Shown here: positions 1 to 64,000 of the stretch, one piece after another
Position numbering within the stretch: position 1 is the stretch's first letter
Layout: every line of letters starts with the position of its first letter
Source: Mycolicibacterium porcinum
GTDB lineage: Bacteria > Actinomycetota > Actinomycetes > Mycobacteriales > Mycobacteriaceae
NCBI GenBank assembly: GCA_002086835.1
Contig: MVIG01000009.1
Coordinates: 186,001-250,000 of the forward strand
Reading direction: 5' to 3'
Length of the DNA stretch: 64,000 nt
Made by a program: the position numbers and the translations under genes
The notes under the pieces: model-generated
Database searches by the model: none
What the model was told of the DNA's origin: nothing
Seen by the model: the letters and a program-made list of their open reading frames with translations, nothing else

Positions 1-1365
1 CTTGGGCCGCTCCGGCAGGGTCGCCACGTAGTCGGCCGCGCCGAGGCCGGCTCGCCGGCCGAACACCAGCAGATCCGAAAGTGAGTTGCCGCCAAGGCGA
101 TTGGAGCCGTGCATGCCGCCCGAGCACTCGCCTGCCGCGAACAAGCCGGGCGTGGCCGCGCCACCGGTGTCGGGATCGACCTCGATGCCACCCATCACGT
201 AGTGACAGGTGGGGCCGACTTCCATCTCGTCCTTGGTGATGTCGACCTCGGCCAGCTCCATGAACTGGTGGTACATCGACGGCAGCCGGCGCTTGATCTC
301 CTCGGTCGGCATACGGGACGCGATGTCGAGGTACACGCCGCCGTGCGGTGAGCCGCGGCCGGCTTTCACCTCGGAGTTGATGGCGCGAGCCACCTCGTCG
401 CGGGGCAGCAGGTCAGGGGTGCGGCGGGCGGAGTCGTTGTCCTTGAGCCACTGGTCGGCTTCTTCCTCGGTCTCGGCGTACTGGCCCTTGAACACCGCGG
501 GGATGTAGTCGAACATGAACCGCTTGCCCTCGGAGTTCTTGAGCACCCCGCCGTCACCGCGGACACCCTCGGTGACCAAGATGCCCTTCACCGACAGCGG
601 CCAGACCATGCCGGTCGGGTGGAACTGGATGAACTCCATGTTGATCAGGCCCGAACCGGCGCGGAGGGCCAGGGCGTGGCCGTCGCCGGTGTACTCCCAC
701 GAGTTCGACGACACCTTGAACGACTTGCCGATGCCGCCGGTGGCCAGCACGATCGCGGGGGCTTCGAACAGCACGAAGTCGCCGGTCTCGCGGTAGTAGC
801 CGAACGCGCCGGCAATCCGGTCGCCGTCTTTGATCAGCTCGGTGATGGAGCACTCGTGGAAGACCTTGATGCGGGCCTCGTAGTCGTCGAGTTCCTTTTT
901 GTCCTCCTGCTGCAGCGAGACGATCTTCTGCTGCAGCGTGCGGATGATCTCCAGGCCGGTACGGTCACCGACGTGGGCCAGCCGTGGGTAGGTGTGCCCG
1001 CCGAAGTTGCGCTGGCTGATCCGGCCGTCTTTGGTCCGGTCGAACAGGGCGCCATAGGTTTCCAGCTCCCAGACCCGGTCGGGGGCTTCCTGTGCGTGCA
1101 GTTCTGCCATGCGCCAGTTGTTGAGGAACTTGCCGCCGCGCATGGTGTCACCGAAGTGCACCTGCCAGGAGTCCTTGGTGTTGACGTTGCGCATGGCTGC
1201 CGCGCAACCGCCTTCGGCCATCACGGTGTGGGCCTTGCCGAACAACGACTTGGTCACCACCGCCACCCGCAGACCGCGCTCGCGGGCCTCGATCACCGCG
1301 CGCAGACCTGCCCCGCCGGCACCGATCACGACAACGTCGTAGGAGTGCCGTTCCAACTCACCCAT
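1..1365 (-). CDS. sdhA: Succinate dehydrogenase flavoprotein subunit SdhA (Sdh1 type), 3' end cut by window
   Basis: Flavoprotein of respiratory complex II, oxidising succinate to fumarate on the cytoplasmic face of the membrane. The 455 codons visible start at ATG 1365 (MGELERHSYDVVVIG), with a dinucleotide-binding GAGGAG near residues 16-21. Further on are the FAD-contact HTVMAEGG, the active-site region FIQFHPTG, and GGIEVD with HGSNRLGGNSLSDLLVFG near the visible end. The stop codon and C-terminal region lie outside the window. It is encoded 63 bases downstream of SdhC on the same strand and the iron-sulfur subunit would be expected next, beyond base 1. The neighbours match M. tuberculosis Rv0248c-Rv0250c, so this is the Sdh1 and not the Sdh2 enzyme. 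Confidence 0.95.
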   Translation of the reverse strand, partial: MGELERHSYDVVVIGAGGAGLRAVIEARERGLRVAVVTKSLFGKAHTVMAEGGCAAAMRNVNTKDSWQVHFGDTMRGGKFLNNWRMAELHAQEAPDRVWELETYGALFDRTKDGRISQRNFGGHTYPRLAHVGDRTGLEIIRTLQQKIVSLQQEDKKELDDYEARIKVFHECSITELIKDGDRIAGAFGYYRETGDFVLFEAPAIVLATGGIGKSFKVSSNSWEYTGDGHALALRAGSGLINMEFIQFHPTGMVWPLSVKGILVTEGVRGDGGVLKNSEGKRFMFDYIPAVFKGQYAETEEEADQWLKDNDSARRTPDLLPRDEVARAINSEVKAGRGSPHGGVYLDIASRMPTEEIKRRLPSMYHQFMELAEVDITKDEMEVGPTCHYVMGGIEVDPDTGGAATPGLFAAGECSGGMHGSNRLGGNSLSDLLVFGRRAGLGAADYVATLPERPK

Positions 1366-1428
1366 AGAAATTCCCCACTCGCCTTTCGCGTGTATCTACT
1401 TGTCGGCCAATGAATTCAGCTGGCCGAC

Positions 1429-2250
1429 TCAGCCGATGAACCTGAGATCCGAGATGGTGCCGCTGGCTACCAACATGATGTAGAAGTCGGTGAGGACCAG
1501 GGTGCCCAGCGTGATCCAGGCGAAGAGCATGTGGCGGGTGTTGAGCTTGCTCACCTGTGTCCACATCCAGTAGCGCACAGGGTGTTTGGAGAAGTGCTTC
1601 AGCCGGCCGCCGGTGACGTGCCGGCACGAGTGGCAGGACACCGTGTAGACCCACAGCAGAATGACGTTGCCGACCAGAATGAGGTTGCCGAGGCCGAATC
1701 CGAAGCCGGAGGGCGAATGGAACGCCACGATCGCGTCGTAGGTGTTGAGCAGTGAGATCAGCACCGCGGCGTAGAAGAAGTACCGGTGCAGGTTCTGCAT
1801 GATCAGCGGAAGACGGGTTTCCCCGGTGTATTTCGCGTGTGGCTCGGCCACTGCGCATGCGGTCGGGGACTGCCACACCGACCGGTAGTACGCCTTGCGG
1901 TAGTAGTAGCACGTCAGCCGGAAGGCCAACAGGAACGGCAGCGAGATGAACGCCATCGGGATGAACCACGGCAGCTCGCCGACCCACTGGCCGAGGTGGC
2001 TCGATCCGGGCGCGCACGCCGTGCTGATGCACGGTGAGTAGAAGGGCGTCAGGTAGTGGTAGTCCTCTACCCAGTACGCGCTTCCCCAGAACGCCCGGAC
2101 CGTCGCGTAGATGACGAATGTCGCGAGCCCCAGATTGGTCAATAGTGGTGCCTGCCACCACCGGTCGGTCCGTAGGGTGCGTTGGGGGATCTGCGCTCGG
2201 GTGGGCGAGAAGACCCCGGTCGCGCGACGGTCAGCGGTGGGTGCGCTCAC
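1429..2250 (-). CDS. sdhC: Succinate dehydrogenase membrane anchor SdhC (Rv0249c-like)
   Basis: 273-residue integral membrane subunit of Sdh1 that should carry electrons from SdhB to menaquinone. Hydrophobic stretches lie around residues 40-55, 95-112, 157-172, 186-204 and 232-262. A Cys/His cluster, CHSCRH at residues 206-211 after the fourth segment, plus further Cys and His residues (C74, C79, H155, H178), fits the membrane-embedded Rieske-type [2Fe-2S] cluster known from the M. smegmatis Sdh1 structure. Which residues are ligands cannot be told from this sequence. The GTG start at 2250 follows an AAAGGGAA ribosome site. The length equals that remembered for Rv0249c. It lies in an operon between the 98-residue gene and sdhA. 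Confidence 0.92.
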   Translation of the reverse strand: MSAPTADRRATGVFSPTRAQIPQRTLRTDRWWQAPLLTNLGLATFVIYATVRAFWGSAYWVEDYHYLTPFYSPCISTACAPGSSHLGQWVGELPWFIPMAFISLPFLLAFRLTCYYYRKAYYRSVWQSPTACAVAEPHAKYTGETRLPLIMQNLHRYFFYAAVLISLLNTYDAIVAFHSPSGFGFGLGNLILVGNVILLWVYTVSCHSCRHVTGGRLKHFSKHPVRYWMWTQVSKLNTRHMLFAWITLGTLVLTDFYIMLVASGTISDLRFIG

Positions 2251-2301
2251 GGTTCCCTTTCTGAGGTTCAGTTATTCGTCGGGCGTCGAACGCCCGTGAG
2301 C

Positions 2302-2598
2302 TCAGCGGTATCCGCCCAGACCCTCGTCGGCGACGTCCTGCCAGAACTCGCTTCCGTATTGGGTGTCGGGGATGCCGATTTTCTCGCGGGCTGGTTTTTG
2401 GCGTGTCACGCCGTGACGCATCTCCAACTCTTCGGCGTCGATGTCCAACCGCTCGATATCGTTGAGGATCCGCTCGGCGTCGTTCATCACGCGGCGCATC
2501 GCGGGGGAATCCCCGTACTTCGACGCCAACGTGGTGACGCAGCGACGCATGTCGCCGATCAAGTTGTGCAGTTCAGAGAACTCGGTGGTGGTGGACAA
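2302..2598 (-). CDS. Conserved hypothetical protein of the Sdh1 operon (Rv0250c-like)
   Basis: 98-residue soluble, mostly helical protein with no signal peptide or membrane segment. It starts at TTG 2598, supported by an AGGAGG motif four bases upstream. It is first in the operon with sdhC and sdhA (51-base gap), the same place as Rv0250c in M. tuberculosis. Function unknown. Position and conservation suggest a role in making or regulating Sdh1, but the published Sdh1 structure has only three subunits (A, B, C), so it is probably not a stable subunit. Confidence 0.8.
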   Translation of the reverse strand: MSTTTEFSELHNLIGDMRRCVTTLASKYGDSPAMRRVMNDAERILNDIERLDIDAEELEMRHGVTRQKPAREKIGIPDTQYGSEFWQDVADEGLGGYR

Positions 2599-2809
2599 GT
2601 GACCTCCTCGGGCTGAAGGTGTCAGGGCTCACAGTACGACAACCAATGCTAGCCACATCACGATCGAGACGTGATGCGCATCACGTCCCTGGCGGTGTTC
2701 CGGACCGCTCGTCGGGAGCCTTCGCAACCCGGGTCGTAGTGTTGGTTCCGCTGGCTTCGCGCCTCGCCGAATGACATCTGAGCAGGACATCTGAGCACCT
2801 GGAGGAGCT

Positions 2810-3568
2810 ATGACCGAGACCACGTTGCAGGAGCGGGCGGCGGCGTTGCTGGCGCTGCACCAACCCGGCAACCCCGTCGTGTTGCCCACGGTGTGGGACG
2901 CCTGGTCGGCGCGGCTGGCGGTCGGCGAGGGCTTCGCCGGACTGAGCGTGGGTAGCCACCCGCTGGCCGATTCGATCGGTAAGGCCGACGGCGAGGTGAT
3001 GTCGTACGACGACCTGCTGACCCGGGTGCGGCAAATCACCGACGCGGTCGACGTGCCGGTCTCGGTGGACATCGAGTCCGGTTACGGCGAGCGACCCGAG
3101 CGGCTGATCGAGGGCCTGCTCGAGGTCGGTGCGGTCGGGCTGAACATCGAGGACACCGTGCACAAGGAGGACAAGCGGCTGCGCAGCTCGTCCGAGCACG
3201 CCGAGCTGGTGGGGCAGCTGCGCGCGGCGGCGGATGCCGCGGGGGTGCACGTGGTGATCAATGCGCGCACCGATCTGTTCCTGCGCAAGGACGGCGATGC
3301 CGCTGATCGTGTGTCCCGGGCGATCGCCCGGTTGTCCGAGGCCGCTGCGGCGGGTGCCGATTCGTTGTTCCCGGCCGGGTTGGCGGACCCGGAAGGGTTG
3401 GGGCGCTTCGTCTCTGAGGTGCCACTGCCGGTCAGCGTGACCGTTCCACCTGATTCCGCCGATCTGACTGCGCTGGCGGAACTCGGCGTCGGGCGCATCA
3501 CCTTCGGTCCGTTCCTGCAGGCCGTGCTGAGCGCGCGGGCCAAGGAAGTGCTCGGCCGCTGGCGTTAG
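2810..3568 (+). CDS. Isocitrate lyase/PEP mutase superfamily protein
   Basis: 252-residue TIM-barrel enzyme of the PEP mutase/isocitrate lyase superfamily, which makes or breaks C-C or C-P bonds next to an oxaloacetate- or pyruvate-like carboxylate using Mg2+. VLPTVWDAWSA near the N terminus, the metal-binding VDIESGYG and GLNIEDT are all present, and INARTD follows. The Cys-containing KKCGH loop of true isocitrate lyase is absent, so it is not a glyoxylate-cycle enzyme. Candidate reactions are 2-methylisocitrate-lyase-like or phosphonopyruvate-hydrolase-like. ATG 2810 follows a strong GGAGGAGC ribosome site. It stands alone, divergent from the Sdh1 operon. Confidence 0.85.
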   Translation: MTETTLQERAAALLALHQPGNPVVLPTVWDAWSARLAVGEGFAGLSVGSHPLADSIGKADGEVMSYDDLLTRVRQITDAVDVPVSVDIESGYGERPERLIEGLLEVGAVGLNIEDTVHKEDKRLRSSSEHAELVGQLRAAADAAGVHVVINARTDLFLRKDGDAADRVSRAIARLSEAAAAGADSLFPAGLADPEGLGRFVSEVPLPVSVTVPPDSADLTALAELGVGRITFGPFLQAVLSARAKEVLGRWR

Positions 3569-3658
3569 TCATCAGCGATTTGCGCGAACTACCGCTTCTC
3601 GACGTGCGAATTGTGCCAATAATTGCGCACTGATACGTCGAGCGGGCGGGATGCAGCG

Positions 3659-4147
3659 ATGGGTTGGCGCATGAGAAGTGTGGTGACGCTGGTTGCGGCG
3701 GGTGGTGTGGTGCTCGGTGGGATCGGCGCGGCACCGGCTGGGGCGGCGACGATGGTGCCGTTGTCGAATTCCATCCGGGGGTGTGATTTCACGAAGGCGT
3801 TGTTTCTCGGCGGCATGGGCTCGGGTTCGGGTTCCGGCCGGGCCAGCATCGGCGCCGACGGCTCGCACGTAGGTGCCGAGGTCTCGCTGCAGTCGGCCAC
3901 GCCGGACATCGACTACCGGGTCCGGCTCATCCAGCTGCCGCGATCGTCGGTGGCGACGTGCAACGTGGGAGATCCCGGAGTGTCCGGCGCAGTGCTGCAC
4001 ACCGATGCCAGCGGGACGGGGACCGTGACGGTCGCCGGGCCACTGAGTTCGGGCGCCACGCAGGCCTGGGTGGTGGTCGAGGGGCCACCCCCACCGGGAC
4101 GCATTCGCGGCGACGTCTACACCTCGGACTATCCGGTAAACCTGTGA
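3659..4147 (+). CDS. Secreted hypothetical protein
   Basis: Predicted exported protein of 162 residues. The N terminus MGWRMRSVVTLVAAGG continues into a hydrophobic core and ends with an APAGAA-type signal peptidase site near residue 33. The mature part is Gly/Ser-rich with two Cys and no enzyme motif that I recognise. ATG 3659 follows a GGCGGG stretch. ATG 3671 would give a shorter signal peptide and cannot be excluded. An in-frame TTG further upstream has no ribosome site. The gene is monocistronic and ends just before a hairpin. Confidence 0.7.
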   Translation: MGWRMRSVVTLVAAGGVVLGGIGAAPAGAATMVPLSNSIRGCDFTKALFLGGMGSGSGSGRASIGADGSHVGAEVSLQSATPDIDYRVRLIQLPRSSVATCNVGDPGVSGAVLHTDASGTGTVTVAGPLSSGATQAWVVVEGPPPPGRIRGDVYTSDYPVNL

Positions 4148-4153
4148 TCGATA

Positions 4154-4183
4154 CCGAAGCCGGTGGAACCCACCGGCTTTCGG
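4154..4183. terminator. Bidirectional hairpin terminator
   Basis: CCGAAGCCGGTGG and CCACCGGCTTTCGG pair around a two-base loop with one bulged A. It sits in the 46-base gap between two convergent genes, so it can end transcription from both sides. Confidence 0.7.
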
Positions 4184-4193
4184 GATCGGTGCG

Positions 4194-5102
4194 CTACCTC
4201 AGGCGGATACGGACGGCCAGGGCGGCGCACGCGATGACGACGGTGCCCCCGAGCACCGTCGACCAGGTCAGCCGCTCGTGCAGTAACAGGGATGCCCATC
4301 CGATGGTCATCACCGGCTGGACCAACTGCACCTGACTCACCTGGGTCATCGGGCCGATGGCCAGGCCGCGGTACCAGGCGAAGAAGCCCAGATACATGCT
4401 GACCACCGCCAGGTAGCCGAACGCGGCCCACTGCACCGGCGTCGCGTGCGGCGGTTGCTGCACGATGGCCAGCCCCGTCAAGGCCAGCATCACCGGCGCT
4501 GCCACCACCAAGGCCCAGGACACCGTCTGCCAGGCGCCCAGCTCGCGGGCCAGCAACCCGCCCTCGGCGTACCCGACCGCCGCTGCCAGCACCGCGCCGA
4601 ACAGCAGCAGGTCGGGCCAGCTCAGATGGCCCAACCCGGACCCGTGCACCATGGCGAACACCACGGCGGCCAGGGCTCCGGCCGCTGCCATCACCCAGAA
4701 CGCGGCAGGTGGGCGCTCGTGACCGCGCAGCACCGCGCACACCGCGGTGGCGGCAGGCAGCAGTGCGACCACGATGGCGCCGTGGCTCGCGGGGACGACC
4801 GTGAGTGCATAGGAGGTCAGTAGCGGAAAGCCGGCGACGACACCGGCCGCTACGACGACCAGCCGGATCCACTGCCGGGCCGAGGGCAGCGCCTGCCGGG
4901 TCAGCGCCAGGGCGGTAGCCGCGATGGCGGCGGCGACGACAGCGCGCCCGGCGCCGATGAACAGCGGGGACAGCCCGCCGGTGGCCACCTTGGTGAACAC
5001 GATGGTGAACGAGAACGCGGTGACACCCAGCAGCCCCCACCACAACCCGGAGTGGGATAGCGCCGACGACTTCTTGGCAGTAGCGCTACTCTGTATCAAC
5101 AT
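4194..5102 (-). CDS. EamA/DMT-superfamily transporter
   Basis: About 302 residues with ten hydrophobic segments arranged as two EamA repeats, typical of drug/metabolite exporters of amino acids or related small molecules. The repeat hallmark LSWPDLLLFGAVLAAAVGYA starts the second half. The start is uncertain: ATG 5102 (MLIQSSATAKK) overlaps the divergent regulator's ATG by two bases, and longer in-frame starts would lie inside that regulator's coding sequence. EamA exporters are often controlled by a divergent MocR regulator, which is the arrangement here. Confidence 0.8.
   Translation of the reverse strand: MLIQSSATAKKSSALSHSGLWWGLLGVTAFSFTIVFTKVATGGLSPLFIGAGRAVVAAAIAATALALTRQALPSARQWIRLVVVAAGVVAGFPLLTSYALTVVPASHGAIVVALLPAATAVCAVLRGHERPPAAFWVMAAAGALAAVVFAMVHGSGLGHLSWPDLLLFGAVLAAAVGYAEGGLLARELGAWQTVSWALVVAAPVMLALTGLAIVQQPPHATPVQWAAFGYLAVVSMYLGFFAWYRGLAIGPMTQVSQVQLVQPVMTIGWASLLLHERLTWSTVLGGTVVIACAALAVRIRLR
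5079..5100 (+). promoter_or_regulatory. Palindrome and leaderless promoter of the MocR gene
   Basis: AGTAGCGCTACT at 5079-5090 is a perfect 12-bp palindrome. It overlaps a TACTCT -10 hexamer (5087-5092) placed eight bases before ATG 5101, which has no ribosome site. This suggests a leaderless mRNA and an operator for autoregulation. Inference from position only. Confidence 0.45.
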
Positions 5103-6513
5103 GGATAACGATAGCACTGAGCGCATCGTGTCCGGCCTGCGAAAGTGGATCAGCAGCGCGCCACCGGGCTCGCAGCTACCGTCCAACCGGGCGCTGGTGG
5201 CGGAATACGCGGCGAGCCCGGTGACGGTGGCCAAGGCCATGCGCACGCTGCGCGGCCTCGGACTGGTGGAGAGCAGGCCGGGGGTCGGGACGTTCGTGCG
5301 GTCGGTGCGCAGCGCGCGCCTGCCCGATTACGGCTGGCAGACCGCCGCTCTCGGCTCCCCGCAGGCGCGGATCCCCGCACTGTCGACGCCGCTGCGCAGC
5401 GTCGCGCCCGACGTGATCGCCCTGCATTCCGGTTATCCGGTCGCCGAACTCCTTCCCCAGCGGTTGGTCCGCACGGCGTTCGCCCGGGCGGCCCGCGGAG
5501 ACGCCGCGGTGACTGCCGCGCCGGCCCCTGGCCGGCCCGATCTGCAGGCCTGGTTTGCCCAGGAACTGGCCGAGGCCTTCGGTGCGGGCGTGACGCCGCC
5601 GACCGCCCGTGAGGTCATCGTGCTGCCGGGCAGTCAGAGCGGGCTGAGCTCGATCTTCCGGGCGCTCGTCGGGTTCGGCCAGCCGATGCTGATCGAGTCG
5701 CCCAGCTATTGGGGAGCCATCCTCGCCGCGGCCCAGTGCGGCGTCCGGCTGGTGCCGGTGCCCAGCGGGCCGCATGGCCCTGATCCGGAGGAGCTTTCGC
5801 GCGCCTTCGCGCAGACCGGTTCGAGGGTGTTCTACGCGCAGCCCAACTACGCCAATCCGACTGGTGCCCAATGGGATCCTGAGCTCACCGGTCAGGTGCT
5901 CGAGGTGGTGCGCAGTCACGGCGCGTTCCTGATCGAGGACGATTGGGCCCACGATTTCGGCATCGACAGCAGCTCCAGGCCGGTCGCCGCCTCCGATGAC
6001 GCCGGCCATGTCATCTATCTGCGCTCGCTGACCAAGAGTGTGTCGCCGTCGATCCGTGTGGCGGCGATGGTTGCCAGAGGCCCCGCCCGGGACCGGATCC
6101 TGGCCGACCGTGGCGCGGAGTCGATGTACGTCAGCGGTCTGTTGCAGGCCGCGGCGCTCGATGTGGTCACCCAGCCGGCCTGGCGTACCCACCTGCGCGA
6201 CTTGCGCCAGCAGTTGCAGGCCCGGCGGGACCTGCTGATCGCCGCTGTGGCCGAGCACGCCCCCGGAACGCAGCTGGACCAGGTACCCCGCGGCGGGCTG
6301 CATCTGTGGTTGCGACTTCCCGACGCGGTCAACCTGCAGCGCCTGGTGCGTGAGTGCGAGGCCGAGTCGGTGCTGGTCGCGGCGGGCAACGAGTGGTTTC
6401 CGGCCGAGCCGTCCGGGCCGTACCTGCGCCTAAACTTCTCGGGTCCGGATCCGCAGCGTTTCGCCGAGGCCGCCCGGGTCATCGGCCAGGCGTTGGCCCG
6501 ACAGTTGGAGTAG
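5101..6513 (+). CDS. MocR-family regulator (GntR helix-turn-helix plus aminotransferase-like domain)
   Basis: 470-residue PLP-dependent regulator. Residues about 5-75 form a GntR winged helix (SNRALVAEYAASPVTVAKAM, then GVGTFVRSV). Residues about 110-470 form a class I aminotransferase-like domain with the PLP-lysine motif LRSLTKSVSPSIRVA and the YAQPNYANPTG substrate loop. MocR proteins sense PLP or an amino-compound adduct and usually activate a divergent gene, here the EamA exporter. The start at ATG 5101 fits a leaderless promoter. The ligand cannot be predicted. Confidence 0.9.
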   Translation: MDNDSTERIVSGLRKWISSAPPGSQLPSNRALVAEYAASPVTVAKAMRTLRGLGLVESRPGVGTFVRSVRSARLPDYGWQTAALGSPQARIPALSTPLRSVAPDVIALHSGYPVAELLPQRLVRTAFARAARGDAAVTAAPAPGRPDLQAWFAQELAEAFGAGVTPPTAREVIVLPGSQSGLSSIFRALVGFGQPMLIESPSYWGAILAAAQCGVRLVPVPSGPHGPDPEELSRAFAQTGSRVFYAQPNYANPTGAQWDPELTGQVLEVVRSHGAFLIEDDWAHDFGIDSSSRPVAASDDAGHVIYLRSLTKSVSPSIRVAAMVARGPARDRILADRGAESMYVSGLLQAAALDVVTQPAWRTHLRDLRQQLQARRDLLIAAVAEHAPGTQLDQVPRGGLHLWLRLPDAVNLQRLVRECEAESVLVAAGNEWFPAEPSGPYLRLNFSGPDPQRFAEAARVIGQALARQLE

Positions 6514-6558
6514 CTCGGGCTCACGGCAGCACTTCCTCACATGTGCGTCGCGCAGACC

Positions 6559-6585
6559 GTGAGCACACCGTGACGGGCGCTTCAC
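6559..6585. promoter_or_regulatory. Candidate GlnR box upstream of nirB
   Basis: Three half-sites GTGAG-N6-GTGAC-N6-TTCAC repeat every 11 bp, the arrangement of actinobacterial GlnR boxes (GTnAC-N6-GaAAC repeats). GlnR is known to activate nitrite assimilation in mycobacteria under nitrogen limitation. It sits about 30 bases upstream of the predicted -10. The same layout recurs before narK. Confidence 0.5.
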
Positions 6586-6616
6586 ACAGGGCGACATTTC
6601 GGCAACTTCGGATTCC

Positions 6617-6622
6617 TAACCT
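6617..6622 (+). promoter_or_regulatory. -10 hexamer of leaderless nirB promoter
   Basis: TAACCT ends six bases before ATG 6629 and there is no Shine-Dalgarno sequence, as expected for a leaderless mycobacterial transcript. Confidence 0.5.
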
Positions 6623-6628
6623 CGCCAT

Positions 6629-9205
6629 ATGTCGTCAACACAGAACGTCGTGGTCGTCGGGCACGGCATGGTGGGCCACCGCTTCGTCGAGGCGTTGCGG
6701 TCGCGTGACGCCGCAGGCGCCTGGCGGATCACCGTCCTGTCCGAGGAAGCTGACGCCGCCTATGACCGGGTCGGGCTGACCGGATACACCGAGCACTGGG
6801 ACCGGTCCAGGCTCGCCCTGCCGGGGAACGACTTCGCCGGGGATGACCGCGTCGATCTGCGCCTGGGATGTGCGGTCGCCGAGATCGACCGGGACGCCCG
6901 AACGGTGCGCACCGTCACGGGCGAGAGCTTCGAGTACGACGCGCTGGTGTTGGCCACCGGGTCGTACGCCTTCGTGCCGCCGGTGCCAGGGCGCGACCTG
7001 CCGGGCGTGCACGTCTACCGCACGCTCGATGACCTCGACGCGATCCGGGCCAGCGCGAAGCGCGCAATGGACTCGAAGTCGCCGGTCGGGGTGGTGATCG
7101 GTGGCGGTCTGCTGGGCCTGGAAGCGGCGAATGCGTTGCGCCAGTTCGGCTTGCGGACACATGTCTTGGAGATGTCGCCGCATCTGATGTCAGCCCAGCT
7201 GGACGAGGCCGGAGGCACGCTGCTGAACCGCATGATGCGGGGCCTGGACATCGAGGTGCACACCGCGGTCGGCACCGAGAGCATCCAGCCGGCACAGCGG
7301 CACAGGCCGCTACGCAAGTCCGACGCCGACGATTCGATGCGGTTGTCCCTCAACGACGGCACCACGATCGACGCCGGCCTGGTGGTCTTCGCCGCCGGTG
7401 TGCGGCCGCGTGACGAGTTGGCCCGGGCCGCGGGCCTGGAGATGGCGCAGCGCGGTGGTGTTCTCACCGACCTGTCCTGTGTCACAAGTGATCCCAACAT
7501 CTACGCGATCGGAGAGGTGGCCGCCATCGAGGGCCGCTGCTACGGCCTGGTCGCGCCGGGTTACACCACCGCCGAGGTGGTGGCCGACCGACTGCTCGGC
7601 GGGGAGGCCGAATTCCCTGGCGCCGACATGTCCACCAAGCTCAAGCTGCTGGGCGTCGACGTCGCCAGTTTCGGTGATGCCAAAGGGGTTACGCCGAACT
7701 GTCTGGAGGTCGTGGTCAACGATCCGGTCAAGCAGACGTACGCCAAGCTGGTGCTCTCCGACGACGCCAAGACGCTGCTCGGCGGCATCCTGGTCGGTGA
7801 CGCCTCGGCGTACGGGGTGCTGCGACCGATGGTCGCGAGCGAACTTCCCGGAGACCCGCTGGCGCTGATCGCTCCGGTTGGGGACAGCGACGCACCTGCG
7901 CTGGGCGTGGCCGCGCTGCCCGACATCGCGCAGATCTGCTCGTGCAACAACGTCACCAAGGGTGATCTGAAAGAAGCCATCTGTGGTGGCTGCGACGATG
8001 TGCCCAGCCTCAAGAAATGCACGCTCGCCGGCACGTCGTGCGGATCCTGCGTGCCGCTGCTCAAGCAGTTGTTGGAGGCCGAAGGGGTCGAGCAGTCCAA
8101 GGCGTTGTGCGAGCACTTCGGTCAGTCGCGCGCCGAGCTCTTCGAGATCATCAGCGCCACGGAGATCCGTACCTTCTCGGGACTGATCGAGAAGTTCGGA
8201 ACCGGAAAGGGCTGCGACATCTGTAAACCCACCGTCGCGTCGATCCTGGCATCCACCAGCTCCGACCATGTGCTCGACGGTGAGCAGGCCTCGCTTCAGG
8301 ACTCCAACGACCACTTTCTGGCCAACATCCAGAAGAACGGCAGCTACTCGGTGGTGCCGCGGTCGCCGGGCGGTGAGATCACTCCTGAACAGCTGATCCT
8401 GATCGGTGAGATCGCAAGAGATTTCGATCTCTACACCAAGATCACCGGCGGTCAGCGGATCGACATGTTCGGCGCCCGCGTCGAACAGTTGCCGCAGATC
8501 TGGGCGCGTCTGGTAGAGGGCGGCATGGAGTCCGGGCACGCCTACGGCAAATCGCTGCGCACGGTGAAGAGTTGCGTCGGCAGCACCTGGTGCCGCTACG
8601 GTCAACAGGATTCGGTGAACATGGCCGTCGAGATCGAGAAGCGGTACCGGGGTCTGCGTTCACCGCACAAGATCAAGATGGCCGTCTCGGGATGCGCTCG
8701 TGAATGTGCCGAAGCCCAGAGCAAGGACGTCGGCGTCATCGCCACCGAGCAGGGCTGGAACCTCTATGTGTGCGGCAACGGTGGCATGTCGCCACGGCAC
8801 GCCCAGCTGCTGGCCGGCGACCTCGATGACGAGACGCTGATCCGCTACATCGACCGTTTCCTGATGTTCTACATCCGCACCGCCGACCGGTTGCAGCGCA
8901 CGGCTCCGTGGCTGGAGGCGATGGATTCCCCGGGGGGAAGATCAGGCCTCGACCACCTGCGCGATGTCGTGTGCAACGACTCGCTCGGTCTGGCAGCCGA
9001 ATTCGAGGCGGCCATGGAGCGCCATGTCGCCGGCTACGCCTGCGAGTGGAAGGGCGTCCTGGACGATCCGGAGAAGCTGTCGCGTTTCGTGTCGTTCGTC
9101 AATGCGCCCGACGTGGACGACCCGACCATCGCCTTCACCGAGCGGGGTGGCCGGAAGGTGCCGACGAGTCTGGGTATGCCGGCGATCATCCAGGAGGCGA
9201 AATGA
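6629..9205 (+). CDS. nirB: Assimilatory nitrite reductase large subunit NirB
   Basis: 858-residue cytoplasmic NADH-dependent siroheme nitrite reductase, reducing nitrite to ammonium. Order of domains: an FAD/NAD(P)H pyridine-nucleotide disulfide oxidoreductase region (VVVGHGMVGHRF at the start, GVVIGGGLLGLEAA near 155), a BFD-like [2Fe-2S] region (ICSCNNV, then TSCGSC near 475) with a second similar segment (GKGCDICKP), and a C-terminal siroheme/4Fe-4S domain with CVGSTWCRYG and SGCARECAEAQ followed by GNGGMSPRHA. Full length. It is translationally coupled to nirD through an ATGA overlap. The upstream box suggests GlnR control. Confidence 0.97.
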   Translation: MSSTQNVVVVGHGMVGHRFVEALRSRDAAGAWRITVLSEEADAAYDRVGLTGYTEHWDRSRLALPGNDFAGDDRVDLRLGCAVAEIDRDARTVRTVTGESFEYDALVLATGSYAFVPPVPGRDLPGVHVYRTLDDLDAIRASAKRAMDSKSPVGVVIGGGLLGLEAANALRQFGLRTHVLEMSPHLMSAQLDEAGGTLLNRMMRGLDIEVHTAVGTESIQPAQRHRPLRKSDADDSMRLSLNDGTTIDAGLVVFAAGVRPRDELARAAGLEMAQRGGVLTDLSCVTSDPNIYAIGEVAAIEGRCYGLVAPGYTTAEVVADRLLGGEAEFPGADMSTKLKLLGVDVASFGDAKGVTPNCLEVVVNDPVKQTYAKLVLSDDAKTLLGGILVGDASAYGVLRPMVASELPGDPLALIAPVGDSDAPALGVAALPDIAQICSCNNVTKGDLKEAICGGCDDVPSLKKCTLAGTSCGSCVPLLKQLLEAEGVEQSKALCEHFGQSRAELFEIISATEIRTFSGLIEKFGTGKGCDICKPTVASILASTSSDHVLDGEQASLQDSNDHFLANIQKNGSYSVVPRSPGGEITPEQLILIGEIARDFDLYTKITGGQRIDMFGARVEQLPQIWARLVEGGMESGHAYGKSLRTVKSCVGSTWCRYGQQDSVNMAVEIEKRYRGLRSPHKIKMAVSGCARECAEAQSKDVGVIATEQGWNLYVCGNGGMSPRHAQLLAGDLDDETLIRYIDRFLMFYIRTADRLQRTAPWLEAMDSPGGRSGLDHLRDVVCNDSLGLAAEFEAAMERHVAGYACEWKGVLDDPEKLSRFVSFVNAPDVDDPTIAFTERGGRKVPTSLGMPAIIQEAK

Positions 9206-9573
9206 CACTGCTCGACGACCACAAAGACGTCAACGCCGCCACGTCGTCGGAGTGGACGACGGCCTGCCGGTACGACTTCCTGATTCCGTGCCGTGGTGTC
9301 GCGGTGCTGCTGCCGGACGGTGCTCAGGTGGCGCTGTTCCGGCTTGACGACGGCTCGCTGCACGCGGTGGGCAACATCGATCCGTTCTCGGGCGCGGCAG
9401 TGATCTCCCGCGGGATCGTGGGGGATCGGGCCGGCCGGGCGGCGGTGCAGTCGCCGATCAAGAAGCAGGCGTTCGCGCTCGACGACGGCAGTTGCCTCGA
9501 CGACGATGCGATGTCGATCCCGGTCTACCGAACCCGCCTGACACCCGGCGGGTTCGTTCAGATCTCAGCCTGA
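9202..9573 (+). CDS. nirD: Nitrite reductase small subunit NirD
   Basis: 123-residue Rieske-fold small subunit partnering NirB. The typical NirD features PCRGVAVLLPDG, GNIDPFSGAAVISRGIVGD and SPIKKQAFALDDG are present. Like other NirD proteins it lacks the Cys/His cluster ligands of true Rieske proteins, so it is probably structural. The ATG overlaps the nirB stop (ATGA) and an AGGAGGC ribosome site lies inside the nirB end. Its last 16 bases overlap the end of the convergent winged-helix gene. Confidence 0.95.
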   Translation: MTLLDDHKDVNAATSSEWTTACRYDFLIPCRGVAVLLPDGAQVALFRLDDGSLHAVGNIDPFSGAAVISRGIVGDRAGRAAVQSPIKKQAFALDDGSCLDDDAMSIPVYRTRLTPGGFVQISA

Positions 9574-9809
9574 TCGGACGCCCGGCTCCAGTGGGCGTCG
9601 CGCCCCTGGAGCTTGCGGCGCTCCACGGCGCCGCGACGCTCGAGCACGGTCAGATTGCGGTACACCGACTCGATGACGACGGGTGCGCGGAAGTGCTGGT
9701 GCATGTCGTCACGTAGCTGGGCAGTGGTCATCGGCCGGGACGTACGTTCCAGAGTGTTCAGCAGGTGTTCACGCAGACGTTCGGCCGGGACCCGGTTACC
9801 GGGTCGCAC
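9558..9809 (-). CDS. Small winged-helix (Fur N-domain-like) protein
   Basis: 83 residues. LREHLLNTLERTSRPMTTAQL followed by ESVYRNLTVLERRGAVER has the pattern of a winged helix and resembles the DNA-binding half of Fur-type regulators (VYRNL...L...G). No metal-binding or dimerisation domain follows, so it is only a DNA-binding module or a decayed regulator. GTG 9809 is the likely start with a weak ribosome site. It is convergent with nirD and overlaps it by 16 bases. A role in nitrogen control is possible but unsupported. Confidence 0.6.
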   Translation of the reverse strand: MRPGNRVPAERLREHLLNTLERTSRPMTTAQLRDDMHQHFRAPVVIESVYRNLTVLERRGAVERRKLQGRDAHWSRASDQAEI

Positions 9810-10138
9810 TGCCGCGCGCGTCGTCTCGACGGGCTGCGCCCGCCGGTGTTGTCACCTGCACCTTTGCCTCTACTCCTACCGAATCGCTCGATGATCGCGA
9901 TAACGATAGCTGAGTTTTCACCCCGGATCTGACGCGGTGATCCGCCGGCAAACGGTTGGGGGCTGGTTACTCAGGCAAACACCTGTACAGAGGTGGTTTC
10001 GAACGGAAATTTGCCAGATTTGCGCCATGAGGAGAGTTTTCAAAGCTGTGGTGCGTCTCTCTCTGGCTAACTAGAATAGTTCGCTGGGTGTGTTTAGACT
10101 CCCTCTCAAGGAAGCGGCGTCAGAGGGGCTGACAAGGG
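9810..10138. other. Intergenic region between divergent genes
   Basis: 329 bases without a convincing gene. It should hold the promoters of the small winged-helix gene (minus) and the membrane protein gene (plus). TAGAAT at 10072-10077 is a possible -10 for the latter. No repeat, RNA or strong palindrome stands out. Confidence 0.5.
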
Positions 10139-10750
10139 ATGTTTGCGCGTTCGGTAATAAATCTGGTGGGGGCGGCGGCGATGCTGGGCGCACTCGGGGC
10201 AACGTTCATACCCCTGGCCCTGGATGCCGTGGATCGCGCCGGTCAACCCATCCCGTGCGGTAACGGAGCGCGGCCGGACTACAGCGTCGCCGCTCAACAG
10301 GACCAGCTCAACCTGGACCAGCACACGCTCGCCGGGCCGGGATTCATGGCCAGTGATTACGTCGAGCAATGTTCGGCTTTGGTCGGTACCCGGCGGTCGG
10401 CGTTCTTCGCGGTGGCCGGTGCCGGTGGCGTACTCCTGCTGGCGGGCACGGCGGGGCCGCTCATCGCGCGGTCGATCCGTTCACGCCGCGGCAGGCAGGC
10501 TCAGTACCCCCGCGCGGCGGAACCGGTTGGCAATCAGCCGAACCATGCCGGGGTGGGTTCCCAGTGGGGCGCTCACGATGTCGGCGCCGGATTCACGCAG
10601 CCGGTCCTGGAAAAGCCCGTCGGCGAGCAGGTAGGACGCCACAGCTATGCGGCGATGGCCGCGGCGGCGCTGCGCGGCGACGGCTTCGGCAACGGTGGGC
10701 GTCCCGGTCGCGGCGAAGGCCATTTCTACGCGGTCGCCGGTCATCGCTGA
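10139..10750 (+). CDS. Small membrane protein with possibly spurious C-terminal extension
   Basis: The first ~115 residues look real: a hydrophobic segment near 5-25 (SVINLVGAAAMLGALGATFI), an external loop with two Cys (PIPCGNG, VEQCSALVG) and a second membrane segment near 85-110 ending in RSIRSRRGR. From about base 10481 the frame is read antisense through the convergent chelatase gene, and the last ~90 residues have no protein-like pattern. Either the two genes overlap by 270 bp or a stop near 10490 has been lost. Unknown function. A two-segment protein with a disulfide-capable outer loop fits a cell-envelope role. Confidence 0.55.
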   Translation: MFARSVINLVGAAAMLGALGATFIPLALDAVDRAGQPIPCGNGARPDYSVAAQQDQLNLDQHTLAGPGFMASDYVEQCSALVGTRRSAFFAVAGAGGVLLLAGTAGPLIARSIRSRRGRQAQYPRAAEPVGNQPNHAGVGSQWGAHDVGAGFTQPVLEKPVGEQVGRHSYAAMAAAALRGDGFGNGGRPGRGEGHFYAVAGHR

Positions 10751-11176
10751 CAGCAGGGCCGCGGTGTGCCGTAAGTCGGATTGGGCACTGCTGTCGGACG
10801 TACCGGCTGCCGCCAGGATCACCGAATCACCTGGCCGCCATCCTGATTCGATGAGTCGATCGGCGAGGACCCGGACGGTTCCCTGGCACGGCCCCAACGG
10901 TTGGGTGACGGTGACGGCCGGGTGTCCACTGGCCGCCACGTGGGTGGGCACGTCGACCCGGACGTGATATCCGGCGGCCAGGAATGCGGGCACCACCACC
11001 GCTGGGCAGTCTGTCGGTAGCGTCGCGAGAACTTCGCTCGGTGTCGGGCCCAGCACGTCGACGAACGAGACGTGCACGCGCCGGCCCAGCAGGTCGGACA
11101 CCCGCGCGGCGAGATCGCCGATCATCGCGACGCCGCCCGGTTTGCGGGTGCCGTGGGCGACCAGGACCAGACTCAC
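10481..11176 (-). CDS. Sirohydrochlorin chelatase-like protein (CbiX/SirB family, Rv0259c-like)
   Basis: 231-residue class II chelatase-like protein, expected to insert Fe2+ into sirohydrochlorin to make siroheme for NirB or Co2+ for cobalamin. The start is SLVLVAHGTRKP, with the metal-binding His of HGT at residue 8. PAFLAAGYHVRVDVP carries the second conserved His, and ILAAAGTSD and VASYLLADGLFQDRL mark the second half repeat. GTG 11176 overlaps the hemD stop (GTGA), so the two are translationally coupled. Context with nirBD and hemD favours siroheme synthesis. Confidence 0.85.
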   Translation of the reverse strand: MSLVLVAHGTRKPGGVAMIGDLAARVSDLLGRRVHVSFVDVLGPTPSEVLATLPTDCPAVVVPAFLAAGYHVRVDVPTHVAASGHPAVTVTQPLGPCQGTVRVLADRLIESGWRPGDSVILAAAGTSDSSAQSDLRHTAALLSAMTGDRVEMAFAATGTPTVAEAVAAQRRRGHRRIAVASYLLADGLFQDRLRESGADIVSAPLGTHPGMVRLIANRFRRAGVLSLPAAA

Positions 11177-12324
11177 CGCGCCGGGGCCATCTCGGGTTCG
11201 TCGACGGCCAGCCGGTAACCCCGCTTCACGACCGTCGACACGATGTTCTTGTCTCCCAAGGCGGTACGCAGCCGCAGGACGGCAGTCTCCACCGCGTGGG
11301 TGTCGGTTCCGGTGCCGGGTAATGCGCTGAGCAGATCGAACCGAGAGACCACCGCGCCCGGGCGGTGAGCCAGTGCGCGGATGGTCGCCATCCCGGCGGG
11401 GGAGAGTGACTTGACCGTGCCGTCGACCAGAACGCAGGTACCCCGGATCTCGAGCGTGTGGCCGGCCACTCGAACCGTCCGGGCCTGCAGCAGCGGGAGC
11501 TCGTCGGTGATGTGACGGGCCAAGGCGCCCAACCGCATCCGTTCGGGTGCCGAGGTCGGAACACCGAGCCGGACCAATGGCCGCGCGGTGACCGGGCCGA
11601 CGCACATGGCGTGGACATCGGTACGCAGCGCTGCCAGCACCCGGTCGGCGACATCCAGCTCGGTGGCGCGCATCAGCACCGAGGCGACGGCCATCGCTGA
11701 GGTGAAACTGACTGCGTCAAAGCGTCTTTCGGCGATCCCGGTGACCATCTGGTCGAACTCGCCGTCCCGCGGCGCGGGATGCCAGCGGTACACCCGGATG
11801 GGCACCACCTCGGCGCCCCCGGCCCGCAACTCGTCGAGAAACTCGGGGAACGGGTCCCACTCGTCGGTGGCCCCGTGCAGCTGCACGGCGATGCGTTGTC
11901 CGGCGACGCCCTGTTCGAGGAGGTAGCGCAATACCTCTCGGGAGGATTCCGACTCCGGCGACCATTCCTCTGGCAGGCCAGCGGCCCGCAGTGCGCCCGT
12001 GGCTTTGGGGCCACGGGACACGATGCGGGCGCTGCTCAGCGCGTCGGTGAGCTCGGTGGCCAGGCCCCAGCCGTCGGCGGCGGCGAACCAGCCGCGGAAG
12101 CCGATCCCGGTGGTCGCGACCACGATGTCCGGTGGGACATCGATGAGCGACGCGGTGTGGGCGCGCAACTCTTCGTCGTCGGGCAGCGGAACCATCGTGA
12201 TGGCGGCCGCACTGGTCACCGTCGCGCCACGTCTGGTCAGCAGCGCGCTCAGCTCATCGGCACGTCGGGCGGAGGTCACCGCCACACGAAAACCTGTGAG
12301 CGGTGCCCAGTCGGGCTCGTTCAT
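11173..12324 (-). CDS. hemD: Uroporphyrinogen-III synthase with C-terminal winged-helix domain (Rv0260c-like)
   Basis: 383 residues. The first ~265 are HemD-like (LTGFRVAVTSARRADELSAL, TTGIGFRGWF, SFTSAMAV, CVGPVTA), closing and inverting ring D of hydroxymethylbilane. The last ~100 residues resemble an OmpR-type winged helix (GTVKSLSPAGMATIRALAH, then LRTALGDKNIVSTVVKRGYR). This fusion is known in actinobacteria next to nitrite assimilation genes. The DNA-binding part suggests a regulator and enzyme in one. ATG 12324 is chosen because the protein then starts like its relatives. Confidence 0.85.
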   Translation of the reverse strand: MNEPDWAPLTGFRVAVTSARRADELSALLTRRGATVTSAAAITMVPLPDDEELRAHTASLIDVPPDIVVATTGIGFRGWFAAADGWGLATELTDALSSARIVSRGPKATGALRAAGLPEEWSPESESSREVLRYLLEQGVAGQRIAVQLHGATDEWDPFPEFLDELRAGGAEVVPIRVYRWHPAPRDGEFDQMVTGIAERRFDAVSFTSAMAVASVLMRATELDVADRVLAALRTDVHAMCVGPVTARPLVRLGVPTSAPERMRLGALARHITDELPLLQARTVRVAGHTLEIRGTCVLVDGTVKSLSPAGMATIRALAHRPGAVVSRFDLLSALPGTGTDTHAVETAVLRLRTALGDKNIVSTVVKRGYRLAVDEPEMAPAR

Positions 12325-12358
12325 GGAACCAGTGAAGGCATCTCGTGTTTCCAACTCA

Positions 12359-13774
12359 TTACCCGGCCATTGCCTCGGCATGTCGGTCCGCCGGGGTTGT
12401 TGTGACGGCGGTCGCGGCCGGCCGCCGGACGTACCGGAACCAGGTGAAGGCCGAGGCCACGATGTAGAAGACCAGGAAAATCCAGAACGCGGCCGTCGCC
12501 GAACCGCTGGACAGGTAGGACTGTCGCAGGGCCAGGTTGATCCCCACGCCGCCCAGTGCGCCGATGGCGCCGGCGAACCCGATCAGTGCGCCCGACATCG
12601 ACAGCGACCACCGCTGCCGCTCCTCCTCGCTGACCTGCAGCGAGTGGCTGCGGGCCTCGAAGATGGACGGGATCATCTTGTAGACCGAGCCGTTTCCCAG
12701 GCCGGAGAGCAGAAACAGGGCGATGAACCCGACGACGTAGCCGGCCATCATCAGGCCGTTGGCCGCCCCGGCCGTGTGGTCGTCGAGCATGCTGATCGCG
12801 ACCAGCAGGCCCGCGGCCAGGATCATGCCGCCGAACACCGCCAGGGTCACCCGGCCGCCGCCGACGCGGTCGGCCAGCTTGCCGCCGTACACCCGGGACA
12901 GTGAGCCGAGCAGCGGGCCGATGAAGGCGATCTGTGCGGCGTGCAGCGAGGCCTGTGCCGCAGTCTGGCCGCCGGCGGCGAAGTTGATCTGCAGCACCTG
13001 GCCGAACGCGAAGGCAAAGCCGATGAAGGATCCGAAGGTGCCGATGTAGAGGAGTGAGATCACCCAGGTATCTCGTTCTGCCAGAATGGCTTTCATCGCG
13101 CCCAGATCGATGTTGTGCTGCTCCAGGTTGTCCATGTAGAGCGCGGCGCCGATTCCGGCGACGGCCAGCGCCACCAGGTAGACCGCGCACACCCAGTACG
13201 GCGAGCGATTACCCGCGGTGGCGATCACCAGCAGGCCGACCATCTGGATCATCGGGACGCCGATGTTGCCGCCGCCGGCATTGAGGCCCAGTGCCCAGCC
13301 TTTGAGCCGTTGCGGGTAGAAGGCGTTGATGTTGGTCATCGATGAGGCGAAGTTGCCGCCGCCGAAGCCTGCCAGGGCCGCGCACAACAGATAGGGCCAC
13401 AGCGGCAGGCCCGGATGGGCCAACAGCACCATGGTTCCGACTGTGGGGATCAGCAGGACGAAAGCGGAGAACACCGTCCAGTTGCGGCCGCCGAAGGTGG
13501 CGGTGGCCAGCGTGTAGGGGATGCGCAGGCACCCACCCACGAGGGTGGCGGTGGCGCCCAGCAGGAACTTGTCCCCGGCCGAGAAGCCGTACACGGCCTC
13601 GGGCATGAACAGCACCATGACCGACCAGATCGACCAGATGGAGAAGCCGACATGCTCGGCGAACACCGACCAGATCAGATTCCGTCGCGCGATGTATTTG
13701 TTTCCGGCTTCCCAGGCCAATGTGTCCTCGGGATCCCAGTTGGTGATGCGATTCGACTTCAGCAGAGTGGGCAT
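12359..13774 (-). CDS. narK: Nitrate/nitrite MFS transporter NarK (NarK3-like)
   Basis: 471-residue major facilitator of the nitrate/nitrite porter family with twelve predicted membrane segments. The nitrate-signature motifs are clear: AGFGGGNFASSMTNINAFYP with ALGLNAGGGNIGVPMIQ after it, and a weaker second copy (NGLMMAGYVVG) in the C-terminal half. It probably imports nitrate or exports/imports nitrite for NirBD. It sits 34 bases upstream of hemD on the same strand. Promoter: a TACTTT -10 six bases before the ATG (leaderless) and a GlnR-like array further upstream. Confidence 0.93.
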   Translation of the reverse strand: MPTLLKSNRITNWDPEDTLAWEAGNKYIARRNLIWSVFAEHVGFSIWSIWSVMVLFMPEAVYGFSAGDKFLLGATATLVGGCLRIPYTLATATFGGRNWTVFSAFVLLIPTVGTMVLLAHPGLPLWPYLLCAALAGFGGGNFASSMTNINAFYPQRLKGWALGLNAGGGNIGVPMIQMVGLLVIATAGNRSPYWVCAVYLVALAVAGIGAALYMDNLEQHNIDLGAMKAILAERDTWVISLLYIGTFGSFIGFAFAFGQVLQINFAAGGQTAAQASLHAAQIAFIGPLLGSLSRVYGGKLADRVGGGRVTLAVFGGMILAAGLLVAISMLDDHTAGAANGLMMAGYVVGFIALFLLSGLGNGSVYKMIPSIFEARSHSLQVSEEERQRWSLSMSGALIGFAGAIGALGGVGINLALRQSYLSSGSATAAFWIFLVFYIVASAFTWFRYVRRPAATAVTTTPADRHAEAMAG

Positions 13775-13780
13775 GGCGCA

Positions 13781-13786
13781 AAAGTA
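13781..13786 (-). promoter_or_regulatory. -10 hexamer of leaderless narK promoter
   Basis: TACTTT on the minus strand, six bases before ATG 13774, no ribosome site. Confidence 0.5.
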
Positions 13787-13817
13787 GGAAGCGATTATTG
13801 CGCAGGCGCTCCCCGCG

Positions 13818-13844
13818 GTGACCCGGCCGTGAAATTCCGCTCAC
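13818..13844. promoter_or_regulatory. Candidate GlnR box upstream of narK
   Basis: Read on the minus strand: GTGAG-N6-TTCAC-N6-GTCAC, three half-sites with an 11-bp period, the same layout as the array before nirB. It lies about 30 bases upstream of the -10 hexamer. Confidence 0.5.
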
Positions 13845-13852
13845 CCGCTCAC

Positions 13853-13877
13853 AGGCACGGGTGTGAGCCCCGTGCCT
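13853..13877. terminator. Hairpin after aac(2')
   Basis: AGGCACGGG and CCCGTGCCT form a perfect 9-bp stem with a 7-base loop, directly downstream of the AAC(2') stop. No T-run follows. Confidence 0.55.
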
Positions 13878-13885
13878 TCTGGTGG

Positions 13886-14482
<597 letters not shown>

Positions 14483-14630
14483 CTACCAGCGCTGCGCGCC
14501 GGTGTCTCTACGTCGCGGGCCGTCCAGCGGATAGGCCGAGCTCGCCGGGCGCCGTTTCCCACGCCTGGGTCATTGATCGCCGGGATCGCGACCCTGACGT
14601 GGAAACTGACGACCGGAATGGTCCAGACGA

Positions 14631-15515
14631 CTAGCTCTCGAACGGACGTCGAGGGTGCGCCCAGTGCAACCTGACGGTCTGCCCGGGCCGGGCCTGACCC
14701 AGCTTGTCGATGTCCTCGTCGGTCACCACACCGATCACCGGATAGCCGCCCGTGACGGGGTGGTCGGGCCCGAGGATCACCGGAAAACCGTTGGGCGGGA
14801 TCTGGATTGCCCCGCGGGTCGCGCCTTCGCTCGGCAGTTGCCGGTCGGGCCAGCGGTAGTCCAGCGGCATGCCGACCAGACGCATCCCGACTCGGTCACT
14901 GTGGGTGGTCACCAGCCAGTTGGTCCGCACCAGGACGTCGGGGTCGACGAACCAGTCGTCCCGCGGACCGGGCACCACATTCAGTTCCAGCACGTCGTCG
15001 GTGATCGAGGCGACCGGCGCCTGGTCGGTCTCGGGCAGGTCGGCGGTGTGCTCACCGACCGGCAGGATGTCGCCGGGCTGCAGCGGGGCCGGCCCGATCG
15101 CCGACATCACGTCATAGCTCCGCGAACCCAGGACCGGTTCGACGGCGATGCCGCCGCGGACCGCCAGGTAGCTGCGCAGCCCCGAGTGCGGGGCGCCCAG
15201 TGAGATCACCTGACCTTCGTGCACGTGGTGAATACTGTTGGTGCCGAACGGGATTCCGTTGACGGCCGGGTCGGTGTCCGCGCCGGTGACCGCGATGGTG
15301 ACGTCTCCGCCGACCACCCGGGCCGAGAAGCCCCCGAACATCACCTCGACGGTGGCATGTTCACCGGGGTTGGCCACCAGCCGGTTGGCCAGTGTGTGGG
15401 CCCGACGGTCGGCGGCGCCCGAGCGGGTGACGCCGAGGTGGGCCATTCCGGGGCGACCCAGATCCTCGACCAGTGCGAGAGGTCCGGTGCGCAGCACTTC
15501 CAATGTGGTGGTCAT
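14631..15515 (-). CDS. pxpC: 5-oxoprolinase subunit C-like protein (PxpC/KipA, Rv0263c-like)
   Basis: 294-residue biotin-dependent-carboxyltransferase-like protein of the KipA/allophanate-hydrolase-subunit-2 family. [19 protein letters not shown] near residues 15-33 and GYPVIGVVT with [10 protein letters not shown] at the end are typical. With PxpA and PxpB it cleaves 5-oxoproline to glutamate in an ATP-dependent reaction. ATG 15515 follows GGAGGAC. It lies 17 bases after pxpB. No pxpA is in the window. Confidence 0.88.
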
Positions 15516-15532
15516 GACGTCCTCCTCGCCGA

Positions 15533-16201
15533 CTAGCCGATGGCCCGGAACTGCACCCACGTACCGGGGGTGAGCAGCGCGGGTTGATCCCGATGTACGT
15601 CGAACATCACCGCGTCGGTGCGTCCGATCAACTGCCAGCCGCCGGGCGACTGTCGCGGGTAGATGCCGCTGAACTCGCCGGCCAGTGCCACCGCTCCTGG
15701 CGGGACGCTGGTGCGGGGCTCGGCCCGGCGCGGCACCTGTAGTCGCGTGTCGCCGCCGACCAGATAGGCGAATCCGGGTGCGAAGCCCATGAAGCCCACC
15801 TGCCACGGGGTGCCGGTGTGCGCCGCGATCACCTCGTCCGGGGTCAGCCCGGTCAGTGTCGCGACGTCGTTCAGGTCGTCGCCGTCATAGACCACGTCGA
15901 TGGTCACGTCGGCCTGGCCGGTGGGCCGGACCGGCGCCGTGCCGGGCTGCAGCCGCAACGTGCTCAGGCGTTGGCGGGTGGGTGCCTGATAGCGGGGATC
16001 GGCCAGCTTGATCAAGATCGTGCGGGAGGCCGGCACGATATCGACCACACCGAGCAATTGGGCCGCCGTGAGCGTGGCGGTCCACACCAAAACTTCGGCA
16101 GTGCTGTCGAACTCGAGCAGCAGAGCCTGATCGCCATAGTCGCGGGCGGTGCCTGGGGTCAGGCTCGGTCCCGCGTCCATCACCTCTGATGTCACACTCA
16201 T
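15533..16201 (-). CDS. pxpB: 5-oxoprolinase subunit B-like protein (PxpB/KipI, Rv0264c-like)
   Basis: 222-residue KipI/allophanate-hydrolase-subunit-1-type protein. [11 protein letters not shown] at the N terminus, the mid-protein [15 protein letters not shown]-like segment (written here as [11 protein letters not shown]), [11 protein letters not shown] and [13 protein letters not shown] are family hallmarks. It partners the downstream PxpC in the 5-oxoprolinase complex. Same order as Rv0264c-Rv0263c. Confidence 0.88.
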
Positions 16202-16275
16202 GACCTGAAGCTACCCGCGAGTAGCTAAGAAAGCCCCCGCTCTATGAACCTTGCCAGAGGTGCCTTACCGAAGCC

Positions 16276-16980
16276 TCAAACGGCGGCCTGATATGTGGGC
16301 TCGCGGCGCTTGATCGTGGCGATCACGCGGTAGGTGATCGGCAGCATGATCACCTCGACGGCGGTCTTGTAGACCCAGCCCAGCGCGGTGTAGGTGACGA
16401 AGTCGCCGAAGGTGCTGATCCCGATCGCGCTGGCCGCGATGCCGCAGAACACCAGGGTGTCGCCGAGTTGGCCGGCGAAGGTGGATCCGACCAGGCGGGC
16501 CCACAGGTGCTTCTCCTTGGTCCGTTCCTTGATGGCGACCACGACCCAGGCGTTGATGGTCTGTCCGACGATGAACCCGGCCAGGCCCGCCACGATCAAC
16601 TGGGTGTAGGCGTGGACGATGTTCTCGAAGTGTTCCTGGTTGGTGTAGAAGTCCGCCGCGGGCAGATAGATGGTGATCCAGAAGGCCAGTGCGGCAAGGG
16701 CATTCATCGAGAACCCGAGGAAGATGGCGCGGCGGGCGGCCTTGAACCCGTATACCTCGGAGAGCACGTCGCCGATCACGTAGGTGAGCGGGAAGACGAT
16801 GAAGCCGCCGTCGGTGATGATCGACCAGTTGCCGATGATCGGACCGAAGGCGACACCTTTGGTGGCGGTGACGTTGGAGATGATCACCAGGGCCGTGAAG
16901 ACCGCGACGAGCACCGGATAGTAGGCCGAGCCGACGATGGCGGTGCCGCGGTGCTCGGAGTGTTCCTTGGTGCTTGTCAC
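16276..16980 (-). CDS. yhhQ: YhhQ/VUT-family transporter (queuosine-precursor type)
   Basis: 234-residue integral membrane protein with six or seven hydrophobic segments. The conserved family features LTYVIGDVLSEVYGFKAARR, AGFIVGQTINAW and GSTFAGQLGDTLVF are present. Members import queuine-type precursors of the tRNA base queuosine. The gene starts at GTG 16980. Its first eleven codons are very like those of the exporter gene starting at 19093 (27 of 33 bases identical), although the proteins are unrelated further on. Confidence 0.85.
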   Translation of the reverse strand: MTSTKEHSEHRGTAIVGSAYYPVLVAVFTALVIISNVTATKGVAFGPIIGNWSIITDGGFIVFPLTYVIGDVLSEVYGFKAARRAIFLGFSMNALAALAFWITIYLPAADFYTNQEHFENIVHAYTQLIVAGLAGFIVGQTINAWVVVAIKERTKEKHLWARLVGSTFAGQLGDTLVFCGIAASAIGISTFGDFVTYTALGWVYKTAVEVIMLPITYRVIATIKRREPTYQAAV

Positions 16981-16992
16981 CCGGTCATCTTG

Positions 16993-17943
16993 TCAGGTCA
17001 GTGCCTGGTTGAGCAGGGGCGGCAGTTGGTCGGCCACCACCGGGTAGGACAGCGGCGAGGCGAACGCGATGGCGCCGGCCAGGTCTTTGGGGGTGAATAC
17101 GTGCCGCTTGCGGGTGGTTGCCCGCAGCTCGGCGATCGTCGGGTCGGCGAGCAGGGCGTCGCGCTCCTGATCGCTTTCGGTGGTCCAGATCAGCACGTCA
17201 GCGGCGTCGAGCACCGAAGCGAAGTCCGAGCGCGGGATCAGCTCCGGCGTCGGCGGTATGACGAAGCCCATCTGGGTGAGAAATTCGGTGCGCCATCCCG
17301 TCTGGGTTTGCACGCCGTCGCGGAACAGGGTGCCGGCGAGCAGCATGGCCTTCTTGCCCGCGAATCGCGGGTTGCTGGCGGCGACCGCCTTGAATCTGTC
17401 GTCCACGCCGGCGATCAGCCCCGTCATCGCGTCGTTCTGGAACAGTGCCTGGCCGATCAGGGTGGCCTGGTCGCGCCACGGTTCGAAGAACGCGTCCGGT
17501 CCGGACTGGGCGATGGTCGGGGCGATCTCGGACAGTTTGGCGTAGGTGTCGGCGTCGAGTCCGGCGTTGGCGGCCACGATCAGGTCCGGGTTGAGTGCCT
17601 TGATCTCGTCGACCTGGATGCCGTCGGTCAGGCTGAGCACGGTGGGCTGGGCGCCTCCGAGTTTCGGTTGCGCCCAGGGCCACACCGCGTGCGGCTCGCC
17701 CCCGAACCACTCGGTGGTGGCGACCGGGACGACACCGAGCGCCAGCAGGTCGTCCTGTTCGGTGAACCCCGCGCTCACCACGCGTTTCGGCGGCCCGGGG
17801 ATGTTGGTATCGCCGAAGAGGTGGCGGACGGTCACCGAACCGTCTTTCCTGACTTCGCCGGGCTTTTGCGTGCTACATGCGGCGACCAGGGCCATCGCAG
17901 CGCTGACCGTGAAAAACCCTCGCCGTGACCAGGTTGTCGGCAC
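16993..17943 (-). CDS. fecB2: Iron-siderophore/heme ABC substrate-binding lipoprotein (Rv0265c-like)
   Basis: 316-residue periplasmic binding protein of the FecB/FepB class. The N terminus has a twin-arginine-like SRRGFF followed by a hydrophobic stretch and a lipobox LVAAC at residues 19-23, so it is likely a membrane-anchored lipoprotein. The binding fold follows, with KRVVSAGFTEQDDLLALG, LNPDLIVAAN and AIAFASPLSYPVVADQLPPL. It matches Rv0265c (FecB2). No permease or ATPase is adjacent. GTG 17943 has a TACCCT -10 six bases before it and no ribosome site, suggesting a leaderless message. Confidence 0.87.
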   Translation of the reverse strand: MPTTWSRRGFFTVSAAMALVAACSTQKPGEVRKDGSVTVRHLFGDTNIPGPPKRVVSAGFTEQDDLLALGVVPVATTEWFGGEPHAVWPWAQPKLGGAQPTVLSLTDGIQVDEIKALNPDLIVAANAGLDADTYAKLSEIAPTIAQSGPDAFFEPWRDQATLIGQALFQNDAMTGLIAGVDDRFKAVAASNPRFAGKKAMLLAGTLFRDGVQTQTGWRTEFLTQMGFVIPPTPELIPRSDFASVLDAADVLIWTTESDQERDALLADPTIAELRATTRKRHVFTPKDLAGAIAFASPLSYPVVADQLPPLLNQALT

Positions 17944-17949
17944 TTAGCC

Positions 17950-17955
17950 AGGGTA
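17950..17955 (-). promoter_or_regulatory. -10 hexamer of leaderless fecB2 promoter
   Basis: TACCCT on the minus strand with a 6-base spacer to GTG 17943. I see no IdeR-like box here. Confidence 0.4.
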
Positions 17956-17959
17956 ACGG

Positions 17960-19093
17960 CTACCCCGTGCCGAAGCTGCCGAACAAACCGCCGAAGAGCA
18001 GGGAGGCCAACCCGAGCGCCACCACGATGTTGACCACGGTCGCCGCCGCGAACAGCACGACGGGCCGCCAACCGGCCTCTTTGAGGCCGCGCAGCGAGAA
18101 CTCCAGGCCGATCGCCACGAACGCGAAGATCAGGAACCAGGTCCGCAGGTCGTTGACCGTCGCGATGGCCGCCTTGCCGTCGGCCACGAACTGGAGGTAC
18201 AGCGTGCCGATGACCGAGGCGGCGATGAAGCCGAGGACGAATTTCGGGAACCGATCCCAGAATTCGCGCAGGGACGGACGTGCCACCGCCGGGTCAGGCG
18301 TGTCGGACTGGCGCTCGACCTTCAAGGCGAAGTAGGCGGTGAGGGCGATCGCGACGATGCCGATCAACGCGTTCTGGGTGGTCTTGACGATGGTGGCGAT
18401 CTGCAGCGCGTGCTCACCGGCGATCGTGCCTGCCGCGGCCACGGCCGCGGTCGTGTCGATGTTGCCGCCGATCCAGGCCCCGGCGACCGCGTCGGACAGC
18501 CCGAACACGTCGGCCAGCCAGGGCAGCAGGAAGATCGAGGGCAGCGCGAACACGATTACGAGTGACGCCGCGTAGGCCAGTTGCTCCTTGCGGGCCTGGA
18601 CGGCACCGGCGGCCGCGATGGCCGCGCTCACCCCGCAGATCGACACCGCCGAGGCCAGCAATGCCCGCAGTTTGTCGTCGAGGCCGAGCCGTCCGCCCAG
18701 CCACCAGGTGAACCCGAAGACGATCGAGATCAGCAGCAGGGCTTGGATGATCGCCGGCCCCGCAGCGGTGGCGAGCACCTTGAGATTGATCGAGGCGCCG
18801 AGCAGGACCAGGCCGGTCTTGATGAAGAACTCGGTGCGAAAGCCTTGCGAGAGAACGTCACGTAACGCGAACCTGGTCAGGATCGCGTTGCCGATCAATC
18901 CGAGAGCGATTGCGTAGACCGGGAATTCGACTGACTTCGCGATCTTGGCGAACGGGGTTCCGGCTGCCCAGTGAGGCACCTGGGTCTCAAGGAATCTGGT
19001 CGCCGCGCCCAGCGCGATCACCACCAGCACACCGGCGACGGCGTAGCCGATCTTCGATGAGCGCTCCTCGGAGCGTTCCTCGGTGCTGGTCAT
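17960..19093 (-). CDS. YeiH/UPF0324-family putative sulfate exporter
   Basis: 377-residue membrane protein with about ten hydrophobic segments. The family features GLVLLGASINLKVL, TWWLGGRLGLDDKLRALLASAVSICGVSA (split here only for description), GAWIGGNIDTTAAVAAAG and the final SLRGLKEAGWRPVVL are present. YeiH-type proteins are thought to export sulfate or sulfonate-derived sulfite, but the substrate is unproven. ATG 19093 overlaps the stop of a 29-residue membrane peptide gene (ATGA), so translation should be coupled. Confidence 0.85.
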   Translation of the reverse strand: MTSTEERSEERSSKIGYAVAGVLVVIALGAATRFLETQVPHWAAGTPFAKIAKSVEFPVYAIALGLIGNAILTRFALRDVLSQGFRTEFFIKTGLVLLGASINLKVLATAAGPAIIQALLLISIVFGFTWWLGGRLGLDDKLRALLASAVSICGVSAAIAAAGAVQARKEQLAYAASLVIVFALPSIFLLPWLADVFGLSDAVAGAWIGGNIDTTAAVAAAGTIAGEHALQIATIVKTTQNALIGIVAIALTAYFALKVERQSDTPDPAVARPSLREFWDRFPKFVLGFIAASVIGTLYLQFVADGKAAIATVNDLRTWFLIFAFVAIGLEFSLRGLKEAGWRPVVLFAAATVVNIVVALGLASLLFGGLFGSFGTG

Positions 19094-19179
19094 GGGATCA
19101 CGCTGCCGGGGATGGCGCCGACGAGCACGAGAGTCAGTAGGGTGAGGCCGACGATCACGGCCAGCCAGTCTTCGTTCAC
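19090..19179 (-). CDS. 29-residue single-pass membrane peptide coupled to the YeiH-type exporter
   Basis: GTG 19179 opens a 30-codon frame giving MNEDWLAVIVGLTLL and then a further hydrophobic run ending GAIPGSVIP: a short acidic N terminus followed by about 18 hydrophobic residues, a plausible membrane helix. Its TGA overlaps the ATG of the exporter (ATGA), the classical sign of translational coupling. No near-consensus ribosome site is seen (GGAG lies about 18 bases upstream). It could be a small accessory subunit of the exporter. Confidence 0.6.
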   Translation of the reverse strand: MNEDWLAVIVGLTLLTLVLVGAIPGSVIP

Positions 19180-19350
19180 GCGCGTCAGGCTAGGTAGCTC
19201 CAAAACCGCCGGGGAGCCTTGCGATCTCTGCGAATACAACCAGTTACGAACAGGGTGCGTCCTGGCAGAGGACCGGTTATTGTCGATCCCGCATATAGGG
19301 CGTCCCCCGGCAATTATTCTCGACTCACGGGGACCTACTGAGGAGTGGTC

Positions 19351-19653
19351 ATGCGGAGCATGTGGCGTCCAGTCTTACTCGGGTTGGCCGGTTTGACCGT
19401 GCCGTTCACCATCGCCGTCGCACCCCCCGCCTCCGCCGATTGTGTCGATGCCGGCGGTTCGACGGTGTGCGCACAGGGCAACGTCCGCGGCGGGGGGCCG
19501 ACTCCGCCGAAGGCTGGTCCCTATTACCCGTATTACTGCGCCAACGACTGGTATTGCGGCGACTGGGGCTTGGACATCAATATCGATCCCGGCCCGCCCA
19601 ACGGCGGTGGCGGCGGTGGTGGCTGGCGCCCCGACCGTCCCGGACGTCCGTGA
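19351..19653 (+). CDS. Small secreted Gly/Pro/Tyr-rich protein
   Basis: 100 residues with a signal peptide (MRSMWRPVLLGLAGLTVPF, cut after PPASA near residue 28). The mature part is rich in Gly, Pro and Tyr, with four Cys (DCVDAGGSTVCAQG, YYCANDWYCGDWG) and a poly-Gly tail. Mycobacteria have many such small exported proteins of unknown function. ATG 19351 lies five bases after AGGAG and is preferred over GTG 19345, which overlaps that motif. Confidence 0.8.
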   Translation: MRSMWRPVLLGLAGLTVPFTIAVAPPASADCVDAGGSTVCAQGNVRGGGPTPPKAGPYYPYYCANDWYCGDWGLDINIDPGPPNGGGGGGGWRPDRPGRP

Positions 19654-19691
19654 GCTTTAGCTCAGTTATCCGAGTCGACCTAGGAGCCACG

Positions 19692-20006
19692 ATGTTCTCC
19701 CGTGTGATCGCCGCAGGCGCAATCAGCTTGTCGCTCTTGACCGTTGGTGCGCCCGTCGCCGCAGCGGAAGGGCCGAACTGCACCGCTGCCGACCTGGCCG
19801 GTGTGATGGCCGGGGTCCGCGCGGCCACCTCTGCATATCTGTTCACTCATCCGGACGTGAACGCGTTCTTCACCAGCCTCAAGGGGCAGTCGAACGAGCA
19901 AATGGCTGATTCGGTGCGGGTCTACCTACAGGACAAGCCGGAGATCAAGGCAGAGCTGACGGGTATCCGGCAACCGGCGATCGATTTCCGCAACCGTTGC
20001 GGATAG
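19692..20006 (+). CDS. Hemophore-like secreted protein
   Basis: 104 residues with a signal peptide ending AAAE near residue 25. The mature part fits the mycobacterial hemophore-related family: NCTAADLAGVMAGV, a central TSAYLFTHPDVNAFFTSL, then VRVYLQDKPEIKAEL and a terminal GIRQPAIDFRNRC, with the two Cys likely forming a disulfide. Relatives such as Rv0203 bind heme outside the cell. It lies 38 bases after the previous small secreted gene with an AGGAGCC ribosome site, so the two may be cotranscribed. Whether this one binds heme is untested. Confidence 0.8.
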   Translation: MFSRVIAAGAISLSLLTVGAPVAAAEGPNCTAADLAGVMAGVRAATSAYLFTHPDVNAFFTSLKGQSNEQMADSVRVYLQDKPEIKAELTGIRQPAIDFRNRCG

Positions 20007-20030
20007 TCGCGCCTGACACGTTCAGGTAGC

Positions 20031-20633
20031 TCAGGTCCGGACCAGTCCGCGCAGGAGTACCGCCAGACCGTATTCGAAGGCATCGTCGGCGCGGGCCGGG
20101 CGGGGTGCGCCGGTGGCCAGCGCGGCGGTCAACTCCGGACCGACCGGATCCCCGGACTCCCACGGTTTGTCCGGGGCGGTGAGGTCGAGGGCCGACCCCA
20201 GCACGTAGTTGTCGACCAGGGTGATGGTCCGCAGTGTGTCGGTGGGGCTGAACCCGGCGCGGGTCAGGGTGACGGCCAACGCGTTGTACATCGTCAGCGC
20301 CTGGCGGCTGTTGACGGCATGTGCGGTGAGCAGGGGAATCAGCCGCGGATAGCGCGCGAAGCTGTTGCGGTACGAGCGCATGATGTCGGCCAGGATGTCG
20401 GCCCAGGGCCGGTCGGCGTCGATGTCGGGCAGTTCGACTTCTGACATCGCCCGTTCGCGGAGCAACTCGACGATCTCCTCGCGTCCGGACACGTGGTTGT
20501 ACAGCGATGACGGGCTGACCTTGAGCCTGCGGGCCAGTTCAGGGATGGTGAATCCACCCGTTGTACTGACGAGATTCATTGCCGCACTGGTAATCCGGTC
20601 CATTGACAGGATCGGTATCGATGGGCGCCCCAT
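20031..20633 (-). CDS. TetR-family regulator
   Basis: 200 residues. The N-terminal helix-turn-helix reads FTIPELARRLKVSPSSLYNH at about 28-47. The C-terminal ligand domain resembles the TetR_C class (LTAHAVNSRQALTMYNAL, VDNYVLGSALD). It is divergent from the amidohydrolase/permease genes across 88 bases, so it probably represses them. A short CGAAT-TCC-ATTCG dyad at 20696-20708 in that gap is a weak operator candidate. Confidence 0.88.
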   Translation of the reverse strand: MGRPSIPILSMDRITSAAMNLVSTTGGFTIPELARRLKVSPSSLYNHVSGREEIVELLRERAMSEVELPDIDADRPWADILADIMRSYRNSFARYPRLIPLLTAHAVNSRQALTMYNALAVTLTRAGFSPTDTLRTITLVDNYVLGSALDLTAPDKPWESGDPVGPELTAALATGAPRPARADDAFEYGLAVLLRGLVRT

Positions 20634-20721
20634 GAACTGTTCCCCCTAATTTCGTCCCACCGCTTTACAACCGGTGGTCTGGGTCACACAATAAACGAAT
20701 TCCATTCGCTTTAGGAGCCAC

Positions 20722-22323
20722 ATGACCACTCTGTTCCACGGCGGTGTCGTCTGGACACCCACGATGACCACCGACGCGCTGCTGGTTGGCGACGGGGTGG
20801 TGCAAGCAGTGGGTGCTGACGCATTGGCGGCGGCGGCCGATCGGAAGATCGACCTCGACGGCGGCTTTCTGATGCCGTCGTTCGGTGATGGTCATGCCCA
20901 CCCGCTGTTCGGTGGTCTGGAGTCGGCCGGCCCCGCGGTTCGGCCCTGCCGGTCGATCGAGCAGATCGTGTCGGCGGTCAAGGAGTTCGCCGACGCGAAT
21001 CCTGATCAGGAGTGGATCGTGGGTGCGTCGTACGACGGCAGCCTTGCGCCCGGTGGCTTGTTCGACGCGCGCTGGCTCGACGCGGCGGTCCCGGACCGCC
21101 CGGTGGTGCTGCGCGCCTGGGACTACCACACCTTCTGGGTCAATTCGGCTGCGCTGCAGCGCGCAGGCATCACCGCGGACACACCCGAGCCGGTGCTCGG
21201 TGAGATTCCGCGCCGTGAGGACGGCTCACCGCTGGGCACCTTGCGCGAGTGGGGTGCCACCGATCTGATCACCGCCGTCATGCCGGCCCGTGACGAGGCC
21301 GTCCGGGTCGCGGCGTTGGGTACGGCCGCCGATTACTACCTGGCGCGCGGCGTGACGTGGGTTCAGGACGCCTGGGTCGAACCGGGAGAGCTCGACACCT
21401 ATCTCGCGGCCGTCCGGCAGGGCACCCTGCGGATGCGGTTCAATCTGGCGTTCTATGCCGATCCGCGTCACTTCGACACGCAGGTCACGCAATACGCAGC
21501 GGCCAGGGACCGGGTTCAGGCCGCGGGCTCACCGCTGCTGACCGCGCAGACGGTGAAGTTCTTCGCCGACGGAGTGGTCGAGAACGAGACCGGCGCGCTG
21601 CTGGAGCCGTACTGCTCGGGCCTGCACTCGCACGGCATGCAGTTGTGGGAGGGCGACAGCCTGGCCGAGGCGGCCCGGAAGGTTGACGAGCTTGGCCTGC
21701 AGATCCACATCCACGCCATCGGCGATGCCGCGGTCCGTCAGGCCTTGGACGCCATCGAATACGTTGCGCGGCAAAACGGTCCGCGGGACCGGCGGCCTGT
21801 GATCGCACATGCCCAGCTGGTGGACGACGACGATCTGGGCCGGTTCGCGGAGTTGGGTGTGATCCCGAACATGCAGCCGCTCTGGGCGCAGATGGACGCC
21901 CTGATGACGGTGCTCACGATTCCCCGGCTCGGAACCCAACGGGCAGACCGGCAGTACCGGATGCGCACGCTGGAGAGTTCCGGTGCGGCGCTGGCGTTCG
22001 GTTCGGATTGGCCGGTGTCGTCGGGTGCGCCGCTGGACGGGATCGCGGTCGCGGTCTCGCGGTGCACATCCGAGGGTGAGCCCGTGGGCGGCTGGACACC
22101 GCAAGAGGTACTCCCCATCGAGCACGCGCTGACCTCATACACCACCGCCGTGGCGTATCAGGCCTTCGCGGAAGCGAATTGGGGCCGCATCGTTCCCGGC
22201 GCGAGTGCTGATCTCGTCTGGTTGGACCGCGATCCGCGGTACGTCTCGCCATCGGAACTTCCGGCGCTGAAGGTACGCGCCACCTATCTGCAGGGCTCGC
22301 AGGTCTATTCGGCCGCGGAATGA
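20722..22323 (+). CDS. YtcJ-like amidohydrolase (amidohydrolase family 3)
   Basis: 533-residue metal-dependent hydrolase. The metal-binding GDGHAHPLFGG lies near residue 55, further His ligands are in QIHIHAIGDAAVRQAL and PVIAHAQLVDDDD, and the Asp motif is LAFGSDWPVSSGAPLDG. Family members hydrolyse amide or imide bonds in small molecules and their substrates are mostly unknown. ATG 20722 follows TAGGAGCC. A permease gene follows 14 bases later, so the pair probably takes up and hydrolyses an amino-acid-like compound under control of the divergent TetR protein. Confidence 0.88.
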   Translation: MTTLFHGGVVWTPTMTTDALLVGDGVVQAVGADALAAAADRKIDLDGGFLMPSFGDGHAHPLFGGLESAGPAVRPCRSIEQIVSAVKEFADANPDQEWIVGASYDGSLAPGGLFDARWLDAAVPDRPVVLRAWDYHTFWVNSAALQRAGITADTPEPVLGEIPRREDGSPLGTLREWGATDLITAVMPARDEAVRVAALGTAADYYLARGVTWVQDAWVEPGELDTYLAAVRQGTLRMRFNLAFYADPRHFDTQVTQYAAARDRVQAAGSPLLTAQTVKFFADGVVENETGALLEPYCSGLHSHGMQLWEGDSLAEAARKVDELGLQIHIHAIGDAAVRQALDAIEYVARQNGPRDRRPVIAHAQLVDDDDLGRFAELGVIPNMQPLWAQMDALMTVLTIPRLGTQRADRQYRMRTLESSGAALAFGSDWPVSSGAPLDGIAVAVSRCTSEGEPVGGWTPQEVLPIEHALTSYTTAVAYQAFAEANWGRIVPGASADLVWLDRDPRYVSPSELPALKVRATYLQGSQVYSAAE

Positions 22324-22337
22324 GAAGAGGAACTGGC

Positions 22338-23681
22338 ATGTCCGATGTGGCTGAAGCGACCGAGGGGCGGCTCCGGCGCGCTCTGGGGCTGCCGTCGTTG
22401 GTGCTGTTCGGTCTGGTCTACATGGTGCCGCTCACGGTGTTCACCACGTACGGCATCGTCACCCAGACCACCGGTGGCCGGCTGTCGGTCGCTTACCTGG
22501 TGACGCTGGCGGCAATGGTGTTCACCGCCCGGTCCTACGCGGTGATGGCGGTCGCCTTCCCGGTCGCGGGATCGGCATACACCTACACCCAGAAGACTTT
22601 CGGTGCCCCGGTGGGATTCCTCGCCGGCTGGTCCCTGCTACTGGATTACCTGTTCCTTCCGATGATCAACTACCTGGTGATCGGGATCTATCTGCATGCC
22701 GCACTGCCTGCGATTCCGTCGTGGGTGTTCGTCGTGGTGGCCATCGCCATCGTGACGGTGCTCAACGTCGTCGGCATCGTGTCGGTGGCAAGGGCGAACT
22801 TCGTCATCATCGCGGTGCAGGCGATCTTCATCGTGACGTTCCTGGTGCTGGCCTCGTCCAAGGTGCTGGGTGTGGGCATGCTCGATCTCATGGCGCCGAT
22901 CCGTGGCGACGGCAGCGCAACCGGGTTCAGCCCGGTGCTGGCCGGCGCGGCGATCCTGTGTCTGTCGTTCTTGGGCTTCGATGCGGTGTCCACCCTGTCC
23001 GAGGAGGCCAAGGAACCCAGACGGTCTGTGCCGCAGGCGATCATGATCGCCACGCTGGTGTCCGGCGTGATCTTCGTGGTGCTGTCGTATCTCGGGCAGT
23101 TGGTGTTCCCGTCGAACCAGTTCGCCGATGTCGAGTCGGGATCGCTGGACCTCATGCTGACCGCGGGCGGGCAGTTCCTGCAGACCTTCTTCACCGCGGC
23201 CTATGTCGCCGGCGCACTCGGATCCGCCATCACGTCACAGGCTTCGGTGGCCCGAATCCTGTATGCGATGGGACGCGACGGCATCCTGCCGCGTCCGATC
23301 TTCGGGTTCGTCTCACCGCGGTTCGCCACCCCGGTGTACGCGATCCTGGCGGTGTCGGCCGTGTCGTTGCTGGCCACCACGATCTCTTTGGCCACGCTGG
23401 CCTCACTGATCAGTTTCGGTGCGCTGGTGGCATTCTCGGTGGTCAACCTGTCGGTCATCAAGCATTATTTCGTCGATCTGCGAGAGCGCGATGGCGTCCA
23501 GGTGGTCAGCAACCTCGTCCTGCCCCTGATCGGCTTCCTGCTGACCGTGTGGCTGTGGACGAGCCTGTCCGGGGTAACACTGATCGTCGGGTTGTGCTGG
23601 CTGGCAGTGGGATTCGTGTGGCTGGCCGGGGTTACCCGTGGATTCCAGCGGCCGACGCCGGTGCTGGACATGAAGGAGTAA
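22338..23681 (+). CDS. APC-superfamily amino acid permease
   Basis: 447 residues with twelve predicted membrane segments. The first helix has the APC pattern LGLPSLVLFGLVYMVPLTVF. AFPVAGSAYTYTQKTFG and FLGFDAVSTLSEEAKEPRR (the conserved segment after helix 5) are typical of amino acid/polyamine permeases. GAAGAGGA upstream supports ATG 22338. Cotranscribed with the amidohydrolase. Confidence 0.9.
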   Translation: MSDVAEATEGRLRRALGLPSLVLFGLVYMVPLTVFTTYGIVTQTTGGRLSVAYLVTLAAMVFTARSYAVMAVAFPVAGSAYTYTQKTFGAPVGFLAGWSLLLDYLFLPMINYLVIGIYLHAALPAIPSWVFVVVAIAIVTVLNVVGIVSVARANFVIIAVQAIFIVTFLVLASSKVLGVGMLDLMAPIRGDGSATGFSPVLAGAAILCLSFLGFDAVSTLSEEAKEPRRSVPQAIMIATLVSGVIFVVLSYLGQLVFPSNQFADVESGSLDLMLTAGGQFLQTFFTAAYVAGALGSAITSQASVARILYAMGRDGILPRPIFGFVSPRFATPVYAILAVSAVSLLATTISLATLASLISFGALVAFSVVNLSVIKHYFVDLRERDGVQVVSNLVLPLIGFLLTVWLWTSLSGVTLIVGLCWLAVGFVWLAGVTRGFQRPTPVLDMKE

Positions 23682-23700
23682 CCCCGGCCCGCCTCGCGCG

Positions 23701-24123
23701 TCAGGCGACGCTGATGGTGACGTCGATGTTGCCGCGGGTCGCCTTCGAGTACGGGCAGACTTGGTGCGCATCGTCTGCGATGGCCTGGGCGGTCTCCCGG
23801 TCGACTCCCGGGATGGTGACGTTGAGCCGCGCCCGCAATGAGAACGCCCCGTCGGTGTTGAGCAGGTCTACTTCCGCATCGACTGCGGTCTCGGCGGGCA
23901 ACTTCACGTTGTGCTTGCCCGCGGTCAGGCCCATCGCGCTCAGGAAGCACGCCGACCAGCCGGCCGCGAACAGTTGCTCGGGGTTGGTCCCGGTGCCGCT
24001 GCCGCCGGGCGGGGTGAGCTGGATGTCGAGGTTGCCGTCGGAGCTGTAGGACTCGCCCTGTCGCCCGCCGGTGGTGTGGGTCTGGGCGGTGTAGAGGACG
24101 TTGTCGGTCTGGCTGGTGGTCAC
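23701..24123 (-). CDS. ohr: Organic hydroperoxide resistance protein Ohr
   Basis: 140-residue thiol peroxidase of the Ohr subgroup of OsmC proteins, reducing organic and fatty-acid hydroperoxides. The peroxidatic Cys59 is in GWSACFLSAMG and the resolving Cys123 in QVCPYSKATRGN. GTG 24123 follows GGAGACC. A much longer in-frame extension exists upstream but runs through other genes. It is divergent from ohrR, and their shared gap holds a perfect palindrome. Confidence 0.95.
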   Translation of the reverse strand: MTTSQTDNVLYTAQTHTTGGRQGESYSSDGNLDIQLTPPGGSGTGTNPEQLFAAGWSACFLSAMGLTAGKHNVKLPAETAVDAEVDLLNTDGAFSLRARLNVTIPGVDRETAQAIADDAHQVCPYSKATRGNIDVTISVA

Positions 24124-24200
24124 GTCGGTCTCCTTAGGTGGATGTCTGGATCCAAGTGGATGCGTTAGAGATGAACGCCGGGTGTTCCGAATTCCATCCC

Positions 24201-24217
24201 ATCCGATTGAATCGGAT
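24201..24217. promoter_or_regulatory. OhrR operator
   Basis: ATCCGATT-G-AATCGGAT is a perfect inverted repeat with 8-bp arms, in the ohr-ohrR gap. It lies just before a TATAAT -10 (24222-24227) which ends seven bases before the ohrR ATG, so the message is probably leaderless and autorepressed. Confidence 0.75.
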
Positions 24218-24234
24218 CCGATATAATTTCTGGC

Positions 24235-24696
24235 ATGGCACCTCGGACCCCTCAGCTCGCGGACTTCCTGTGCTTTGCCGTCTACTCGGCCAATCTGGCG
24301 TACGGCAAGGCCTACAAGCCGATCCTGGACGCCAAGGGCATCACGTACACGCAGTACATCGCCATCGTCGCGCTCTCGGAGCAGGACCACCAGACCGTCG
24401 GCAGCCTGGGGGAGAAGCTGTTCCTGGAGTCCAACACGCTGACACCCATCCTCAAGAAGCTCGAGGCGCTCGGCTACGTCACCCGGCAACGCGATCCCGG
24501 CGACGAGCGGCAGGTCATCGTGAGCCTCACCGACGCCGGCCGCGAACTCCGCGAGCAGGCTTTCGAGATGGACCTCGTGGCGGCGACCGGGCTGTCTCTG
24601 GAGGAACTCAAGACGATGCAGCGCGGGGTGTCCACGCTCCGGGACAACCTGCGGAACTACCTGCAATCTCCGGTTGATCCTGCGGCCTCGGCGTGA
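24235..24696 (+). CDS. ohrR: MarR-family peroxide sensor OhrR
   Basis: 153-residue winged-helix repressor. The reactive N-terminal Cys13 lies in DFLCFAVYSAN, as in OhrR proteins, where oxidation of this Cys by organic peroxides releases DNA. The winged helix carries FLESNTLTPILKKLEALGYV and TRQRDPGDERQVIVSLTDAG. It represses ohr and itself through the palindrome between them. No second Cys is seen near the C terminus, suggesting the one-Cys mechanism. Confidence 0.93.
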   Translation: MAPRTPQLADFLCFAVYSANLAYGKAYKPILDAKGITYTQYIAIVALSEQDHQTVGSLGEKLFLESNTLTPILKKLEALGYVTRQRDPGDERQVIVSLTDAGRELREQAFEMDLVAATGLSLEELKTMQRGVSTLRDNLRNYLQSPVDPAASA

Positions 24697-24709
24697 AAGT
24701 TCGAGTGGC

Positions 24710-26692
24710 TCACGCCATGGACGCAGACTGAACGGCGCACCCCTCCGGCACGACCAAGACCGGCGTCTTGGAATGCGCGACGACGGCGCCGGCCACACTG
24801 CCCTCCAGATGTCCCAGTAATCCGCTGCGCCGGTGCGGGCCGACCACGATGAGGCTCGCGTTGTGTTCGCGGGCGGTCTCGACGATGCCCTTCCAGATCG
24901 GCGCTGCCTCGACGGCCACGCTGTGCGCCCGGAAGCCGGCCCTGGTGGCCAGCGACGCCCCGTGCGCGGCTGTCTGCTCAGCCGCGCGACGGACCTCGGT
25001 GGCCTGGTCGGCGTCGAAGTGGGTCGCCTCGACCGGGGTGAATCCGACGTCGACGGGTTGCCACACGCACACCACCAGCGCGTCCCGGTCGGTCGGCAGC
25101 TCGGTGGCCGCCTGCTCGATGGCCGAGGCGGCGCGCGTCGACCCGTCGTAGGCGAACAGCACCGGCCCCGGCGACGCCGGGGCGGCGGATTCGGGTCGCG
25201 CGACCGGACGGGCAAGATCGGGTGCCTCGGCCGGCGCGGACAGCCCGGGCCGCAACCGGGCCAACAGCGGCGGCGAGTACCAGGCCGGCGATTCCCCGTC
25301 GAGGAACTGGTCGAGGTCGGGTGTCTGGGGCCGGGCACCGCTGAGCGCGTAGACGGCCACTCCGAAGGCGGCGCCGCCGACGGCCAGTCCGAATCCGATC
25401 CACAGGGCGTCGCCCGCGCCGGCGGTCAGGCCGCCGGCCGCTCTGGCAGCGAAATGCGCGAAGATCGGCGCGACCATGAAGGCGGCCACGGCTCGCAACA
25501 GCTCGATGATCGCGAAAACGCGCTGAAGGCTGTTGGACTGCAGCGAGAAACCGGCGACGAATAGTGCGGGGGCCACCGTGGCGCCGAGCGCCAGCCCGGT
25601 CAGCGCTGAGGCCAGCAGTGCCAGTGGTTGGTTGGCGGGAAGGGCGAACCGGAACACCACGATGCCTGACGCCAGCAGTGCCATGCCGACCAGGGGCAGG
25701 TAGTGCATGGCCCGCCGGGAGATGACGAACCCGAACACGAAGGCCATCACGACAGCTCCGCCGAGTTCGGGCAGGTACAGCAGGCCCACCTGCACCGGAC
25801 TGTAGGTCTGCATGAAAACTTGGGCCGTGAGTGCCGTGGCCGCCACCGAAGCGGCCGCCGCGAACAATGCCAGGCCGACGCCGGCGACGGGGATCGAACT
25901 GGTCAGCATGGTGCGAACGGTCAGCAACGGCCGGCGCGACCTGAACTGGTAGACGATGAGCACCACGATCAGGGCCAACCCACCCAGCATCGGCACGATC
26001 GCCACCGGGTCGGTGAATTCATGGCTGGTGAGTTGTGCGGCCCCGATGAACGCGGCGGCGCAGCCGACCGACGCCAAGCCGATGGCCCGTAGGTCACGGG
26101 GAGCGTCGAGGTCGGCGGGCGGTGCGTCCTCGAACGTCAAGGCGGCCATGACGAGGGCGCCGACGGCGATCGCCGCGATGATCCAGAACAGGGGCCGCCA
26201 GGCCAGGGCTTCGGCCTGGGCACCGCCGATGAACGGGCCGAGGGCGACGGCGCCGAACACGCACATGTTCATGATCACGGCCGTGTGCCGCAGCTTGTCC
26301 CTGGGGAAGCCGATGGTCAGCGGTGGCGCCGCGGCGATCAGCAGCATGCTGGTGGCCAGACCTTGCAGGATGTGACCGCCGATGAACATCGCCCCGTTGA
26401 CCGCCGACGCGGCGAGCACCGACCCCACCACCAGGACGACCGCATAGGCCAGCAGCATCCTGCGTTGGGGCAGATGCTGCGCGAACTGCACGGCCAGGAC
26501 CGTGCCGACCGCGTAGGCGGCGTTGCCGAGGCCGAAGCCGAGGCTCATGGTCTGGGCCGACAGGTTCAGCTGCTCGGAGATGATCGGCACCAGCGGATCG
26601 ACCGCGGCCGAGAGCGCCAGGTAGGGAATCAGCGCCAGGGTGACCATGGTGGCCACCGCGGGATACCGGCCGGCGAGCGGACCCTGACGCAT
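24710..26692 (-). CDS. MFS permease fused to a C-terminal universal stress protein domain
   Basis: 660 residues. Residues 1 to about 455 form a DHA2-like major facilitator with about fourteen hydrophobic segments (GFGLGNAAYAVGTVLAVQFA, GHILQGLATSMLLIAAAPPL). A Pro/Ala-rich linker follows. Residues about 515-655 form a UspA domain: GPVLFAYDGSTRAASAIEQA at its start and the nucleotide-binding VVGPHRRSGLLGHLEGSV at its end. The Usp part should be cytoplasmic and may sense ATP/AMP to gate or stabilise the permease. Substrate unknown. No fusion break or frameshift is visible. Confidence 0.88.
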   Translation of the reverse strand: MRQGPLAGRYPAVATMVTLALIPYLALSAAVDPLVPIISEQLNLSAQTMSLGFGLGNAAYAVGTVLAVQFAQHLPQRRMLLAYAVVLVVGSVLAASAVNGAMFIGGHILQGLATSMLLIAAAPPLTIGFPRDKLRHTAVIMNMCVFGAVALGPFIGGAQAEALAWRPLFWIIAAIAVGALVMAALTFEDAPPADLDAPRDLRAIGLASVGCAAAFIGAAQLTSHEFTDPVAIVPMLGGLALIVVLIVYQFRSRRPLLTVRTMLTSSIPVAGVGLALFAAAASVAATALTAQVFMQTYSPVQVGLLYLPELGGAVVMAFVFGFVISRRAMHYLPLVGMALLASGIVVFRFALPANQPLALLASALTGLALGATVAPALFVAGFSLQSNSLQRVFAIIELLRAVAAFMVAPIFAHFAARAAGGLTAGAGDALWIGFGLAVGGAAFGVAVYALSGARPQTPDLDQFLDGESPAWYSPPLLARLRPGLSAPAEAPDLARPVARPESAAPASPGPVLFAYDGSTRAASAIEQAATELPTDRDALVVCVWQPVDVGFTPVEATHFDADQATEVRRAAEQTAAHGASLATRAGFRAHSVAVEAAPIWKGIVETAREHNASLIVVGPHRRSGLLGHLEGSVAGAVVAHSKTPVLVVPEGCAVQSASMA

Positions 26693-26913
26693 CAGCGCCG
26701 CCCGGCGACGGGTGCGGGCAGGGCCTGGCGCTGCGGCGCCGCGTTCGGACAGTCAACTAACGAGTTCGATTGGCGCACGTGTCCGTTTAACTGCTGGCAG
26801 CGCGGGTGTTATTCCGTTGGCGGCGAGTTAATTCCGGATTGTGAACCGACTCACGAAAATTTGCATAGGGCAACGATGTGTTGTAGGTGGCCCGCCTGCG
26901 CTGGGTGGATGCG

Positions 26914-27939
26914 CTACGGCTTGAGCTGAACCTTCAGGTCGTCGCCCGAGCGAGAGAACGCCTTGGCGTAGCCCTCGGCGGCGTCGTCCAGCGACATCGT
27001 GGTGGTGAAGATCCCGTCGACATCGAGTCGGCCGGCCTGCAGCAGCGGGATCAGCTCGGGCCAGGTCTGCTGAACCGGCGCGGTGGTCAGCCGGATGGTC
27101 AGGCTGCGCAGCAGGCAGGCCAGGGCCGGCATCGGATAGGGCTGCAGATCGTGCACGCCGACGATCGACACCGTGCCGCCGGCGCGGACCGCGTCGATGG
27201 CGTCGTTGATCGAGGCGTCCATGCCCACCGCGTCGATGACGGAATCCACGCCGAGGCCGCCGGTGGCCTCCCGGATCGCCTGCGCTGACGGCGGGGCGAA
27301 CGTGATCGCCCCCGAGGCCGCCGCACGCTCGCGCCGGGCTTCCACCGGGTCCACCGCGAAAACCTTTGCCGCACCGAGGGTGATGGCGCTGCGCAGCGCG
27401 CACATGCCGACCGCGCCCAGGCCGATCACGGCGACCGAGCCGCCGATCGGGATGTCGGCACGTTTGGCCGCCGCCCAGCCGGTGGCCAGGTTGTCGGTCA
27501 GCAGCAGGGCCTGCTCGGTGCTGATGTTCTCGGGCATCGCGAGCAGCTGGAAGTCCGCGGCGGGCACCGCGAGAAGCTCGGCCTGAGCGCCGCCGAGGAA
27601 TCCGGTGCCGAAGATCTGCGGGCCTTGTACACAGCGGATCGGATCGTGGGTGGCGCAGCCGTTGCAGTGCCCGCAGCCGGCGACCGACGACACCAGCACC
27701 CGGTCGCCGACGGCGAATCCGGTTACCTCCGGACCGATTTCGACGACCGTGCCGACGGCCTCATGTCCGACGGACACCGGGTCGACGATCGGATAGTGAC
27801 CCTCCAGGAAGTGCAGGTCCGATCCGCAGATCGAGGCGGCCTCGACCTGGACGATCGCTCCGTCGGGCCCGGGCAGCACCGGGTCCGGCCGGGATTCGAC
27901 GTGGATCTTTCCGGCACTGTCGACGACGACCGCGCGCAT
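26914..27939 (-). CDS. Zinc-dependent alcohol dehydrogenase
   Basis: 341-residue medium-chain dehydrogenase. Catalytic zinc ligands are in ICGSDLHFLEGHYP and VGHEAVG. The structural zinc loop is CGHCNGCATHDPIRC. The NAD-binding motif is VIGLGAVGM. It oxidises an alcohol, likely the product of the adjacent monooxygenase. Two ATGs are possible: 27945 overlaps the upstream stop (ATGA), but the GGAGG motif sits seven bases before ATG 27939, which is preferred. Cotranscribed with the monooxygenase. Confidence 0.9.
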   Translation of the reverse strand: MRAVVVDSAGKIHVESRPDPVLPGPDGAIVQVEAASICGSDLHFLEGHYPIVDPVSVGHEAVGTVVEIGPEVTGFAVGDRVLVSSVAGCGHCNGCATHDPIRCVQGPQIFGTGFLGGAQAELLAVPAADFQLLAMPENISTEQALLLTDNLATGWAAAKRADIPIGGSVAVIGLGAVGMCALRSAITLGAAKVFAVDPVEARRERAAASGAITFAPPSAQAIREATGGLGVDSVIDAVGMDASINDAIDAVRAGGTVSIVGVHDLQPYPMPALACLLRSLTIRLTTAPVQQTWPELIPLLQAGRLDVDGIFTTTMSLDDAAEGYAKAFSRSGDDLKVQLKP

Positions 27940-27941
27940 GC

Positions 27942-29858
27942 TCATGCCTCCTGCACTGTGAAGTCTGACCAGATGGGTTCGTTGATGGCGGAACGGTATT
28001 CGCTCAATCGCCAGGGGCTGACGGTGTGAATCTCACCGTCGGCGTTCTTGAAATACGAGTGTTTGATCGAGGGCTGGGCCCACACGGTCTGTCGGATCGC
28101 CTCTTGCGAGCGCCGATGCCATTCCGTCGTCGGCTCGGGCAGCGGCTCCATGGTCCGCAGGCCCTCGGTGATGAGATGCTCCAGGCACTTGTTGATGTAA
28201 CGCATCTGAAGTTCGGAGTTGAGGATGAGGCTGCCGCCGTGGGCCAGGTGTGTACCGGGGCCGTAGGTCATGAAGAAGTTCGGGAAGCCCGGCACCGTGA
28301 TGCCGCGGTACGCGTATGGGCGCTGGCCCCAGACCTCGTGCAGATCGATGCCGTCACGCCCGGTGATGGTCATCGGGAACAACACATCGGTGGCCCGAAA
28401 ACCGGTGGCGTACACGATGATATCGACGTCGTAGGCCTGCCCGTCGGTCGTGACGATGCCGGTGGGGGTGATGCGCTCGATCGGGGTGCGGATCAGGTCC
28501 ACGTTGTCGCGTTTGAGGGCGCCCAGCCAGCTGCCGTTGTCCTGCAGCGTGCGCTTGCCGGTCGCCGGATAGTCGGGCAGCACCTTGGCCAGCAGTTCGG
28601 CGTCGTCACCGACCTGCGTGGTGATCCAGTCGGTGAACATGATCCGGGCGATCGCGTTGATCTCGCTGACCGCGTTGCCCTGGTCGTCGTAGTCCGGATC
28701 CACCCGGGCCGCGTCCAGGCCCTTGTCGGCCCCGGGCCACAGCAGCAGGAATCGGTACCACCGGCCGTAATACGGCAGATGCTCCATCGCCCAGCGCACG
28801 CCGTCGGCGACGGGCTCGTGGTACATCGGGTTGGGGAACATCCACTGCGCCGTGCGCTGGAAGACCGTGAGGTGCTCGACCTTGTCGGCGATGGCCGGGG
28901 CGATCTGGAAGCCGCTGGCGCCGGCCCCGACGAGCGCGACCCGCTTGCCGGTGACGTCGACGGCGTGGTCCCATGCCGCGGAGTGAAATGCCGGTCCCGC
29001 AAAGGTTTCCGCGCCGGGGAAGTCGGGGATCTGGGGCCGGTTGAGCTGGCCGACGGCGGTGATGACGGCGTTGGCTTTGAGGGTCTCCGTCCCGTCGGAC
29101 GAGCGCACCGTGACGTTCCACATCGTGCCGTCCCACGCCGCGGAGACCACCTCGGTGTTCCACCGGATGTGCGGTTCGAGCTGGTGGCGATCCACCACGT
29201 CTTGGAAGTACCGGCGCAGCTCGGGCTGCTCGGCGAAGAAGTGGTCCCAGTGGTTGCTGGGTTCGAAGCTGTAACAGTAGAAGTGGTTGGCCACGTCGAC
29301 ACGGGCGCCGGGATAGCTGTTCTCCCACCAGGTTCCGCCCGGGCCGGCGTTCTTCTCCACGATCGTGAAGTCGATGTCGGCCTGCTTGAGGCGCACCCCG
29401 GCCAGCACACCGGACTCCCCGCAGCCGATCACGACGACGCGGAAGCCGTCGGTGTCCGCCAGCGTGGTGGGCCGGCGCGGGTCGACGCCCTCCAGGTCGA
29501 GTTCCTCGAGGACCAGCGGCAGGTTGTCGTCGTCGACCGGCTCGCAGGCCGCCCAGTCCAGCATTTCCCGGACCAACTCGGCGGGCAGCGGGTCGGGGAC
29601 CGGGCAGCCGCGGTCGCGGTAGTCCGCGATCACCGGCAGTGCGACCTCACGGACCCGGGCCTTGTCCTCCTCGCTCATGAAGCCCTGGACCTCGTTGAGG
29701 AACAGTCCGGCCTGCTTGAACTCGCGGATGTAGCGCGGGTCGCCGGTGATGTGCACGAGTGAGAGCAGCAGCGTCGGGATGCTGACCTGCTCCAATGCTG
29801 CCGCGATATCGGCGTCAGGCGTGGTGAACGGCTGGCCGACATGGAAACTCCGGGTCAC
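27942..29858 (-). CDS. FAD-dependent Baeyer-Villiger-type monooxygenase
   Basis: 638 residues. After an extra ~135-residue N-terminal region come two Rossmann motifs (VVVIGCGESG at 141-150 and VALVGAGASG) flanking FAGPAFHSAAWD, which fits the Baeyer-Villiger fingerprint FxGxxxHxxxW(D/P). It should insert oxygen next to a ketone using NADPH and O2. The GTG start at 29858 has no clear ribosome site. An inverted repeat immediately upstream and the TetR gene beyond it suggest repression. The pair with an alcohol dehydrogenase fits ketone/secondary alcohol catabolism. Confidence 0.9.
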   Translation of the reverse strand: MTRSFHVGQPFTTPDADIAAALEQVSIPTLLLSLVHITGDPRYIREFKQAGLFLNEVQGFMSEEDKARVREVALPVIADYRDRGCPVPDPLPAELVREMLDWAACEPVDDDNLPLVLEELDLEGVDPRRPTTLADTDGFRVVVIGCGESGVLAGVRLKQADIDFTIVEKNAGPGGTWWENSYPGARVDVANHFYCYSFEPSNHWDHFFAEQPELRRYFQDVVDRHQLEPHIRWNTEVVSAAWDGTMWNVTVRSSDGTETLKANAVITAVGQLNRPQIPDFPGAETFAGPAFHSAAWDHAVDVTGKRVALVGAGASGFQIAPAIADKVEHLTVFQRTAQWMFPNPMYHEPVADGVRWAMEHLPYYGRWYRFLLLWPGADKGLDAARVDPDYDDQGNAVSEINAIARIMFTDWITTQVGDDAELLAKVLPDYPATGKRTLQDNGSWLGALKRDNVDLIRTPIERITPTGIVTTDGQAYDVDIIVYATGFRATDVLFPMTITGRDGIDLHEVWGQRPYAYRGITVPGFPNFFMTYGPGTHLAHGGSLILNSELQMRYINKCLEHLITEGLRTMEPLPEPTTEWHRRSQEAIRQTVWAQPSIKHSYFKNADGEIHTVSPWRLSEYRSAINEPIWSDFTVQEA

Positions 29859-29862
29859 GCGG

Positions 29863-29889
29863 CGTTACGCTACGCGCCGTAGCGTTATG
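29863..29889. promoter_or_regulatory. Inverted repeat upstream of the monooxygenase, likely TetR operator
   Basis: ACGCTACG (29867-29874), CGC spacer, CGTAGCGT (29878-29885) is a perfect 8-bp dyad, with partial symmetry extending to 29863 and 29889. It touches the start of the monooxygenase gene. The TetR gene at 30086-30730 is the nearest regulator on that side. Confidence 0.55.
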
Positions 29890-30085
29890 TGACAAGGGTT
29901 GGTTTTCGGCGGGTTGTTGGTTCTCAATCTGCGCCGCAACTTCTCATGTGAAATTGCACAACTATGCAATTTGCAGCGTGAGTGAGAAATGTATGGCCGA
30001 CCTATCTATCGGCGCTGCAGCTTGTCGTTCTCCATTGCCGGAGCCAACTGGAACATGAACGGGTTGCTGCAATTGGCGCAACCTC

Positions 30086-30730
30086 TCAAGGAAGGTTGGT
30101 ACGCCAGTACAGTCCGACGAGGAAATCGGAGAGCTCGTCCGAAGTGATGTCGAGGAGCCCTTCTGCCCACGAAACTAAAAGCTCCGACACGGCGCCTGCT
30201 AGCGCTAGGGATTTCATCCGAGTGTCCACGGTGCTGCTGTTGAAGGAATTTTCTTCGGCTGCAGACGACCACTTGAAGAAGTTCGCGGCGGAGCGCTCGA
30301 TCATCTCGTTTCGGCGGGACGCGGCGTGCCCTCCCCGGCCGAGCGCCTCCACAAAGAAGATCTGGATCATGCGGGGATCGTTTCCCAACTCGTCGACAAT
30401 CGCTCGAAGTGCGCTGGAGACTCCGGAGATTCCGCGATCAGGTGCCGCGAGGACTGCGGTGTTCACGGCCGTTTCGATTGTCTCCATCGTGTGATCGAGC
30501 ACCGCTTCGAATAGGGCGGCCAGATCGCTGAAGCTCTCGTAGAAATACCGTTCGGTCAAGTGAGCTTCAGCAGCCACGTCTTTGACCCGAACTATTCCGC
30601 GCTCGGCAGAGCCGAATAGGGTCAGGCCAGCTTCGATCAGCTTCCGCCGTCTTGCTGCCACTCGCTGTTCGCCGGTTGCCCCGCCATACAGGCGAGTCGT
30701 GCCGCTGATCGCCACTGTTGCTCCTAACAT
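30086..30730 (-). CDS. TetR-family regulator
   Basis: 214 residues. RRRKLIEAGLTLFGSAERGI followed by VKDVAAEAHLTERYFYESF at about 48-66 is a clear TetR helix-turn-helix. The C-terminal domain is a generic ligand-binding helical bundle. The start is uncertain (ATG 30730 used). It lies upstream of the monooxygenase operon on the same strand, 227 bases away, and is also the nearest regulator to the catabolic island that begins here, so it is a candidate for either the 29863 repeat or the island-wide palindrome. Confidence 0.85.
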   Translation of the reverse strand: MLGATVAISGTTRLYGGATGEQRVAARRRKLIEAGLTLFGSAERGIVRVKDVAAEAHLTERYFYESFSDLAALFEAVLDHTMETIETAVNTAVLAAPDRGISGVSSALRAIVDELGNDPRMIQIFFVEALGRGGHAASRRNEMIERSAANFFKWSSAAEENSFNSSTVDTRMKSLALAGAVSELLVSWAEGLLDITSDELSDFLVGLYWRTNLP

Positions 30731-31002
30731 TCAGGATTTCCTGGCTTCGTCGAGAACCACCACGGTCTGCTTCCGGCACTGGACTCGGACGATCGATCTG
30801 ATGGGCGCGTCGCGTCTACGCACCGCCTGTATGACCGCCGAGTAGTCAGTCGTGATGCACGATCTGTTGCCATCATTTTCGACTGCGCCATTGCCATTTA
30901 TGATGAGATGGCCCAGCTCAGCGTGTGTGCCGCCTGAATGGATGCCAGCGTCGTCCCGGGACGAGTCGGGTCGCGTCAGCGTCGGCAGATCGACCGATGT
31001 CG

Positions 31003-32277
31003 TTAGGCGGGTTTTTTCCGGCTTGCAGAATGGTGAAAAATCTCGATGACCGGATGAGACGGATCCGTGACGGTCTCTTCGGTGACAACGACGCTGGCAA
31101 CGTCGCTACGGCTGGGGATGTCATACATCGCCTGATGAAGGACTTCCTCAAGGATGGCGCGCAGTCCGCGGGCCCCAGTGCCGCGGTGGATGGCCTGTTC
31201 GGCGACGGCCGCGAGCGCCTCGTCGGTGAATTTGAGCTCTGCGCCGTCCATCTCGAACAGCCGGACGTACTGCTTCACCAGAGCATTCTTCGGCTCGGAC
31301 AGAACTTTGACCAACGACTCCTTATCGAGGTTGGTCACTGACGCCACCATCGGCAGCCGGCCGATGAACTCGGGGATCAGACCGAACTTGATCAGGTCCT
31401 CGGGCATGACCTCGGCGAAGTGGTCCTGGGTGTCGATCTCGGCCTTGGACCGGACCTCGGCACCGAAGCCCAGGCCGCGCTTGCCGACGCGGTCGGAGAC
31501 GATCTTCTCCAGGCCGGCGAACGCACCCGCAACGATGAACAGCACGTTGGTGGTGTCGATCTGGATGAATTCCTGGTGCGGATGCTTTCGTCCGCCCTGC
31601 GGCGGAACCGAGGCCTGGGTGCCTTCCAGGATCTTCAGCAGGGCCTGCTGCACACCCTCGCCGGAGACATCGCGGGTGATCGACGGGTTCTCGTTCTTGC
31701 GGGCGATCTTGTCGACCTCGTCGATGTAGATGATGCCGGTCTCGGCGCGCTTGACGTCGTAGTCGGCGGCCTGAATCAGCTTGAGCAGAATGTTCTCGAC
31801 GTCCTCGCCCACATATCCGGCTTCGGTCAGCGCGGTGGCGTCGGCGATGGCGAACGGCACGTTGAGAATTCTGGCCAGGGTCTGGGCAAGGTAGGTCTTA
31901 CCGCAGCCGGTGGGGCCCAGCATCAGGATGTTGGACTTGGCCAGCTCGACGGGCTCGGCCCGTGAGTCGCGCATCTTCTCCCGCGACTGGAGGCGCTTGT
32001 AGTGGTTGTAGACCGCAACGGCTAGGGTGCGTTTGGCCGTGCTTTGACCGATGACGTAGTTGTCGAGGAAGTCGCGAATTTCTGCAGGCTTGGGCAGCTC
32101 GTCGTGTTTCACGTCACCGGCGTCGGCGAGTTCCTCCTCAATGATCTCGTTGCAGAGGTCAATGCACTCGTCGCAGATATACACCCCGGGGCCTGCAATC
32201 AGCTTCTTGACCTGCTTCTGGCTCTTGCCACAGAATGAGCACTTCAGTAGGTCGGCGCCGACTCCATTGTTTGTCAA
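31003..32277 (-). CDS. clpX: ClpX ATPase, probable second copy
   Basis: 424-residue AAA+ unfoldase for ClpP. The N-terminal zinc-binding domain has CSFCGK and CDECIDLC. Walker A is GPTGCGKT, the pore loop contains AGYVGEDVE, Walker B is [11 protein letters not shown], and the ClpP-docking loop [10 protein letters not shown] is intact. TTG 32277 is chosen because GGAGG lies nine bases upstream. No clpP or trigger factor is nearby, whereas the housekeeping mycobacterial clpX lies in the clpP1P2 region. The C-terminal tail after the AAA+ small domain ([13 protein letters not shown]) is unlike the usual one as I remember it. I infer a paralog. Confidence 0.9.
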
Positions 32278-32640
32278 CTCTTGTTTCCTCCGAATCGTAG
32301 TCAACGTGTCCGTCAATGCCCGTACACCGTCGTCTGCGAAGAACCACATTGGATCGGGGTTACATGCGGGGCGTCAGCGAAAAGACATCGTGCATACCGA
32401 GTGTGCGTCGTCGACGGGCAGCGCGGCCAAGTCCGCATCGGTAAGAGCTACCCAGCTAGCTGAGACGACGGCACATATGCCATTTGGACGGCGAGGCTGT
32501 GATCTTCGAATCGAGCCTGGAAAGCTTGAACGCTGGGCAATTGTGGCGGCGAGTTGGATACGACACTGCTGCCGCGGTGGAGTTGTGGCGACTTTCGATG
32601 GCGGATCCCAGAACAAGCGATTGAAGCAGCGAGTCAGCCA
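32278..32640. other. Gap between clpX and the CAP-like gene
   Basis: 363 bases upstream of clpX. It should hold the clpX promoter. Short frames here have no ribosome sites and no protein-like pattern. I see no operator of the island type. Confidence 0.5.
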
Positions 32641-33171
32641 CTAGTCACCGGCCAAGATCAACGCGGCCAAGACGTACCCACGATCCGATTTGTCCAGGAC
32701 ATTTACGCCGTAGCGGGTGTATGTGCAGTCCGGGATTGTCTCCCAGCCAAATAGGGTGACTCCGTAGACGGCCTTTTCGACTGCGTCGCCGTACCCGACG
32801 TGCAGCTTTGCCTTACCGGCCGGATACCCCATGTCACGCAAGACGGGCATCGGGTCTTCGAAGGGTTGGAATCGCGCGACGTGTTCTTTGTATGCCGCCG
32901 ACTCTGTGGTCGCGCGTACGGCGACGCTGGTCAGGGCCGGATCCAACTGCAGCGGAGCGCAATTGCCGCGTGCTGCTTCTACTTGTGCCTGCAAATTTGC
33001 TGTGGCGTCAGCCGATGCGATCGGTGCCAGCCACCCCGTGAGGACGAGCAGGAACGCGGCGGCCGCCGGACCTGCAGCAATGTCTACACGTCGCAAACTC
33101 CGACGGTGTGTGCTGCCGACTGTTGCGTGCCGACGGAAACTGGCGACTTGAATATCGAGAAGTACTGCCAT
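32641..33171 (-). CDS. Secreted degenerate CAP-domain-like protein
   Basis: 176 residues. A basic stretch and hydrophobic core (AAAAFLLVLTGWLAPIASADA, about 37-57) form a signal peptide. The mature part has a CAP/SCP-like rhythm: CAPLQLDPALTSVAVRATTE early, and FGWETIPDCTYTRYGVNVLD with a final hydrophobic strand. The His/Glu residues of the CAP cleft are not evident. Two Cys could form a disulfide. Function unknown. Its promoter probably includes the palindrome at 33240-33257 with a TATGCT -10 three bases beyond it, linking it to the mce operon. Confidence 0.6.
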   Translation of the reverse strand: MAVLLDIQVASFRRHATVGSTHRRSLRRVDIAAGPAAAAFLLVLTGWLAPIASADATANLQAQVEAARGNCAPLQLDPALTSVAVRATTESAAYKEHVARFQPFEDPMPVLRDMGYPAGKAKLHVGYGDAVEKAVYGVTLFGWETIPDCTYTRYGVNVLDKSDRGYVLAALILAGD

Positions 33172-33205
33172 ATTCCTGCCTCGATCTCCTTCGATCGGTG
33201 CGCTG

Positions 33206-33257
33206 TTGACACAGTGATCTGGGCAACATTAGCATACGTTGACCGACGCGTCGGACG
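33206..33257. promoter_or_regulatory. Promoter of the yrbE-mce operon with island operator A
   Basis: On the plus strand TTGACA (33206-33211), an 18-base spacer and TAGCAT (33230-33235) form a good promoter whose start would fall in the palindrome at 33240-33257 (TGACCG-ACGCGT-CGGACG). On the minus strand the palindrome is followed after three bases by TATGCT (33236-33231), a -10 for the CAP-like gene. One operator may control both directions. Confidence 0.65.
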
Positions 33258-33337
33258 GTGATTGATGGACGTGGCAGCCTCCGTCGGGAACGTGTCGCGA
33301 CATACCGCCTAGAAGGCTTCGAAGGAGGCGAGACAAG

Positions 33338-33460
33338 GTGAATATCGCTGTACGCGAAGCACTTTCGAAGTACCGCCGCGTCAGCTGCGCACCGCTATCT
33401 GCTGCCGCTGACGGCGCAATGTATTGCATCCGCTCAATGCGGCAGGGAGGGCAAGCGTGA
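33338..33460 (+). CDS. Possible 40-residue leader ORF coupled to yrbEA
   Basis: GTG 33338 lies nine bases after GGAGG. The frame encodes MNIAVREALSKYRR and a Cys-containing tail and ends with a TGA that overlaps the yrbEA GTG (GTGA). Position, ribosome site and overlap argue for translation. The peptide has no membrane segment and no recognised family. It may only serve to couple ribosomes to yrbEA. Confidence 0.4.
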   Translation: MNIAVREALSKYRRVSCAPLSAAADGAMYCIRSMRQGGQA

Positions 33461-34374
33461 CTACTCGCACGCCGGCCCCTGTCGCGGAGTCAATGACTTC
33501 CTCTGGACCGGCGGAGGTCGAGCAGGGGAATCGTCGGCCAACGGGGTCCGCGGCGCTAATCGGTTGGTGCCGCGCGGCTTTCGCCTCCATCGTTGCAATA
33601 CCAGCAACGAGCGCACGAACAATGGGCCGCGCCGTGCTCCTGACCGCGTCGGTGATCAGGTATTCCGTTGCGGACGCCTTGTCGTTGCGTTTGCCGATGA
33701 GTGAGCTTCTCGTCGAATCCTGGTCGCTGTACAAAGTCACGGCCCTGCCTGCGATCTTGATGGCGATCCCCTTCGGTGGAATGGTCGCCGTTCAATCGTC
33801 GGGCCTCATCAACCAGGTGGGGGCGAACTCCCTTGTTGGGGCCGCGAGCGGCGTGGGGGTGGTCCGCCAGGGCGCGCCGATTACCGCGGGCCTGCTGATG
33901 GGCGGTGCTGCGGCGGCTGCAATCGCCTCGGATCTCGGCGCACGTGCGATACGTGAGGAACTCGACGCTCTTCGGGTCCTCGGAATTGATCCCGTCAGGC
34001 GTCTCGTCGTGCCGAGGTTTCTGGCCTTGATTCTGCTTGCGCCGATCCTGTGCTCGATCATCATCGCGTCCGCGGTGATCGCCTCCTTCCTCCTCGCCAT
34101 CATTGTCAGTCAGGTGACGAGCGGAAGCTTCTGGGCTTCCTTCGGTGCCTTCGCGAAGATGGTGGATGTCTGGTTCGCCATGGGCAAGGCAACGGTATTC
34201 GCCGCCATTGTCGGAATTGTGTCTTCGCTGAGAGGGATGGAGGCCAAGGGTGGCCCGCGTGGCGTCGCCGATGCCGTAAACGCAGCAGTCGTGCTGAATG
34301 TCGTCGGGATCGTCATCGCGAACCTGGTCATCACGCAACTCCAAACCATGTTCTTCCCAACGCAGGTCGCCTAG
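33457..34374 (+). CDS. yrbEA: YrbEA, MlaE-type permease of the Mce transporter
   Basis: 305 residues with five or six membrane segments, the first of two permease subunits of an Mce lipid importer. The MlaE-family features are AIPFGGMVAVQSSGLINQVG, the coupling region SDLGARAIREELDALRVLGI and PVRRLVVPRFLAL. GTG 33457 follows GGGAGGG and overlaps the leader ORF stop. Its stop overlaps the yrbEB start (TAGTG). The energising ATPase (MceG/Mkl) is not in the window, as is usual in mycobacteria. Confidence 0.93.
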   Translation: MTTRTPAPVAESMTSSGPAEVEQGNRRPTGSAALIGWCRAAFASIVAIPATSARTMGRAVLLTASVIRYSVADALSLRLPMSELLVESWSLYKVTALPAILMAIPFGGMVAVQSSGLINQVGANSLVGAASGVGVVRQGAPITAGLLMGGAAAAAIASDLGARAIREELDALRVLGIDPVRRLVVPRFLALILLAPILCSIIIASAVIASFLLAIIVSQVTSGSFWASFGAFAKMVDVWFAMGKATVFAAIVGIVSSLRGMEAKGGPRGVADAVNAAVVLNVVGIVIANLVITQLQTMFFPTQVA

Positions 34375-35243
34375 TGGGACTTCATGCAACGGGCCAGGCT
34401 GCGCCCGCACGCTATTTCGGGAGGCTATCCAAAGTCTTCGACCCCTTCCTGAACGCCTTCGAAGGTCTAGGGCAAGCTGTCGTGTTTGTTGCGCAGGTGT
34501 TCTACCTGCTTCCGGTGACGCTGCGTCACTACCGCCGGGAGACTCTGTCGAGGATGAACAGTCTCGCGTGGGGCCGGGGCTCGATTCTGGTCGACGGCGG
34601 CGTCATCAGCGTGTTGGTGATCCTCGGCATAGCCATCGGTGCCTCCATCGCCATTGAAGCCTTCGCAATTTTGAACCTTTTGGGGTTTGGGGCGCTGTCG
34701 GGGATCGTCGGCGGCTTGGCGAATGTGCGAGAGATGTCGCCGCTGATAGCCGGGATTGCCTTTGCCGCACAGGCGGGGTGTCGTATGACGGCCGAGCTTG
34801 GATCGATGCGTATTGCAGAGGAGATCGATGCCGTCGAGGCCATGGGATTGCGGGCGATACCGTTCGTGGTAGGTACGCGCTTGATTGGCGGATTGACCAT
34901 CGTCATACCCGGATTTCTGCTCACCCTCCTGGTCAGTTTTTTTGTTTCGAACACCATGATCAAAGTTTTTTACGGTCAACCTGGGGGGACCTATGACCAT
35001 TACTTTGTTCAATTCCTTTCGCCCACAGATCTGCTCTATTCCGCAATCAAGGCAACCGTATTCTGCGCGACCGTGACGATCGTGCACTGCTACTACGGAT
35101 ACTTTGCGTCGGGTGGGCCGGTCGGTGTCGGGCTGGCGTCCGGACGCGCGGTGCGGGCGAGTCTGGTGGCGATGATGGTGCTCGACTTCATCCTGACGGT
35201 CGCCCTGTGGGGGCTTAAGCCGACGTTTGTCTTCAAGGGGTAG
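34374..35243 (+). CDS. yrbEB: YrbEB, second MlaE-type permease
   Basis: 289 residues with five or six membrane segments. The MlaE coupling motif is TAELGSMRIAEEIDAVEAMGL, followed by IPFVVGTRLIGGL. The GTG at 34374 shares a base with the yrbEA stop. The coding sequence contains AT-rich stretches (around 34920-35050) uncommon in the first 30 kb. It forms the permease heterodimer with YrbEA and delivers substrate from the Mce complex into the cell. Confidence 0.93.
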   Translation: MGLHATGQAAPARYFGRLSKVFDPFLNAFEGLGQAVVFVAQVFYLLPVTLRHYRRETLSRMNSLAWGRGSILVDGGVISVLVILGIAIGASIAIEAFAILNLLGFGALSGIVGGLANVREMSPLIAGIAFAAQAGCRMTAELGSMRIAEEIDAVEAMGLRAIPFVVGTRLIGGLTIVIPGFLLTLLVSFFVSNTMIKVFYGQPGGTYDHYFVQFLSPTDLLYSAIKATVFCATVTIVHCYYGYFASGGPVGVGLASGRAVRASLVAMMVLDFILTVALWGLKPTFVFKG

Positions 35244-35251
35244 GGGGCCAG

Positions 35252-36391
35252 ATGACGGCATTGCTCAGGATGTCCGAACAGCGGCAGACACGCATTCTTC
35301 GGCGGGTGGGTGCCACTATTGTCGCGCTGGTTGCGGTCATCGCAATCGTTTACATCACGGTCGACCCTTTTGGGGACGAACCGGAGTCTGTGACGTCAAT
35401 AGCAATTGACACACCGTATGTCGGGCAGGGTGTCGCAGGAGGAACCCCTGTCATCATGCACGGCGTCAAGGTCGGGCACGTTGATCGGGTCGACAGCATG
35501 CCGGCGGGAGGGGTCCGCCTCTTTGTCGATTTGCAGCCCAAACCGACCGCTCGACTGACTGACTCGGTCAATATCGACTTCCGTCCTGCCAACTACTTCG
35601 GGGTAACCGGTATCAATCTGATTCCCACCGAAGGGGGCGAGGCGCTTCGGAGTGGGGCGCATATCAGCGTCAGGCCCAAAGGTAATTTCGCCCTTCAGGC
35701 ATTGTTGTACCGGCTCGGTGAATTGTCAGACCATGTGGTGACACCACAGTTGATCGACGTCATCGAGCGCGCTACTCGGTACACCGACGCGATGACACCA
35801 TTGTTGGAAACGATGATCATGGTCTCGACCTCGGTGACCAATGTGCAATCAGTGAGCACCGAGCAACTCTTAAGAAACACCACCGGCATCAACGTGGCGT
35901 TCCCTTCCTTCCTCGATGCCATGATCAGCACCGGCGACTTGTATCTGCATGCCGATATCGGCATTGGCTTCGACCCCGACAGAGATCTGAAGAACAACGA
36001 ATTTGTTCCGGCGTACAACGAGCAACAAATGAGCTATTACAATGCGGCGCGCGAGCAACTTCACAAGAATCCGGACGCTTTTGTCAAAGGACGATTCAAG
36101 GAATGGTTGAAGGGCGCGGAGACGGACCTTTTCAGCGCAGTCGGCCGGCTGTTGTCGACTCACACAAACGACCTGTTCCCAGTCGTGGATGAAATTCGCG
36201 TGATGGCCGATGTTGTTCCCGCCCTGATCCCGGCAGGCGACATCGAGTACACCCTGCGAGAACTACGGACCCGGCTCGAGCGGATGTATCAAGGCTCCAG
36301 CGAACAGCGGGCATTGCAGGTGCGCCTCATTCTGGACCAGCTGCCAGGAGTAGCGGCACCCATGGGGCTAGCTCTAGGAGCCGCCGAGTGA
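35252..36391 (+). CDS. mceA: Mce family protein, MceA position
   Basis: 379 residues: an N-terminal membrane anchor (about 20-38, VGATIVALVAVIAIVYITVD), an MCE/MlaD domain near 45-130 (GTPVIMHGVKVGHVDRVDS, FGVTGINLIPTEGG), then a long helical part that in Mce complexes forms the periplasmic lipid tunnel. First substrate-binding subunit of the hexamer. AGGGGG before ATG 35252. Confidence 0.9.
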   Translation: MTALLRMSEQRQTRILRRVGATIVALVAVIAIVYITVDPFGDEPESVTSIAIDTPYVGQGVAGGTPVIMHGVKVGHVDRVDSMPAGGVRLFVDLQPKPTARLTDSVNIDFRPANYFGVTGINLIPTEGGEALRSGAHISVRPKGNFALQALLYRLGELSDHVVTPQLIDVIERATRYTDAMTPLLETMIMVSTSVTNVQSVSTEQLLRNTTGINVAFPSFLDAMISTGDLYLHADIGIGFDPDRDLKNNEFVPAYNEQQMSYYNAAREQLHKNPDAFVKGRFKEWLKGAETDLFSAVGRLLSTHTNDLFPVVDEIRVMADVVPALIPAGDIEYTLRELRTRLERMYQGSSEQRALQVRLILDQLPGVAAPMGLALGAAE

Positions 36392-37407
36392 GACGAATGA
36401 GACACAACAAACCGCTGGGCGCGCTATTGCGTATGGCGCTCGCCGCGGCGGTAAGCACCGTGCTCGTGGTACTGATCGCGAACGTGATCACCCAACCCGT
36501 CGATGTTCAGACGCGGACCTATCACGCTGACTTCACCGACATCTCCGGACTCCATGAAGGCGCCGACGTACGTGTTCGCGGGGTACGCGTTGGCAAAGTC
36601 GGCGCCCTCGGACTGAAACGGACCGACGGAAGGACACTCGCGGAGGTGACATTCACCATGGACGCTGCCTACAGCGTCGTACCTGCCACGCGACTGGCGA
36701 TCAAGTTTCAAGCGCTCACGGGACTGCGCTATATGGATGTGTCGGGCGCTGTCGAGGGCGCCGCACCCGCAGATCCGATAACGAACGTGCCCACCAACAT
36801 GACGCTGCCGTCGTTCGATATCACGGTGCTGTTCAACGGATTACAGCCGGTCTTGGCGACTCTCGACCCAGCCCAGATCAACACTTTCACCGACAATGTC
36901 GCCACCTTCCTCGCTGGTGACGGTGGTGGCCTGGGGCCGGTGCTCGCGAGCATCCGCAAGCTCACGGCCCTGGTTTCGGACCGCGAACAAGTCATCTCGA
37001 CGCTGGTCAACAATCTCGCGACCCTGGCCAAAGGCGTGGACGGGCGGTCACAGTATCTGGTCCAGATCCTCGACCTGGTAAAGGTGCCTATCGATTCAGG
37101 CATGACGGTCTTGGACGAATTCAGGAAATCGCAAATGTACGGTCCAGATTTCGTCTCGGAGGTGATGCGCCTGCTCAAGGCCGCCGGCCTAGAACCTGAC
37201 ATCGACATCGAGACAGCTCTCGACAAAGCCTTTACCAATCTCTACGACAACATCGACGCTGTGAAACGTGTTCCGGTGATCTGGGAGAACATCCAGCCGC
37301 CGCCGCTGGAGAAGGGCCCAGCGCCATGTGCAAAGGGCCGTGCGGAGCTGCCCCTTCCGATGGATGTACTTCTGAACGGCCGCAAGGTGGTGCTATGCAA
37401 TCAGTGA
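36388..37407 (+). CDS. mceB: Mce family protein, MceB position
   Basis: 339 residues. Membrane anchor near 10-30 (LRMALAAAVSTVLVVLIANV), MCE domain with DISGLHEGADVRVRGVRVGK, then helical region and a C-terminal segment with two Cys (PAPCAKG and VVLCNQ). GTG 36388 overlaps the mceA stop (GTGA). The 3' end overlaps mceC by 13 bases. Confidence 0.9.
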   Translation: MRRMRHNKPLGALLRMALAAAVSTVLVVLIANVITQPVDVQTRTYHADFTDISGLHEGADVRVRGVRVGKVGALGLKRTDGRTLAEVTFTMDAAYSVVPATRLAIKFQALTGLRYMDVSGAVEGAAPADPITNVPTNMTLPSFDITVLFNGLQPVLATLDPAQINTFTDNVATFLAGDGGGLGPVLASIRKLTALVSDREQVISTLVNNLATLAKGVDGRSQYLVQILDLVKVPIDSGMTVLDEFRKSQMYGPDFVSEVMRLLKAAGLEPDIDIETALDKAFTNLYDNIDAVKRVPVIWENIQPPPLEKGPAPCAKGRAELPLPMDVLLNGRKVVLCNQ

Positions 37408-38402
37408 CACGCCAGCTGAAAAGCCCCATGTTCTGGGGAATAGCGACGATTGCTTTCGTTACCGTCATCAGCCTCGTGGTGGCATGGGTGTACGTGAATC
37501 CGCCCAAACAGCAGACCATCACCTTCTACACCGACGATGCCGTATCGATCACTCCCGGCGACACCGTTCGCGTCGCTGGGGTGATCGTCGGCAAGGTGAA
37601 GGATCTTGCCATTGAACCAGACAGCGTGCGGGTCCGGGCAACCCTGGACAGCACGGCTTTTGTGGGCGATCAATCCCAGATCCAGGTTCGCATGTTGACC
37701 GTGGTCGGCGGCTATTACGTCACCGTGATCCCGCTGGGTGACTTGCCGCTGGGATCCAAGGCGATCCCGAAAGAACGTGTCACCATGCCGTACAGCTTGA
37801 TTCGCAGCATCACGGACGCGACCAAGATCACCGACAACGTGAATACGGCGCCGTTGAATGAATCCCTCAACCGTGTCCAGCAAGGCTTGACAGGTACCAA
37901 CACCGACGCGTTGAGCGAACTCATCAAGGCCGGGAACGCCATGACCGAGAACTTGGAGCGGCAGCGCGGGCAGATAACCGAGATCTTGGGTATGTCCAAC
38001 GAGTTCATCGGGCGACTCAACGACAACCGCGAGTTGCTCGACTACCTGCTCAGGCGGGTGGCGATCCTCGAACAGTCCCTGGTCCTGTACGGCAAGGGAT
38101 TTGCCACTGCGATCGACGGATTAGGTGAAGTCGGCAGGCGTCTGGACCCACTCGCTCGCTTCTACATGCCGCATCGCCAAGACTTCCTCGACCGTGTTCG
38201 CGGTGCACTCGGAGAGTTCCAAGCGATCGCCGACCGCAACGGCGTATTGGTGCGGGTACTGCGTCGAATCCGGGGACGCATGGAGCGGACGCTGGAAGCT
38301 CAGAACAACTACGCCACGTCTCCCACCTTTGGCGGAACACCAGGTGCACCAGAACTCTTCGCCACCGACCTGTGCATTCCAGTGGAGGGAAGCCGCTGTT
38401 GA
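37395..38402 (+). CDS. mceC: Mce family protein, MceC position
   Basis: 335 residues. Anchor near 13-35 (MFWGIATIAFVTVISLVVAW), MCE domain with VSITPGDTVRVAGVIVGKVK, helical domain with RRVAILEQSLVLYGKGFATA and a Cys-containing C terminus (LCIPVEGSRC). ATG 37395 has AAGGTGG five bases upstream inside mceB. It lacks the long Pro-rich tail that some MceC proteins have. Confidence 0.9.
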   Translation: MQSVTRQLKSPMFWGIATIAFVTVISLVVAWVYVNPPKQQTITFYTDDAVSITPGDTVRVAGVIVGKVKDLAIEPDSVRVRATLDSTAFVGDQSQIQVRMLTVVGGYYVTVIPLGDLPLGSKAIPKERVTMPYSLIRSITDATKITDNVNTAPLNESLNRVQQGLTGTNTDALSELIKAGNAMTENLERQRGQITEILGMSNEFIGRLNDNRELLDYLLRRVAILEQSLVLYGKGFATAIDGLGEVGRRLDPLARFYMPHRQDFLDRVRGALGEFQAIADRNGVLVRVLRRIRGRMERTLEAQNNYATSPTFGGTPGAPELFATDLCIPVEGSRC

Positions 38403-39532
38403 TCATGTGGATTCGACACATCCGGCACCGTTCGGCGTGCACCGTCACCCTGGCGCTGATTCTCGGTCTGAGCGCAACCTCATGCGGCGCATCCGGCGAG
38501 AAACAAACGGCCGAGTATTGCGCGATCCTGTCCGATGCAGTGGGGTTGTACCTCGGCAACCCGGTGACTCAGATGGGTTACAAGCTGGGCAAAGTCAAGT
38601 CGATTGAGTCTCGCGACACCGAAGTCGAAGTGCGGTTCACGCTCGACGAAGATCGGTCCTTGCCGGCGGATGTCAGAGCTGTCGTACGATCTCCTTCGAT
38701 TCTGGCTGACCGCTCGCTAGAACTCGTAGGCAACTACGTCGGCGGGCCTAAGCTGCCGGAAGAGCAGTGCATCCCGCGCAATCGCACCGCTACGCCGATG
38801 AGCATTTCCCAGGTCATCGGGTCGGCCACTGACTTCGTGAATGCGATCACCCCGGAGGAGTCGACCAACCTTCAAGACGCGCTCGCAGGTATCGACGAGG
38901 CAGTGTCCGGCAACGGGGAAGGGGCCAATGAGCTCCTGACCAGATCGTCTGCACTGTTGGACAATCCCGATCGGACGATCGCCGAACTGGGTACGATCAC
39001 CCGGAACATGGCCGAGCTGACCACCATGCTGCGCGACAACAGGCAGTCGCTGAAATCAGTGGTTCAGGCCATGCCGGTGACCGGAGCAGACGTCACCAAG
39101 GCGGCAGCCGGAGCGGCGAAGCTGGCCCACCCACTTCCGGAGGTGCTACAGCTGGTCAGCGATCTTGAACTCGAGCTCGGACCAGAAATCCAGCTGGCGT
39201 TGGACACGACATCCGACACCCTCCGTGTGCTGAGTCCCCATTACAAAGGTCTGGCCAACATCCTGAATCCCTTGCCACGCTTCATCAGTGGACTGAACAA
39301 CGAACCTGCCGATGCGATCGCCGGTGGTCTCGCCAAGCGCATCAACAACCATGTGTTCGCGCTGCTGCCCTATCGTCCACCGCTGTTCCGAATCCCGACT
39401 CCAAATGGCCTGTTCGCCTGTGGTGTGGTCAACGACGCGATGCCCGGCAGCTGTGCGGATGTCGGCGGCAGGCCGTACATGGTGGACGTGGCCCTCTTGC
39501 AATACGTCCTGGCAGAGGCGGCGAGACGATGA
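38399..39532 (+). CDS. mceD: Mce family protein, MceD position, with possible lipobox
   Basis: 377 residues from TTG 38399, whose codon overlaps the mceC stop (TTGA) and has GGAGG ten bases upstream. ATG 38405 is the alternative. The signal region TVTLALILGLSATSCGASG ends in a Cys that could be lipidated, though A at -3 is not ideal. The MCE domain follows with LGNPVTQMGYKLGKVKSIES and long helices. The C terminus is LQYVLAEAARR. Confidence 0.88.
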   Translation: MIMWIRHIRHRSACTVTLALILGLSATSCGASGEKQTAEYCAILSDAVGLYLGNPVTQMGYKLGKVKSIESRDTEVEVRFTLDEDRSLPADVRAVVRSPSILADRSLELVGNYVGGPKLPEEQCIPRNRTATPMSISQVIGSATDFVNAITPEESTNLQDALAGIDEAVSGNGEGANELLTRSSALLDNPDRTIAELGTITRNMAELTTMLRDNRQSLKSVVQAMPVTGADVTKAAAGAAKLAHPLPEVLQLVSDLELELGPEIQLALDTTSDTLRVLSPHYKGLANILNPLPRFISGLNNEPADAIAGGLAKRINNHVFALLPYRPPLFRIPTPNGLFACGVVNDAMPGSCADVGGRPYMVDVALLQYVLAEAARR

Positions 39533-40524
39533 GGCGACGCATCTACGCGGCGATCTGCGCTCTGGTCTGCGCCGTGCCTGCAACAGCTTGTTCAGGGCTC
39601 AAGATTGATTCAATTCCTCAGCCGGGCACCAGTTATCAGGACGGCTACGACCTGGTCGCAGAGTTCACGAATGTGCTCAACCTGCCGGATAGGGCGAAGG
39701 TGGTGATGGACGGGACCACCGTGGGAGTGGTGACGGACATGCGGCTGGCGGGAGACCAGGTGGATGTCACCGCACGCATCGACCGTGGCGTCGTTGTTCC
39801 GTCGAACATCCATGTGGTGCTACAACAGGCAACCGTCCTCGGAGACATCTATGTGGCTCTGGAGCGGCCTGCCGACGCGAAAGGCCCAGCTGACGCGCTG
39901 GTTGCCGGTGCCCGGATCCCGGTTGCGCAGACCACGTCTCCTCCGCAATTGGAAGACACCATCGCCCATTTGGCCAACTTCATCGGAAGTGGCTCGATCC
40001 AGCGGGCGCAGAACTCACTCATTCGCATCAACAGCGTGACACCGGCGACCGACGAAGTGCGTCGCGTGGTCTCGCAGGTTACGACGGATCTCGACGACCT
40101 CTCGGAGAACATCGACACTGTCGACGAACTGATCAAGGGAGTGCATCAGACCTCGAACGTCCTCGCGTCCCGCACGTCCGCTCTGAGCGTTTTGTTCTCT
40201 GAGCAAGGGGTTGCGGGAATGGACCGAGATATGATCATGGCGAATACTTTTGGTCGGCTACTCCCGTCGCTGGGCACGATCTACAACGGTGGATACTGGC
40301 TGGTCCCGCTCATCAAGTCGTTGGCGAACGCGTTTGAGTCGGTACAGGGGACGAAGCAAGCATTGGAGGCTGAGTACCCGCTCTATCGCCGGTTCTTGAC
40401 CGACTACTTCATGCAGCAAGACAAGTACCCGGCTGTCAACATCACATCAATTGTGGGACCCGACGGACGTGAGTTGTCTGGAAATGTAGAGCAGGTCCTT
40501 CGTATGCTAGGGGCAGTTCCATGA
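39529..40524 (+). CDS. mceE: Mce family lipoprotein, MceE position
   Basis: 331 residues. RRRIYAAICALVCAVPATACSG is a lipoprotein signal with Cys at about residue 21, as in LprK-type MceE proteins. The MCE domain carries LPDRAKVVMDGTTVGVVTDM. The lipid anchor would sit on the outer leaflet of the plasma membrane. The ATG lies inside the mceD end (ATGA overlap) and the stop overlaps mceF. Confidence 0.9.
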   Translation: MRRRIYAAICALVCAVPATACSGLKIDSIPQPGTSYQDGYDLVAEFTNVLNLPDRAKVVMDGTTVGVVTDMRLAGDQVDVTARIDRGVVVPSNIHVVLQQATVLGDIYVALERPADAKGPADALVAGARIPVAQTTSPPQLEDTIAHLANFIGSGSIQRAQNSLIRINSVTPATDEVRRVVSQVTTDLDDLSENIDTVDELIKGVHQTSNVLASRTSALSVLFSEQGVAGMDRDMIMANTFGRLLPSLGTIYNGGYWLVPLIKSLANAFESVQGTKQALEAEYPLYRRFLTDYFMQQDKYPAVNITSIVGPDGRELSGNVEQVLRMLGAVP

Positions 40525-41669
40525 ATTGGCGGGCACTGATTTCGTTCGTCGCGTTTTTCGCGATGATCGCCGGCTTTCTCACCTACGTCGGTTCGTTGGG
40601 GATCAGAGTCAATCCACCCGAGAACCGCATCGCACTCTCGATGGATGTGCCCGACATCAACAGCTTGGAACTCGACTCGAATGTGCTGCTGCGAGGAATC
40701 CCCATCGGGAAGGTGACGCAGATCGAGGCGGACACCTCGCATGCGACCATCCACTTCTATGTCGACAACAGGCACAAAATCCCGGTCGACAGCGTCGTTC
40801 GCTTGGAGAACCTTTCGGCCCTCGGCGAGTCGTATCTGGAGGTGGAGCCGCAAAGCACGGGCGGCCCGACATACACTGATGGTCAGCGCATCGCGACGGA
40901 AACGATCAGGCAGCCGGCGTCCATCTCCGAGCTCGGTACCAGCGTCGTCAGGGTGCTGAATCAGATGAATCCTGCGCAGCTGAGCAATGTGCTCAACGAA
41001 GCCGACAAGGCCTTACCTGATCCATATGCCGTGCTGCCCAATCTTGAGCGAGCAAGTCTGTTGCTACGCAACACCACACAAGACTTGAACGGTCGAGGGA
41101 TGGCAGTGCTCGACAATTCGCAAAGTCTCTTGGAAAACGCCGGCTTCGTCGGGCCCGCCTTGGCGAATGCCGCGCCGCCTCTGCGTGACCTGGGGCCCGC
41201 GATCCAAACCTTGTGGAACAACGGCACCGCCATTGGACTGCGCACCGATACCCCCGGCAACGTATGGATTTTCGGCCGGTTTCTGCAGCGGATTCAGAAG
41301 CTGCTCGACGACCGTGGTTCCGACATCCGGGTGCTGACTGAGCCGCTGACGGCGAATATCAATGCCATCGCGGCGTCACTGACCACCATCAACACGAGCG
41401 AGGTGCTGGCAAACCTTCTGCGAGTGGTGCCGGCAGATGGTGTCATCAATCTCCATGTAACGAATGACGGCGGTGCGATCGTCCCAGCGCCGGCCGGCCC
41501 GCCCCCAACCGGTGGCGAGCCGCCGAATGTCGGCTTGCCGCCAGCCGGTGCGCCGATCGGGCAGCCTGCTCCACCGCCGCCCCCTTTCAGCGGCCAGGTT
41601 CCATCGGGGGATCTGCCGACATCGGATGAACAAACCCCGACGACTCAGGAAGGCAACGGTGGAAACTGA
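40521..41669 (+). CDS. mceF: Mce family protein, MceF position
   Basis: 382 residues. Anchor near 5-26 (ALISFVAFFAMIAGFLTYVG), MCE domain with LELDSNVLLRGIPIGKVTQI, helical domain, then a Pro/Gly-rich C-terminal tail from about residue 320 (APAGPPPTGGEPPNVGLPP), typical of MceF. Starts at the ATGA overlap with mceE and ends with a one-base overlap with the next gene. Confidence 0.9.
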   Translation: MNWRALISFVAFFAMIAGFLTYVGSLGIRVNPPENRIALSMDVPDINSLELDSNVLLRGIPIGKVTQIEADTSHATIHFYVDNRHKIPVDSVVRLENLSALGESYLEVEPQSTGGPTYTDGQRIATETIRQPASISELGTSVVRVLNQMNPAQLSNVLNEADKALPDPYAVLPNLERASLLLRNTTQDLNGRGMAVLDNSQSLLENAGFVGPALANAAPPLRDLGPAIQTLWNNGTAIGLRTDTPGNVWIFGRFLQRIQKLLDDRGSDIRVLTEPLTANINAIAASLTTINTSEVLANLLRVVPADGVINLHVTNDGGAIVPAPAGPPPTGGEPPNVGLPPAGAPIGQPAPPPPPFSGQVPSGDLPTSDEQTPTTQEGNGGN

Positions 41670-42424
41670 TGCGGACTACCGTACGAGACACACGACGAAG
41701 CGAGATGACTATGTCGAGCAACGACGAGGAACCCGGCGACGTCACTGAGGCAGGCGAGGTCACCGAGGCGGACGCCGGCACGCACGATGATTCGGCATCA
41801 CACGGTGACAGTGAGGGGGCTGCGATCGCGAGAGGCGATGGCGAGGGTGATGCCGCCGACGAGACAACCGGCGGTGACGATGCGGCGCGTGGCAAGTCCG
41901 GACGCCGGATATCAGTGTCGCTGCGAGCCCTCGGCTTTGCGGCGATCGTCGCAGTCTTGGTCGTCGCTGTCGGTGTGATGACGTGGCTCTACATGGGTGC
42001 TGAATCTACGATCAAAGCGGACGCCGCACGGACAGCAGATGCGGCACGTGCTGAGAAGACCGCTCTCGACTATGCGGTCGACGCGGCAATCATGGACTTC
42101 AAGGACCTCGGACCGTGGAAGCAGAATCTTGTGAAGGGGACGACTCCTGAGCTCAACGCGAAGCTGACTGAAGCATCGACCGCCATGGAGCAGCTCTTGC
42201 TTCCCCTACAGTGGACCTCGACTGCCAAACCGCTCGCCGCGAAAGTTCGGTCGGATGACAACGGCGTCTATGTTGTCGATGCGTTCGTCAGCGTGATGAC
42301 CAAGACCGTGCAAGCCGCAGACAACCTGCAGTCCACCGCGACATACAGCATCACGATTGACAGCAATAACAACTGGCTGATCAGTGATGTGGGTGGTATC
42401 GCAGCGGTTGTCGGAGACAAGTAG
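41669..42424 (+). CDS. Mce-associated membrane protein
   Basis: 251 residues. An acidic, disordered N-terminal ~75 residues (EEPGDVTEAGEVTEADAG), one membrane segment near 88-112 (LGFAAIVAVLVVAVGVMTWL), then an outside domain of about 135 residues typical of Mas proteins that stabilise or assemble Mce complexes. ATG 41669 shares its A with the mceF stop. ATG 41705 or 41711 are possible shorter starts. Confidence 0.85.
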   Translation: MRTTVRDTRRSEMTMSSNDEEPGDVTEAGEVTEADAGTHDDSASHGDSEGAAIARGDGEGDAADETTGGDDAARGKSGRRISVSLRALGFAAIVAVLVVAVGVMTWLYMGAESTIKADAARTADAARAEKTALDYAVDAAIMDFKDLGPWKQNLVKGTTPELNAKLTEASTAMEQLLLPLQWTSTAKPLAAKVRSDDNGVYVVDAFVSVMTKTVQAADNLQSTATYSITIDSNNNWLISDVGGIAAVVGDK

Positions 42425-42434
42425 CGACACAGCA

Positions 42435-42860
42435 GTGATCAAGCGGACTTTTGCTTTCGCAGTGGTGATGACAGCGGCCTCGTTGAATGGTATTGCCCCA
42501 GCATCGGCGGACCTGTTGGGGCTGTACCGTTTTCACGGCGCAAACGGTGACACCAGCACCTGGTCTTTCGTTCCGTGCGGTCCGGGCTGTATAGATGTCG
42601 GGATCACGGAAAACTCGAATATCGCGGGCCGGTTCATCGGTAAGGCGAAGTTCGAAGACGGGCTGTGGAACATGACCGTCGATGTGCCCACCGCTGTGCG
42701 CTGCGAACTCAACCAGCGGTTGTTTCCGGGTAGGTTGGAATATTACTGGGATGAGGCGGCTTTGACAGGCACGAGCATCGCGGTACAAACCACTCCGAAC
42801 TGTGGCAGGCCCGCGATGGCGAGGATGGAACCGATCGCATTCACGTTGGAAAAAGCATGA
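42435..42860 (+). CDS. Secreted hypothetical protein of the mce operon
   Basis: 141 residues from GTG 42435, ten bases after the preceding gene. Signal peptide cut after APASA near residue 26. The mature part is beta-rich (FVPCGPGCIDVGITENSN, GLWNMTVDVPTAVRCE, TPNCGRPA) with four Cys. Often found in Mce-linked loci, function unknown. The ribosome site is weak, so it probably relies on coupling with the upstream gene. Confidence 0.75.
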   Translation: MIKRTFAFAVVMTAASLNGIAPASADLLGLYRFHGANGDTSTWSFVPCGPGCIDVGITENSNIAGRFIGKAKFEDGLWNMTVDVPTAVRCELNQRLFPGRLEYYWDEAALTGTSIAVQTTPNCGRPAMARMEPIAFTLEKA

Positions 42861-42893
42861 GTTGGGCTGCCTGAGTGTTCGAGCGCCGGGACG

Positions 42894-43250
42894 TCAGCGG
42901 TCCCAACCACCATCGCGGTCTGGGCAGAGATCGCTCACGGCGGTATCCACGATGAGGTTGGCCTGCTGCTCTGACATGTCGTGCAGGGGCTTCGAGCCAG
43001 AGTTGTAAACGGTCTGACGAACGACGTCGACGGGTGAGCGTCCGCGAAGGAACATTGCGCAGATCTCCCAGCCCCACTCTTTGAGTTCGAGGTCGCCACG
43101 GGGCGGATTGATCCCTGCGTCATGGATTTTCTGAAGATACGACTGAGTGTCAGCCGCCGCCGGCGCAGCCACAACCAGGCCGGCTGCCGCCACTCCACCA
43201 ATTGCAATCACCTGGCCAGCAAGATATTTGGCACGTTTGAGCGATGACAT
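42894..43250 (-). CDS. DUF732 secreted protein
   Basis: 118 residues. Signal peptide (VIAIGGVAAAGLVVAAPAAA, cut near residue 33), then a DUF732-like domain: DTQSYLQKIHDAGINPP, GWEICAMFLRGRSPVDVV and SDLCPD, with two Cys that probably pair. The family is almost restricted to mycobacteria and is of unknown role. ATG 43250 has an AAGAAGAAG purine tract as ribosome site. It follows the next entry on the same strand, 23 bases away. Confidence 0.85.
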   Translation of the reverse strand: MSSLKRAKYLAGQVIAIGGVAAAGLVVAAPAAADTQSYLQKIHDAGINPPRGDLELKEWGWEICAMFLRGRSPVDVVRQTVYNSGSKPLHDMSEQQANLIVDTAVSDLCPDRDGGWDR

Positions 43251-43273
43251 TCTTCTTCTTCCTGTACTACGGA

Positions 43274-43912
43274 TCACGCGCCGTCGCAGACGTGTGAACG
43301 CTCGATCCTGCTCGCCCAGTGCTTCACTCGCTGCTGGGATGGCCCGTAGATCCAGGCGGTGTTACGCGCACGGATGCCCACGCCGGTGTTCGACAGGTGC
43401 TGCCACAGGCGGTAGAAGCTCTCGCCTTGATAAATGGGAAAGTAGTTGTCGTTGGCGAAGTCTTGGCTTTGGGTGAGTGCCTCGGCCCGGGGGGCGAGGA
43501 AAGCGACGGACTGCTCTACGTTGGCGGCTACGGCGTCAGCGTGCAGTTGAATGCCGGGGACGGTCCAGTCATTGTTGGCGTGCAGGAGATCGAAGCCGAA
43601 CTGATCCATTTGGCGACGCAGGTCGACGTACTGGGCGTTGAACCATTGGCACATTTCCCGCTCGGCGTTGACATCGGCGTCGGTGACGTTCTTGCGGGTC
43701 GCGTCCGACGGGAATGGGAACTTGGGTTGCCAGTCACTCGCGGTGGGAGTGAAGACCGGTAACGGAGCCGGGGGAGGGGCGGCAGGATCGGCGCCGGCGC
43801 GTGGCCCGAACAAGAAAGCCACGCCGGCGGCCAAGAGCAGCCCTGAACCGACCACACACACGGCTCGCAGGACGATCGACCAGCTCGGCGTGTGCAGGGA
43901 TTCGTCCGGCAT
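43274..43912 (-). CDS. Single-pass or secreted hypothetical protein
   Basis: 212 residues from ATG 43912, which has GAGGAGG five bases upstream. One hydrophobic segment near residues 15-40 (VLRAVCVVGSGLLLAAGVAF), an Ala/Pro-rich stretch, then a helical outside domain (NAEREMCQWFNAQYVDLRRQ). No family recognised. Its promoter carries island operator B, so it is coregulated with the mce operon that converges on it. Confidence 0.75.
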   Translation of the reverse strand: MPDESLHTPSWSIVLRAVCVVGSGLLLAAGVAFLFGPRAGADPAAPPPAPLPVFTPTASDWQPKFPFPSDATRKNVTDADVNAEREMCQWFNAQYVDLRRQMDQFGFDLLHANNDWTVPGIQLHADAVAANVEQSVAFLAPRAEALTQSQDFANDNYFPIYQGESFYRLWQHLSNTGVGIRARNTAWIYGPSQQRVKHWASRIERSHVCDGA

Positions 43913-43944
43913 TGGTACCTCCTCGGTTGGGCGCAATGATAACC

Positions 43945-43962
43945 CGACCGACGCGTCGGACG
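43945..43962. promoter_or_regulatory. Island operator B
   Basis: CGACCG-ACGCGT-CGGACG. Its 18-base core at 43946-43963 is identical to 33241-33258. On the minus strand TATCAT (43941-43936) lies three bases beyond it, giving a start about 17 bases before ATG 43912. Confidence 0.7.
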
Positions 43963-44105
43963 GAAGCGTTTTGCGTCGAGTGACCGGAGTGGCGAGAGCG
44001 TTAGGCGGGGGCGGCCCCCAACTGGGTCGGTGGAACGCGGGCCGCCTCGTATGCCACTCCTTGACCGTCCAAAGGGGGTGTTGTTAGCATCACAATCGTA
44101 GAATT

Positions 44106-44123
44106 CGACCGACGCGACGGTCG
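44106..44123. promoter_or_regulatory. Island operator C upstream of the first P450
   Basis: CGACCG-ACGCGA-CGGTCG. A TAGAAT -10 (44099-44104) lies one base upstream, so the operator covers the expected transcription start. The remaining leader to ATG 44306 is about 190 bases and holds no convincing gene. Confidence 0.7.
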
Positions 44124-44305
44124 AGTTCTGAGGCTGAAGCTAACCGAAATGTAGGTGCAGGCGGTGGCTACATCTCGAAGGCGGGCGCAGATTGGCGGAG
44201 TCGAGTCAACCTCGTACCGCTCGCGAGTCGACCGCGCTGAGCCGTGGCGTGTCCCACGGCGCAGGAGCCGCGGAGTATGGAAACGATGAGAAGGATGGAC
44301 CGATT

Positions 44306-45718
44306 ATGACGCTCACTCAGCCGCAAGGGGCGCCGAAGCCGCCGGCAACGGCGGGAATCCCGATCGTCGGCACTGTCTCCCAGCTGATGAGTGATCCGTT
44401 GGGCTTCATGAAAGGCATGGATGCGGTCGCGCCGATCGTGCGGGTGCGACTGGGGGCGCGCGATGTGTACTTCGTGAACCACCCCGATCTGATCAAAGAG
44501 GTGTTGGTCACCCGCGAGAAGGAGTTCTCCAAGGCCGGGATGGGCAAACAACGCCTGGATCCACTGGCCGGAGATGGACTGTCGCAGATCGAAGGGCCGG
44601 AATGGAGTCGTGCCCGCAAGATGATGCGGCCGGGATTCACACAGCGGTCGTTGGCCAAGATGTCGGAGAAGATGGTGTTCGCCATCGCCGACCACCTCGA
44701 TTCTTGGGAACCCAAGCTTGCCGCCGGCGAGTCGATCAACCTCAGTTCGGAATTGGCCGAACTGACGATGTCGGTCCTCACCTCCACCATCTTCGGTCAC
44801 TCTCTGACGCTAGAAGATCGCAAAACGCTGGACCGTGACTTCGCGGCCGCGAATCGATGGGTCAACTGGCGGCTGTGGACACCAGGTTTTCCGGAGTGGG
44901 CGCCGCTGCCTGGTAAGCGCAAGGGCATTGCGGCAATGGCGCGTATCGACCGCGTCCTGGCGAAGCTGACAGACCATCGTCGCCAACATCCCGAACGCTA
45001 CGACGACTTACTTTCGATGCTGGTCAATGCCGAGTCCGAGGACGATGGCTCGGTGTTCGACGCCAAGCAGATCCGCGATCATGCCATGAATCTCCTATTC
45101 GCCGGCCACGAGACCACTGCGATCACAAGCACCTGGGCCTTGGCGCTGATGCAGCAGCATCCGTACTGGGAAGAGCGCGCCATCCGTGAGGTCGACGAAG
45201 TGTTGCAAGGCCGCACGCCGTCGTTCGAAGACTGGCAACGGCTGCCGGTGATCAAGGCGTGTTGGGAAGAGGCCATGCGAATGTATCCGCCCGCCTTCAT
45301 CAACGGCAGAACCGCTGTCGCCGATTGTGAACTCGGGGGCTATTCGGTTCCGAAGGGCACCATGGTGATGCTCAATGTCGTTGGCACCCACTATCATCCT
45401 GAATTCTGGGATAAGCCGGAGGAATTCAATCCTGACCGATTCCTCGACGATCGCGACAAGTCGCGCCACATGTGTGCCTACTATCCGTTCGGAGTTGGCT
45501 CGCGCATGTGCATCGGCAAGTACATGGGAACTGTTGAAGCGGTGCTGGCGATCTCGATGATCTATCAGCGTTATCGGCTGGTCCTTGACGCAGGTGCGGA
45601 CATCGCACCCAAGATCAAGATGAGCATCCAGTTCCAGGACGGCCCGCGGATGCGGATAGAGCCTCGGGCAGCCTCGAGTGCGACGGCATCGGTGCAAGCC
45701 CCCGTTCCCGCGGTTTGA
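44306..45718 (+). CDS. Cytochrome P450
   Basis: 470 residues. The I-helix oxygen motif is AGHETT, the ExxR motif lies in WEEAMRMYPP, and the heme-binding FGVGSRMCIGKYMG places the thiolate at Cys402. No membrane anchor. It hydroxylates a hydrophobic substrate using electrons from a ferredoxin such as the one encoded 24 bases after the following SDR gene. ATG 44306 is preferred (AAGGA about nine bases upstream) over an in-frame upstream start. CYP subfamily not assigned. Confidence 0.93.
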   Translation: MTLTQPQGAPKPPATAGIPIVGTVSQLMSDPLGFMKGMDAVAPIVRVRLGARDVYFVNHPDLIKEVLVTREKEFSKAGMGKQRLDPLAGDGLSQIEGPEWSRARKMMRPGFTQRSLAKMSEKMVFAIADHLDSWEPKLAAGESINLSSELAELTMSVLTSTIFGHSLTLEDRKTLDRDFAAANRWVNWRLWTPGFPEWAPLPGKRKGIAAMARIDRVLAKLTDHRRQHPERYDDLLSMLVNAESEDDGSVFDAKQIRDHAMNLLFAGHETTAITSTWALALMQQHPYWEERAIREVDEVLQGRTPSFEDWQRLPVIKACWEEAMRMYPPAFINGRTAVADCELGGYSVPKGTMVMLNVVGTHYHPEFWDKPEEFNPDRFLDDRDKSRHMCAYYPFGVGSRMCIGKYMGTVEAVLAISMIYQRYRLVLDAGADIAPKIKMSIQFQDGPRMRIEPRAASSATASVQAPVPAV

Positions 45719-45728
45719 CCAGGAGGAC

Positions 45729-46529
45729 ATGACAGAAATGGGACGGTTCAACGGTAAAGGTGTCATCGTGAGCGGTGGTGCGTCGGGTATCGGTGAAGCC
45801 GCGGTGCGGAAATTCGTCGGGGAGGGCGCGAAAGTCGTCATCGCCGATGTCAACACCTCGCTGGGTGAGCGCTTGAGCGCCGAGCTCGGCGCCCAGGCGG
45901 AGTTCGTGCGACTCGACGTCGCGGATCCGCAGGCGTGGTCCGGTGCGGTGGATGCCGTCGTCGCGCATGCCGGCGGATTGAACGTGCTGGTGAACTCTGC
46001 GGGCATACAAATCGGGGGAGTGATCGACGAGGTGACCGACGAGGATTGGCAGCGGGTGATGGGCGTCAATCTCAACGGCACCTTCTTCGGATGCCGGGCC
46101 GCGTTTCCGGAGATCCGTCGCGCCGGTGGCGCTATCGTCAACATCTCCTCCAGCGGTGTCCTTCAGGGCTATCAGCAGTACCCGGCCTACTCTGCGGCGA
46201 AAGCCGGTGTCATCGCGTTGACGCAATCCATTGCCGCCTATTGTCGCAATGGCGGCTACCCGGTCCGATGCAACGCGATCTTGCCCGGCGGCATCGAGAC
46301 GCCCATGGTGCATGACGCAATCCGTCGAGAATTCGGGCTGGATCCAACGTCAGAGATGGCGGCACCCATGCTCGCGGCGCTCGGCCGGCCATCGCAGGTC
46401 GCCGACACCGTCGCCTATCTGGCCTCCGATGAAGCTTCATTCGTCAATGGACAGTCCTTGCTGGTCGACGGTGCGTCCACTTTCACCGTTCCCGCAGCAT
46501 CGCTGACTCAGTCCGTCTCAGCTGAGTAG
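45729..46529 (+). CDS. Short-chain dehydrogenase/reductase
   Basis: 266 residues, classical SDR. Cofactor motif GGASGIGEAA with an acidic IADVN (NAD preference), NAG in LVNSAGIQIG, catalytic Ser in NISSSG and YSAAK. It would oxidise the alcohol made by the preceding P450. AGGAGG lies two bases before ATG 45729 and eleven before ATG 45738, so the true start could be either. Confidence 0.9.
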   Translation: MTEMGRFNGKGVIVSGGASGIGEAAVRKFVGEGAKVVIADVNTSLGERLSAELGAQAEFVRLDVADPQAWSGAVDAVVAHAGGLNVLVNSAGIQIGGVIDEVTDEDWQRVMGVNLNGTFFGCRAAFPEIRRAGGAIVNISSSGVLQGYQQYPAYSAAKAGVIALTQSIAAYCRNGGYPVRCNAILPGGIETPMVHDAIRREFGLDPTSEMAAPMLAALGRPSQVADTVAYLASDEASFVNGQSLLVDGASTFTVPAASLTQSVSAE

Positions 46530-46541
46530 CTAGGAGAAGCA

Positions 46542-46766
46542 GTGTCTGATTTGCGATCCATCGATGCACCCGGAAACCACGTCACTGTGGACAGGTCCAA
46601 GTGCATCGGAAGTGGCAACTGCGTGATGTGGGCAGCCGCGACATTCGATCTTGATGACGACGAGTTGGTGATTTTGCAGCCCGACTCGGACGACTCTCCG
46701 GAGTCCATCGTCGAAGCTGCGCAGAACTGTCCGGTAGGCGCCATCACCGCCGAGGCGCGTGACTAG
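46542..46766 (+). CDS. 3Fe-4S ferredoxin, P450 partner
   Basis: 74 residues. Cluster ligands: CIGSGNC (residues 21-27) and CPVGAI near residue 62, the C-X5-C...CP pattern of mycobacterial P450 ferredoxins, with Ser in the variable position. It delivers electrons to the P450 two genes upstream. GTG 46542 follows TAGGAGAAGC. Confidence 0.9.
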   Translation: MSDLRSIDAPGNHVTVDRSKCIGSGNCVMWAAATFDLDDDELVILQPDSDDSPESIVEAAQNCPVGAITAEARD

Positions 46767-46787
46767 TCGTGGTGTCGCGCAGCCATT

Positions 46788-46846
46788 CACGCTCGTAACG
46801 CTGTGGCGGTTTCCGGCGAACCTTCCGCCGTAGCGTTACGAGCGTG
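46788..46846. terminator. Long inverted repeat after the P450-SDR-ferredoxin operon
   Basis: A 22-base arm starting CACGCTCGTAACGCT (46788-46809) pairs with 46825-46846 with two mismatches around a 15-base loop. It lies in a convergent gap and could terminate the plus-strand operon. There is no T-run. Confidence 0.55.
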
Positions 46847-46870
46847 AGGGGCGGTCATCGTGGATAAAAA

Positions 46871-46903
46871 CGTGCCCACCTGGTCACCGACCAGGTGGGC
46901 ACG
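46871..46903 (-). terminator. Rho-independent terminator of the SnoaL-like gene
   Basis: CGTGCCCACCTGGTC and its perfect complement form a 15-bp stem with a 3-base loop, and on the minus strand a TTTTT run follows. It lies just beyond the stop at 46914. Confidence 0.85.
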
Positions 46904-46913
46904 GAACTGACGT

Positions 46914-47303
46914 CTAGCGCCACGCTCGATAGAATTCGGGTTCCGGATACTCCCAGTACTCGACGAGCTTGCCGCCGTCAATCCGGTACACCTGGGCGAG
47001 AACGTAACTGAATGTCTCACCATCACGTTCGAGCCGATGGCGCACTATGGCAACACCGAGACGGTCGTTGGCGACGATGTCGATCAGTTCGTCCCGGTAG
47101 GTGCCGCCACTGATCTCCATGAACTTCTGGTACATGCGCAGGCCCTCGTCGGCGCCGCGCCAGTCACCGCTGATCTGGGTCTCCCCTGGCTCGTGCCACA
47201 CGATTTCAGGATCCACCAATTCCTTGTAGACGGTGTCGTCGCCGGCGATAAAGGAATCGTAGAGTCGGCGTAAAGCCACTTCGTTGGCGTGAGGCGATGT
47301 CAA
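46914..47303 (-). CDS. SnoaL-like (NTF2-fold) protein
   Basis: 129 residues, a cone-shaped alpha+beta fold used by isomerases, cyclases and hydratases on polycyclic or steroid-like molecules. NEVALRRLYDSFIAGDDTVY, EIVWHEPGETQISGDWRG and YWEYPEPEFYRAWR are typical. TTG 47303 has AAGGA eight bases upstream, and the in-frame upstream extension lacks a ribosome site. Last gene of the minus operon 48978-46914. Substrate unknown. Confidence 0.8.
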   Translation of the reverse strand: MTSPHANEVALRRLYDSFIAGDDTVYKELVDPEIVWHEPGETQISGDWRGADEGLRMYQKFMEISGGTYRDELIDIVANDRLGVAIVRHRLERDGETFSYVLAQVYRIDGGKLVEYWEYPEPEFYRAWR

Positions 47304-47357
47304 TTCAGAAATCCTTCCCTCGGGATTTGGATGCAGGCATTGATACAAGTGGTGGTG

Positions 47358-47903
47358 CTACCGCGATGTGAGAGGTGAGTCCAGCAGATAGGTTTCCTCG
47401 TTGTGGGACACCGCGCCGCCGGCGTCGATGCGCCGGAAGTTCATGGTTTGAAACATCGTTCCTGTTGCCCCGGCGAACTCGCCTGCACCACCGATGATGA
47501 CGCCGCGGCCCTGCGGGCCCGGGCCGCTGGTCGCGACGAATGGGGCTTCACCCTCCCACGGTTCGCCAGTTTCATGCACAGTGGAAAACAGTTCCACCAG
47601 TTTGGGATTCGCGTAGTCCTTCACCTGGTAGGAAGCGAGGACGCCGCGCGCTGGCAGTGTGATTGTGAAAGCGACATGCAACTTGTCGCCTTCGGTCCAT
47701 TCCAGTTCGCTGCCGATGCCGATCTCGCGGCCCTCGGCATCGCGGATCTTGGTCAGCACGACGACCTGATTGCTCAACGGGGTGTCAGCGAGGTTCTCGA
47801 TTCCCGCGGGGAAAATCGGTTGAGCCACAGAGCCGTCGTGGGTGATGGCAATGACGTCGTGGGGAGTGCTCCAGTAGAAACGCTCGACGATGGGTTCGCT
47901 CAT
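47358..47903 (-). CDS. Uncharacterised protein, possibly allene-oxide-cyclase-like barrel
   Basis: 181 residues, no signal peptide. The protein is predicted mostly beta. The segment RGVIIGGAGEFAGATGTMFQ resembles the GxFxGAxG strand pair of allene oxide cyclase/dirigent barrels, which guide cyclisation or coupling of reactive intermediates. The similarity is a pattern match only. It lies between the kinase-like and SnoaL-like genes with tight spacing, so it is part of the island operon under operator D. Confidence 0.55.
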   Translation of the reverse strand: MSEPIVERFYWSTPHDVIAITHDGSVAQPIFPAGIENLADTPLSNQVVVLTKIRDAEGREIGIGSELEWTEGDKLHVAFTITLPARGVLASYQVKDYANPKLVELFSTVHETGEPWEGEAPFVATSGPGPQGRGVIIGGAGEFAGATGTMFQTMNFRRIDAGGAVSHNEETYLLDSPLTSR

Positions 47904-47934
47904 GCGCGGTGGTTCCTTTCAGTCGGGAGAGATA

Positions 47935-48978
47935 TCAGTTAGTCAGCAGATCAAGTGACCGATGGTCGGCGACGGCAGCCCCGCACCGCTGGCCGGCGGC
48001 CACACAAACTTCTTCGGGTTGGAACATCGGCGTGGTAAGACACCACAGCAGGCCGAAGTATGCGGCTCGCCGATATTCGAGCCACGCGTCGTCAAAATCA
48101 ATGACAGGGCCGCCCGCGGCCGCCAGATACTGCAGATAACGAGCGAGCAGTGCGCGTTCGTGGTTGCGTCGGTCTTCGATCGCCAGTGCCGTGCTGAGGA
48201 AGTAGGCCACGTCGTGGGACCAACGGCCGGCCATTGCGCCTTGCCAGTCCAGGAAGCCCGACGTGCCATCAGCGAGGAAATAGAGATTGGCTACGTGAGA
48301 ATCGCCGTGCAGCAGGCATCGGGGTGATTCCAGATCCAGCTCCACGAGTCGGTCGAAGGCGTCGCGCGCCTTCACTCTCTCGATCAGGTCACCGGTGAGG
48401 TAGTCGAACCGGGCCGTTGGCGCACAGGTGTCCCAGTTCTCTTTTGAGAAAAGAAACTCTGAGACATTCGCAGAATTGTGCACGCCCAACCATGGGTTGG
48501 CGTCAAGTATCGGAGCGCTCCAGGACGACGCGTGCAGCGAGGCGAATGAATGCAGAACTCGTTCAGCCTGCTCGATTTTCATGGTTTGCAGCGGTGATCC
48601 GAAGGTTGCGCCGGCCGCCGCGAGATCCTCGAGCAGTATCGTGCCGGTGGCGTCCGCGCCGGCGTCGGCGAAAAAGCAGCGGGGGTGGACGCCACCGACG
48701 TGCGGCAGCACCTCCGCGTAGACGCGGGCTTCATGACGGTAGTAAAAGGCGAGCATGGCGCTGTGAGCCTCATAGCCGCCTTTGAGCAGCATTTTGGCTG
48801 GCAAGGTGGTGGAATCGGCGTAGTCGAGGTCGAGGAACGCCTTGGTGGTAGTGCCGTGAATGATCTTCGACTGACGCACCTTGGCGACTTCGACGCCGAG
48901 AACCTCGCTCAGCCATGCGGCATCGATGTCATCGACTGATGGGATTGCACTCGTACTGGATTGAGCAGAGGGATTCAT
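47935..48978 (-). CDS. APH-fold phosphotransferase
   Basis: 347 residues of the aminoglycoside-phosphotransferase/choline-kinase-like fold. The ATP-Lys segment is LPAKMLLKGGY, the catalytic loop LLHGDSHVANLYF, and the metal-binding FLDWQGAMAGR. Homologues in mycobacterial lipid islands are of unknown substrate, and some relatives phosphorylate steroids or hydroxyl groups on small molecules. ATG 48978 has GGAACGG upstream. ATG 48990 is less supported. First gene after operator D. Confidence 0.85.
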   Translation of the reverse strand: MNPSAQSSTSAIPSVDDIDAAWLSEVLGVEVAKVRQSKIIHGTTTKAFLDLDYADSTTLPAKMLLKGGYEAHSAMLAFYYRHEARVYAEVLPHVGGVHPRCFFADAGADATGTILLEDLAAAGATFGSPLQTMKIEQAERVLHSFASLHASSWSAPILDANPWLGVHNSANVSEFLFSKENWDTCAPTARFDYLTGDLIERVKARDAFDRLVELDLESPRCLLHGDSHVANLYFLADGTSGFLDWQGAMAGRWSHDVAYFLSTALAIEDRRNHERALLARYLQYLAAAGGPVIDFDDAWLEYRRAAYFGLLWCLTTPMFQPEEVCVAAGQRCGAAVADHRSLDLLTN

Positions 48979-49062
48979 GAGCCGTTCCATTCGGGTGTGA
49001 TCTGGCTACAAGTGCTGCGTTGCGGTGTGGTGGCTCACATCGCAGCTGCGGACCACAATATA

Positions 49063-49080
49063 CGACCGTCCAGACGGTCG
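49063..49080. promoter_or_regulatory. Island operator D
   Basis: CGACCGTC-CA-GACGGTCG, a perfect 8-2-8 palindrome. On the minus strand TATTGT (49060-49055) begins two bases beyond it and serves the kinase-like gene. Confidence 0.75.
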
Positions 49081-49112
49081 GTAGTTCTGTTTCGGAATCG
49101 GCTGGTCTTCCC

Positions 49113-49595
49113 CTACTCGGCCGCTGACTCCGGCCGCAAGACAGCGAGAATTCCGGGCGGAAACTTTTCGGTGCCGTGGGCGAACATGCGCCGGTGTGTG
49201 ATTCGCCAGGAGTCACCGTCGCGACGCCACTGGTCGAGGTAGCGGCCGAACACGACGGGTTGCACTGGCGGATTGGTCACGTCATGCCAGGCGTAGACGT
49301 AGCTGAGCGATTCGGCGTGGTGCGGATCGGTGAAAGTGACCGATACGTTCGAAATATGGTGGCTGGTGGCCCGCACCCCCGCCAGTTGCGTGCGAATCCA
49401 TGTGACGACTGCGGCGGACGAGCGCAGAGTGTCCTCGTCTCGTTGGCCGTATTCAGCGACGCAGTCTGGGGCGAATATGTCGGACACGGCGTCGAAACTC
49501 CCTTCGTCGATCAGCCGCGCGTAGAGATGTAGTGCGTCGGTGATCGCGGCCCTGCTGGTCAGCAGTTCAATCTGCGCGGCGAGGTCATTGGGCAC
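49113..49595 (-). CDS. SnoaL-like (NTF2-fold) protein
   Basis: 160 residues. LTSRAAITDALHLYARLIDE, the conserved DIFAPDCVAEYG, ATSHHISNVSV and DSWRITHRRMFAHGTEKF are typical of SnoaL-like dehydratase/isomerase-type proteins. GTG 49595 has AGGAG seven bases upstream. It is divergent from the second P450 and shares operator E with it. It is distinct in sequence from the SnoaL-like protein at 46914. Confidence 0.83.
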   Translation of the reverse strand: MPNDLAAQIELLTSRAAITDALHLYARLIDEGSFDAVSDIFAPDCVAEYGQRDEDTLRSSAAVVTWIRTQLAGVRATSHHISNVSVTFTDPHHAESLSYVYAWHDVTNPPVQPVVFGRYLDQWRRDGDSWRITHRRMFAHGTEKFPPGILAVLRPESAAE

Positions 49596-49696
49596 GGAAC
49601 TTCTCCTAAGGTGCGTTTTCGGGTTGCGGGCCGCTGTTTGCCGTCGGCCAATCGTGCCTTGACCCACAGTCGGTGGTGTTCTACCGTCACAATATT

Positions 49697-49714
49697 CGAC
49701 CGACGAGGCGGTCG
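49697..49714. promoter_or_regulatory. Island operator E, bidirectional
   Basis: CGACCG-ACGAGG-CGGTCG between divergent genes. A -10 lies 2-3 bases beyond each end: TATTGT on the minus strand (49694-49689) and TAATTT on the plus strand (49718-49723). Confidence 0.75.
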
Positions 49715-49802
49715 TGTTAATTTCAGGGCAGATAACGATCGACGTATCGAGGCGACGCTTCGCCGGTGCCCGATCGCCACTTAGAGACAAGAAGGGCAGC
49801 CG

Positions 49803-51104
49803 ATGACCATGACCGGGCATGAGGACACGCCAGCCGAGACTCCCAGTGTCGAGGTCGACACCTCCGACGATGCGATCGGACGTGCCTACCGCGCGTTTGA
49901 TATGGCGCTGAACCAGGGAGTTGCCGATGGTCACGCAATGATGTCCAAGCTGGCTTCGAACGGCAAGGTCTTGCGTGGGAGGGGTAACGACATCGGAGGC
50001 TGGACTCTCCCGACGATCTTCAAGTTACCCGACGAGATGGAGATCTCGATGGTGTTCTCCTATGACGCCGTCACGCAGTGCCTGCGCGATGCAGAGACTT
50101 TCAAACACAAGATGTATCCCGATGTGGGTGGCGAGACTTTCCTGCATATGGATGGCCCTGACCATCGCCGATACCGTCTGCTACTGGGCGAAGTGTTCAG
50201 CCCGGGAGCATGCAAGCGGTGGAGCGAAAAGCTCATCGAACCGCTGGTTACAAAGATGGCGTCGGACTTGACTGCCAAAGATGAGCGGAAGGCCGATCTG
50301 CGCAAGGAATTCTGCGATCTCATGCCGTCGTATGTGTTTGGCGCCATCATGGGTGTTCCCGAGGAAGATTACGACAAGCTCAAGGCGTGGGCGTACTACG
50401 TGATTGCGGCACCGGTTGACGAGAATTCGGCGCAACAAGCGATGCTGCTTGGCCAGTATTTGGCATCGTTAGTGGCCGAGCGTCGGGCCCTGGGCGAAGA
50501 CGAACTGGCGAACCGCGCCGATCTGGTCAGTGCCATGATCCGGGCCAATCATCCAGATCACGGTCAATTGACAGACGACGAAATAGTCAGCGCACTGTTC
50601 ATTCTGACCGCGGCAGGAAACGAGACCACGGGGCGTGGGTTGACCACGACCTTGTTCTACCTGCTCTCGACGCCAGGGGCCATCGGCGAGGTGAATGAAA
50701 ACCGGTCTTTGCTCGTTGCGGCGCAGGAAGAGGCGATGCGTCTCTCGCCGGCCGGTGGCAGCTTCGAGTTGCGTCTCGCCGTCGCCGACGCCGAGTTGGA
50801 GGGCGAGCACATCAGTGAAGGCACCGGGGTGATCACGAACCTGTACACCGCCAATCGGGATCCAGCGCGGTGGGACCGGCCCGACGAATATGACTTGCAC
50901 CGCAAGCGGGCTCAGACGGTCGCGTTCGGCTACGGGCCCCACATGTGCCTCGGCATGCACCTTGCCAGGACTGAGATGACGGCCGGACTGAACGCGTTGC
51001 TGGACAAATTGCCCAACCTCCGATTCGACCCCGACCAGACGCAGCCGCGCATCGAGGGTATGTGGTTCACCGGGGTGCACTCGCTGCCCGTGGTGTGGGA
51101 CTGA
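49803..51104 (+). CDS. Cytochrome P450
   Basis: 433 residues. I-helix AAGNETTGR, ExxR in QEEAMRLSPAG and heme loop FGYGPHMCLGMHLA with Cys382. It belongs to the soluble bacterial class, resembling steroid/terpene-hydroxylating P450s in general form. AGAAGGGC upstream of ATG 49803. Single gene followed by a strong hairpin. Its redox partners are probably the ferredoxin and reductase of the operons controlled by operators F and G. Confidence 0.93.
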   Translation: MTMTGHEDTPAETPSVEVDTSDDAIGRAYRAFDMALNQGVADGHAMMSKLASNGKVLRGRGNDIGGWTLPTIFKLPDEMEISMVFSYDAVTQCLRDAETFKHKMYPDVGGETFLHMDGPDHRRYRLLLGEVFSPGACKRWSEKLIEPLVTKMASDLTAKDERKADLRKEFCDLMPSYVFGAIMGVPEEDYDKLKAWAYYVIAAPVDENSAQQAMLLGQYLASLVAERRALGEDELANRADLVSAMIRANHPDHGQLTDDEIVSALFILTAAGNETTGRGLTTTLFYLLSTPGAIGEVNENRSLLVAAQEEAMRLSPAGGSFELRLAVADAELEGEHISEGTGVITNLYTANRDPARWDRPDEYDLHRKRAQTVAFGYGPHMCLGMHLARTEMTAGLNALLDKLPNLRFDPDQTQPRIEGMWFTGVHSLPVVWD

Positions 51105-51114
51105 TTCAGGGCTG

Positions 51115-51150
51115 ACGCTTCGCCACCTCGACGCTGCGGTGGCGAAGCGT
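51115..51150 (+). terminator. Hairpin terminator of the second P450
   Basis: ACGCTTCGCCACC and GGTGGCGAAGCGT form a perfect 13-bp stem with a 10-base loop followed by TTT, in the 82-base convergent gap. Confidence 0.8.
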
Positions 51151-51186
51151 TTCACCCACCGGACTGGCGCTGGGGGTCACCGTTGG

Positions 51187-51576
51187 TCAGCCCTCGGAAG
51201 CGGGAGTGTACTCGGTGGCGTCGGCGCGGGTTTGCTCACCGGGCTGCAAATGGTTTACCAGGGTGCGGAGGCGAGGTTCGCGCAGCGTGCCGACATAGCC
51301 CGCGAGCCATTGGCAGATCGCGGCCGTGAGTCCGGGTGATAGCGGAATGCCCAGGCACACGGCCTTATTGAGCAGTTCCTCGATCGCCGTGAAGGTGTCG
51401 TCGGCACCGATTCTGAGGTAGATCTGGTTGCGGGCGGGCTTGCTCAATCGGGGAGTTACGGCCCCCGCGAGGTCCCAGGCCACTTGCGCCTGCGTGAGCC
51501 TGGCTCGCGCTTGGGAAGCGGAGGGACCTTCGGACAGAGAGGACGTCGACGACATGGGCACGGTGCAGGTAGTCAC
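51187..51576 (-). CDS. Hypothetical protein at the end of the reductase-thiolase-SDR operon
   Basis: About 129 residues, mostly helical after a Ser-rich N terminus (SSTSSLSEGPSASQARARL), no membrane segment and no recognised domain. GTG 51576 overlaps the SDR stop (GTGA). GTG 51561 and ATG 51555 are alternatives. Being last in a tightly coupled operon argues that it is real and works with the enzymes upstream. Confidence 0.6.
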   Translation of the reverse strand: MTTCTVPMSSTSSLSEGPSASQARARLTQAQVAWDLAGAVTPRLSKPARNQIYLRIGADDTFTAIEELLNKAVCLGIPLSPGLTAAICQWLAGYVGTLREPRLRTLVNHLQPGEQTRADATEYTPASEG

Positions 51577-52307
51577 GGTCGGCGCGGATCGGAGTTGCGC
51601 CGCGCGATGACGATGTTGCCGACTGCAGCGTTGGCAGACAGGTGCGTCAGTGCTACGGCAAGCTCGGCCACGTCGGCGGTGGTGATCATTCCGGTGCGCG
51701 GTTCGTCGAGCCAGGCGGTCATGTCGGTGTCGACGAAACCGGGCGAGAGTGCGGTGGCGGTGACGCCGTGTTCGCCCTCCTCCAGTGTCACGGTGTCGCA
51801 CAGAGAGATCAACGCTGACTTGCTGGCGCCGTAGGCGGCCAACCCCGCTTCAGGATGGACACCGGCGATCGAAGCCAGGGCGACGACCTTCGCTCCCCGT
51901 TCGGGAGCTGTCGAGGCTGACTTACGAAGCAACGGAAGCAGATCCTGCAGCAGCATGTAGGCCGAACGGACGTTGAGGTTGAACGTCAAGTCGTAGTTCT
52001 TCATGGTGCTTTCGGTGATGGGCGCGTAGTGGCCCAGTCCGGCGTTGAGGATCAGCACGTCCAAGCGATCGAAGGTATCGAGATGTTCAGTGGCTACCCG
52101 CCGCACGCCGGCTTCGTCGGAGAGATCGGCGGCGATTTCGCGCACCTGGACGCCGAATTCGGCACGGATCTGATCGGCGAACGACGACAGCCCGGGAGCG
52201 CGGCGCGCGACAAGGGCCAGATCGTATCCTTCTCCGGCGAGCCGTCGGGCGATTTCGGCGCCGATGCCGCGAGATGCTCCCGTGATGAGTGCGCAGCGTT
52301 CGCTCAT
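51573..52307 (-). CDS. Short-chain dehydrogenase/reductase
   Basis: 244 residues. Cofactor motif TGASRGIGAE with LVARR (NADPH-type basic residues), LILNAGLG, catalytic Ser in ALASIAG and YGASK. ATG 52307 lies one base after the thiolase-like stop. It probably oxidises or reduces a hydroxy/keto intermediate of the island pathway. Confidence 0.9.
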   Translation of the reverse strand: MSERCALITGASRGIGAEIARRLAGEGYDLALVARRAPGLSSFADQIRAEFGVQVREIAADLSDEAGVRRVATEHLDTFDRLDVLILNAGLGHYAPITESTMKNYDLTFNLNVRSAYMLLQDLLPLLRKSASTAPERGAKVVALASIAGVHPEAGLAAYGASKSALISLCDTVTLEEGEHGVTATALSPGFVDTDMTAWLDEPRTGMITTADVAELAVALTHLSANAAVGNIVIARRNSDPRRP

Positions 52308-52308
52308 G

Positions 52309-53817
52309 TCAATCGATCTCGATTCCGTTGTCCTGTAACTGTATTGATCGGCCGATGTATTCTTCGGCCTCAAGGGCCTGCAGCAAATCGGCACTGGCGG
52401 TATTGCCCCAGCATCGTCGTTCGTCGGGGGTGATGCCGATGAGCACCGCGGCCGCGGGCGTCCCGTCGTCGTCGCGGTGGGCGACGGTATAGGACTCCAA
52501 TCGCGCGGGTCCGCGGTAGCCGGGTGCCGGCACCCGCTTGGGGCTCGCATCGACTTCGTCTTGCACACTGGTCCAACGGAATCCATCTCGCGGCGGCCGC
52601 GTCGAATACAGGGCCAGCGCGTGTTTGGTGAGGAACATTCCGTTGGCTGTCGACAAGCCGATCGTCCCCGGATCATGCCGCAACGAGTCAACCAGCGACG
52701 CCACTGCGTGGGTGACGTAATTGTTGCCCGGCCCCCCGCCGAAGGTGAGGCCGCCGGTCACAGTGAGTGCCATGGCGGCGTCGTCCAGTGGCAGTCCCAA
52801 TTCGCCTGCGGCAATCTGGACGGCCGAAGGGAAGCACGAATACAGGTCGGCGTAACGGATATCGCTCGGATGCACGCCAGCCAGCGCGAATGCCACCTGG
52901 CCATTCGCGGCGATGGCCACCGAGCGGTGCAGGTCTTGGCGTTCGCTGACAAACCAGTGTTCGTTGCCTTCGGCGGCGGCGAGCGGGAATACCCACTGGT
53001 CAGTCGAGATGCCAAGTGCCCGTGCTGTACCCGCGGAGGTCACGATGATTGATGCGGACATGTCGACGAAGATGTTGGAGGTGAGCAGCTTCGTGTAGGG
53101 GTAGCGCACCATCCGGTTGGACGTCGAAGGCGTGATGATCTGCTCGGGTGCCGGTGCCACGCGGGTCCATGCGTGCTCATTGCCCTCGGCGACAACGGCG
53201 AACCGGTGCCACAGTTGTCCGAGATGATTCGTGTGGTCGGTGAGCGATCGCGCCGCCGCAGCGCGTATCGCGTTCTCGAAGATCGCGTAGAAGTCCAACG
53301 GAATCGAGGCACCGCTCTGGCGTTCTAACGCCAGAGACGGCTCACCGTCGAGTAATTCATTCGGATAACCGGACCGTTGGCGTGGGGTCCACGCTAACGT
53401 GGTCCCGGTGGCCTTGGCCAGGCGACGGCTTCGGAAGGCTTCGGCACCGCTGATGATCACCGCATCGTGCTCTCCGGCCGCTATCGCCCGCGCCGCCCGT
53501 GAGATCAGCACCTGGGGCTGCTCGCCTCCGATCGACGAATTGAACTTGTGTCGCGGTGCGATGCCGAGTTTCTCGGCCACGACTGCGGCTGGATCGTCGT
53601 AGGACCAGCTGGTCATCGCCACGGTCCACAAGCCCGTGACAGCATGTAGGAGGCGTCCGGCGCTTCCGGCACCGGCATCGGCCGCTGCTCGCCGTATGGT
53701 CTCGGCCATCATGGCGGCCGGTTCGGGCGAATCGGCGGGATTGGCGGGGTGCCGCGTCCATTGGCCGACGCCGACGACGACCGGGGCGTTGTCGGGTACG
53801 CGTTGCTGTTGGCTCAT
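52309..53817 (-). CDS. Thiolase-like protein without canonical nucleophilic Cys
   Basis: 502 residues of the acetyl-CoA acetyltransferase superfamily (PVVVGVGQWTRHPANPADSP start, ETIRRAAADAG). At the position of the usual catalytic Cys it has NSSIGGEQPQVLISRA, and near the C terminus GGLTFGGGPGNNYVTHAVAS, where thiolases have a second Cys. An extra C-terminal domain of about 110 residues follows. It resembles mycobacterial thiolase-like proteins (TLP1) that bind CoA or lipids without thiolytic activity. Coupled to the reductase by ATGA. Confidence 0.82.
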   Translation of the reverse strand: MSQQQRVPDNAPVVVGVGQWTRHPANPADSPEPAAMMAETIRRAAADAGAGSAGRLLHAVTGLWTVAMTSWSYDDPAAVVAEKLGIAPRHKFNSSIGGEQPQVLISRAARAIAAGEHDAVIISGAEAFRSRRLAKATGTTLAWTPRQRSGYPNELLDGEPSLALERQSGASIPLDFYAIFENAIRAAAARSLTDHTNHLGQLWHRFAVVAEGNEHAWTRVAPAPEQIITPSTSNRMVRYPYTKLLTSNIFVDMSASIIVTSAGTARALGISTDQWVFPLAAAEGNEHWFVSERQDLHRSVAIAANGQVAFALAGVHPSDIRYADLYSCFPSAVQIAAGELGLPLDDAAMALTVTGGLTFGGGPGNNYVTHAVASLVDSLRHDPGTIGLSTANGMFLTKHALALYSTRPPRDGFRWTSVQDEVDASPKRVPAPGYRGPARLESYTVAHRDDDGTPAAAVLIGITPDERRCWGNTASADLLQALEAEEYIGRSIQLQDNGIEID

Positions 53818-55061
53818 GCGAAAACTCCGGCGCGGGTTACGGCCTCATCCCAGCTGACGTTCCCTTGCTCGAGAAGTCGTCGGTAGGTCAGTAACGGCTT
53901 GACCATATTGACGCTGAGTGCGGCGCACAGCCGGCCACCTTTGCGGTACAGCGCGAGAAATTTGCGGTCGGACAATGACCCCGCGGCGACAACCACCTCG
54001 TCGTGCCCGGCGGTGGAACCGTAGATCTGAATCTTGCGGTCGAACTGGTCAGACCACACCCATGGCACCGGGGCGAATCCAGGCGCTGGCCTGGGCTCGC
54101 CGAGCAAGGTGGCAGCCGCGTGCTCGGGCTGCCGTCCGGCGTTGTCGTAGTGTTCAATTCGGCGAAATTCTCCTGTGCGGGCGTTCGGCCACTTCGCGAC
54201 GTCTCCCACAGCCACGACTCCGGGCGCGGCCTGTAGATCGGCGTCGCACACCACACCGTCATCGACGGTCAAACCTGATCCTGACAACCATTCGGTGTTG
54301 GGCAGGGCCCCAACGGCTACGACCGCGACATCACACGGCAAAAAAGATCCGTCTGAAAGCTCGAGCGCGGAGATTCCACCGTCAGCGCCGGTGGTCCAGC
54401 CGGTAACGGTGACGCCGAGGCGGACGTCGACGCCGTGGTCACGGTAGTGCTGTCCGAGGCACTCACCCACCGCTGAGCCGACTACGCGGACCAACGGCGC
54501 GGCCAGCGGCTCGATGATCGTGGCCTCAAGACCACGTTGGCGACAACTCGACGCCACTTCGGCACCGATGAATCCTCCGCCGACGATGGCGACCCGCTGT
54601 GGGCCGGCGTCCAGATCCGCGCCCAGTGCCAGGGCATCGTCCAAAGTGCGGACCACATGCACCCGATTGACGTCGCATAAGGGGAGTCGACGAGCCCTGG
54701 CGCCCGTGGCAATCACCAAGCGCTCGAACGCCATCCGTTCACCGTCGCTGAGAGTTAGCGTTCGCGAGGATAGGCACAGCGCGGTAGCGCGAGCGGACGC
54801 TCTGACTTCGGCGTCCAGGTCCGCAACATCCAACGTGATCTGGTCGGGCAGCCACTGGCCAGTGAGGATCTGCTTGGACAACGGCGGACGATCGTAGCCC
54901 GCACGCGCCTCGTCCCCGATGACCACCAACTCGCCGTCATAGCCGAGCCGACGGAGCGACTGCGCAGTTTTCAGCCCCGCCATACCTGCACCGACGACAA
55001 CCGTCGCCAAGGACCTCAGCGAGGGCGTCCCGTCTGGGCTGGGTAACACGTCAGCAGACAC
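53814..55061 (-). CDS. Ferredoxin reductase, FAD/NAD(P)H-dependent
   Basis: 415 residues. FAD motif VVVGAGMAGLKTAQSLRRLG, YDRPPLSKQIL, the NAD-binding VAIVGGGFIGAEVAS and VVAVGDVAKW are all typical of rubredoxin/ferredoxin reductases that feed P450 ferredoxins. GTG 55061 is six bases after a TATTGT -10 (55073-55068) and has no ribosome site, so it is likely leaderless and starts next to operator F. It is the only such reductase in the window and may serve both P450s. Confidence 0.9.
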   Translation of the reverse strand: MSADVLPSPDGTPSLRSLATVVVGAGMAGLKTAQSLRRLGYDGELVVIGDEARAGYDRPPLSKQILTGQWLPDQITLDVADLDAEVRASARATALCLSSRTLTLSDGERMAFERLVIATGARARRLPLCDVNRVHVVRTLDDALALGADLDAGPQRVAIVGGGFIGAEVASSCRQRGLEATIIEPLAAPLVRVVGSAVGECLGQHYRDHGVDVRLGVTVTGWTTGADGGISALELSDGSFLPCDVAVVAVGALPNTEWLSGSGLTVDDGVVCDADLQAAPGVVAVGDVAKWPNARTGEFRRIEHYDNAGRQPEHAAATLLGEPRPAPGFAPVPWVWSDQFDRKIQIYGSTAGHDEVVVAAGSLSDRKFLALYRKGGRLCAALSVNMVKPLLTYRRLLEQGNVSWDEAVTRAGVFA

Positions 55062-55075
55062 GGCGCTACAATAAC

Positions 55076-55093
55076 AGACCGTCGCGTCGGTCG
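55076..55093. promoter_or_regulatory. Island operator F
   Basis: AGACCG-TCGCGT-CGGTCG. Minus strand: TATTGT two bases beyond, for the reductase operon. Plus strand: TATGTT (55097-55102) three bases beyond, a possible promoter of the divergent operon. Confidence 0.7.
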
Positions 55094-55145
55094 GAATATG
55101 TTCGGGCGTTGACTCCGGCGACTGGCGGTGAATACGCTGAGGGAC

Positions 55146-55163
55146 CGACCGACACGTCGGTCG
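55146..55163. promoter_or_regulatory. Island operator G
   Basis: CGACCGAC-AC-GTCGGTCG, a perfect 8-2-8 palindrome between operator F and the ABM-domain gene. No good -10 lies next to it, so it may act as a second site or roadblock for the F promoter. Confidence 0.7.
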
Positions 55164-55191
55164 TTAAATGGATTGGGTGAATGGAGACGAC

Positions 55192-55515
55192 GTGGCGCAC
55201 ATCGTGGTGATCTCACGGATACAGGTCAAGCACGGCCAACGTGAGGCCGCACTGGAGGCATTGCGTGAGGAGATCGAAGCCTCGCATCATGAGGACGGCG
55301 TCGTGAAGTTCGCCCTGCACGAAGATCCCGAAGATGCGTTGAAACTCCTGATGGTGGAGGTGTACCGCGCAGAGGAAGACATCGACAGTCATTACAAGCA
55401 GCCGTACTTTTTGGAACTCGTCAATCGCATGGGCGAGCTGTTCGACGGCCTCCCGACGGCAGACCGCTTTGTCGGCTTGCCATTCGGTGACCCGGCGAAG
55501 GGGCAGTTGGCGTGA
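55192..55515 (+). CDS. Antibiotic biosynthesis monooxygenase (ABM)-domain protein
   Basis: 107 residues, small ferredoxin-like dimeric fold (HIVVISRIQVKHGQREAALE, VVKFALHEDPEDALKLLMVE, HYKQPYFLELV). Such proteins are cofactor-free oxygenases or heme/intermediate-binding helpers. GTG 55192 has GGAGA four bases upstream. The in-frame ATG 55168 lies only four bases after operator G and is less likely. First gene of the plus operon running to 60708. Confidence 0.82.
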   Translation: MAHIVVISRIQVKHGQREAALEALREEIEASHHEDGVVKFALHEDPEDALKLLMVEVYRAEEDIDSHYKQPYFLELVNRMGELFDGLPTADRFVGLPFGDPAKGQLA

Positions 55516-55543
55516 GTGAGTGCCACCCCGGGGAGGGGGATTC

Positions 55544-55732
55544 ATGAGGGTGGTCCTGGATCGTGACCTATGCCAGGCCAATGGCGTGTGCATGGCACTG
55601 GCGCCCGCGGTTTTCGAGCTCGATGACGATCTGGAACTGCGCATCCTCGTCGACGTGGTTCCAGAAGATGCCGAGGATGACACCCGTGAAGCGGCCACCC
55701 AGTGTCCCCGGTCTGCGTTGACGATCCAATGA
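55544..55732 (+). CDS. 3Fe-4S ferredoxin, P450 partner
   Basis: 62 residues. CQANGVC and CPRSAL supply the cluster Cys in the C-X5-C...CP pattern, with Asn in the variable position (Ser in the other ferredoxin of the island). GGAGGGGG five to ten bases before ATG 55544. Its stop overlaps the acyl-CoA dehydrogenase start (ATGA). Expected to carry electrons from the divergently encoded reductase to a P450. Confidence 0.9.
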   Translation: MRVVLDRDLCQANGVCMALAPAVFELDDDLELRILVDVVPEDAEDDTREAATQCPRSALTIQ

Positions 55733-56970
55733 GCCCAAAAGTCGATTCCCCCGCAGCGCCCGATGCCGATGAGTTCGATGCCGAAGTCCGGCGGTGGATC
55801 GCCGGACAGGGGTACCAGCCTCGCCCCACTGCGACGCTGGCTTCAATATGGGGCGAGGGCTCTGACGATGTTTCGGTGTTCGACGACGTCAGCGACGCTG
55901 AACTCGCCGAACGACTGGCCGCGGTAGCGGCGTGGCAGCGCGCCAAGTTCGACGCCGGCTATGTCGGATTCGCCGACCCCCAATCCGGATCGACGCAGTT
56001 GCCGCAGCGCTACCAGCGCAGGTTCAGTGAACTCGAAGCCGAATACGACCTGCCCGACGCCGGCGAATTACCTGTGGTGTCGATAGCCTTGATAGCTCCG
56101 ACGATCTCCGTCCTCGGCAGTGCCGATCAGCGCGAGCGCTTCCTGCGTCCGTTGTTGCGGATGGACGAATTGGCCTGTCAGTTGTTCAGCGAACCCGACG
56201 CGGGTTCTGACCTGGCGGGCATTCGCACCAAGGCAGTACGCCGCGGTGAGGACTGGTTGCTCACCGGCCGCAAGGTCTGGACTTCTGGTGCCCGCTTCGC
56301 GCAATGGGGGCTGGCCATCGCCAGAAGCGAAGCCGGCAGCACCCGGCACAACGGGTTGACCGCATTTCTCGTGCCGCTGGATGCGCCGGGCGTCACGATT
56401 CGGCCCATCCGGCAAATTACCGGTGGCTCAAGCTTCAACGAGGTGTTCCTGGACGACGTCGAGGTGCCGGACTCACTGCGACTCGGCGACATCGGTGGCG
56501 GTTGGGCTGTCGCGATGACCGTGTTGGCGTTTGAACGGGATCACTCGACTGGCGGAAGCCACAGCGTCGGAGGCCAATTCGGCGATGTACTGGCTGCGGC
56601 CCGGCATTTCGGAGTCTCGACCGATCCGGTCATCCGCGATGCACTCGCCGACCTGTACATCCACGCGCAGATCGAGCACATGACCAACCGACGCGCCGCG
56701 GCCAAGGCCCTCCAGGGTGTGCCCCCGGGCGCCGAGGGTTCGATCAGCAAGCTGCTGTGGACACAGAACATGAGCCGCGTGAGTGACGTGATCACCAGAA
56801 TCCTCGGCTCGCGGCTCGTCGCAGACACCGGCGAATGGGGAACCTTTGCCTGGACGGCGCATGTACTCGGCGCGCCTGGTTACCGCATCGCCGGCGGTAC
56901 GGACGAAATCCAGCGCAACATCTTGGCCGAGCGGGTGCTGGGGCTTCCACGCGAACCCCGGCCGACGTGA
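55729..56970 (+). CDS. Acyl-CoA dehydrogenase (FadE-type)
   Basis: 413 residues. CQLFSEPDAGSDLAGIRTKA is the FAD/substrate loop, LTGRKVWTSGARFAQWGL the flavin-binding region, and GGTDEIQRNILAERVLGLPR the conserved C-terminal motif. With the FadE-type gene at 58624 it probably forms an alpha2-beta2 enzyme, as in mycobacterial steroid degradation, introducing the alpha-beta double bond into a bulky acyl-CoA. Confidence 0.92.
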   Translation: MSPKVDSPAAPDADEFDAEVRRWIAGQGYQPRPTATLASIWGEGSDDVSVFDDVSDAELAERLAAVAAWQRAKFDAGYVGFADPQSGSTQLPQRYQRRFSELEAEYDLPDAGELPVVSIALIAPTISVLGSADQRERFLRPLLRMDELACQLFSEPDAGSDLAGIRTKAVRRGEDWLLTGRKVWTSGARFAQWGLAIARSEAGSTRHNGLTAFLVPLDAPGVTIRPIRQITGGSSFNEVFLDDVEVPDSLRLGDIGGGWAVAMTVLAFERDHSTGGSHSVGGQFGDVLAAARHFGVSTDPVIRDALADLYIHAQIEHMTNRRAAAKALQGVPPGAEGSISKLLWTQNMSRVSDVITRILGSRLVADTGEWGTFAWTAHVLGAPGYRIAGGTDEIQRNILAERVLGLPREPRPT

Positions 56971-56996
56971 TCGGCCCAGCGAGAGAAGGCACGAGA

Positions 56997-57422
56997 ATGA
57001 TTCCGTCCCAAACCATCGTTGCCGGTGAGCACATCGAGGAGACCCGAGACGGCGTCTCATTGATCGCTGCGCGATGTCGCCGATGTGCGGCAATGGTGTT
57101 CCCCGCCCAACTCAGCTGTCCCCGTTGCACCGCTTCGGACATGACTGCGGAATCTCTGCCCTCGCACGGGACGCTGTGGTCTTACACCATCCAGCGTTTC
57201 GCCCCCAAGGCGCCATTCGACGGTGCCGGCCAGACTGAATTTCGGCCCTACGGAGTGGGATACGTCGCTTTTGCCGACAGCGTCATCGTCGAGGGTCGGC
57301 TCACCGAGCACGAACCTGAACGCCTTCGGATAGGTCAATCCATGAAAGTGGTGGTGGCGCCCTACACGACCACCGACGACGGCTCCGAACTTGTCACGTA
57401 CGCATTCGCACCGAATGAATGA
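56997..57422 (+). CDS. DUF35 OB-fold, Zn-ribbon protein (thiolase partner)
   Basis: 141 residues. A Zn ribbon (CRRCAAMVFPAQLSCPRC) is followed by an OB fold (GTLWSYTIQRFAP, GYVAFADSVIVEGRLTEHE). Such proteins bind CoA-type substrates and form complexes with the adjacent thiolase-family protein. In steroid side-chain degradation the DUF35 domain of ChsH2 activates the aldolase Ltp2. GAAGG precedes ATG 56997. Confidence 0.88.
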   Translation: MIPSQTIVAGEHIEETRDGVSLIAARCRRCAAMVFPAQLSCPRCTASDMTAESLPSHGTLWSYTIQRFAPKAPFDGAGQTEFRPYGVGYVAFADSVIVEGRLTEHEPERLRIGQSMKVVVAPYTTTDDGSELVTYAFAPNE

Positions 57423-57459
57423 CCATACGGCGGAGAATTCGCCCACCACGGGAGGACAT

Positions 57460-58614
57460 ATGGACAGCGGCGACGGGGTAGCCATCGTCGGCATCGGTAT
57501 GCATCGCTTCGGGCGCACCGAGGGCGTCAGCGGTCGCCAGCAGGGCGCGGTTGCTGTCCGGGCGGCTCTGGCTGACGCCGGAATCAGCTGGGAGAACGTC
57601 CAAGTCGCCGCGGGCGGCAGCATGTCGGCCGGGGCTGCGGACACCTTGGTCTCTGACCTCGGGCTGACCGGGCTGACCTTCATCAACGTCACCAATGGAT
57701 GCGCCACCGGCGGCAGCGCGTTGACCGTGGCCGCGGACGCCATCACCAGTGGATCAGCTGACATCGCCATGGCCATCGGTTTCGACAAGCACGATCGGGG
57801 TGCGTTCAACGCCGACCCGGCCGACTGGGGGTTGGAACCGTGGTACGGCCGAATCGGCCTGATGCTCACCACCCAGTTCTTTGCGCTCAAGACGCAGCGC
57901 TACCTGTACGAGCACGACCTGGACGCATCGCTTTTGTCTCAACTGGCCGCCCGGGCCTTCCGCAACGGCTCACTCAACGACATGGCCTGGCGGCGTAAAC
58001 CGTTGTCCGCAGAGGACATCGCCGGCTCGGCGATGATCAGTGACCCACTGACCCAATACATGTTGTGTTCACCCGGAGAGGGCGGTGTGGCTCTGGTGTT
58101 GTGCCGGGCCAACCTTGCTCGCCGGTACACCGACAGGCCGATCTATCTGCGTGCCGTGGCCACCCGCACACGCCGTTACGGCTCGTTCGAAGTCTTCAGC
58201 CCTTGGTTGTCACCACAACGTGGGCCCGGGCCCACCGAAGATGCCGCCCGAGCAGCGTTCGAACAGGCCGGAGTCGACCCCCGTGAGGTCGCGGTGGCAC
58301 AGCTACAAGACACCGACGCAGGCTCTGAGCTGATCCACATGGCCGAGACCGGACTGTGCGAACACGGCCGGCAAGCCGAACTCATCGCGAGCGGACGCAC
58401 TGAACTGGATGGGACGCTGCCCGTCAACACCGATGGAGGGTGCCTGGCCATGGGCGAACCGATCGGAGCATCAGGCCTTCGCCAGGTATACGAAACGGTG
58501 CTGCAACTGCGCGGTGATGCGGGGCAGCGACAGGTACGCGGTCAACCGGCAGTCGGATTCACCCACGTGTACGGCGCCCCCGGTGTCAGCGCCTGCACCG
58601 TCCTGACCCGCTGA
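57460..58614 (+). CDS. Thiolase-family protein (lipid-transfer/Ltp type)
   Basis: 384 residues. VAIVGIGMHRFGRTEG start, catalytic-type Cys81 in TNGCATGGSALTVA, QLQDTDAGSELIHMAETGL, VNTDGGCLAMGEPIGASGLR and GFTHVYGAPGVSACTVL. It pairs with the DUF35 protein and may be a thiolase or an Ltp2-like retro-aldolase. The gene sits between the FadE genes. ATG 57460 has GGGAGG four bases upstream. ATG 57415, which overlaps the DUF35 stop, is possible but less supported. Confidence 0.88.
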   Translation: MDSGDGVAIVGIGMHRFGRTEGVSGRQQGAVAVRAALADAGISWENVQVAAGGSMSAGAADTLVSDLGLTGLTFINVTNGCATGGSALTVAADAITSGSADIAMAIGFDKHDRGAFNADPADWGLEPWYGRIGLMLTTQFFALKTQRYLYEHDLDASLLSQLAARAFRNGSLNDMAWRRKPLSAEDIAGSAMISDPLTQYMLCSPGEGGVALVLCRANLARRYTDRPIYLRAVATRTRRYGSFEVFSPWLSPQRGPGPTEDAARAAFEQAGVDPREVAVAQLQDTDAGSELIHMAETGLCEHGRQAELIASGRTELDGTLPVNTDGGCLAMGEPIGASGLRQVYETVLQLRGDAGQRQVRGQPAVGFTHVYGAPGVSACTVLTR

Positions 58615-58623
58615 GAGGAACAC

Positions 58624-59748
58624 ATGACCACCACGACCGACGCTGAAGACGTCGACCAGCTCAGATCGGTACTTCGCGAATTCTTGGCTGCGCGAGCATC
58701 TTCGGAACGCGTTCGCACAATCGCTGAGTCGCCCGAGCCGTTCGATGCCGACCTGTGGCAGCAGATGGTGGAGGAGCTCGGCCTACCAGGTCTGGCCGTG
58801 CCGGAGGAGTGCGGCGGGGGAGGATTCGACGGGACGGTGCAGCTGGCGGTCTTCGAAGAACTCGGGGCCTCGTTGGCGTGCGTGCCCTACCTGTCCACTG
58901 TCGGGCTGGCGATCCCCGCGCTACTGGCCAGCCCGGCGAACGCGATTCGCAACGATCTGCTGGCCGGACTGGCGAGCGGGGAGAAGACCGCCACCGTGGC
59001 GCTCACACCCACCGATGGTGCCCCGTCCGCATACACGCACGGTGTGACCGCACGGGCGGATGACCAGACAGGCGATGCTGTTCACCTGGACGGCCGCAAA
59101 GGGTTCGTGGTCGACGGTGACTCCGCGGATCTGATCCTGGTGCCGGCCCGTGCCGGTGACGACGTGTGCCTCTACGTTGTGGAACGAGAAGCGGCAGGAC
59201 TTGCGCGTACGCCGATGCGTACCCTCGATTTGACCCGACCGATGTCCATGCTGGAGTTCGCGTCGACGCCGGCGCGCCGGGTCAGCGACACCGACGCCAC
59301 GGTCATCGTCGACGCCGCACTGGATGTCGCCAATGCCATGGTCGCCGCGGAACAGCTCGGTGGTGCGCAGCGCTGCCTGGACATGGCGGTGCAGTACGCG
59401 GCGATCCGTGAGCAGTTCGGCAGGCCCATCGGCAGTTTCCAGGCAATCAAGCACAAGTGCGCTGACATGTTGGTCGCGGTGGAATCCGCGCGGTCGGCCG
59501 TCGACCACCTTGCCCAAGTGTTGCGCGGCGACACCGCTCGGCTCTCGACATCGGCACCGCTGGCCAAGGCATACTGTTCGGACGCATATGTTTTCGTTGC
59601 CGGTGAGAACGTCCAGGTACACGGGGGCATCGGATTCACCTGGGAACATGATGCCCACATGTATCTCCGGCGTGCGCATAGTAGTGCAATATTGAACGGC
59701 GACAGTTCCTTCCAGCGTGGCGTGCTGGCAGACCGGCTCGGTTTCTGA
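58624..59748 (+). CDS. Acyl-CoA dehydrogenase (FadE-type), probable second subunit
   Basis: 374 residues. ELGLPGLAVPEECGGGGFDG near the N terminus, REQFGRPIGSFQAIKHKCAD and VQVHGGIGFTWEHDAHMYLR, ending RGVLADRLGF. The central FAD/substrate loop is divergent, as in one partner of heteromeric steroid acyl-CoA dehydrogenases. GAGAGGAA before ATG 58624. Confidence 0.9.
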   Translation: MTTTTDAEDVDQLRSVLREFLAARASSERVRTIAESPEPFDADLWQQMVEELGLPGLAVPEECGGGGFDGTVQLAVFEELGASLACVPYLSTVGLAIPALLASPANAIRNDLLAGLASGEKTATVALTPTDGAPSAYTHGVTARADDQTGDAVHLDGRKGFVVDGDSADLILVPARAGDDVCLYVVEREAAGLARTPMRTLDLTRPMSMLEFASTPARRVSDTDATVIVDAALDVANAMVAAEQLGGAQRCLDMAVQYAAIREQFGRPIGSFQAIKHKCADMLVAVESARSAVDHLAQVLRGDTARLSTSAPLAKAYCSDAYVFVAGENVQVHGGIGFTWEHDAHMYLRRAHSSAILNGDSSFQRGVLADRLGF

Positions 59749-59751
59749 GCG

Positions 59752-60708
59752 ATGCCCCAGCCCGCATCCCGGCCGTTCGCGCGGGGATCGGTATCTCTGG
59801 GCTTACACCCGGAATCGGCTCTTCCGGCGGATCGGCAGATTGAAACTCTGCGGTGCCAAGCTGTCCAGGCAGAGCAGGCGGGCTTCGACGGTGTGACCCT
59901 TAGCGAGCACCACAACGGTTTTCCCGGATACCTGCCGCAGCCGTTGCTCGCCTGCTCCTGGATACTGGAGGCGACCCGCAGCGTGTGGTCGGGCCCGGCG
60001 CCGACCGTGTTGACTGTGCGGGCCGCCAGGTTGTTCGCCGAAGAGCTGGCGTGGACCGCCGCGCGTTTTCCAGGGCGGCTCGGCGCAGTGTTCGCCCCGG
60101 GCTATGCGCGGACTGACTTTGAATTTCTGGAGGTGCCGTTCGATGACCGCGGGCAGCGGTTCGAACGGAAACTCATCACCTTGACTGCTCTGCTCGGGCT
60201 GGGCGGCAGCGCCCAACCCTCCGACGATGCCGCACTCGCCGCCTGGCCGAACTGCGATGCACCTCTGCTGGTAGCCGTCAACAGCGGAACCGGCGTCCGC
60301 CGGGCAGCCGCGCTGGGTCTCGGCATGATGTTTCCGGGTGGTGAAGATCCAGCGCGCCTTGGCCAGTTCGCCAGGCGTTACCGGGAACTGGGTGGTACGG
60401 GCCCGATCGTCTGGACCCGCAGCGTGTGGCTCGGGGAACCACCGGCCGCGGCAATCGAGGAGTGGGGTCGCCGGTACCAGTCAGCGGCCGCAATGGGCAT
60501 GCGGCAGCGATCCGGATTCAGTGCCGCACTGCTCGCTGGGCATCACGAGGATGTGGCGAGGTGCTTGGCTGAGGAACAGCGCATCGTATCCGCCGACGCG
60601 GTGAATATTCGGGTGCACCTGCCCGGGGTAGTGCCCGAACAGATCGGCGAGATGATCGGGCGCATCGGCGAAGACGTCCTCCCGCGGTTGATCACCCGCG
60701 GCTGGTAG
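59752..60708 (+). CDS. LLM-class flavin-dependent oxidoreductase
   Basis: 318 residues of the luciferase-like fold. GFDGVTLSEHHNGFPGYLPQ is the N-terminal signature, FPGRLGAVFAPGYARTDFEF and VAVNSGTGVRRAAALGLGMM follow. It uses FMN or coenzyme F420. Starts three bases after the FadE stop and ends the plus operon. Convergent with the next SDR, 12 bases away. Confidence 0.87.
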   Translation: MPQPASRPFARGSVSLGLHPESALPADRQIETLRCQAVQAEQAGFDGVTLSEHHNGFPGYLPQPLLACSWILEATRSVWSGPAPTVLTVRAARLFAEELAWTAARFPGRLGAVFAPGYARTDFEFLEVPFDDRGQRFERKLITLTALLGLGGSAQPSDDAALAAWPNCDAPLLVAVNSGTGVRRAAALGLGMMFPGGEDPARLGQFARRYRELGGTGPIVWTRSVWLGEPPAAAIEEWGRRYQSAAAMGMRQRSGFSAALLAGHHEDVARCLAEEQRIVSADAVNIRVHLPGVVPEQIGEMIGRIGEDVLPRLITRGW

Positions 60709-60720
60709 GTCGCCCGGTCG

Positions 60721-61554
60721 TCAGGCGTGCATTCCGGCGATCGAGTTCGATATCGCCCGGCGTACCCGTTGTGGAGCCATTTGCACTGCGAGGGCAATCG
60801 CCCTGTGGTGTAGTCCGTGAACGACCTGAGGCCTGCCCGCCATGACCGCGTTGTACGCCTGCCTTGCAACCCTCTCCGGACTCATGATCACCGCTCGGTA
60901 TAGCCAATCGCGACTCTCGTCGGCGACGCCGGATTGCGCAAGTGGCGTATCGGTGAATCCGGGAACGCTGACGGTGCATCGGATCCCGAACTCTTTCAGC
61001 TCGGCGTCGATTGATTCTCTGAAGCGCTGCAGAAGCGCCTTCTCCCCGCCGTAGAGCGTGCTCATCGGCGTTCCAGTGAACATGCCTGCGATGGATGACA
61101 CGGTGATGATTCGGCCCCAGCCCTCGCGAACCATGGCGGGAACCAGGCGGTGTGTCATCTCGACCGGGGCAAGCGCCATCACACGCAGATGTCGTTCGTG
61201 CTCTTCCCAGTCGAGTTCGTCGAATCGGCCGGTCAGGGTGTAACCGGCGTTGTTGACCAGAAAGTCGACGTGCTGACCGCTATCGGTCAACTCCGCGACG
61301 ATCCGGCCAGGAGTCGCCGGGTCGGCGAGATCGGCGACAATGGGCCGGGCCTGTACGGCGAAGCGGCCGGCAAGTTGGTCGGCGAGTTCGACGAGGTGTT
61401 GTTTTCGCCGTGCCAGCAGGAGAACATCGAAACCCTCGGCGGCCAGGACTTCGGAGAGCGACCGGCCGATGCCACTTGAGGCGCCGCAGACCAGTGCCGT
61501 GCGGCCGAAACCAACTCTTCGGCCGTGAGTGTCGCCCCTGGCTACTTGTGGCAT
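60721..61554 (-). CDS. Short-chain dehydrogenase/reductase
   Basis: 277 residues. CGASSGIGRSLSEVLAAEGF cofactor motif with ARRKQ (NADPH-like), VNNAGYTL, catalytic Ser in VSSIAG and YGGEK. The C-terminal ~60 residues (AIALAVQMAPQRVRRAISN) resemble those of mycobacterial acyl/keto reductases. ATG 61554 or GTG 61560 as start. Third SDR of the island. The 77-base gap to the next gene leaves operon membership open. Confidence 0.88.
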   Translation of the reverse strand: MPQVARGDTHGRRVGFGRTALVCGASSGIGRSLSEVLAAEGFDVLLLARRKQHLVELADQLAGRFAVQARPIVADLADPATPGRIVAELTDSGQHVDFLVNNAGYTLTGRFDELDWEEHERHLRVMALAPVEMTHRLVPAMVREGWGRIITVSSIAGMFTGTPMSTLYGGEKALLQRFRESIDAELKEFGIRCTVSVPGFTDTPLAQSGVADESRDWLYRAVIMSPERVARQAYNAVMAGRPQVVHGLHHRAIALAVQMAPQRVRRAISNSIAGMHA

Positions 61555-61631
61555 GCCCACCCATCACTTGCGGCGTAGTCCGTGCTCACCTTGGCCTCGT
61601 GTTCGGTCAATCCGTGCAACTCACCCAAAGT

Positions 61632-62948
61632 TCAAACCTCGACCGCTACAGCGTCACGGTTCTCGTTCGCAGCCAGAACATGGGCGTACTTTGAGCGCGC
61701 AGCCTCCTCTAGGCGTGGGAGGTGCTGGGTGGGGAACAAGTCGTCGGTGCCTTCGAATTGGCGCAGCACCTGGCGCGCCAAAGTGCTCTTGTGGACCTCG
61801 GTGGCCCCGTCGACCAACCCCATCTGGAACGAGTTCATGATCATCTGCCCGAACGGCATCTCTTCCGACGCACCGAGGGAGCCGTGAATCTGTAGTGCGC
61901 GAGCCGCGACATCGTGCAGGACAGCAGGCATTGCGGCCTTGACCGCTGAGATGTCGCCGCGGACCTTGCGGTAGTCGTTGTACTTGTCAATCTTCCACGC
62001 GGTTTGCAGTACCAGGAGGCGGAACTGCTCGATCTGGACCCAGGAGTCGGCGATCATGTGCTCGACGGCCTGTTTGCGGGACAGCTGGCTGCCATCGGTG
62101 AACCGCGAAAGCGCACGCTCGCAGAGCATTTCAAATGCATAGCGGACAAGACCCACCGTGCGCATGGCGTGGTGGATGCGGCCACCACCCAACCGGGTCT
62201 GCGCCACCACGAAGCCGTCGCCGCGCCCACCGAGAATGTGATCCGCCCGAATACGCGCGTCCTCGTAGCGGATGTAGGCGTGGGTGCCTTCTGACTCATG
62301 GAATCCCGCCATGCCGACATTGCGAACGATGTTGACACCTGGTGTCTGCGCGGGCACGACGAACATCGACATTCGCTTGTGCGGTTCGGCGTCCGGATCG
62401 GTGACTGCGAGCAGGATGAGGAAATCCGCGAAGCGTGCGTGCGAGGTGAACCATTTCTCCCCGTTGATCACCCATTCGTCACCGTCGAGGACTGCCGCAC
62501 AGGTGAATTGGGTCGGATCGGAACCGCCACGAGGTTCGGTCATCGAGAAGGCCGACACCACGTCATTGGCCAACAAGGGTTGCAGGTAACGCTTCTTCAA
62601 CTCATCGGTGCCGTAGTGGGCGAGAATCTCCGCATTTCCGGAATCGGGGGCATGGCAGCCGAAGACAATCGGCGCCCACGGGCTTCGGCCGAGCACCTCG
62701 TTCAGAAGGGCCAGCTTCAGCTGGCCGTACCCCGGACCGCCGAGTTCGGGGCCCAGGTGACACGCCCACAGCCCCTCACTTCGGACCCGCTGCTGCAGCG
62801 GCGGAATGAGCGCTTGTCGCAACGGATCGGCCATATCGAAGCCGTGCTCAAGGACGTGGTCGAGTGGCTGTACCTCGGTGCGGACAAAGCCTTCGGCCCA
62901 GTCCAGCTTGGCTTGGAAGTCGATGTCGGTCTCGAATCCCCATGACAT
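61632..62948 (-). CDS. Acyl-CoA dehydrogenase (FadE-type)
   Basis: 438 residues. FSMTEPRGGSDPTQFTCAAV, WVINGEKWFTSHARFADFLI, HGSLGASEEMPFGQM and GATEVHKSTLARQVLRQFEG are typical of longer acyl-CoA dehydrogenases acting on branched or large substrates. The extended N-terminal region begins MSWGFETDIDFQAKL. ATG 62948 follows AGGAGG by six bases. It lies 11 bases after the next gene on the same strand, hence cotranscribed. Confidence 0.92.
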   Translation of the reverse strand: MSWGFETDIDFQAKLDWAEGFVRTEVQPLDHVLEHGFDMADPLRQALIPPLQQRVRSEGLWACHLGPELGGPGYGQLKLALLNEVLGRSPWAPIVFGCHAPDSGNAEILAHYGTDELKKRYLQPLLANDVVSAFSMTEPRGGSDPTQFTCAAVLDGDEWVINGEKWFTSHARFADFLILLAVTDPDAEPHKRMSMFVVPAQTPGVNIVRNVGMAGFHESEGTHAYIRYEDARIRADHILGGRGDGFVVAQTRLGGGRIHHAMRTVGLVRYAFEMLCERALSRFTDGSQLSRKQAVEHMIADSWVQIEQFRLLVLQTAWKIDKYNDYRKVRGDISAVKAAMPAVLHDVAARALQIHGSLGASEEMPFGQMIMNSFQMGLVDGATEVHKSTLARQVLRQFEGTDDLFPTQHLPRLEEAARSKYAHVLAANENRDAVAVEV

Positions 62949-62959
62949 GATGTGCCTCC

Positions 62960-64000
62960 TCAAACGTCCGCGGCGGTGGGTTGGTGTCCGATGACTCCTT
63001 CGCGGGCAAGAGCATCGATAGCGTCGGCGCCGAGCCGGGTCACAGTGCCTAGCTCCTCCGGTGTCATCGGCACACACCCCGATTGGGCGGGGGGTCTACT
63101 TCCGCTGTAGCGGACCGGATGGGTAACCGCGAAACCGTCAGGCAACGGGTGAATGGCGTTGCGGTGCCGGAAATGTGGGTCAGCGCGCACGTCCTCGACG
63201 GACTGCAGTGGCGACAGTGGAATGCCATTGGCGCCGGAATACCCGAGCAATGCTGACGAATCGCACTGTGCGATCTGCTCGGTGAGGCGACCGCTGAGAA
63301 ATCGACGGTTCCGCATGCGGCCGGTGTGGCAGTCATAGGGGTGCGTGGCCAATTCAGGAGTACCAAGCGCGCTGCACAGCGAGACCCAGAATTCGTCTTC
63401 GACAGCACCCACTGCGATCCATTTGCCGTCACGGCAGCGGTAGATGCCGTAGCCAGGAGCAAGGCTGCCGATGTCTTCGTCGTGTAAGGCCTCGCCGGTC
63501 ATCGGCCGGCCCCAGCCGACGGCTGACAACGCCAGGGATGCTTCGGTGAGTGAGACGTCGAGATGAACGTTGTCGCCGCGGGCATCGGCCAGCGACGCGC
63601 AAATGGCGGTTGCCGCGTACATGGCGCCGCCCAGGTCAGCGGCAGCGAAGGGGCCGGCATGCGGAGTATCTCCGACAGCCAGTTGGACGGCGAACGCCCC
63701 CGCTACGGCGTTGTAGTTGAGGTCATGGCCGGAATCCAGGGCGCGGGGCCCGTCCTGACCGTATCCCGACAGCGAGCAATACATGACTTTCGGCGAGAGC
63801 GAGACGATGTCGGTGAAACCGAGGCCGAGGCGTTCCATTACGCCCGGCCGAAACCCTTCCACCACCACGTCCACGTCGGTGAGCAGTCGCCGACACACGT
63901 CGAGCCCTCGTGGGTCCTTCAAGTCAAGGGCCACGGTCCTCTTCCCGGAGTTGAGGCTGTCATACAGGCCAGGCATGAAGTTGCGCACCGGGTCACCGGT
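62960..64000 (-). CDS. CoA-transferase family III/alpha-methylacyl-CoA racemase-like protein, 5' end cut by window
   Basis: 347 codons are visible and the N terminus lies beyond base 64000 (TGDP precedes VRNFMPGLYDSLNSGKRTV). CRRLLTDVDVVVEGFRPGVM and SGYGQDGPRALDSGHDLNY are family features. The GHDLNY motif matches the catalytic Asp region of alpha-methylacyl-CoA racemases rather than that of formyl-CoA transferases. It would invert the alpha-methyl centre of a branched acyl-CoA before dehydrogenation by the downstream FadE, as needed for isoprenoid or steroid side chains. Confidence 0.88.
   Translation of the reverse strand, partial: TGDPVRNFMPGLYDSLNSGKRTVALDLKDPRGLDVCRRLLTDVDVVVEGFRPGVMERLGLGFTDIVSLSPKVMYCSLSGYGQDGPRALDSGHDLNYNAVAGAFAVQLAVGDTPHAGPFAAADLGGAMYAATAICASLADARGDNVHLDVSLTEASLALSAVGWGRPMTGEALHDEDIGSLAPGYGIYRCRDGKWIAVGAVEDEFWVSLCSALGTPELATHPYDCHTGRMRNRRFLSGRLTEQIAQCDSSALLGYSGANGIPLSPLQSVEDVRADPHFRHRNAIHPLPDGFAVTHPVRYSGSRPPAQSGCVPMTPEELGTVTRLGADAIDALAREGVIGHQPTAADV

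Follow-up and report, generated by a model that had tools for sequence, protein, structure and literature searches.

A shared palindrome precedes the transcription units of an mce-linked catabolic island in Mycolicibacterium porcinum and is probably the operator of a TetR-family repressor encoded within it

The stretch of Mycolicibacterium porcinum DNA analysed here (64,000 nucleotides, hereafter the window) carries an mce import operon next to many degradation genes, which raises the question of whether they are controlled together and by which protein. According to the original prediction, a palindrome of the form CGACCG-N6-CGGTCG ties the mce operon, two P450 genes, SnoaL-like and kinase-like genes, and the reductase-thiolase-SDR and FadE-thiolase operons to one TetR-type repressor, a proposal supported by the sites, their conservation and their co-occurrence with a TetR gene. 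The seven sites on which it was based (33240, 43945, 44106, 49063, 49697, 55076 and 55146) are all present, with 2, 1, 0, 0, 0, 1 and 0 mismatches, respectively. The set was sound but incomplete, as nine further operators lie beyond the window end, giving 16 in total, 7 of them within the window. The motif is genuine and identifies a regulon, and the sequence comparisons make it highly likely that its copies are operators of a single repressor of the TetR family whose gene lies in the island itself.

The centre of the palindrome, which had been taken as six free bases, proved to be fixed, the refined 18-letter consensus being nGACCGWCGCGWCGGTCn. With up to two mismatches, the bare pattern gave 26 matches in the window against a shuffle mean of 16.4, and one of 100 shuffles also reached 26; it barely exceeds chance at this threshold, and the signal comes from the centre and from copies that match almost exactly. 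As a genome scan with at most one mismatch it was rejected as too loose (272 forward matches versus 110 in the reversed control), and thus the centre had to be included. Since the refined 16-mer with up to two mismatches gave 146 matches in the genome versus 74, only its exact and one-mismatch matches discriminate. All seven exact copies of GACCGWCGCGWCGGTC in the 6.96-Mb genome are inside the cluster, as are 10 of the 11 exact copies of GACCGWCNNGWCGGTC in the whole M. porcinum genome (G000), so that the genome-wide scan that had been suggested as a check did not find the motif at random frequency. For GACCGWCNNGWCGGTC, 8 of 9 exact copies in G019, a genome matching M. kyogaense, are on the syntenic contig, and 3 of 5 in a third genome, G292, are in the stretch around the TetR gene. 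The 14-bp core is less exclusive, with 12 of its 28 genome occurrences in the cluster; the 16 outside are either due to chance or an indication that the outer bases matter. The core ACCGWC-NN-GWCGGT is exact at 12 of the 16 operators. A matrix built on the refined consensus gives every one of the 16 operators a score of at least 19.4, and the next best site in the 157.8 kb scored reaches 12.0, a gap that is partly circular because the matrix was trained on these operators plus 13 of G019.

All 16 operators are intergenic and at 5' ends, as had been claimed for the first seven. Together they precede all 20 inferred transcription units, with one or more first genes behind every operator, and our gene calls assign 90% of the stretch to coding sequence. 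Between 32 and 90 kb, CGACCGWCNNGWCGGTCG occurs 17 times with up to two mismatches, 16 of them intergenic, and the lone intragenic match (74657) was treated as chance. The island of degradation genes spans about 54 kb, has a GC content below that of its left flank, and belongs to a cluster that extends about 18 kb past the window end; no tRNA genes were found at the island borders in the window or in regions L020 and L021.

Operator 1 (TGACCGACGCGTCGGACG, 33240..33257) is located between a minus-strand gene (32641-33171) and the nine-gene mce import operon on the plus strand (33424..42424), the start of which is uncertain, 33424 being the longest ORF and 33622 the gene-call choice. The same 18-mer is found in G019 at 18563, and a degenerate counterpart with three mismatches in G292 at 106290. 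Family matches identify an MlaE permease at 33622-34374 as well as an Mce/MlaD protein at 35306-36391, gene order suggests the family of the remaining genes except the last, and the last gene (41711-42424) gave no Pfam match. All nine genes are conserved (66-91% in G019, 59-86% in G292). Operator 2 (43945..43962), with an adjacent -10 TATCAT, is 32 bp before the gene 43274-43912 on the minus strand; behind it are a DUF732 gene and a gene of unassigned family (42894..43912, minus strand), conserved in G019 and also, at separate places, in G292. The gene 43274-43912, probably the one previously labelled CAP-like, gave no Pfam match. Operator 2 (at 29287 in G019) and the operator at 71522 are degenerate in G019, with five mismatches, though their genes remain.

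Operator 3 (44106..44123; G019 29408), with TTGACC and TAGCAT upstream, precedes a plus-strand operon encoding a P450, an SDR and a ferredoxin (44249..46766), and operator 4 (49063..49080; G019 34560) precedes a minus-strand operon with SnoaL-like, unassigned and EcKL/APH kinase-like genes (46914..48978). Operator 5 (49697..49714; G019 35180) is common to a divergent pair occupying 49113..51104, a SnoaL_4 gene (49113-49595, minus strand) and a P450 gene (49803-51104, plus strand). Operator 6 (55076..55093; G019 40528), with the -10 TATTGT 2 bp beyond it, lies before a minus-strand operon of ferredoxin-reductase-like, thiolase-like and SDR genes plus a small ORF (51187..54983), and operator 7 (55146..55163; G019 40597) before the plus-strand operon of ABM, ferredoxin, FadE, DUF35, lipid-transfer/thiolase-like, FadE and luciferase-like genes (55177..60708). 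Past the window end, operator 8 (65178) precedes a minus-strand operon with FadE and CoA-transferase III genes (61632..64000 in the window) that runs on to a KshA-like Rieske oxygenase gene ending at 65139. The P450s, Rieske oxygenase and thiolases match at family level only, so no substrate is claimed; the enzyme content suggests that the imported compound is alicyclic, terpenoid or steroid-like.

As for the regulator, the original prediction named either the TetR gene at 30086 or a gene outside the window, and it was the second option that was borne out. A TetR gene at 79385-80068 in extended window numbering (contig C92:265385-266068) lies inside the island, 15 kb past the window end. Its product matches TetR_N (E 1e-15; 57.6 versus a cut-off of 24) and TetR_C_24 (E 7e-21), and its relatives in the PDB include 3vpr, fatty acid metabolism regulators, KstR2 and MbdR. 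This protein, and not the one encoded at 30086, is very probably the regulator of the palindromes. An operator, CAACCGACAAGACGGTCT, is present at its own promoter (79297); it is the lowest-scoring of the set, and the same 18-mer is found in G019. No operator could be recognised upstream of the G292 TetR gene (best 7 mismatches), and thus autoregulation would not be universal. An AlphaFold model of the protein was poor (mean pLDDT 56) and was left out of the conclusions.

It could be argued that another regulator binds the palindrome, encoded at 30086 or elsewhere, and that the in-cluster TetR was merely co-inherited. The gene 30086-30730 is about 2.5 kb from the first operator, and TetR-like genes are numerous in genomes of this size, with 198 first-look candidates in G000. 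However, we consider this improbable: no homologue of the 30086 product was found at E up to 1e-20 in G019 or G292, two genomes that have operators, the mce operon and the in-island TetR, and across 396 genomes the presence of the in-cluster TetR goes together with the motif. The gene at 30086 also falls outside the block common to the compared genomes and gave no Pfam match at E up to 0.001, and it was rejected as the regulator.

In G019, 13 operators are at the same places as in G000, so that a related mycobacterium retains the motif ahead of the orthologues, and within these 13 orthologous pairs the operators are 94% identical versus 53% and 44% in the flanks. Among 396 genomes of the genus, the in-island TetR is present in three (G000, G019 and G292). 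Exact copies of the motif occur in 53 of the 396, with 7 in G000, 8 in G019 (7 in the island and 1 on another contig) and 0-2 in all others; the two genomes with more than two copies are both among the three with the TetR. Motif, regulator and island are together absent from most of the genus. In G292 the TetR is 75% identical and the mce operon is present, with variant intergenic sites nearby; regulator, importer and operators are common to the three genomes, whereas the catabolic genes of G292 are largely different. No exact GC-centred site was found in G292, and the score of its fourth site (17.4, at 106966) is on a par with that of an intragenic match at 65920 (17.1).

The known TetR repressors KstR and KstR2 were also considered. 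The KstR regulon includes mce and P450 genes, and the KstR2 operator motif is CAAGNNCTTG. As anticipated, the island belongs to neither: the KstR operator TNNAACNNGTTNNA was not found between window coordinates 32001 and 87000, and CAAGNNCTTG matched once in the island, at 49964, inside a P450 gene. Moreover, the in-island TetR scored 30.3 bits against the KstR equivalog, whose cut-off is 280. According to PMC1995591, KstR controls a large regulon for lipid catabolism whose promoters carry a short palindrome. Mce3R (PDB 9b7y) is likewise a TetR-type regulator, named after an mce operon, but it is a 406-residue chain that matches the island TetR only over query residues 13-66, and its motif is described in PMC4482099 as larger and not a classical palindrome, unlike the island operator.

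Some relatives of the in-island TetR in other phyla have a similar site nearby. Twelve regions around such relatives were taken (L060-L071), of which L067 and L071 had no annotation and were left out; relatives H3, H9, H11, H14, H17 and H19 were not included. In 5 of the 10 annotated loci, with relatives 20-28% identical to the island TetR, ACCGWCNNGWCGGT was found at 14 intergenic sites with at most one mismatch, its half-site ranking first of 120 permuted half-sites (mean 0.38), and it was absent from the other five. This half-site near half of the relatives again argues against binding by an unrelated regulator, and one of these loci (L066, from Thermus) encodes a protein very close to 3vpr (E 1e-111). 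Scans of L058 and L059 with up to two mismatches gave 3 and 6 matches versus 1.1 and 1.8 expected; both loci were disregarded in the relatives' alignment and not counted as evidence. The structure 3vpr, second best PDB match of the in-island TetR (E 5e-19), is presumably that of PfmR.

As described in PMC7022988, PfmR (TTHB023) of Thermus thermophilus HB8 binds CCTACCGACCGGTCGG at 0.3 nM, has CCTACCGACCGGTCGG and TTTACCGACCGGTTGG at its own promoter, with sites overlapping core promoters, and has acyl-CoA dehydrogenase, thiolase, reductase and phosphotransferase genes among its candidate targets; the genes of L066 are arranged broadly as in the TTHB023 operon given there. PaaR (BCAL0210) is the repressor of phenylacetate catabolism in Burkholderia cenocepacia, where mutation showed the repeat ACCGACCGGTCGGT, between -10 and -35, to be needed for paaA repression (PMC2770484). 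The island operators share with both the half-site ACCGAC and the 2-bp spacing of the PfmR/PaaR-type ACCGAC-N2-GTCGGT. The likeness to PaaR noted here is one of operators, and PaaR controls paa genes, none of which was seen among the island proteins scanned. PfmR has a CG centre where the island mostly has GC, and its regulon is small and scattered, whereas that of the island is one dense block; with about 22-30% protein identity and different gene content, the island TetR is not a PfmR orthologue with the same targets. The operators of Thermus FadR (TTRNACYNRGTNYAA) and Thermus PaaR (AACnAACGTTnGTT, which also differs from that of Burkholderia PaaR) are different from the island operator. On sequence grounds, then, the island TetR appears to be a further member of the already known PfmR/PaaR-type kind, with an unusually dense single-island regulon. 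Among the matches listed in a search of titles and abstract starts of open-licence papers, none dealt with this operator in a mycobacterium, and for four GC-centred 14-mers the only paper listed concerned adenovirus detection.

The placement of the operators relative to promoters bears on how the regulator would act. At sites A, B, D, E and F, the -10 hexamers reported to begin 2-3 bp past the operator are present, read on the minus strand. TANNNT starts at offset +20/+21 in 14 of 35 oriented site rows, about 0.9 being expected from flank density, the rows (G000 and G019 orthologues, with divergent sites read both ways) not being independent. The -35 is weak in this adjacent type, and some operators have no clear promoter. 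In another arrangement, a promoter-like TTGACC-N17-TACCGT (49659..49687, plus strand) ends 9 bp before operator 5, which would therefore cover the start region; this layout recurs at the perfect operator 68692 (plus strand) and in the G019 orthologues of both. The presence of more than one register relative to the -10 could suit a TetR activator or a regulator of mixed role, and a mycobacterial TetR-family activator by name, the FasR model, matches at E 8e-15, but with 55 bits versus a cut-off of 330. We give such a role little chance, since the operator overlaps the recognisable promoters rather than preceding them upstream of the -35, and since PfmR and B. cenocepacia PaaR, the characterised proteins with this half-site, are described as repressors. 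That the palindromes are a mobile or structural repeat, as their many near-identical copies in one region of lower GC than its left flank might suggest, is hardly credible, as sharing is limited to essentially 18 bp plus some promoter bases, with flanks that vary from site to site and among orthologues, the copies occupy intergenic positions ahead of first genes, and in other phyla the same palindrome accompanies relatives of the regulator.

We therefore favour repression by the in-island TetR. Without inducer, a repressor dimer would sit on each of the 16 operators. Recognisable promoters are overlapped by the operator, which lies either in the spacer between the -35 and the -10 or over the start region directly after the -10, so that RNA polymerase would be blocked at the 20 inferred transcription units, among them those of the mce importer and of the repressor itself, the latter behind CAACCGACAAGACGGTCT. 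The repressor would be released, and the whole island switched on, by a breakdown product of the imported compound, a CoA thioester being most likely. A review (PMC9493321) names a "compound II", which we take to be phenylacetyl-CoA, as inducer for the TetR-type regulators, and phenylacetyl-CoA also appears in a reference title on T. thermophilus PaaR.

More tentatively, a PfmR-type TetR and its ACCGWC operators, joined in mycobacteria by the mce importer, might be a portable cassette reused across phyla on different catabolic gene sets, the 54-kb island of G000 being an all-or-none unit for import and degradation of a polycyclic or terpenoid-like compound sensed as its CoA thioester. For a catabolic island that is linked to mce genes and so far uncharacterised, the analysis proposes a regulator, defines an exact operator and lists a closed set of targets; the substrate could be sought by screening inducers with a single reporter promoter. 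A mycobacterial regulator is also connected with the PfmR/PaaR operator class, which may be predictable from sequence in other phyla.

All seven palindromes of the original prediction were found in the window (33240, 43945, 44106, 49063, 49697, 55076 and 55146). With up to two mismatches CGACCG-N6-CGGTCG matches 26 times there, against 16.4 expected, and the 12-letter pattern without its centre is weak evidence at this tolerance; the clustering of sites with 0-1 mismatches is not due to chance. In an alignment of 29 operators from two genomes, half-site positions 4-6 and 8 are invariant in 58/58 half-sites, A or T occupies position 7 in 53/58, and G occupies position 9 in 44/58. The centre of the palindrome is constrained, and the consensus is therefore CGACCGWCGCGWCGGTCG. 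In the source assembly, a 6.96-Mb draft in 102 contigs (the window being C92:186001-250000), all seven exact copies of GACCGWCGCGWCGGTC and 10 of the 11 exact copies of GACCGWCNNGWCGGTC are within the island cluster, the latter with a probability of about 3e-21 under random placement. The shorter core ACCGWCNNGWCGGT has 28 copies, 12 in the cluster and 16 outside, and its reversed control has 8.

The series runs past the window end to 82425 (numbering continued beyond 64000), with nine further predicted operators at 65178, 65343, 68692, 71522, 74945, 77594, 79297, 80131 and 82425. A 17th match, at 74657, has two mismatches and lies within a gene, and was treated as chance. The stretch from 32.6 to 86.7 kb is predicted to comprise 20 transcription units, a count that excludes the weak ORF 61189-61479, which has no match on the fetched contig of G019 (a genome matching M. 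kyogaense). All 20 have a predicted operator in the intergenic DNA ahead of the first gene, and four operators (33240, 49697, 68692 and 79297) are shared by divergent pairs.

Genes were called by our own script, and Pfam scans took in most island proteins, with three of the nine from the mce operon. Besides this import operon, the island contains three P450s, ferredoxins and reductases, a KshA-like Rieske oxygenase and a molybdopterin oxidoreductase; three acyl-CoA dehydrogenases, two enoyl-CoA hydratases and a CoA transferase; three thiolase-like and two DUF35 proteins; three AMP-binding, CoA ligase-like proteins; two aldehyde dehydrogenases and four SDRs; two kinase-like and three SnoaL-like proteins; and a TetR gene (79385-80068). 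The kinase-like APH/EcKL proteins are encoded at 47935-48978 in the window and at L019:4795-5883, and in G292, a third genome of the genus, such a gene adjoins an acyl-CoA dehydrogenase (76018-78152 of the fetched stretch). This pairing is as in phosphorylation-dependent 4-hydroxyacyl-CoA breakdown, and the kinase-like proteins hint at a pathway forming a hydroxyacid or lactone.

The -10 hexamers predicted beside the operators are present. A minus-strand TANNNT starts 2-3 bp past the operator at 33240, 43945, 49063, 49697, 55076, 68692 and 77594, and therefore the operator fills the spacer between a weak -35 and the -10. In a second layout a TTGACN-N17/18-TANNNT promoter ends before the operator, under which the start region then lies, as at 49697(+) and 68692(+), both N17, and 71522(+), N18. 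Both layouts fit steric repression; the promoter rows of the source genome and G019 are not independent of each other.

Synteny with G019 extends across the island (32.6-86.7 kb), with a few genes excepted: 32641-33171 is only partly conserved, and orthologues of 46914-47279, 47935-48978 and 76669-77496 were not found on the G019 contig. Thirteen predicted operators stand at matching places, with 94% identity in the operator columns and 53% and 44% in the 30-bp flanks. Operator 77594 is missing along with its gene, while the counterparts of 43945 and 71522 are degenerate, at five mismatches each. The G292 locus (C1:1361001-1501000, L047-L053) has a TetR 75% identical to that of the island, and keeps the mce operon, operators and both genes behind operator 2 of the series (there at separate places), while most of its enzymes differ; it appears to be a module swap. 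In the fetched stretch its intergenic sites are at 73103, 79868, 96275 and 106966 (scores 24.5, 23.3, 21.9 and 17.4), with a degenerate counterpart of operator 33240 at 106290 (14.2). Two results weigh against this picture: a site upstream of the G292 TetR was looked for and not found, and in-gene matches at 65920 (17.1) and 30941 (14.8) score comparably to or below the weakest of the intergenic sites.

GC content falls from 63-70% over 1-32 kb to 59-65% at the island start (32001-64000), which is consistent with acquisition from elsewhere. At the left border is a ClpX-like gene with a zinc finger (31003-32277), outside the block common to G019. After the island, L020:8423-12724 (extended 87423-91724) carries genes for a Mu-type transposase, a TniB/TnsC-like protein and a TnsA-like protein (the last slightly under the Pfam cut-off). 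They make up a predicted Tn7-like module which, presuming the usual Tn7 order, would run outward from the island. In G292 there are relatives (43-53%), at a distance of about 28-33 kb from its mce operon. At L021:7198-11832 (extended 101198-105832), genes with SAVED, ThiF and SMODS domains resemble an anti-phage system of the CBASS type, which may be cargo carried by the Tn7-like element.

For the TetR at 30086, originally proposed as a candidate regulator, neither G019 nor G292 has a homologue (E <= 1e-20). The in-island TetR occurs in 3/396 genus genomes (E <= 1e-40), and the island is therefore rare; its Rieske oxygenase is also in 3/396 (E <= 1e-80), in one of them only 41% identical. Exact motifs in these 396 genomes number seven in the source genome, eight in G019 (seven within the island and the eighth on a different contig), none in G292 and 0-2 in all others. 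At E <= 1e-30 the TetR was found in the source genome alone among 401 family genomes drawn, and among 392 order genomes in it and as two relatives with 32-35% identity. Judging from anatomy, exclusivity, footprint and co-occurrence, it is nearly certain that one repressor governs the predicted regulon, and the in-island TetR is most likely this regulator.

Distant, plasmid-borne relatives of this TetR were compared at 10 annotated loci. Five of them (Novosphingobium, two Pseudonocardia, Terrarubrum and Thermus) hold 14 intergenic ACCGWCNNGWCGGT sites with at most one mismatch, and none was found at the M. avium plasmid, Roseomonas, Rhodococcus, Salipiger and Paraburkholderia loci. When the letters of the half-site were permuted, the true one ranked first of 120 (mean over all 120, 0.38); the runner-up (12) is a variant able to match the same sites, and the third had 3. 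At the Novosphingobium, Pseudonocardia and Terrarubrum loci (L060, L061, L063 and L064) the relatives lie within acyl-CoA catabolic clusters with 2-4 intergenic palindrome copies each (up to one mismatch), which are candidate further regulons.

PDB 3vpr, which we take to be PfmR, is a very close match to the Thermus regulator. The half-sites of PfmR and PaaR are the same as those of the island operators; the centre is mostly GC in the latter and CG in the former. According to PMC7022988, PfmR binds CCTACCGACCGGTCGG at 0.3 nM and is taken to repress at core promoters, for which earlier authors gave support by in vitro transcription. For Burkholderia cenocepacia, PMC2770484 describes PaaR as the repressor of paaA, whose negative control requires the ACCGACCGGTCGGT repeat between -10 and -35, and a review (PMC9493321) mentions EMSA confirmation and an inducer, "compound II", taken to be phenylacetyl-CoA. 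Repression is the proposed mode for the island because of the operator position and because PfmR and PaaR, both characterised, share its half-site; by analogy with the relatives, the inducer may be a CoA thioester.

A TetR repressor of catabolic genes with operators of the PfmR/PaaR class is a kind already known, and among the matches listed in a literature search none points to this TetR and operator pair in a mycobacterium. What is unusual is the density, with 16 predicted operators serving all the inferred units, the importer among them, of an island of 54 kb.
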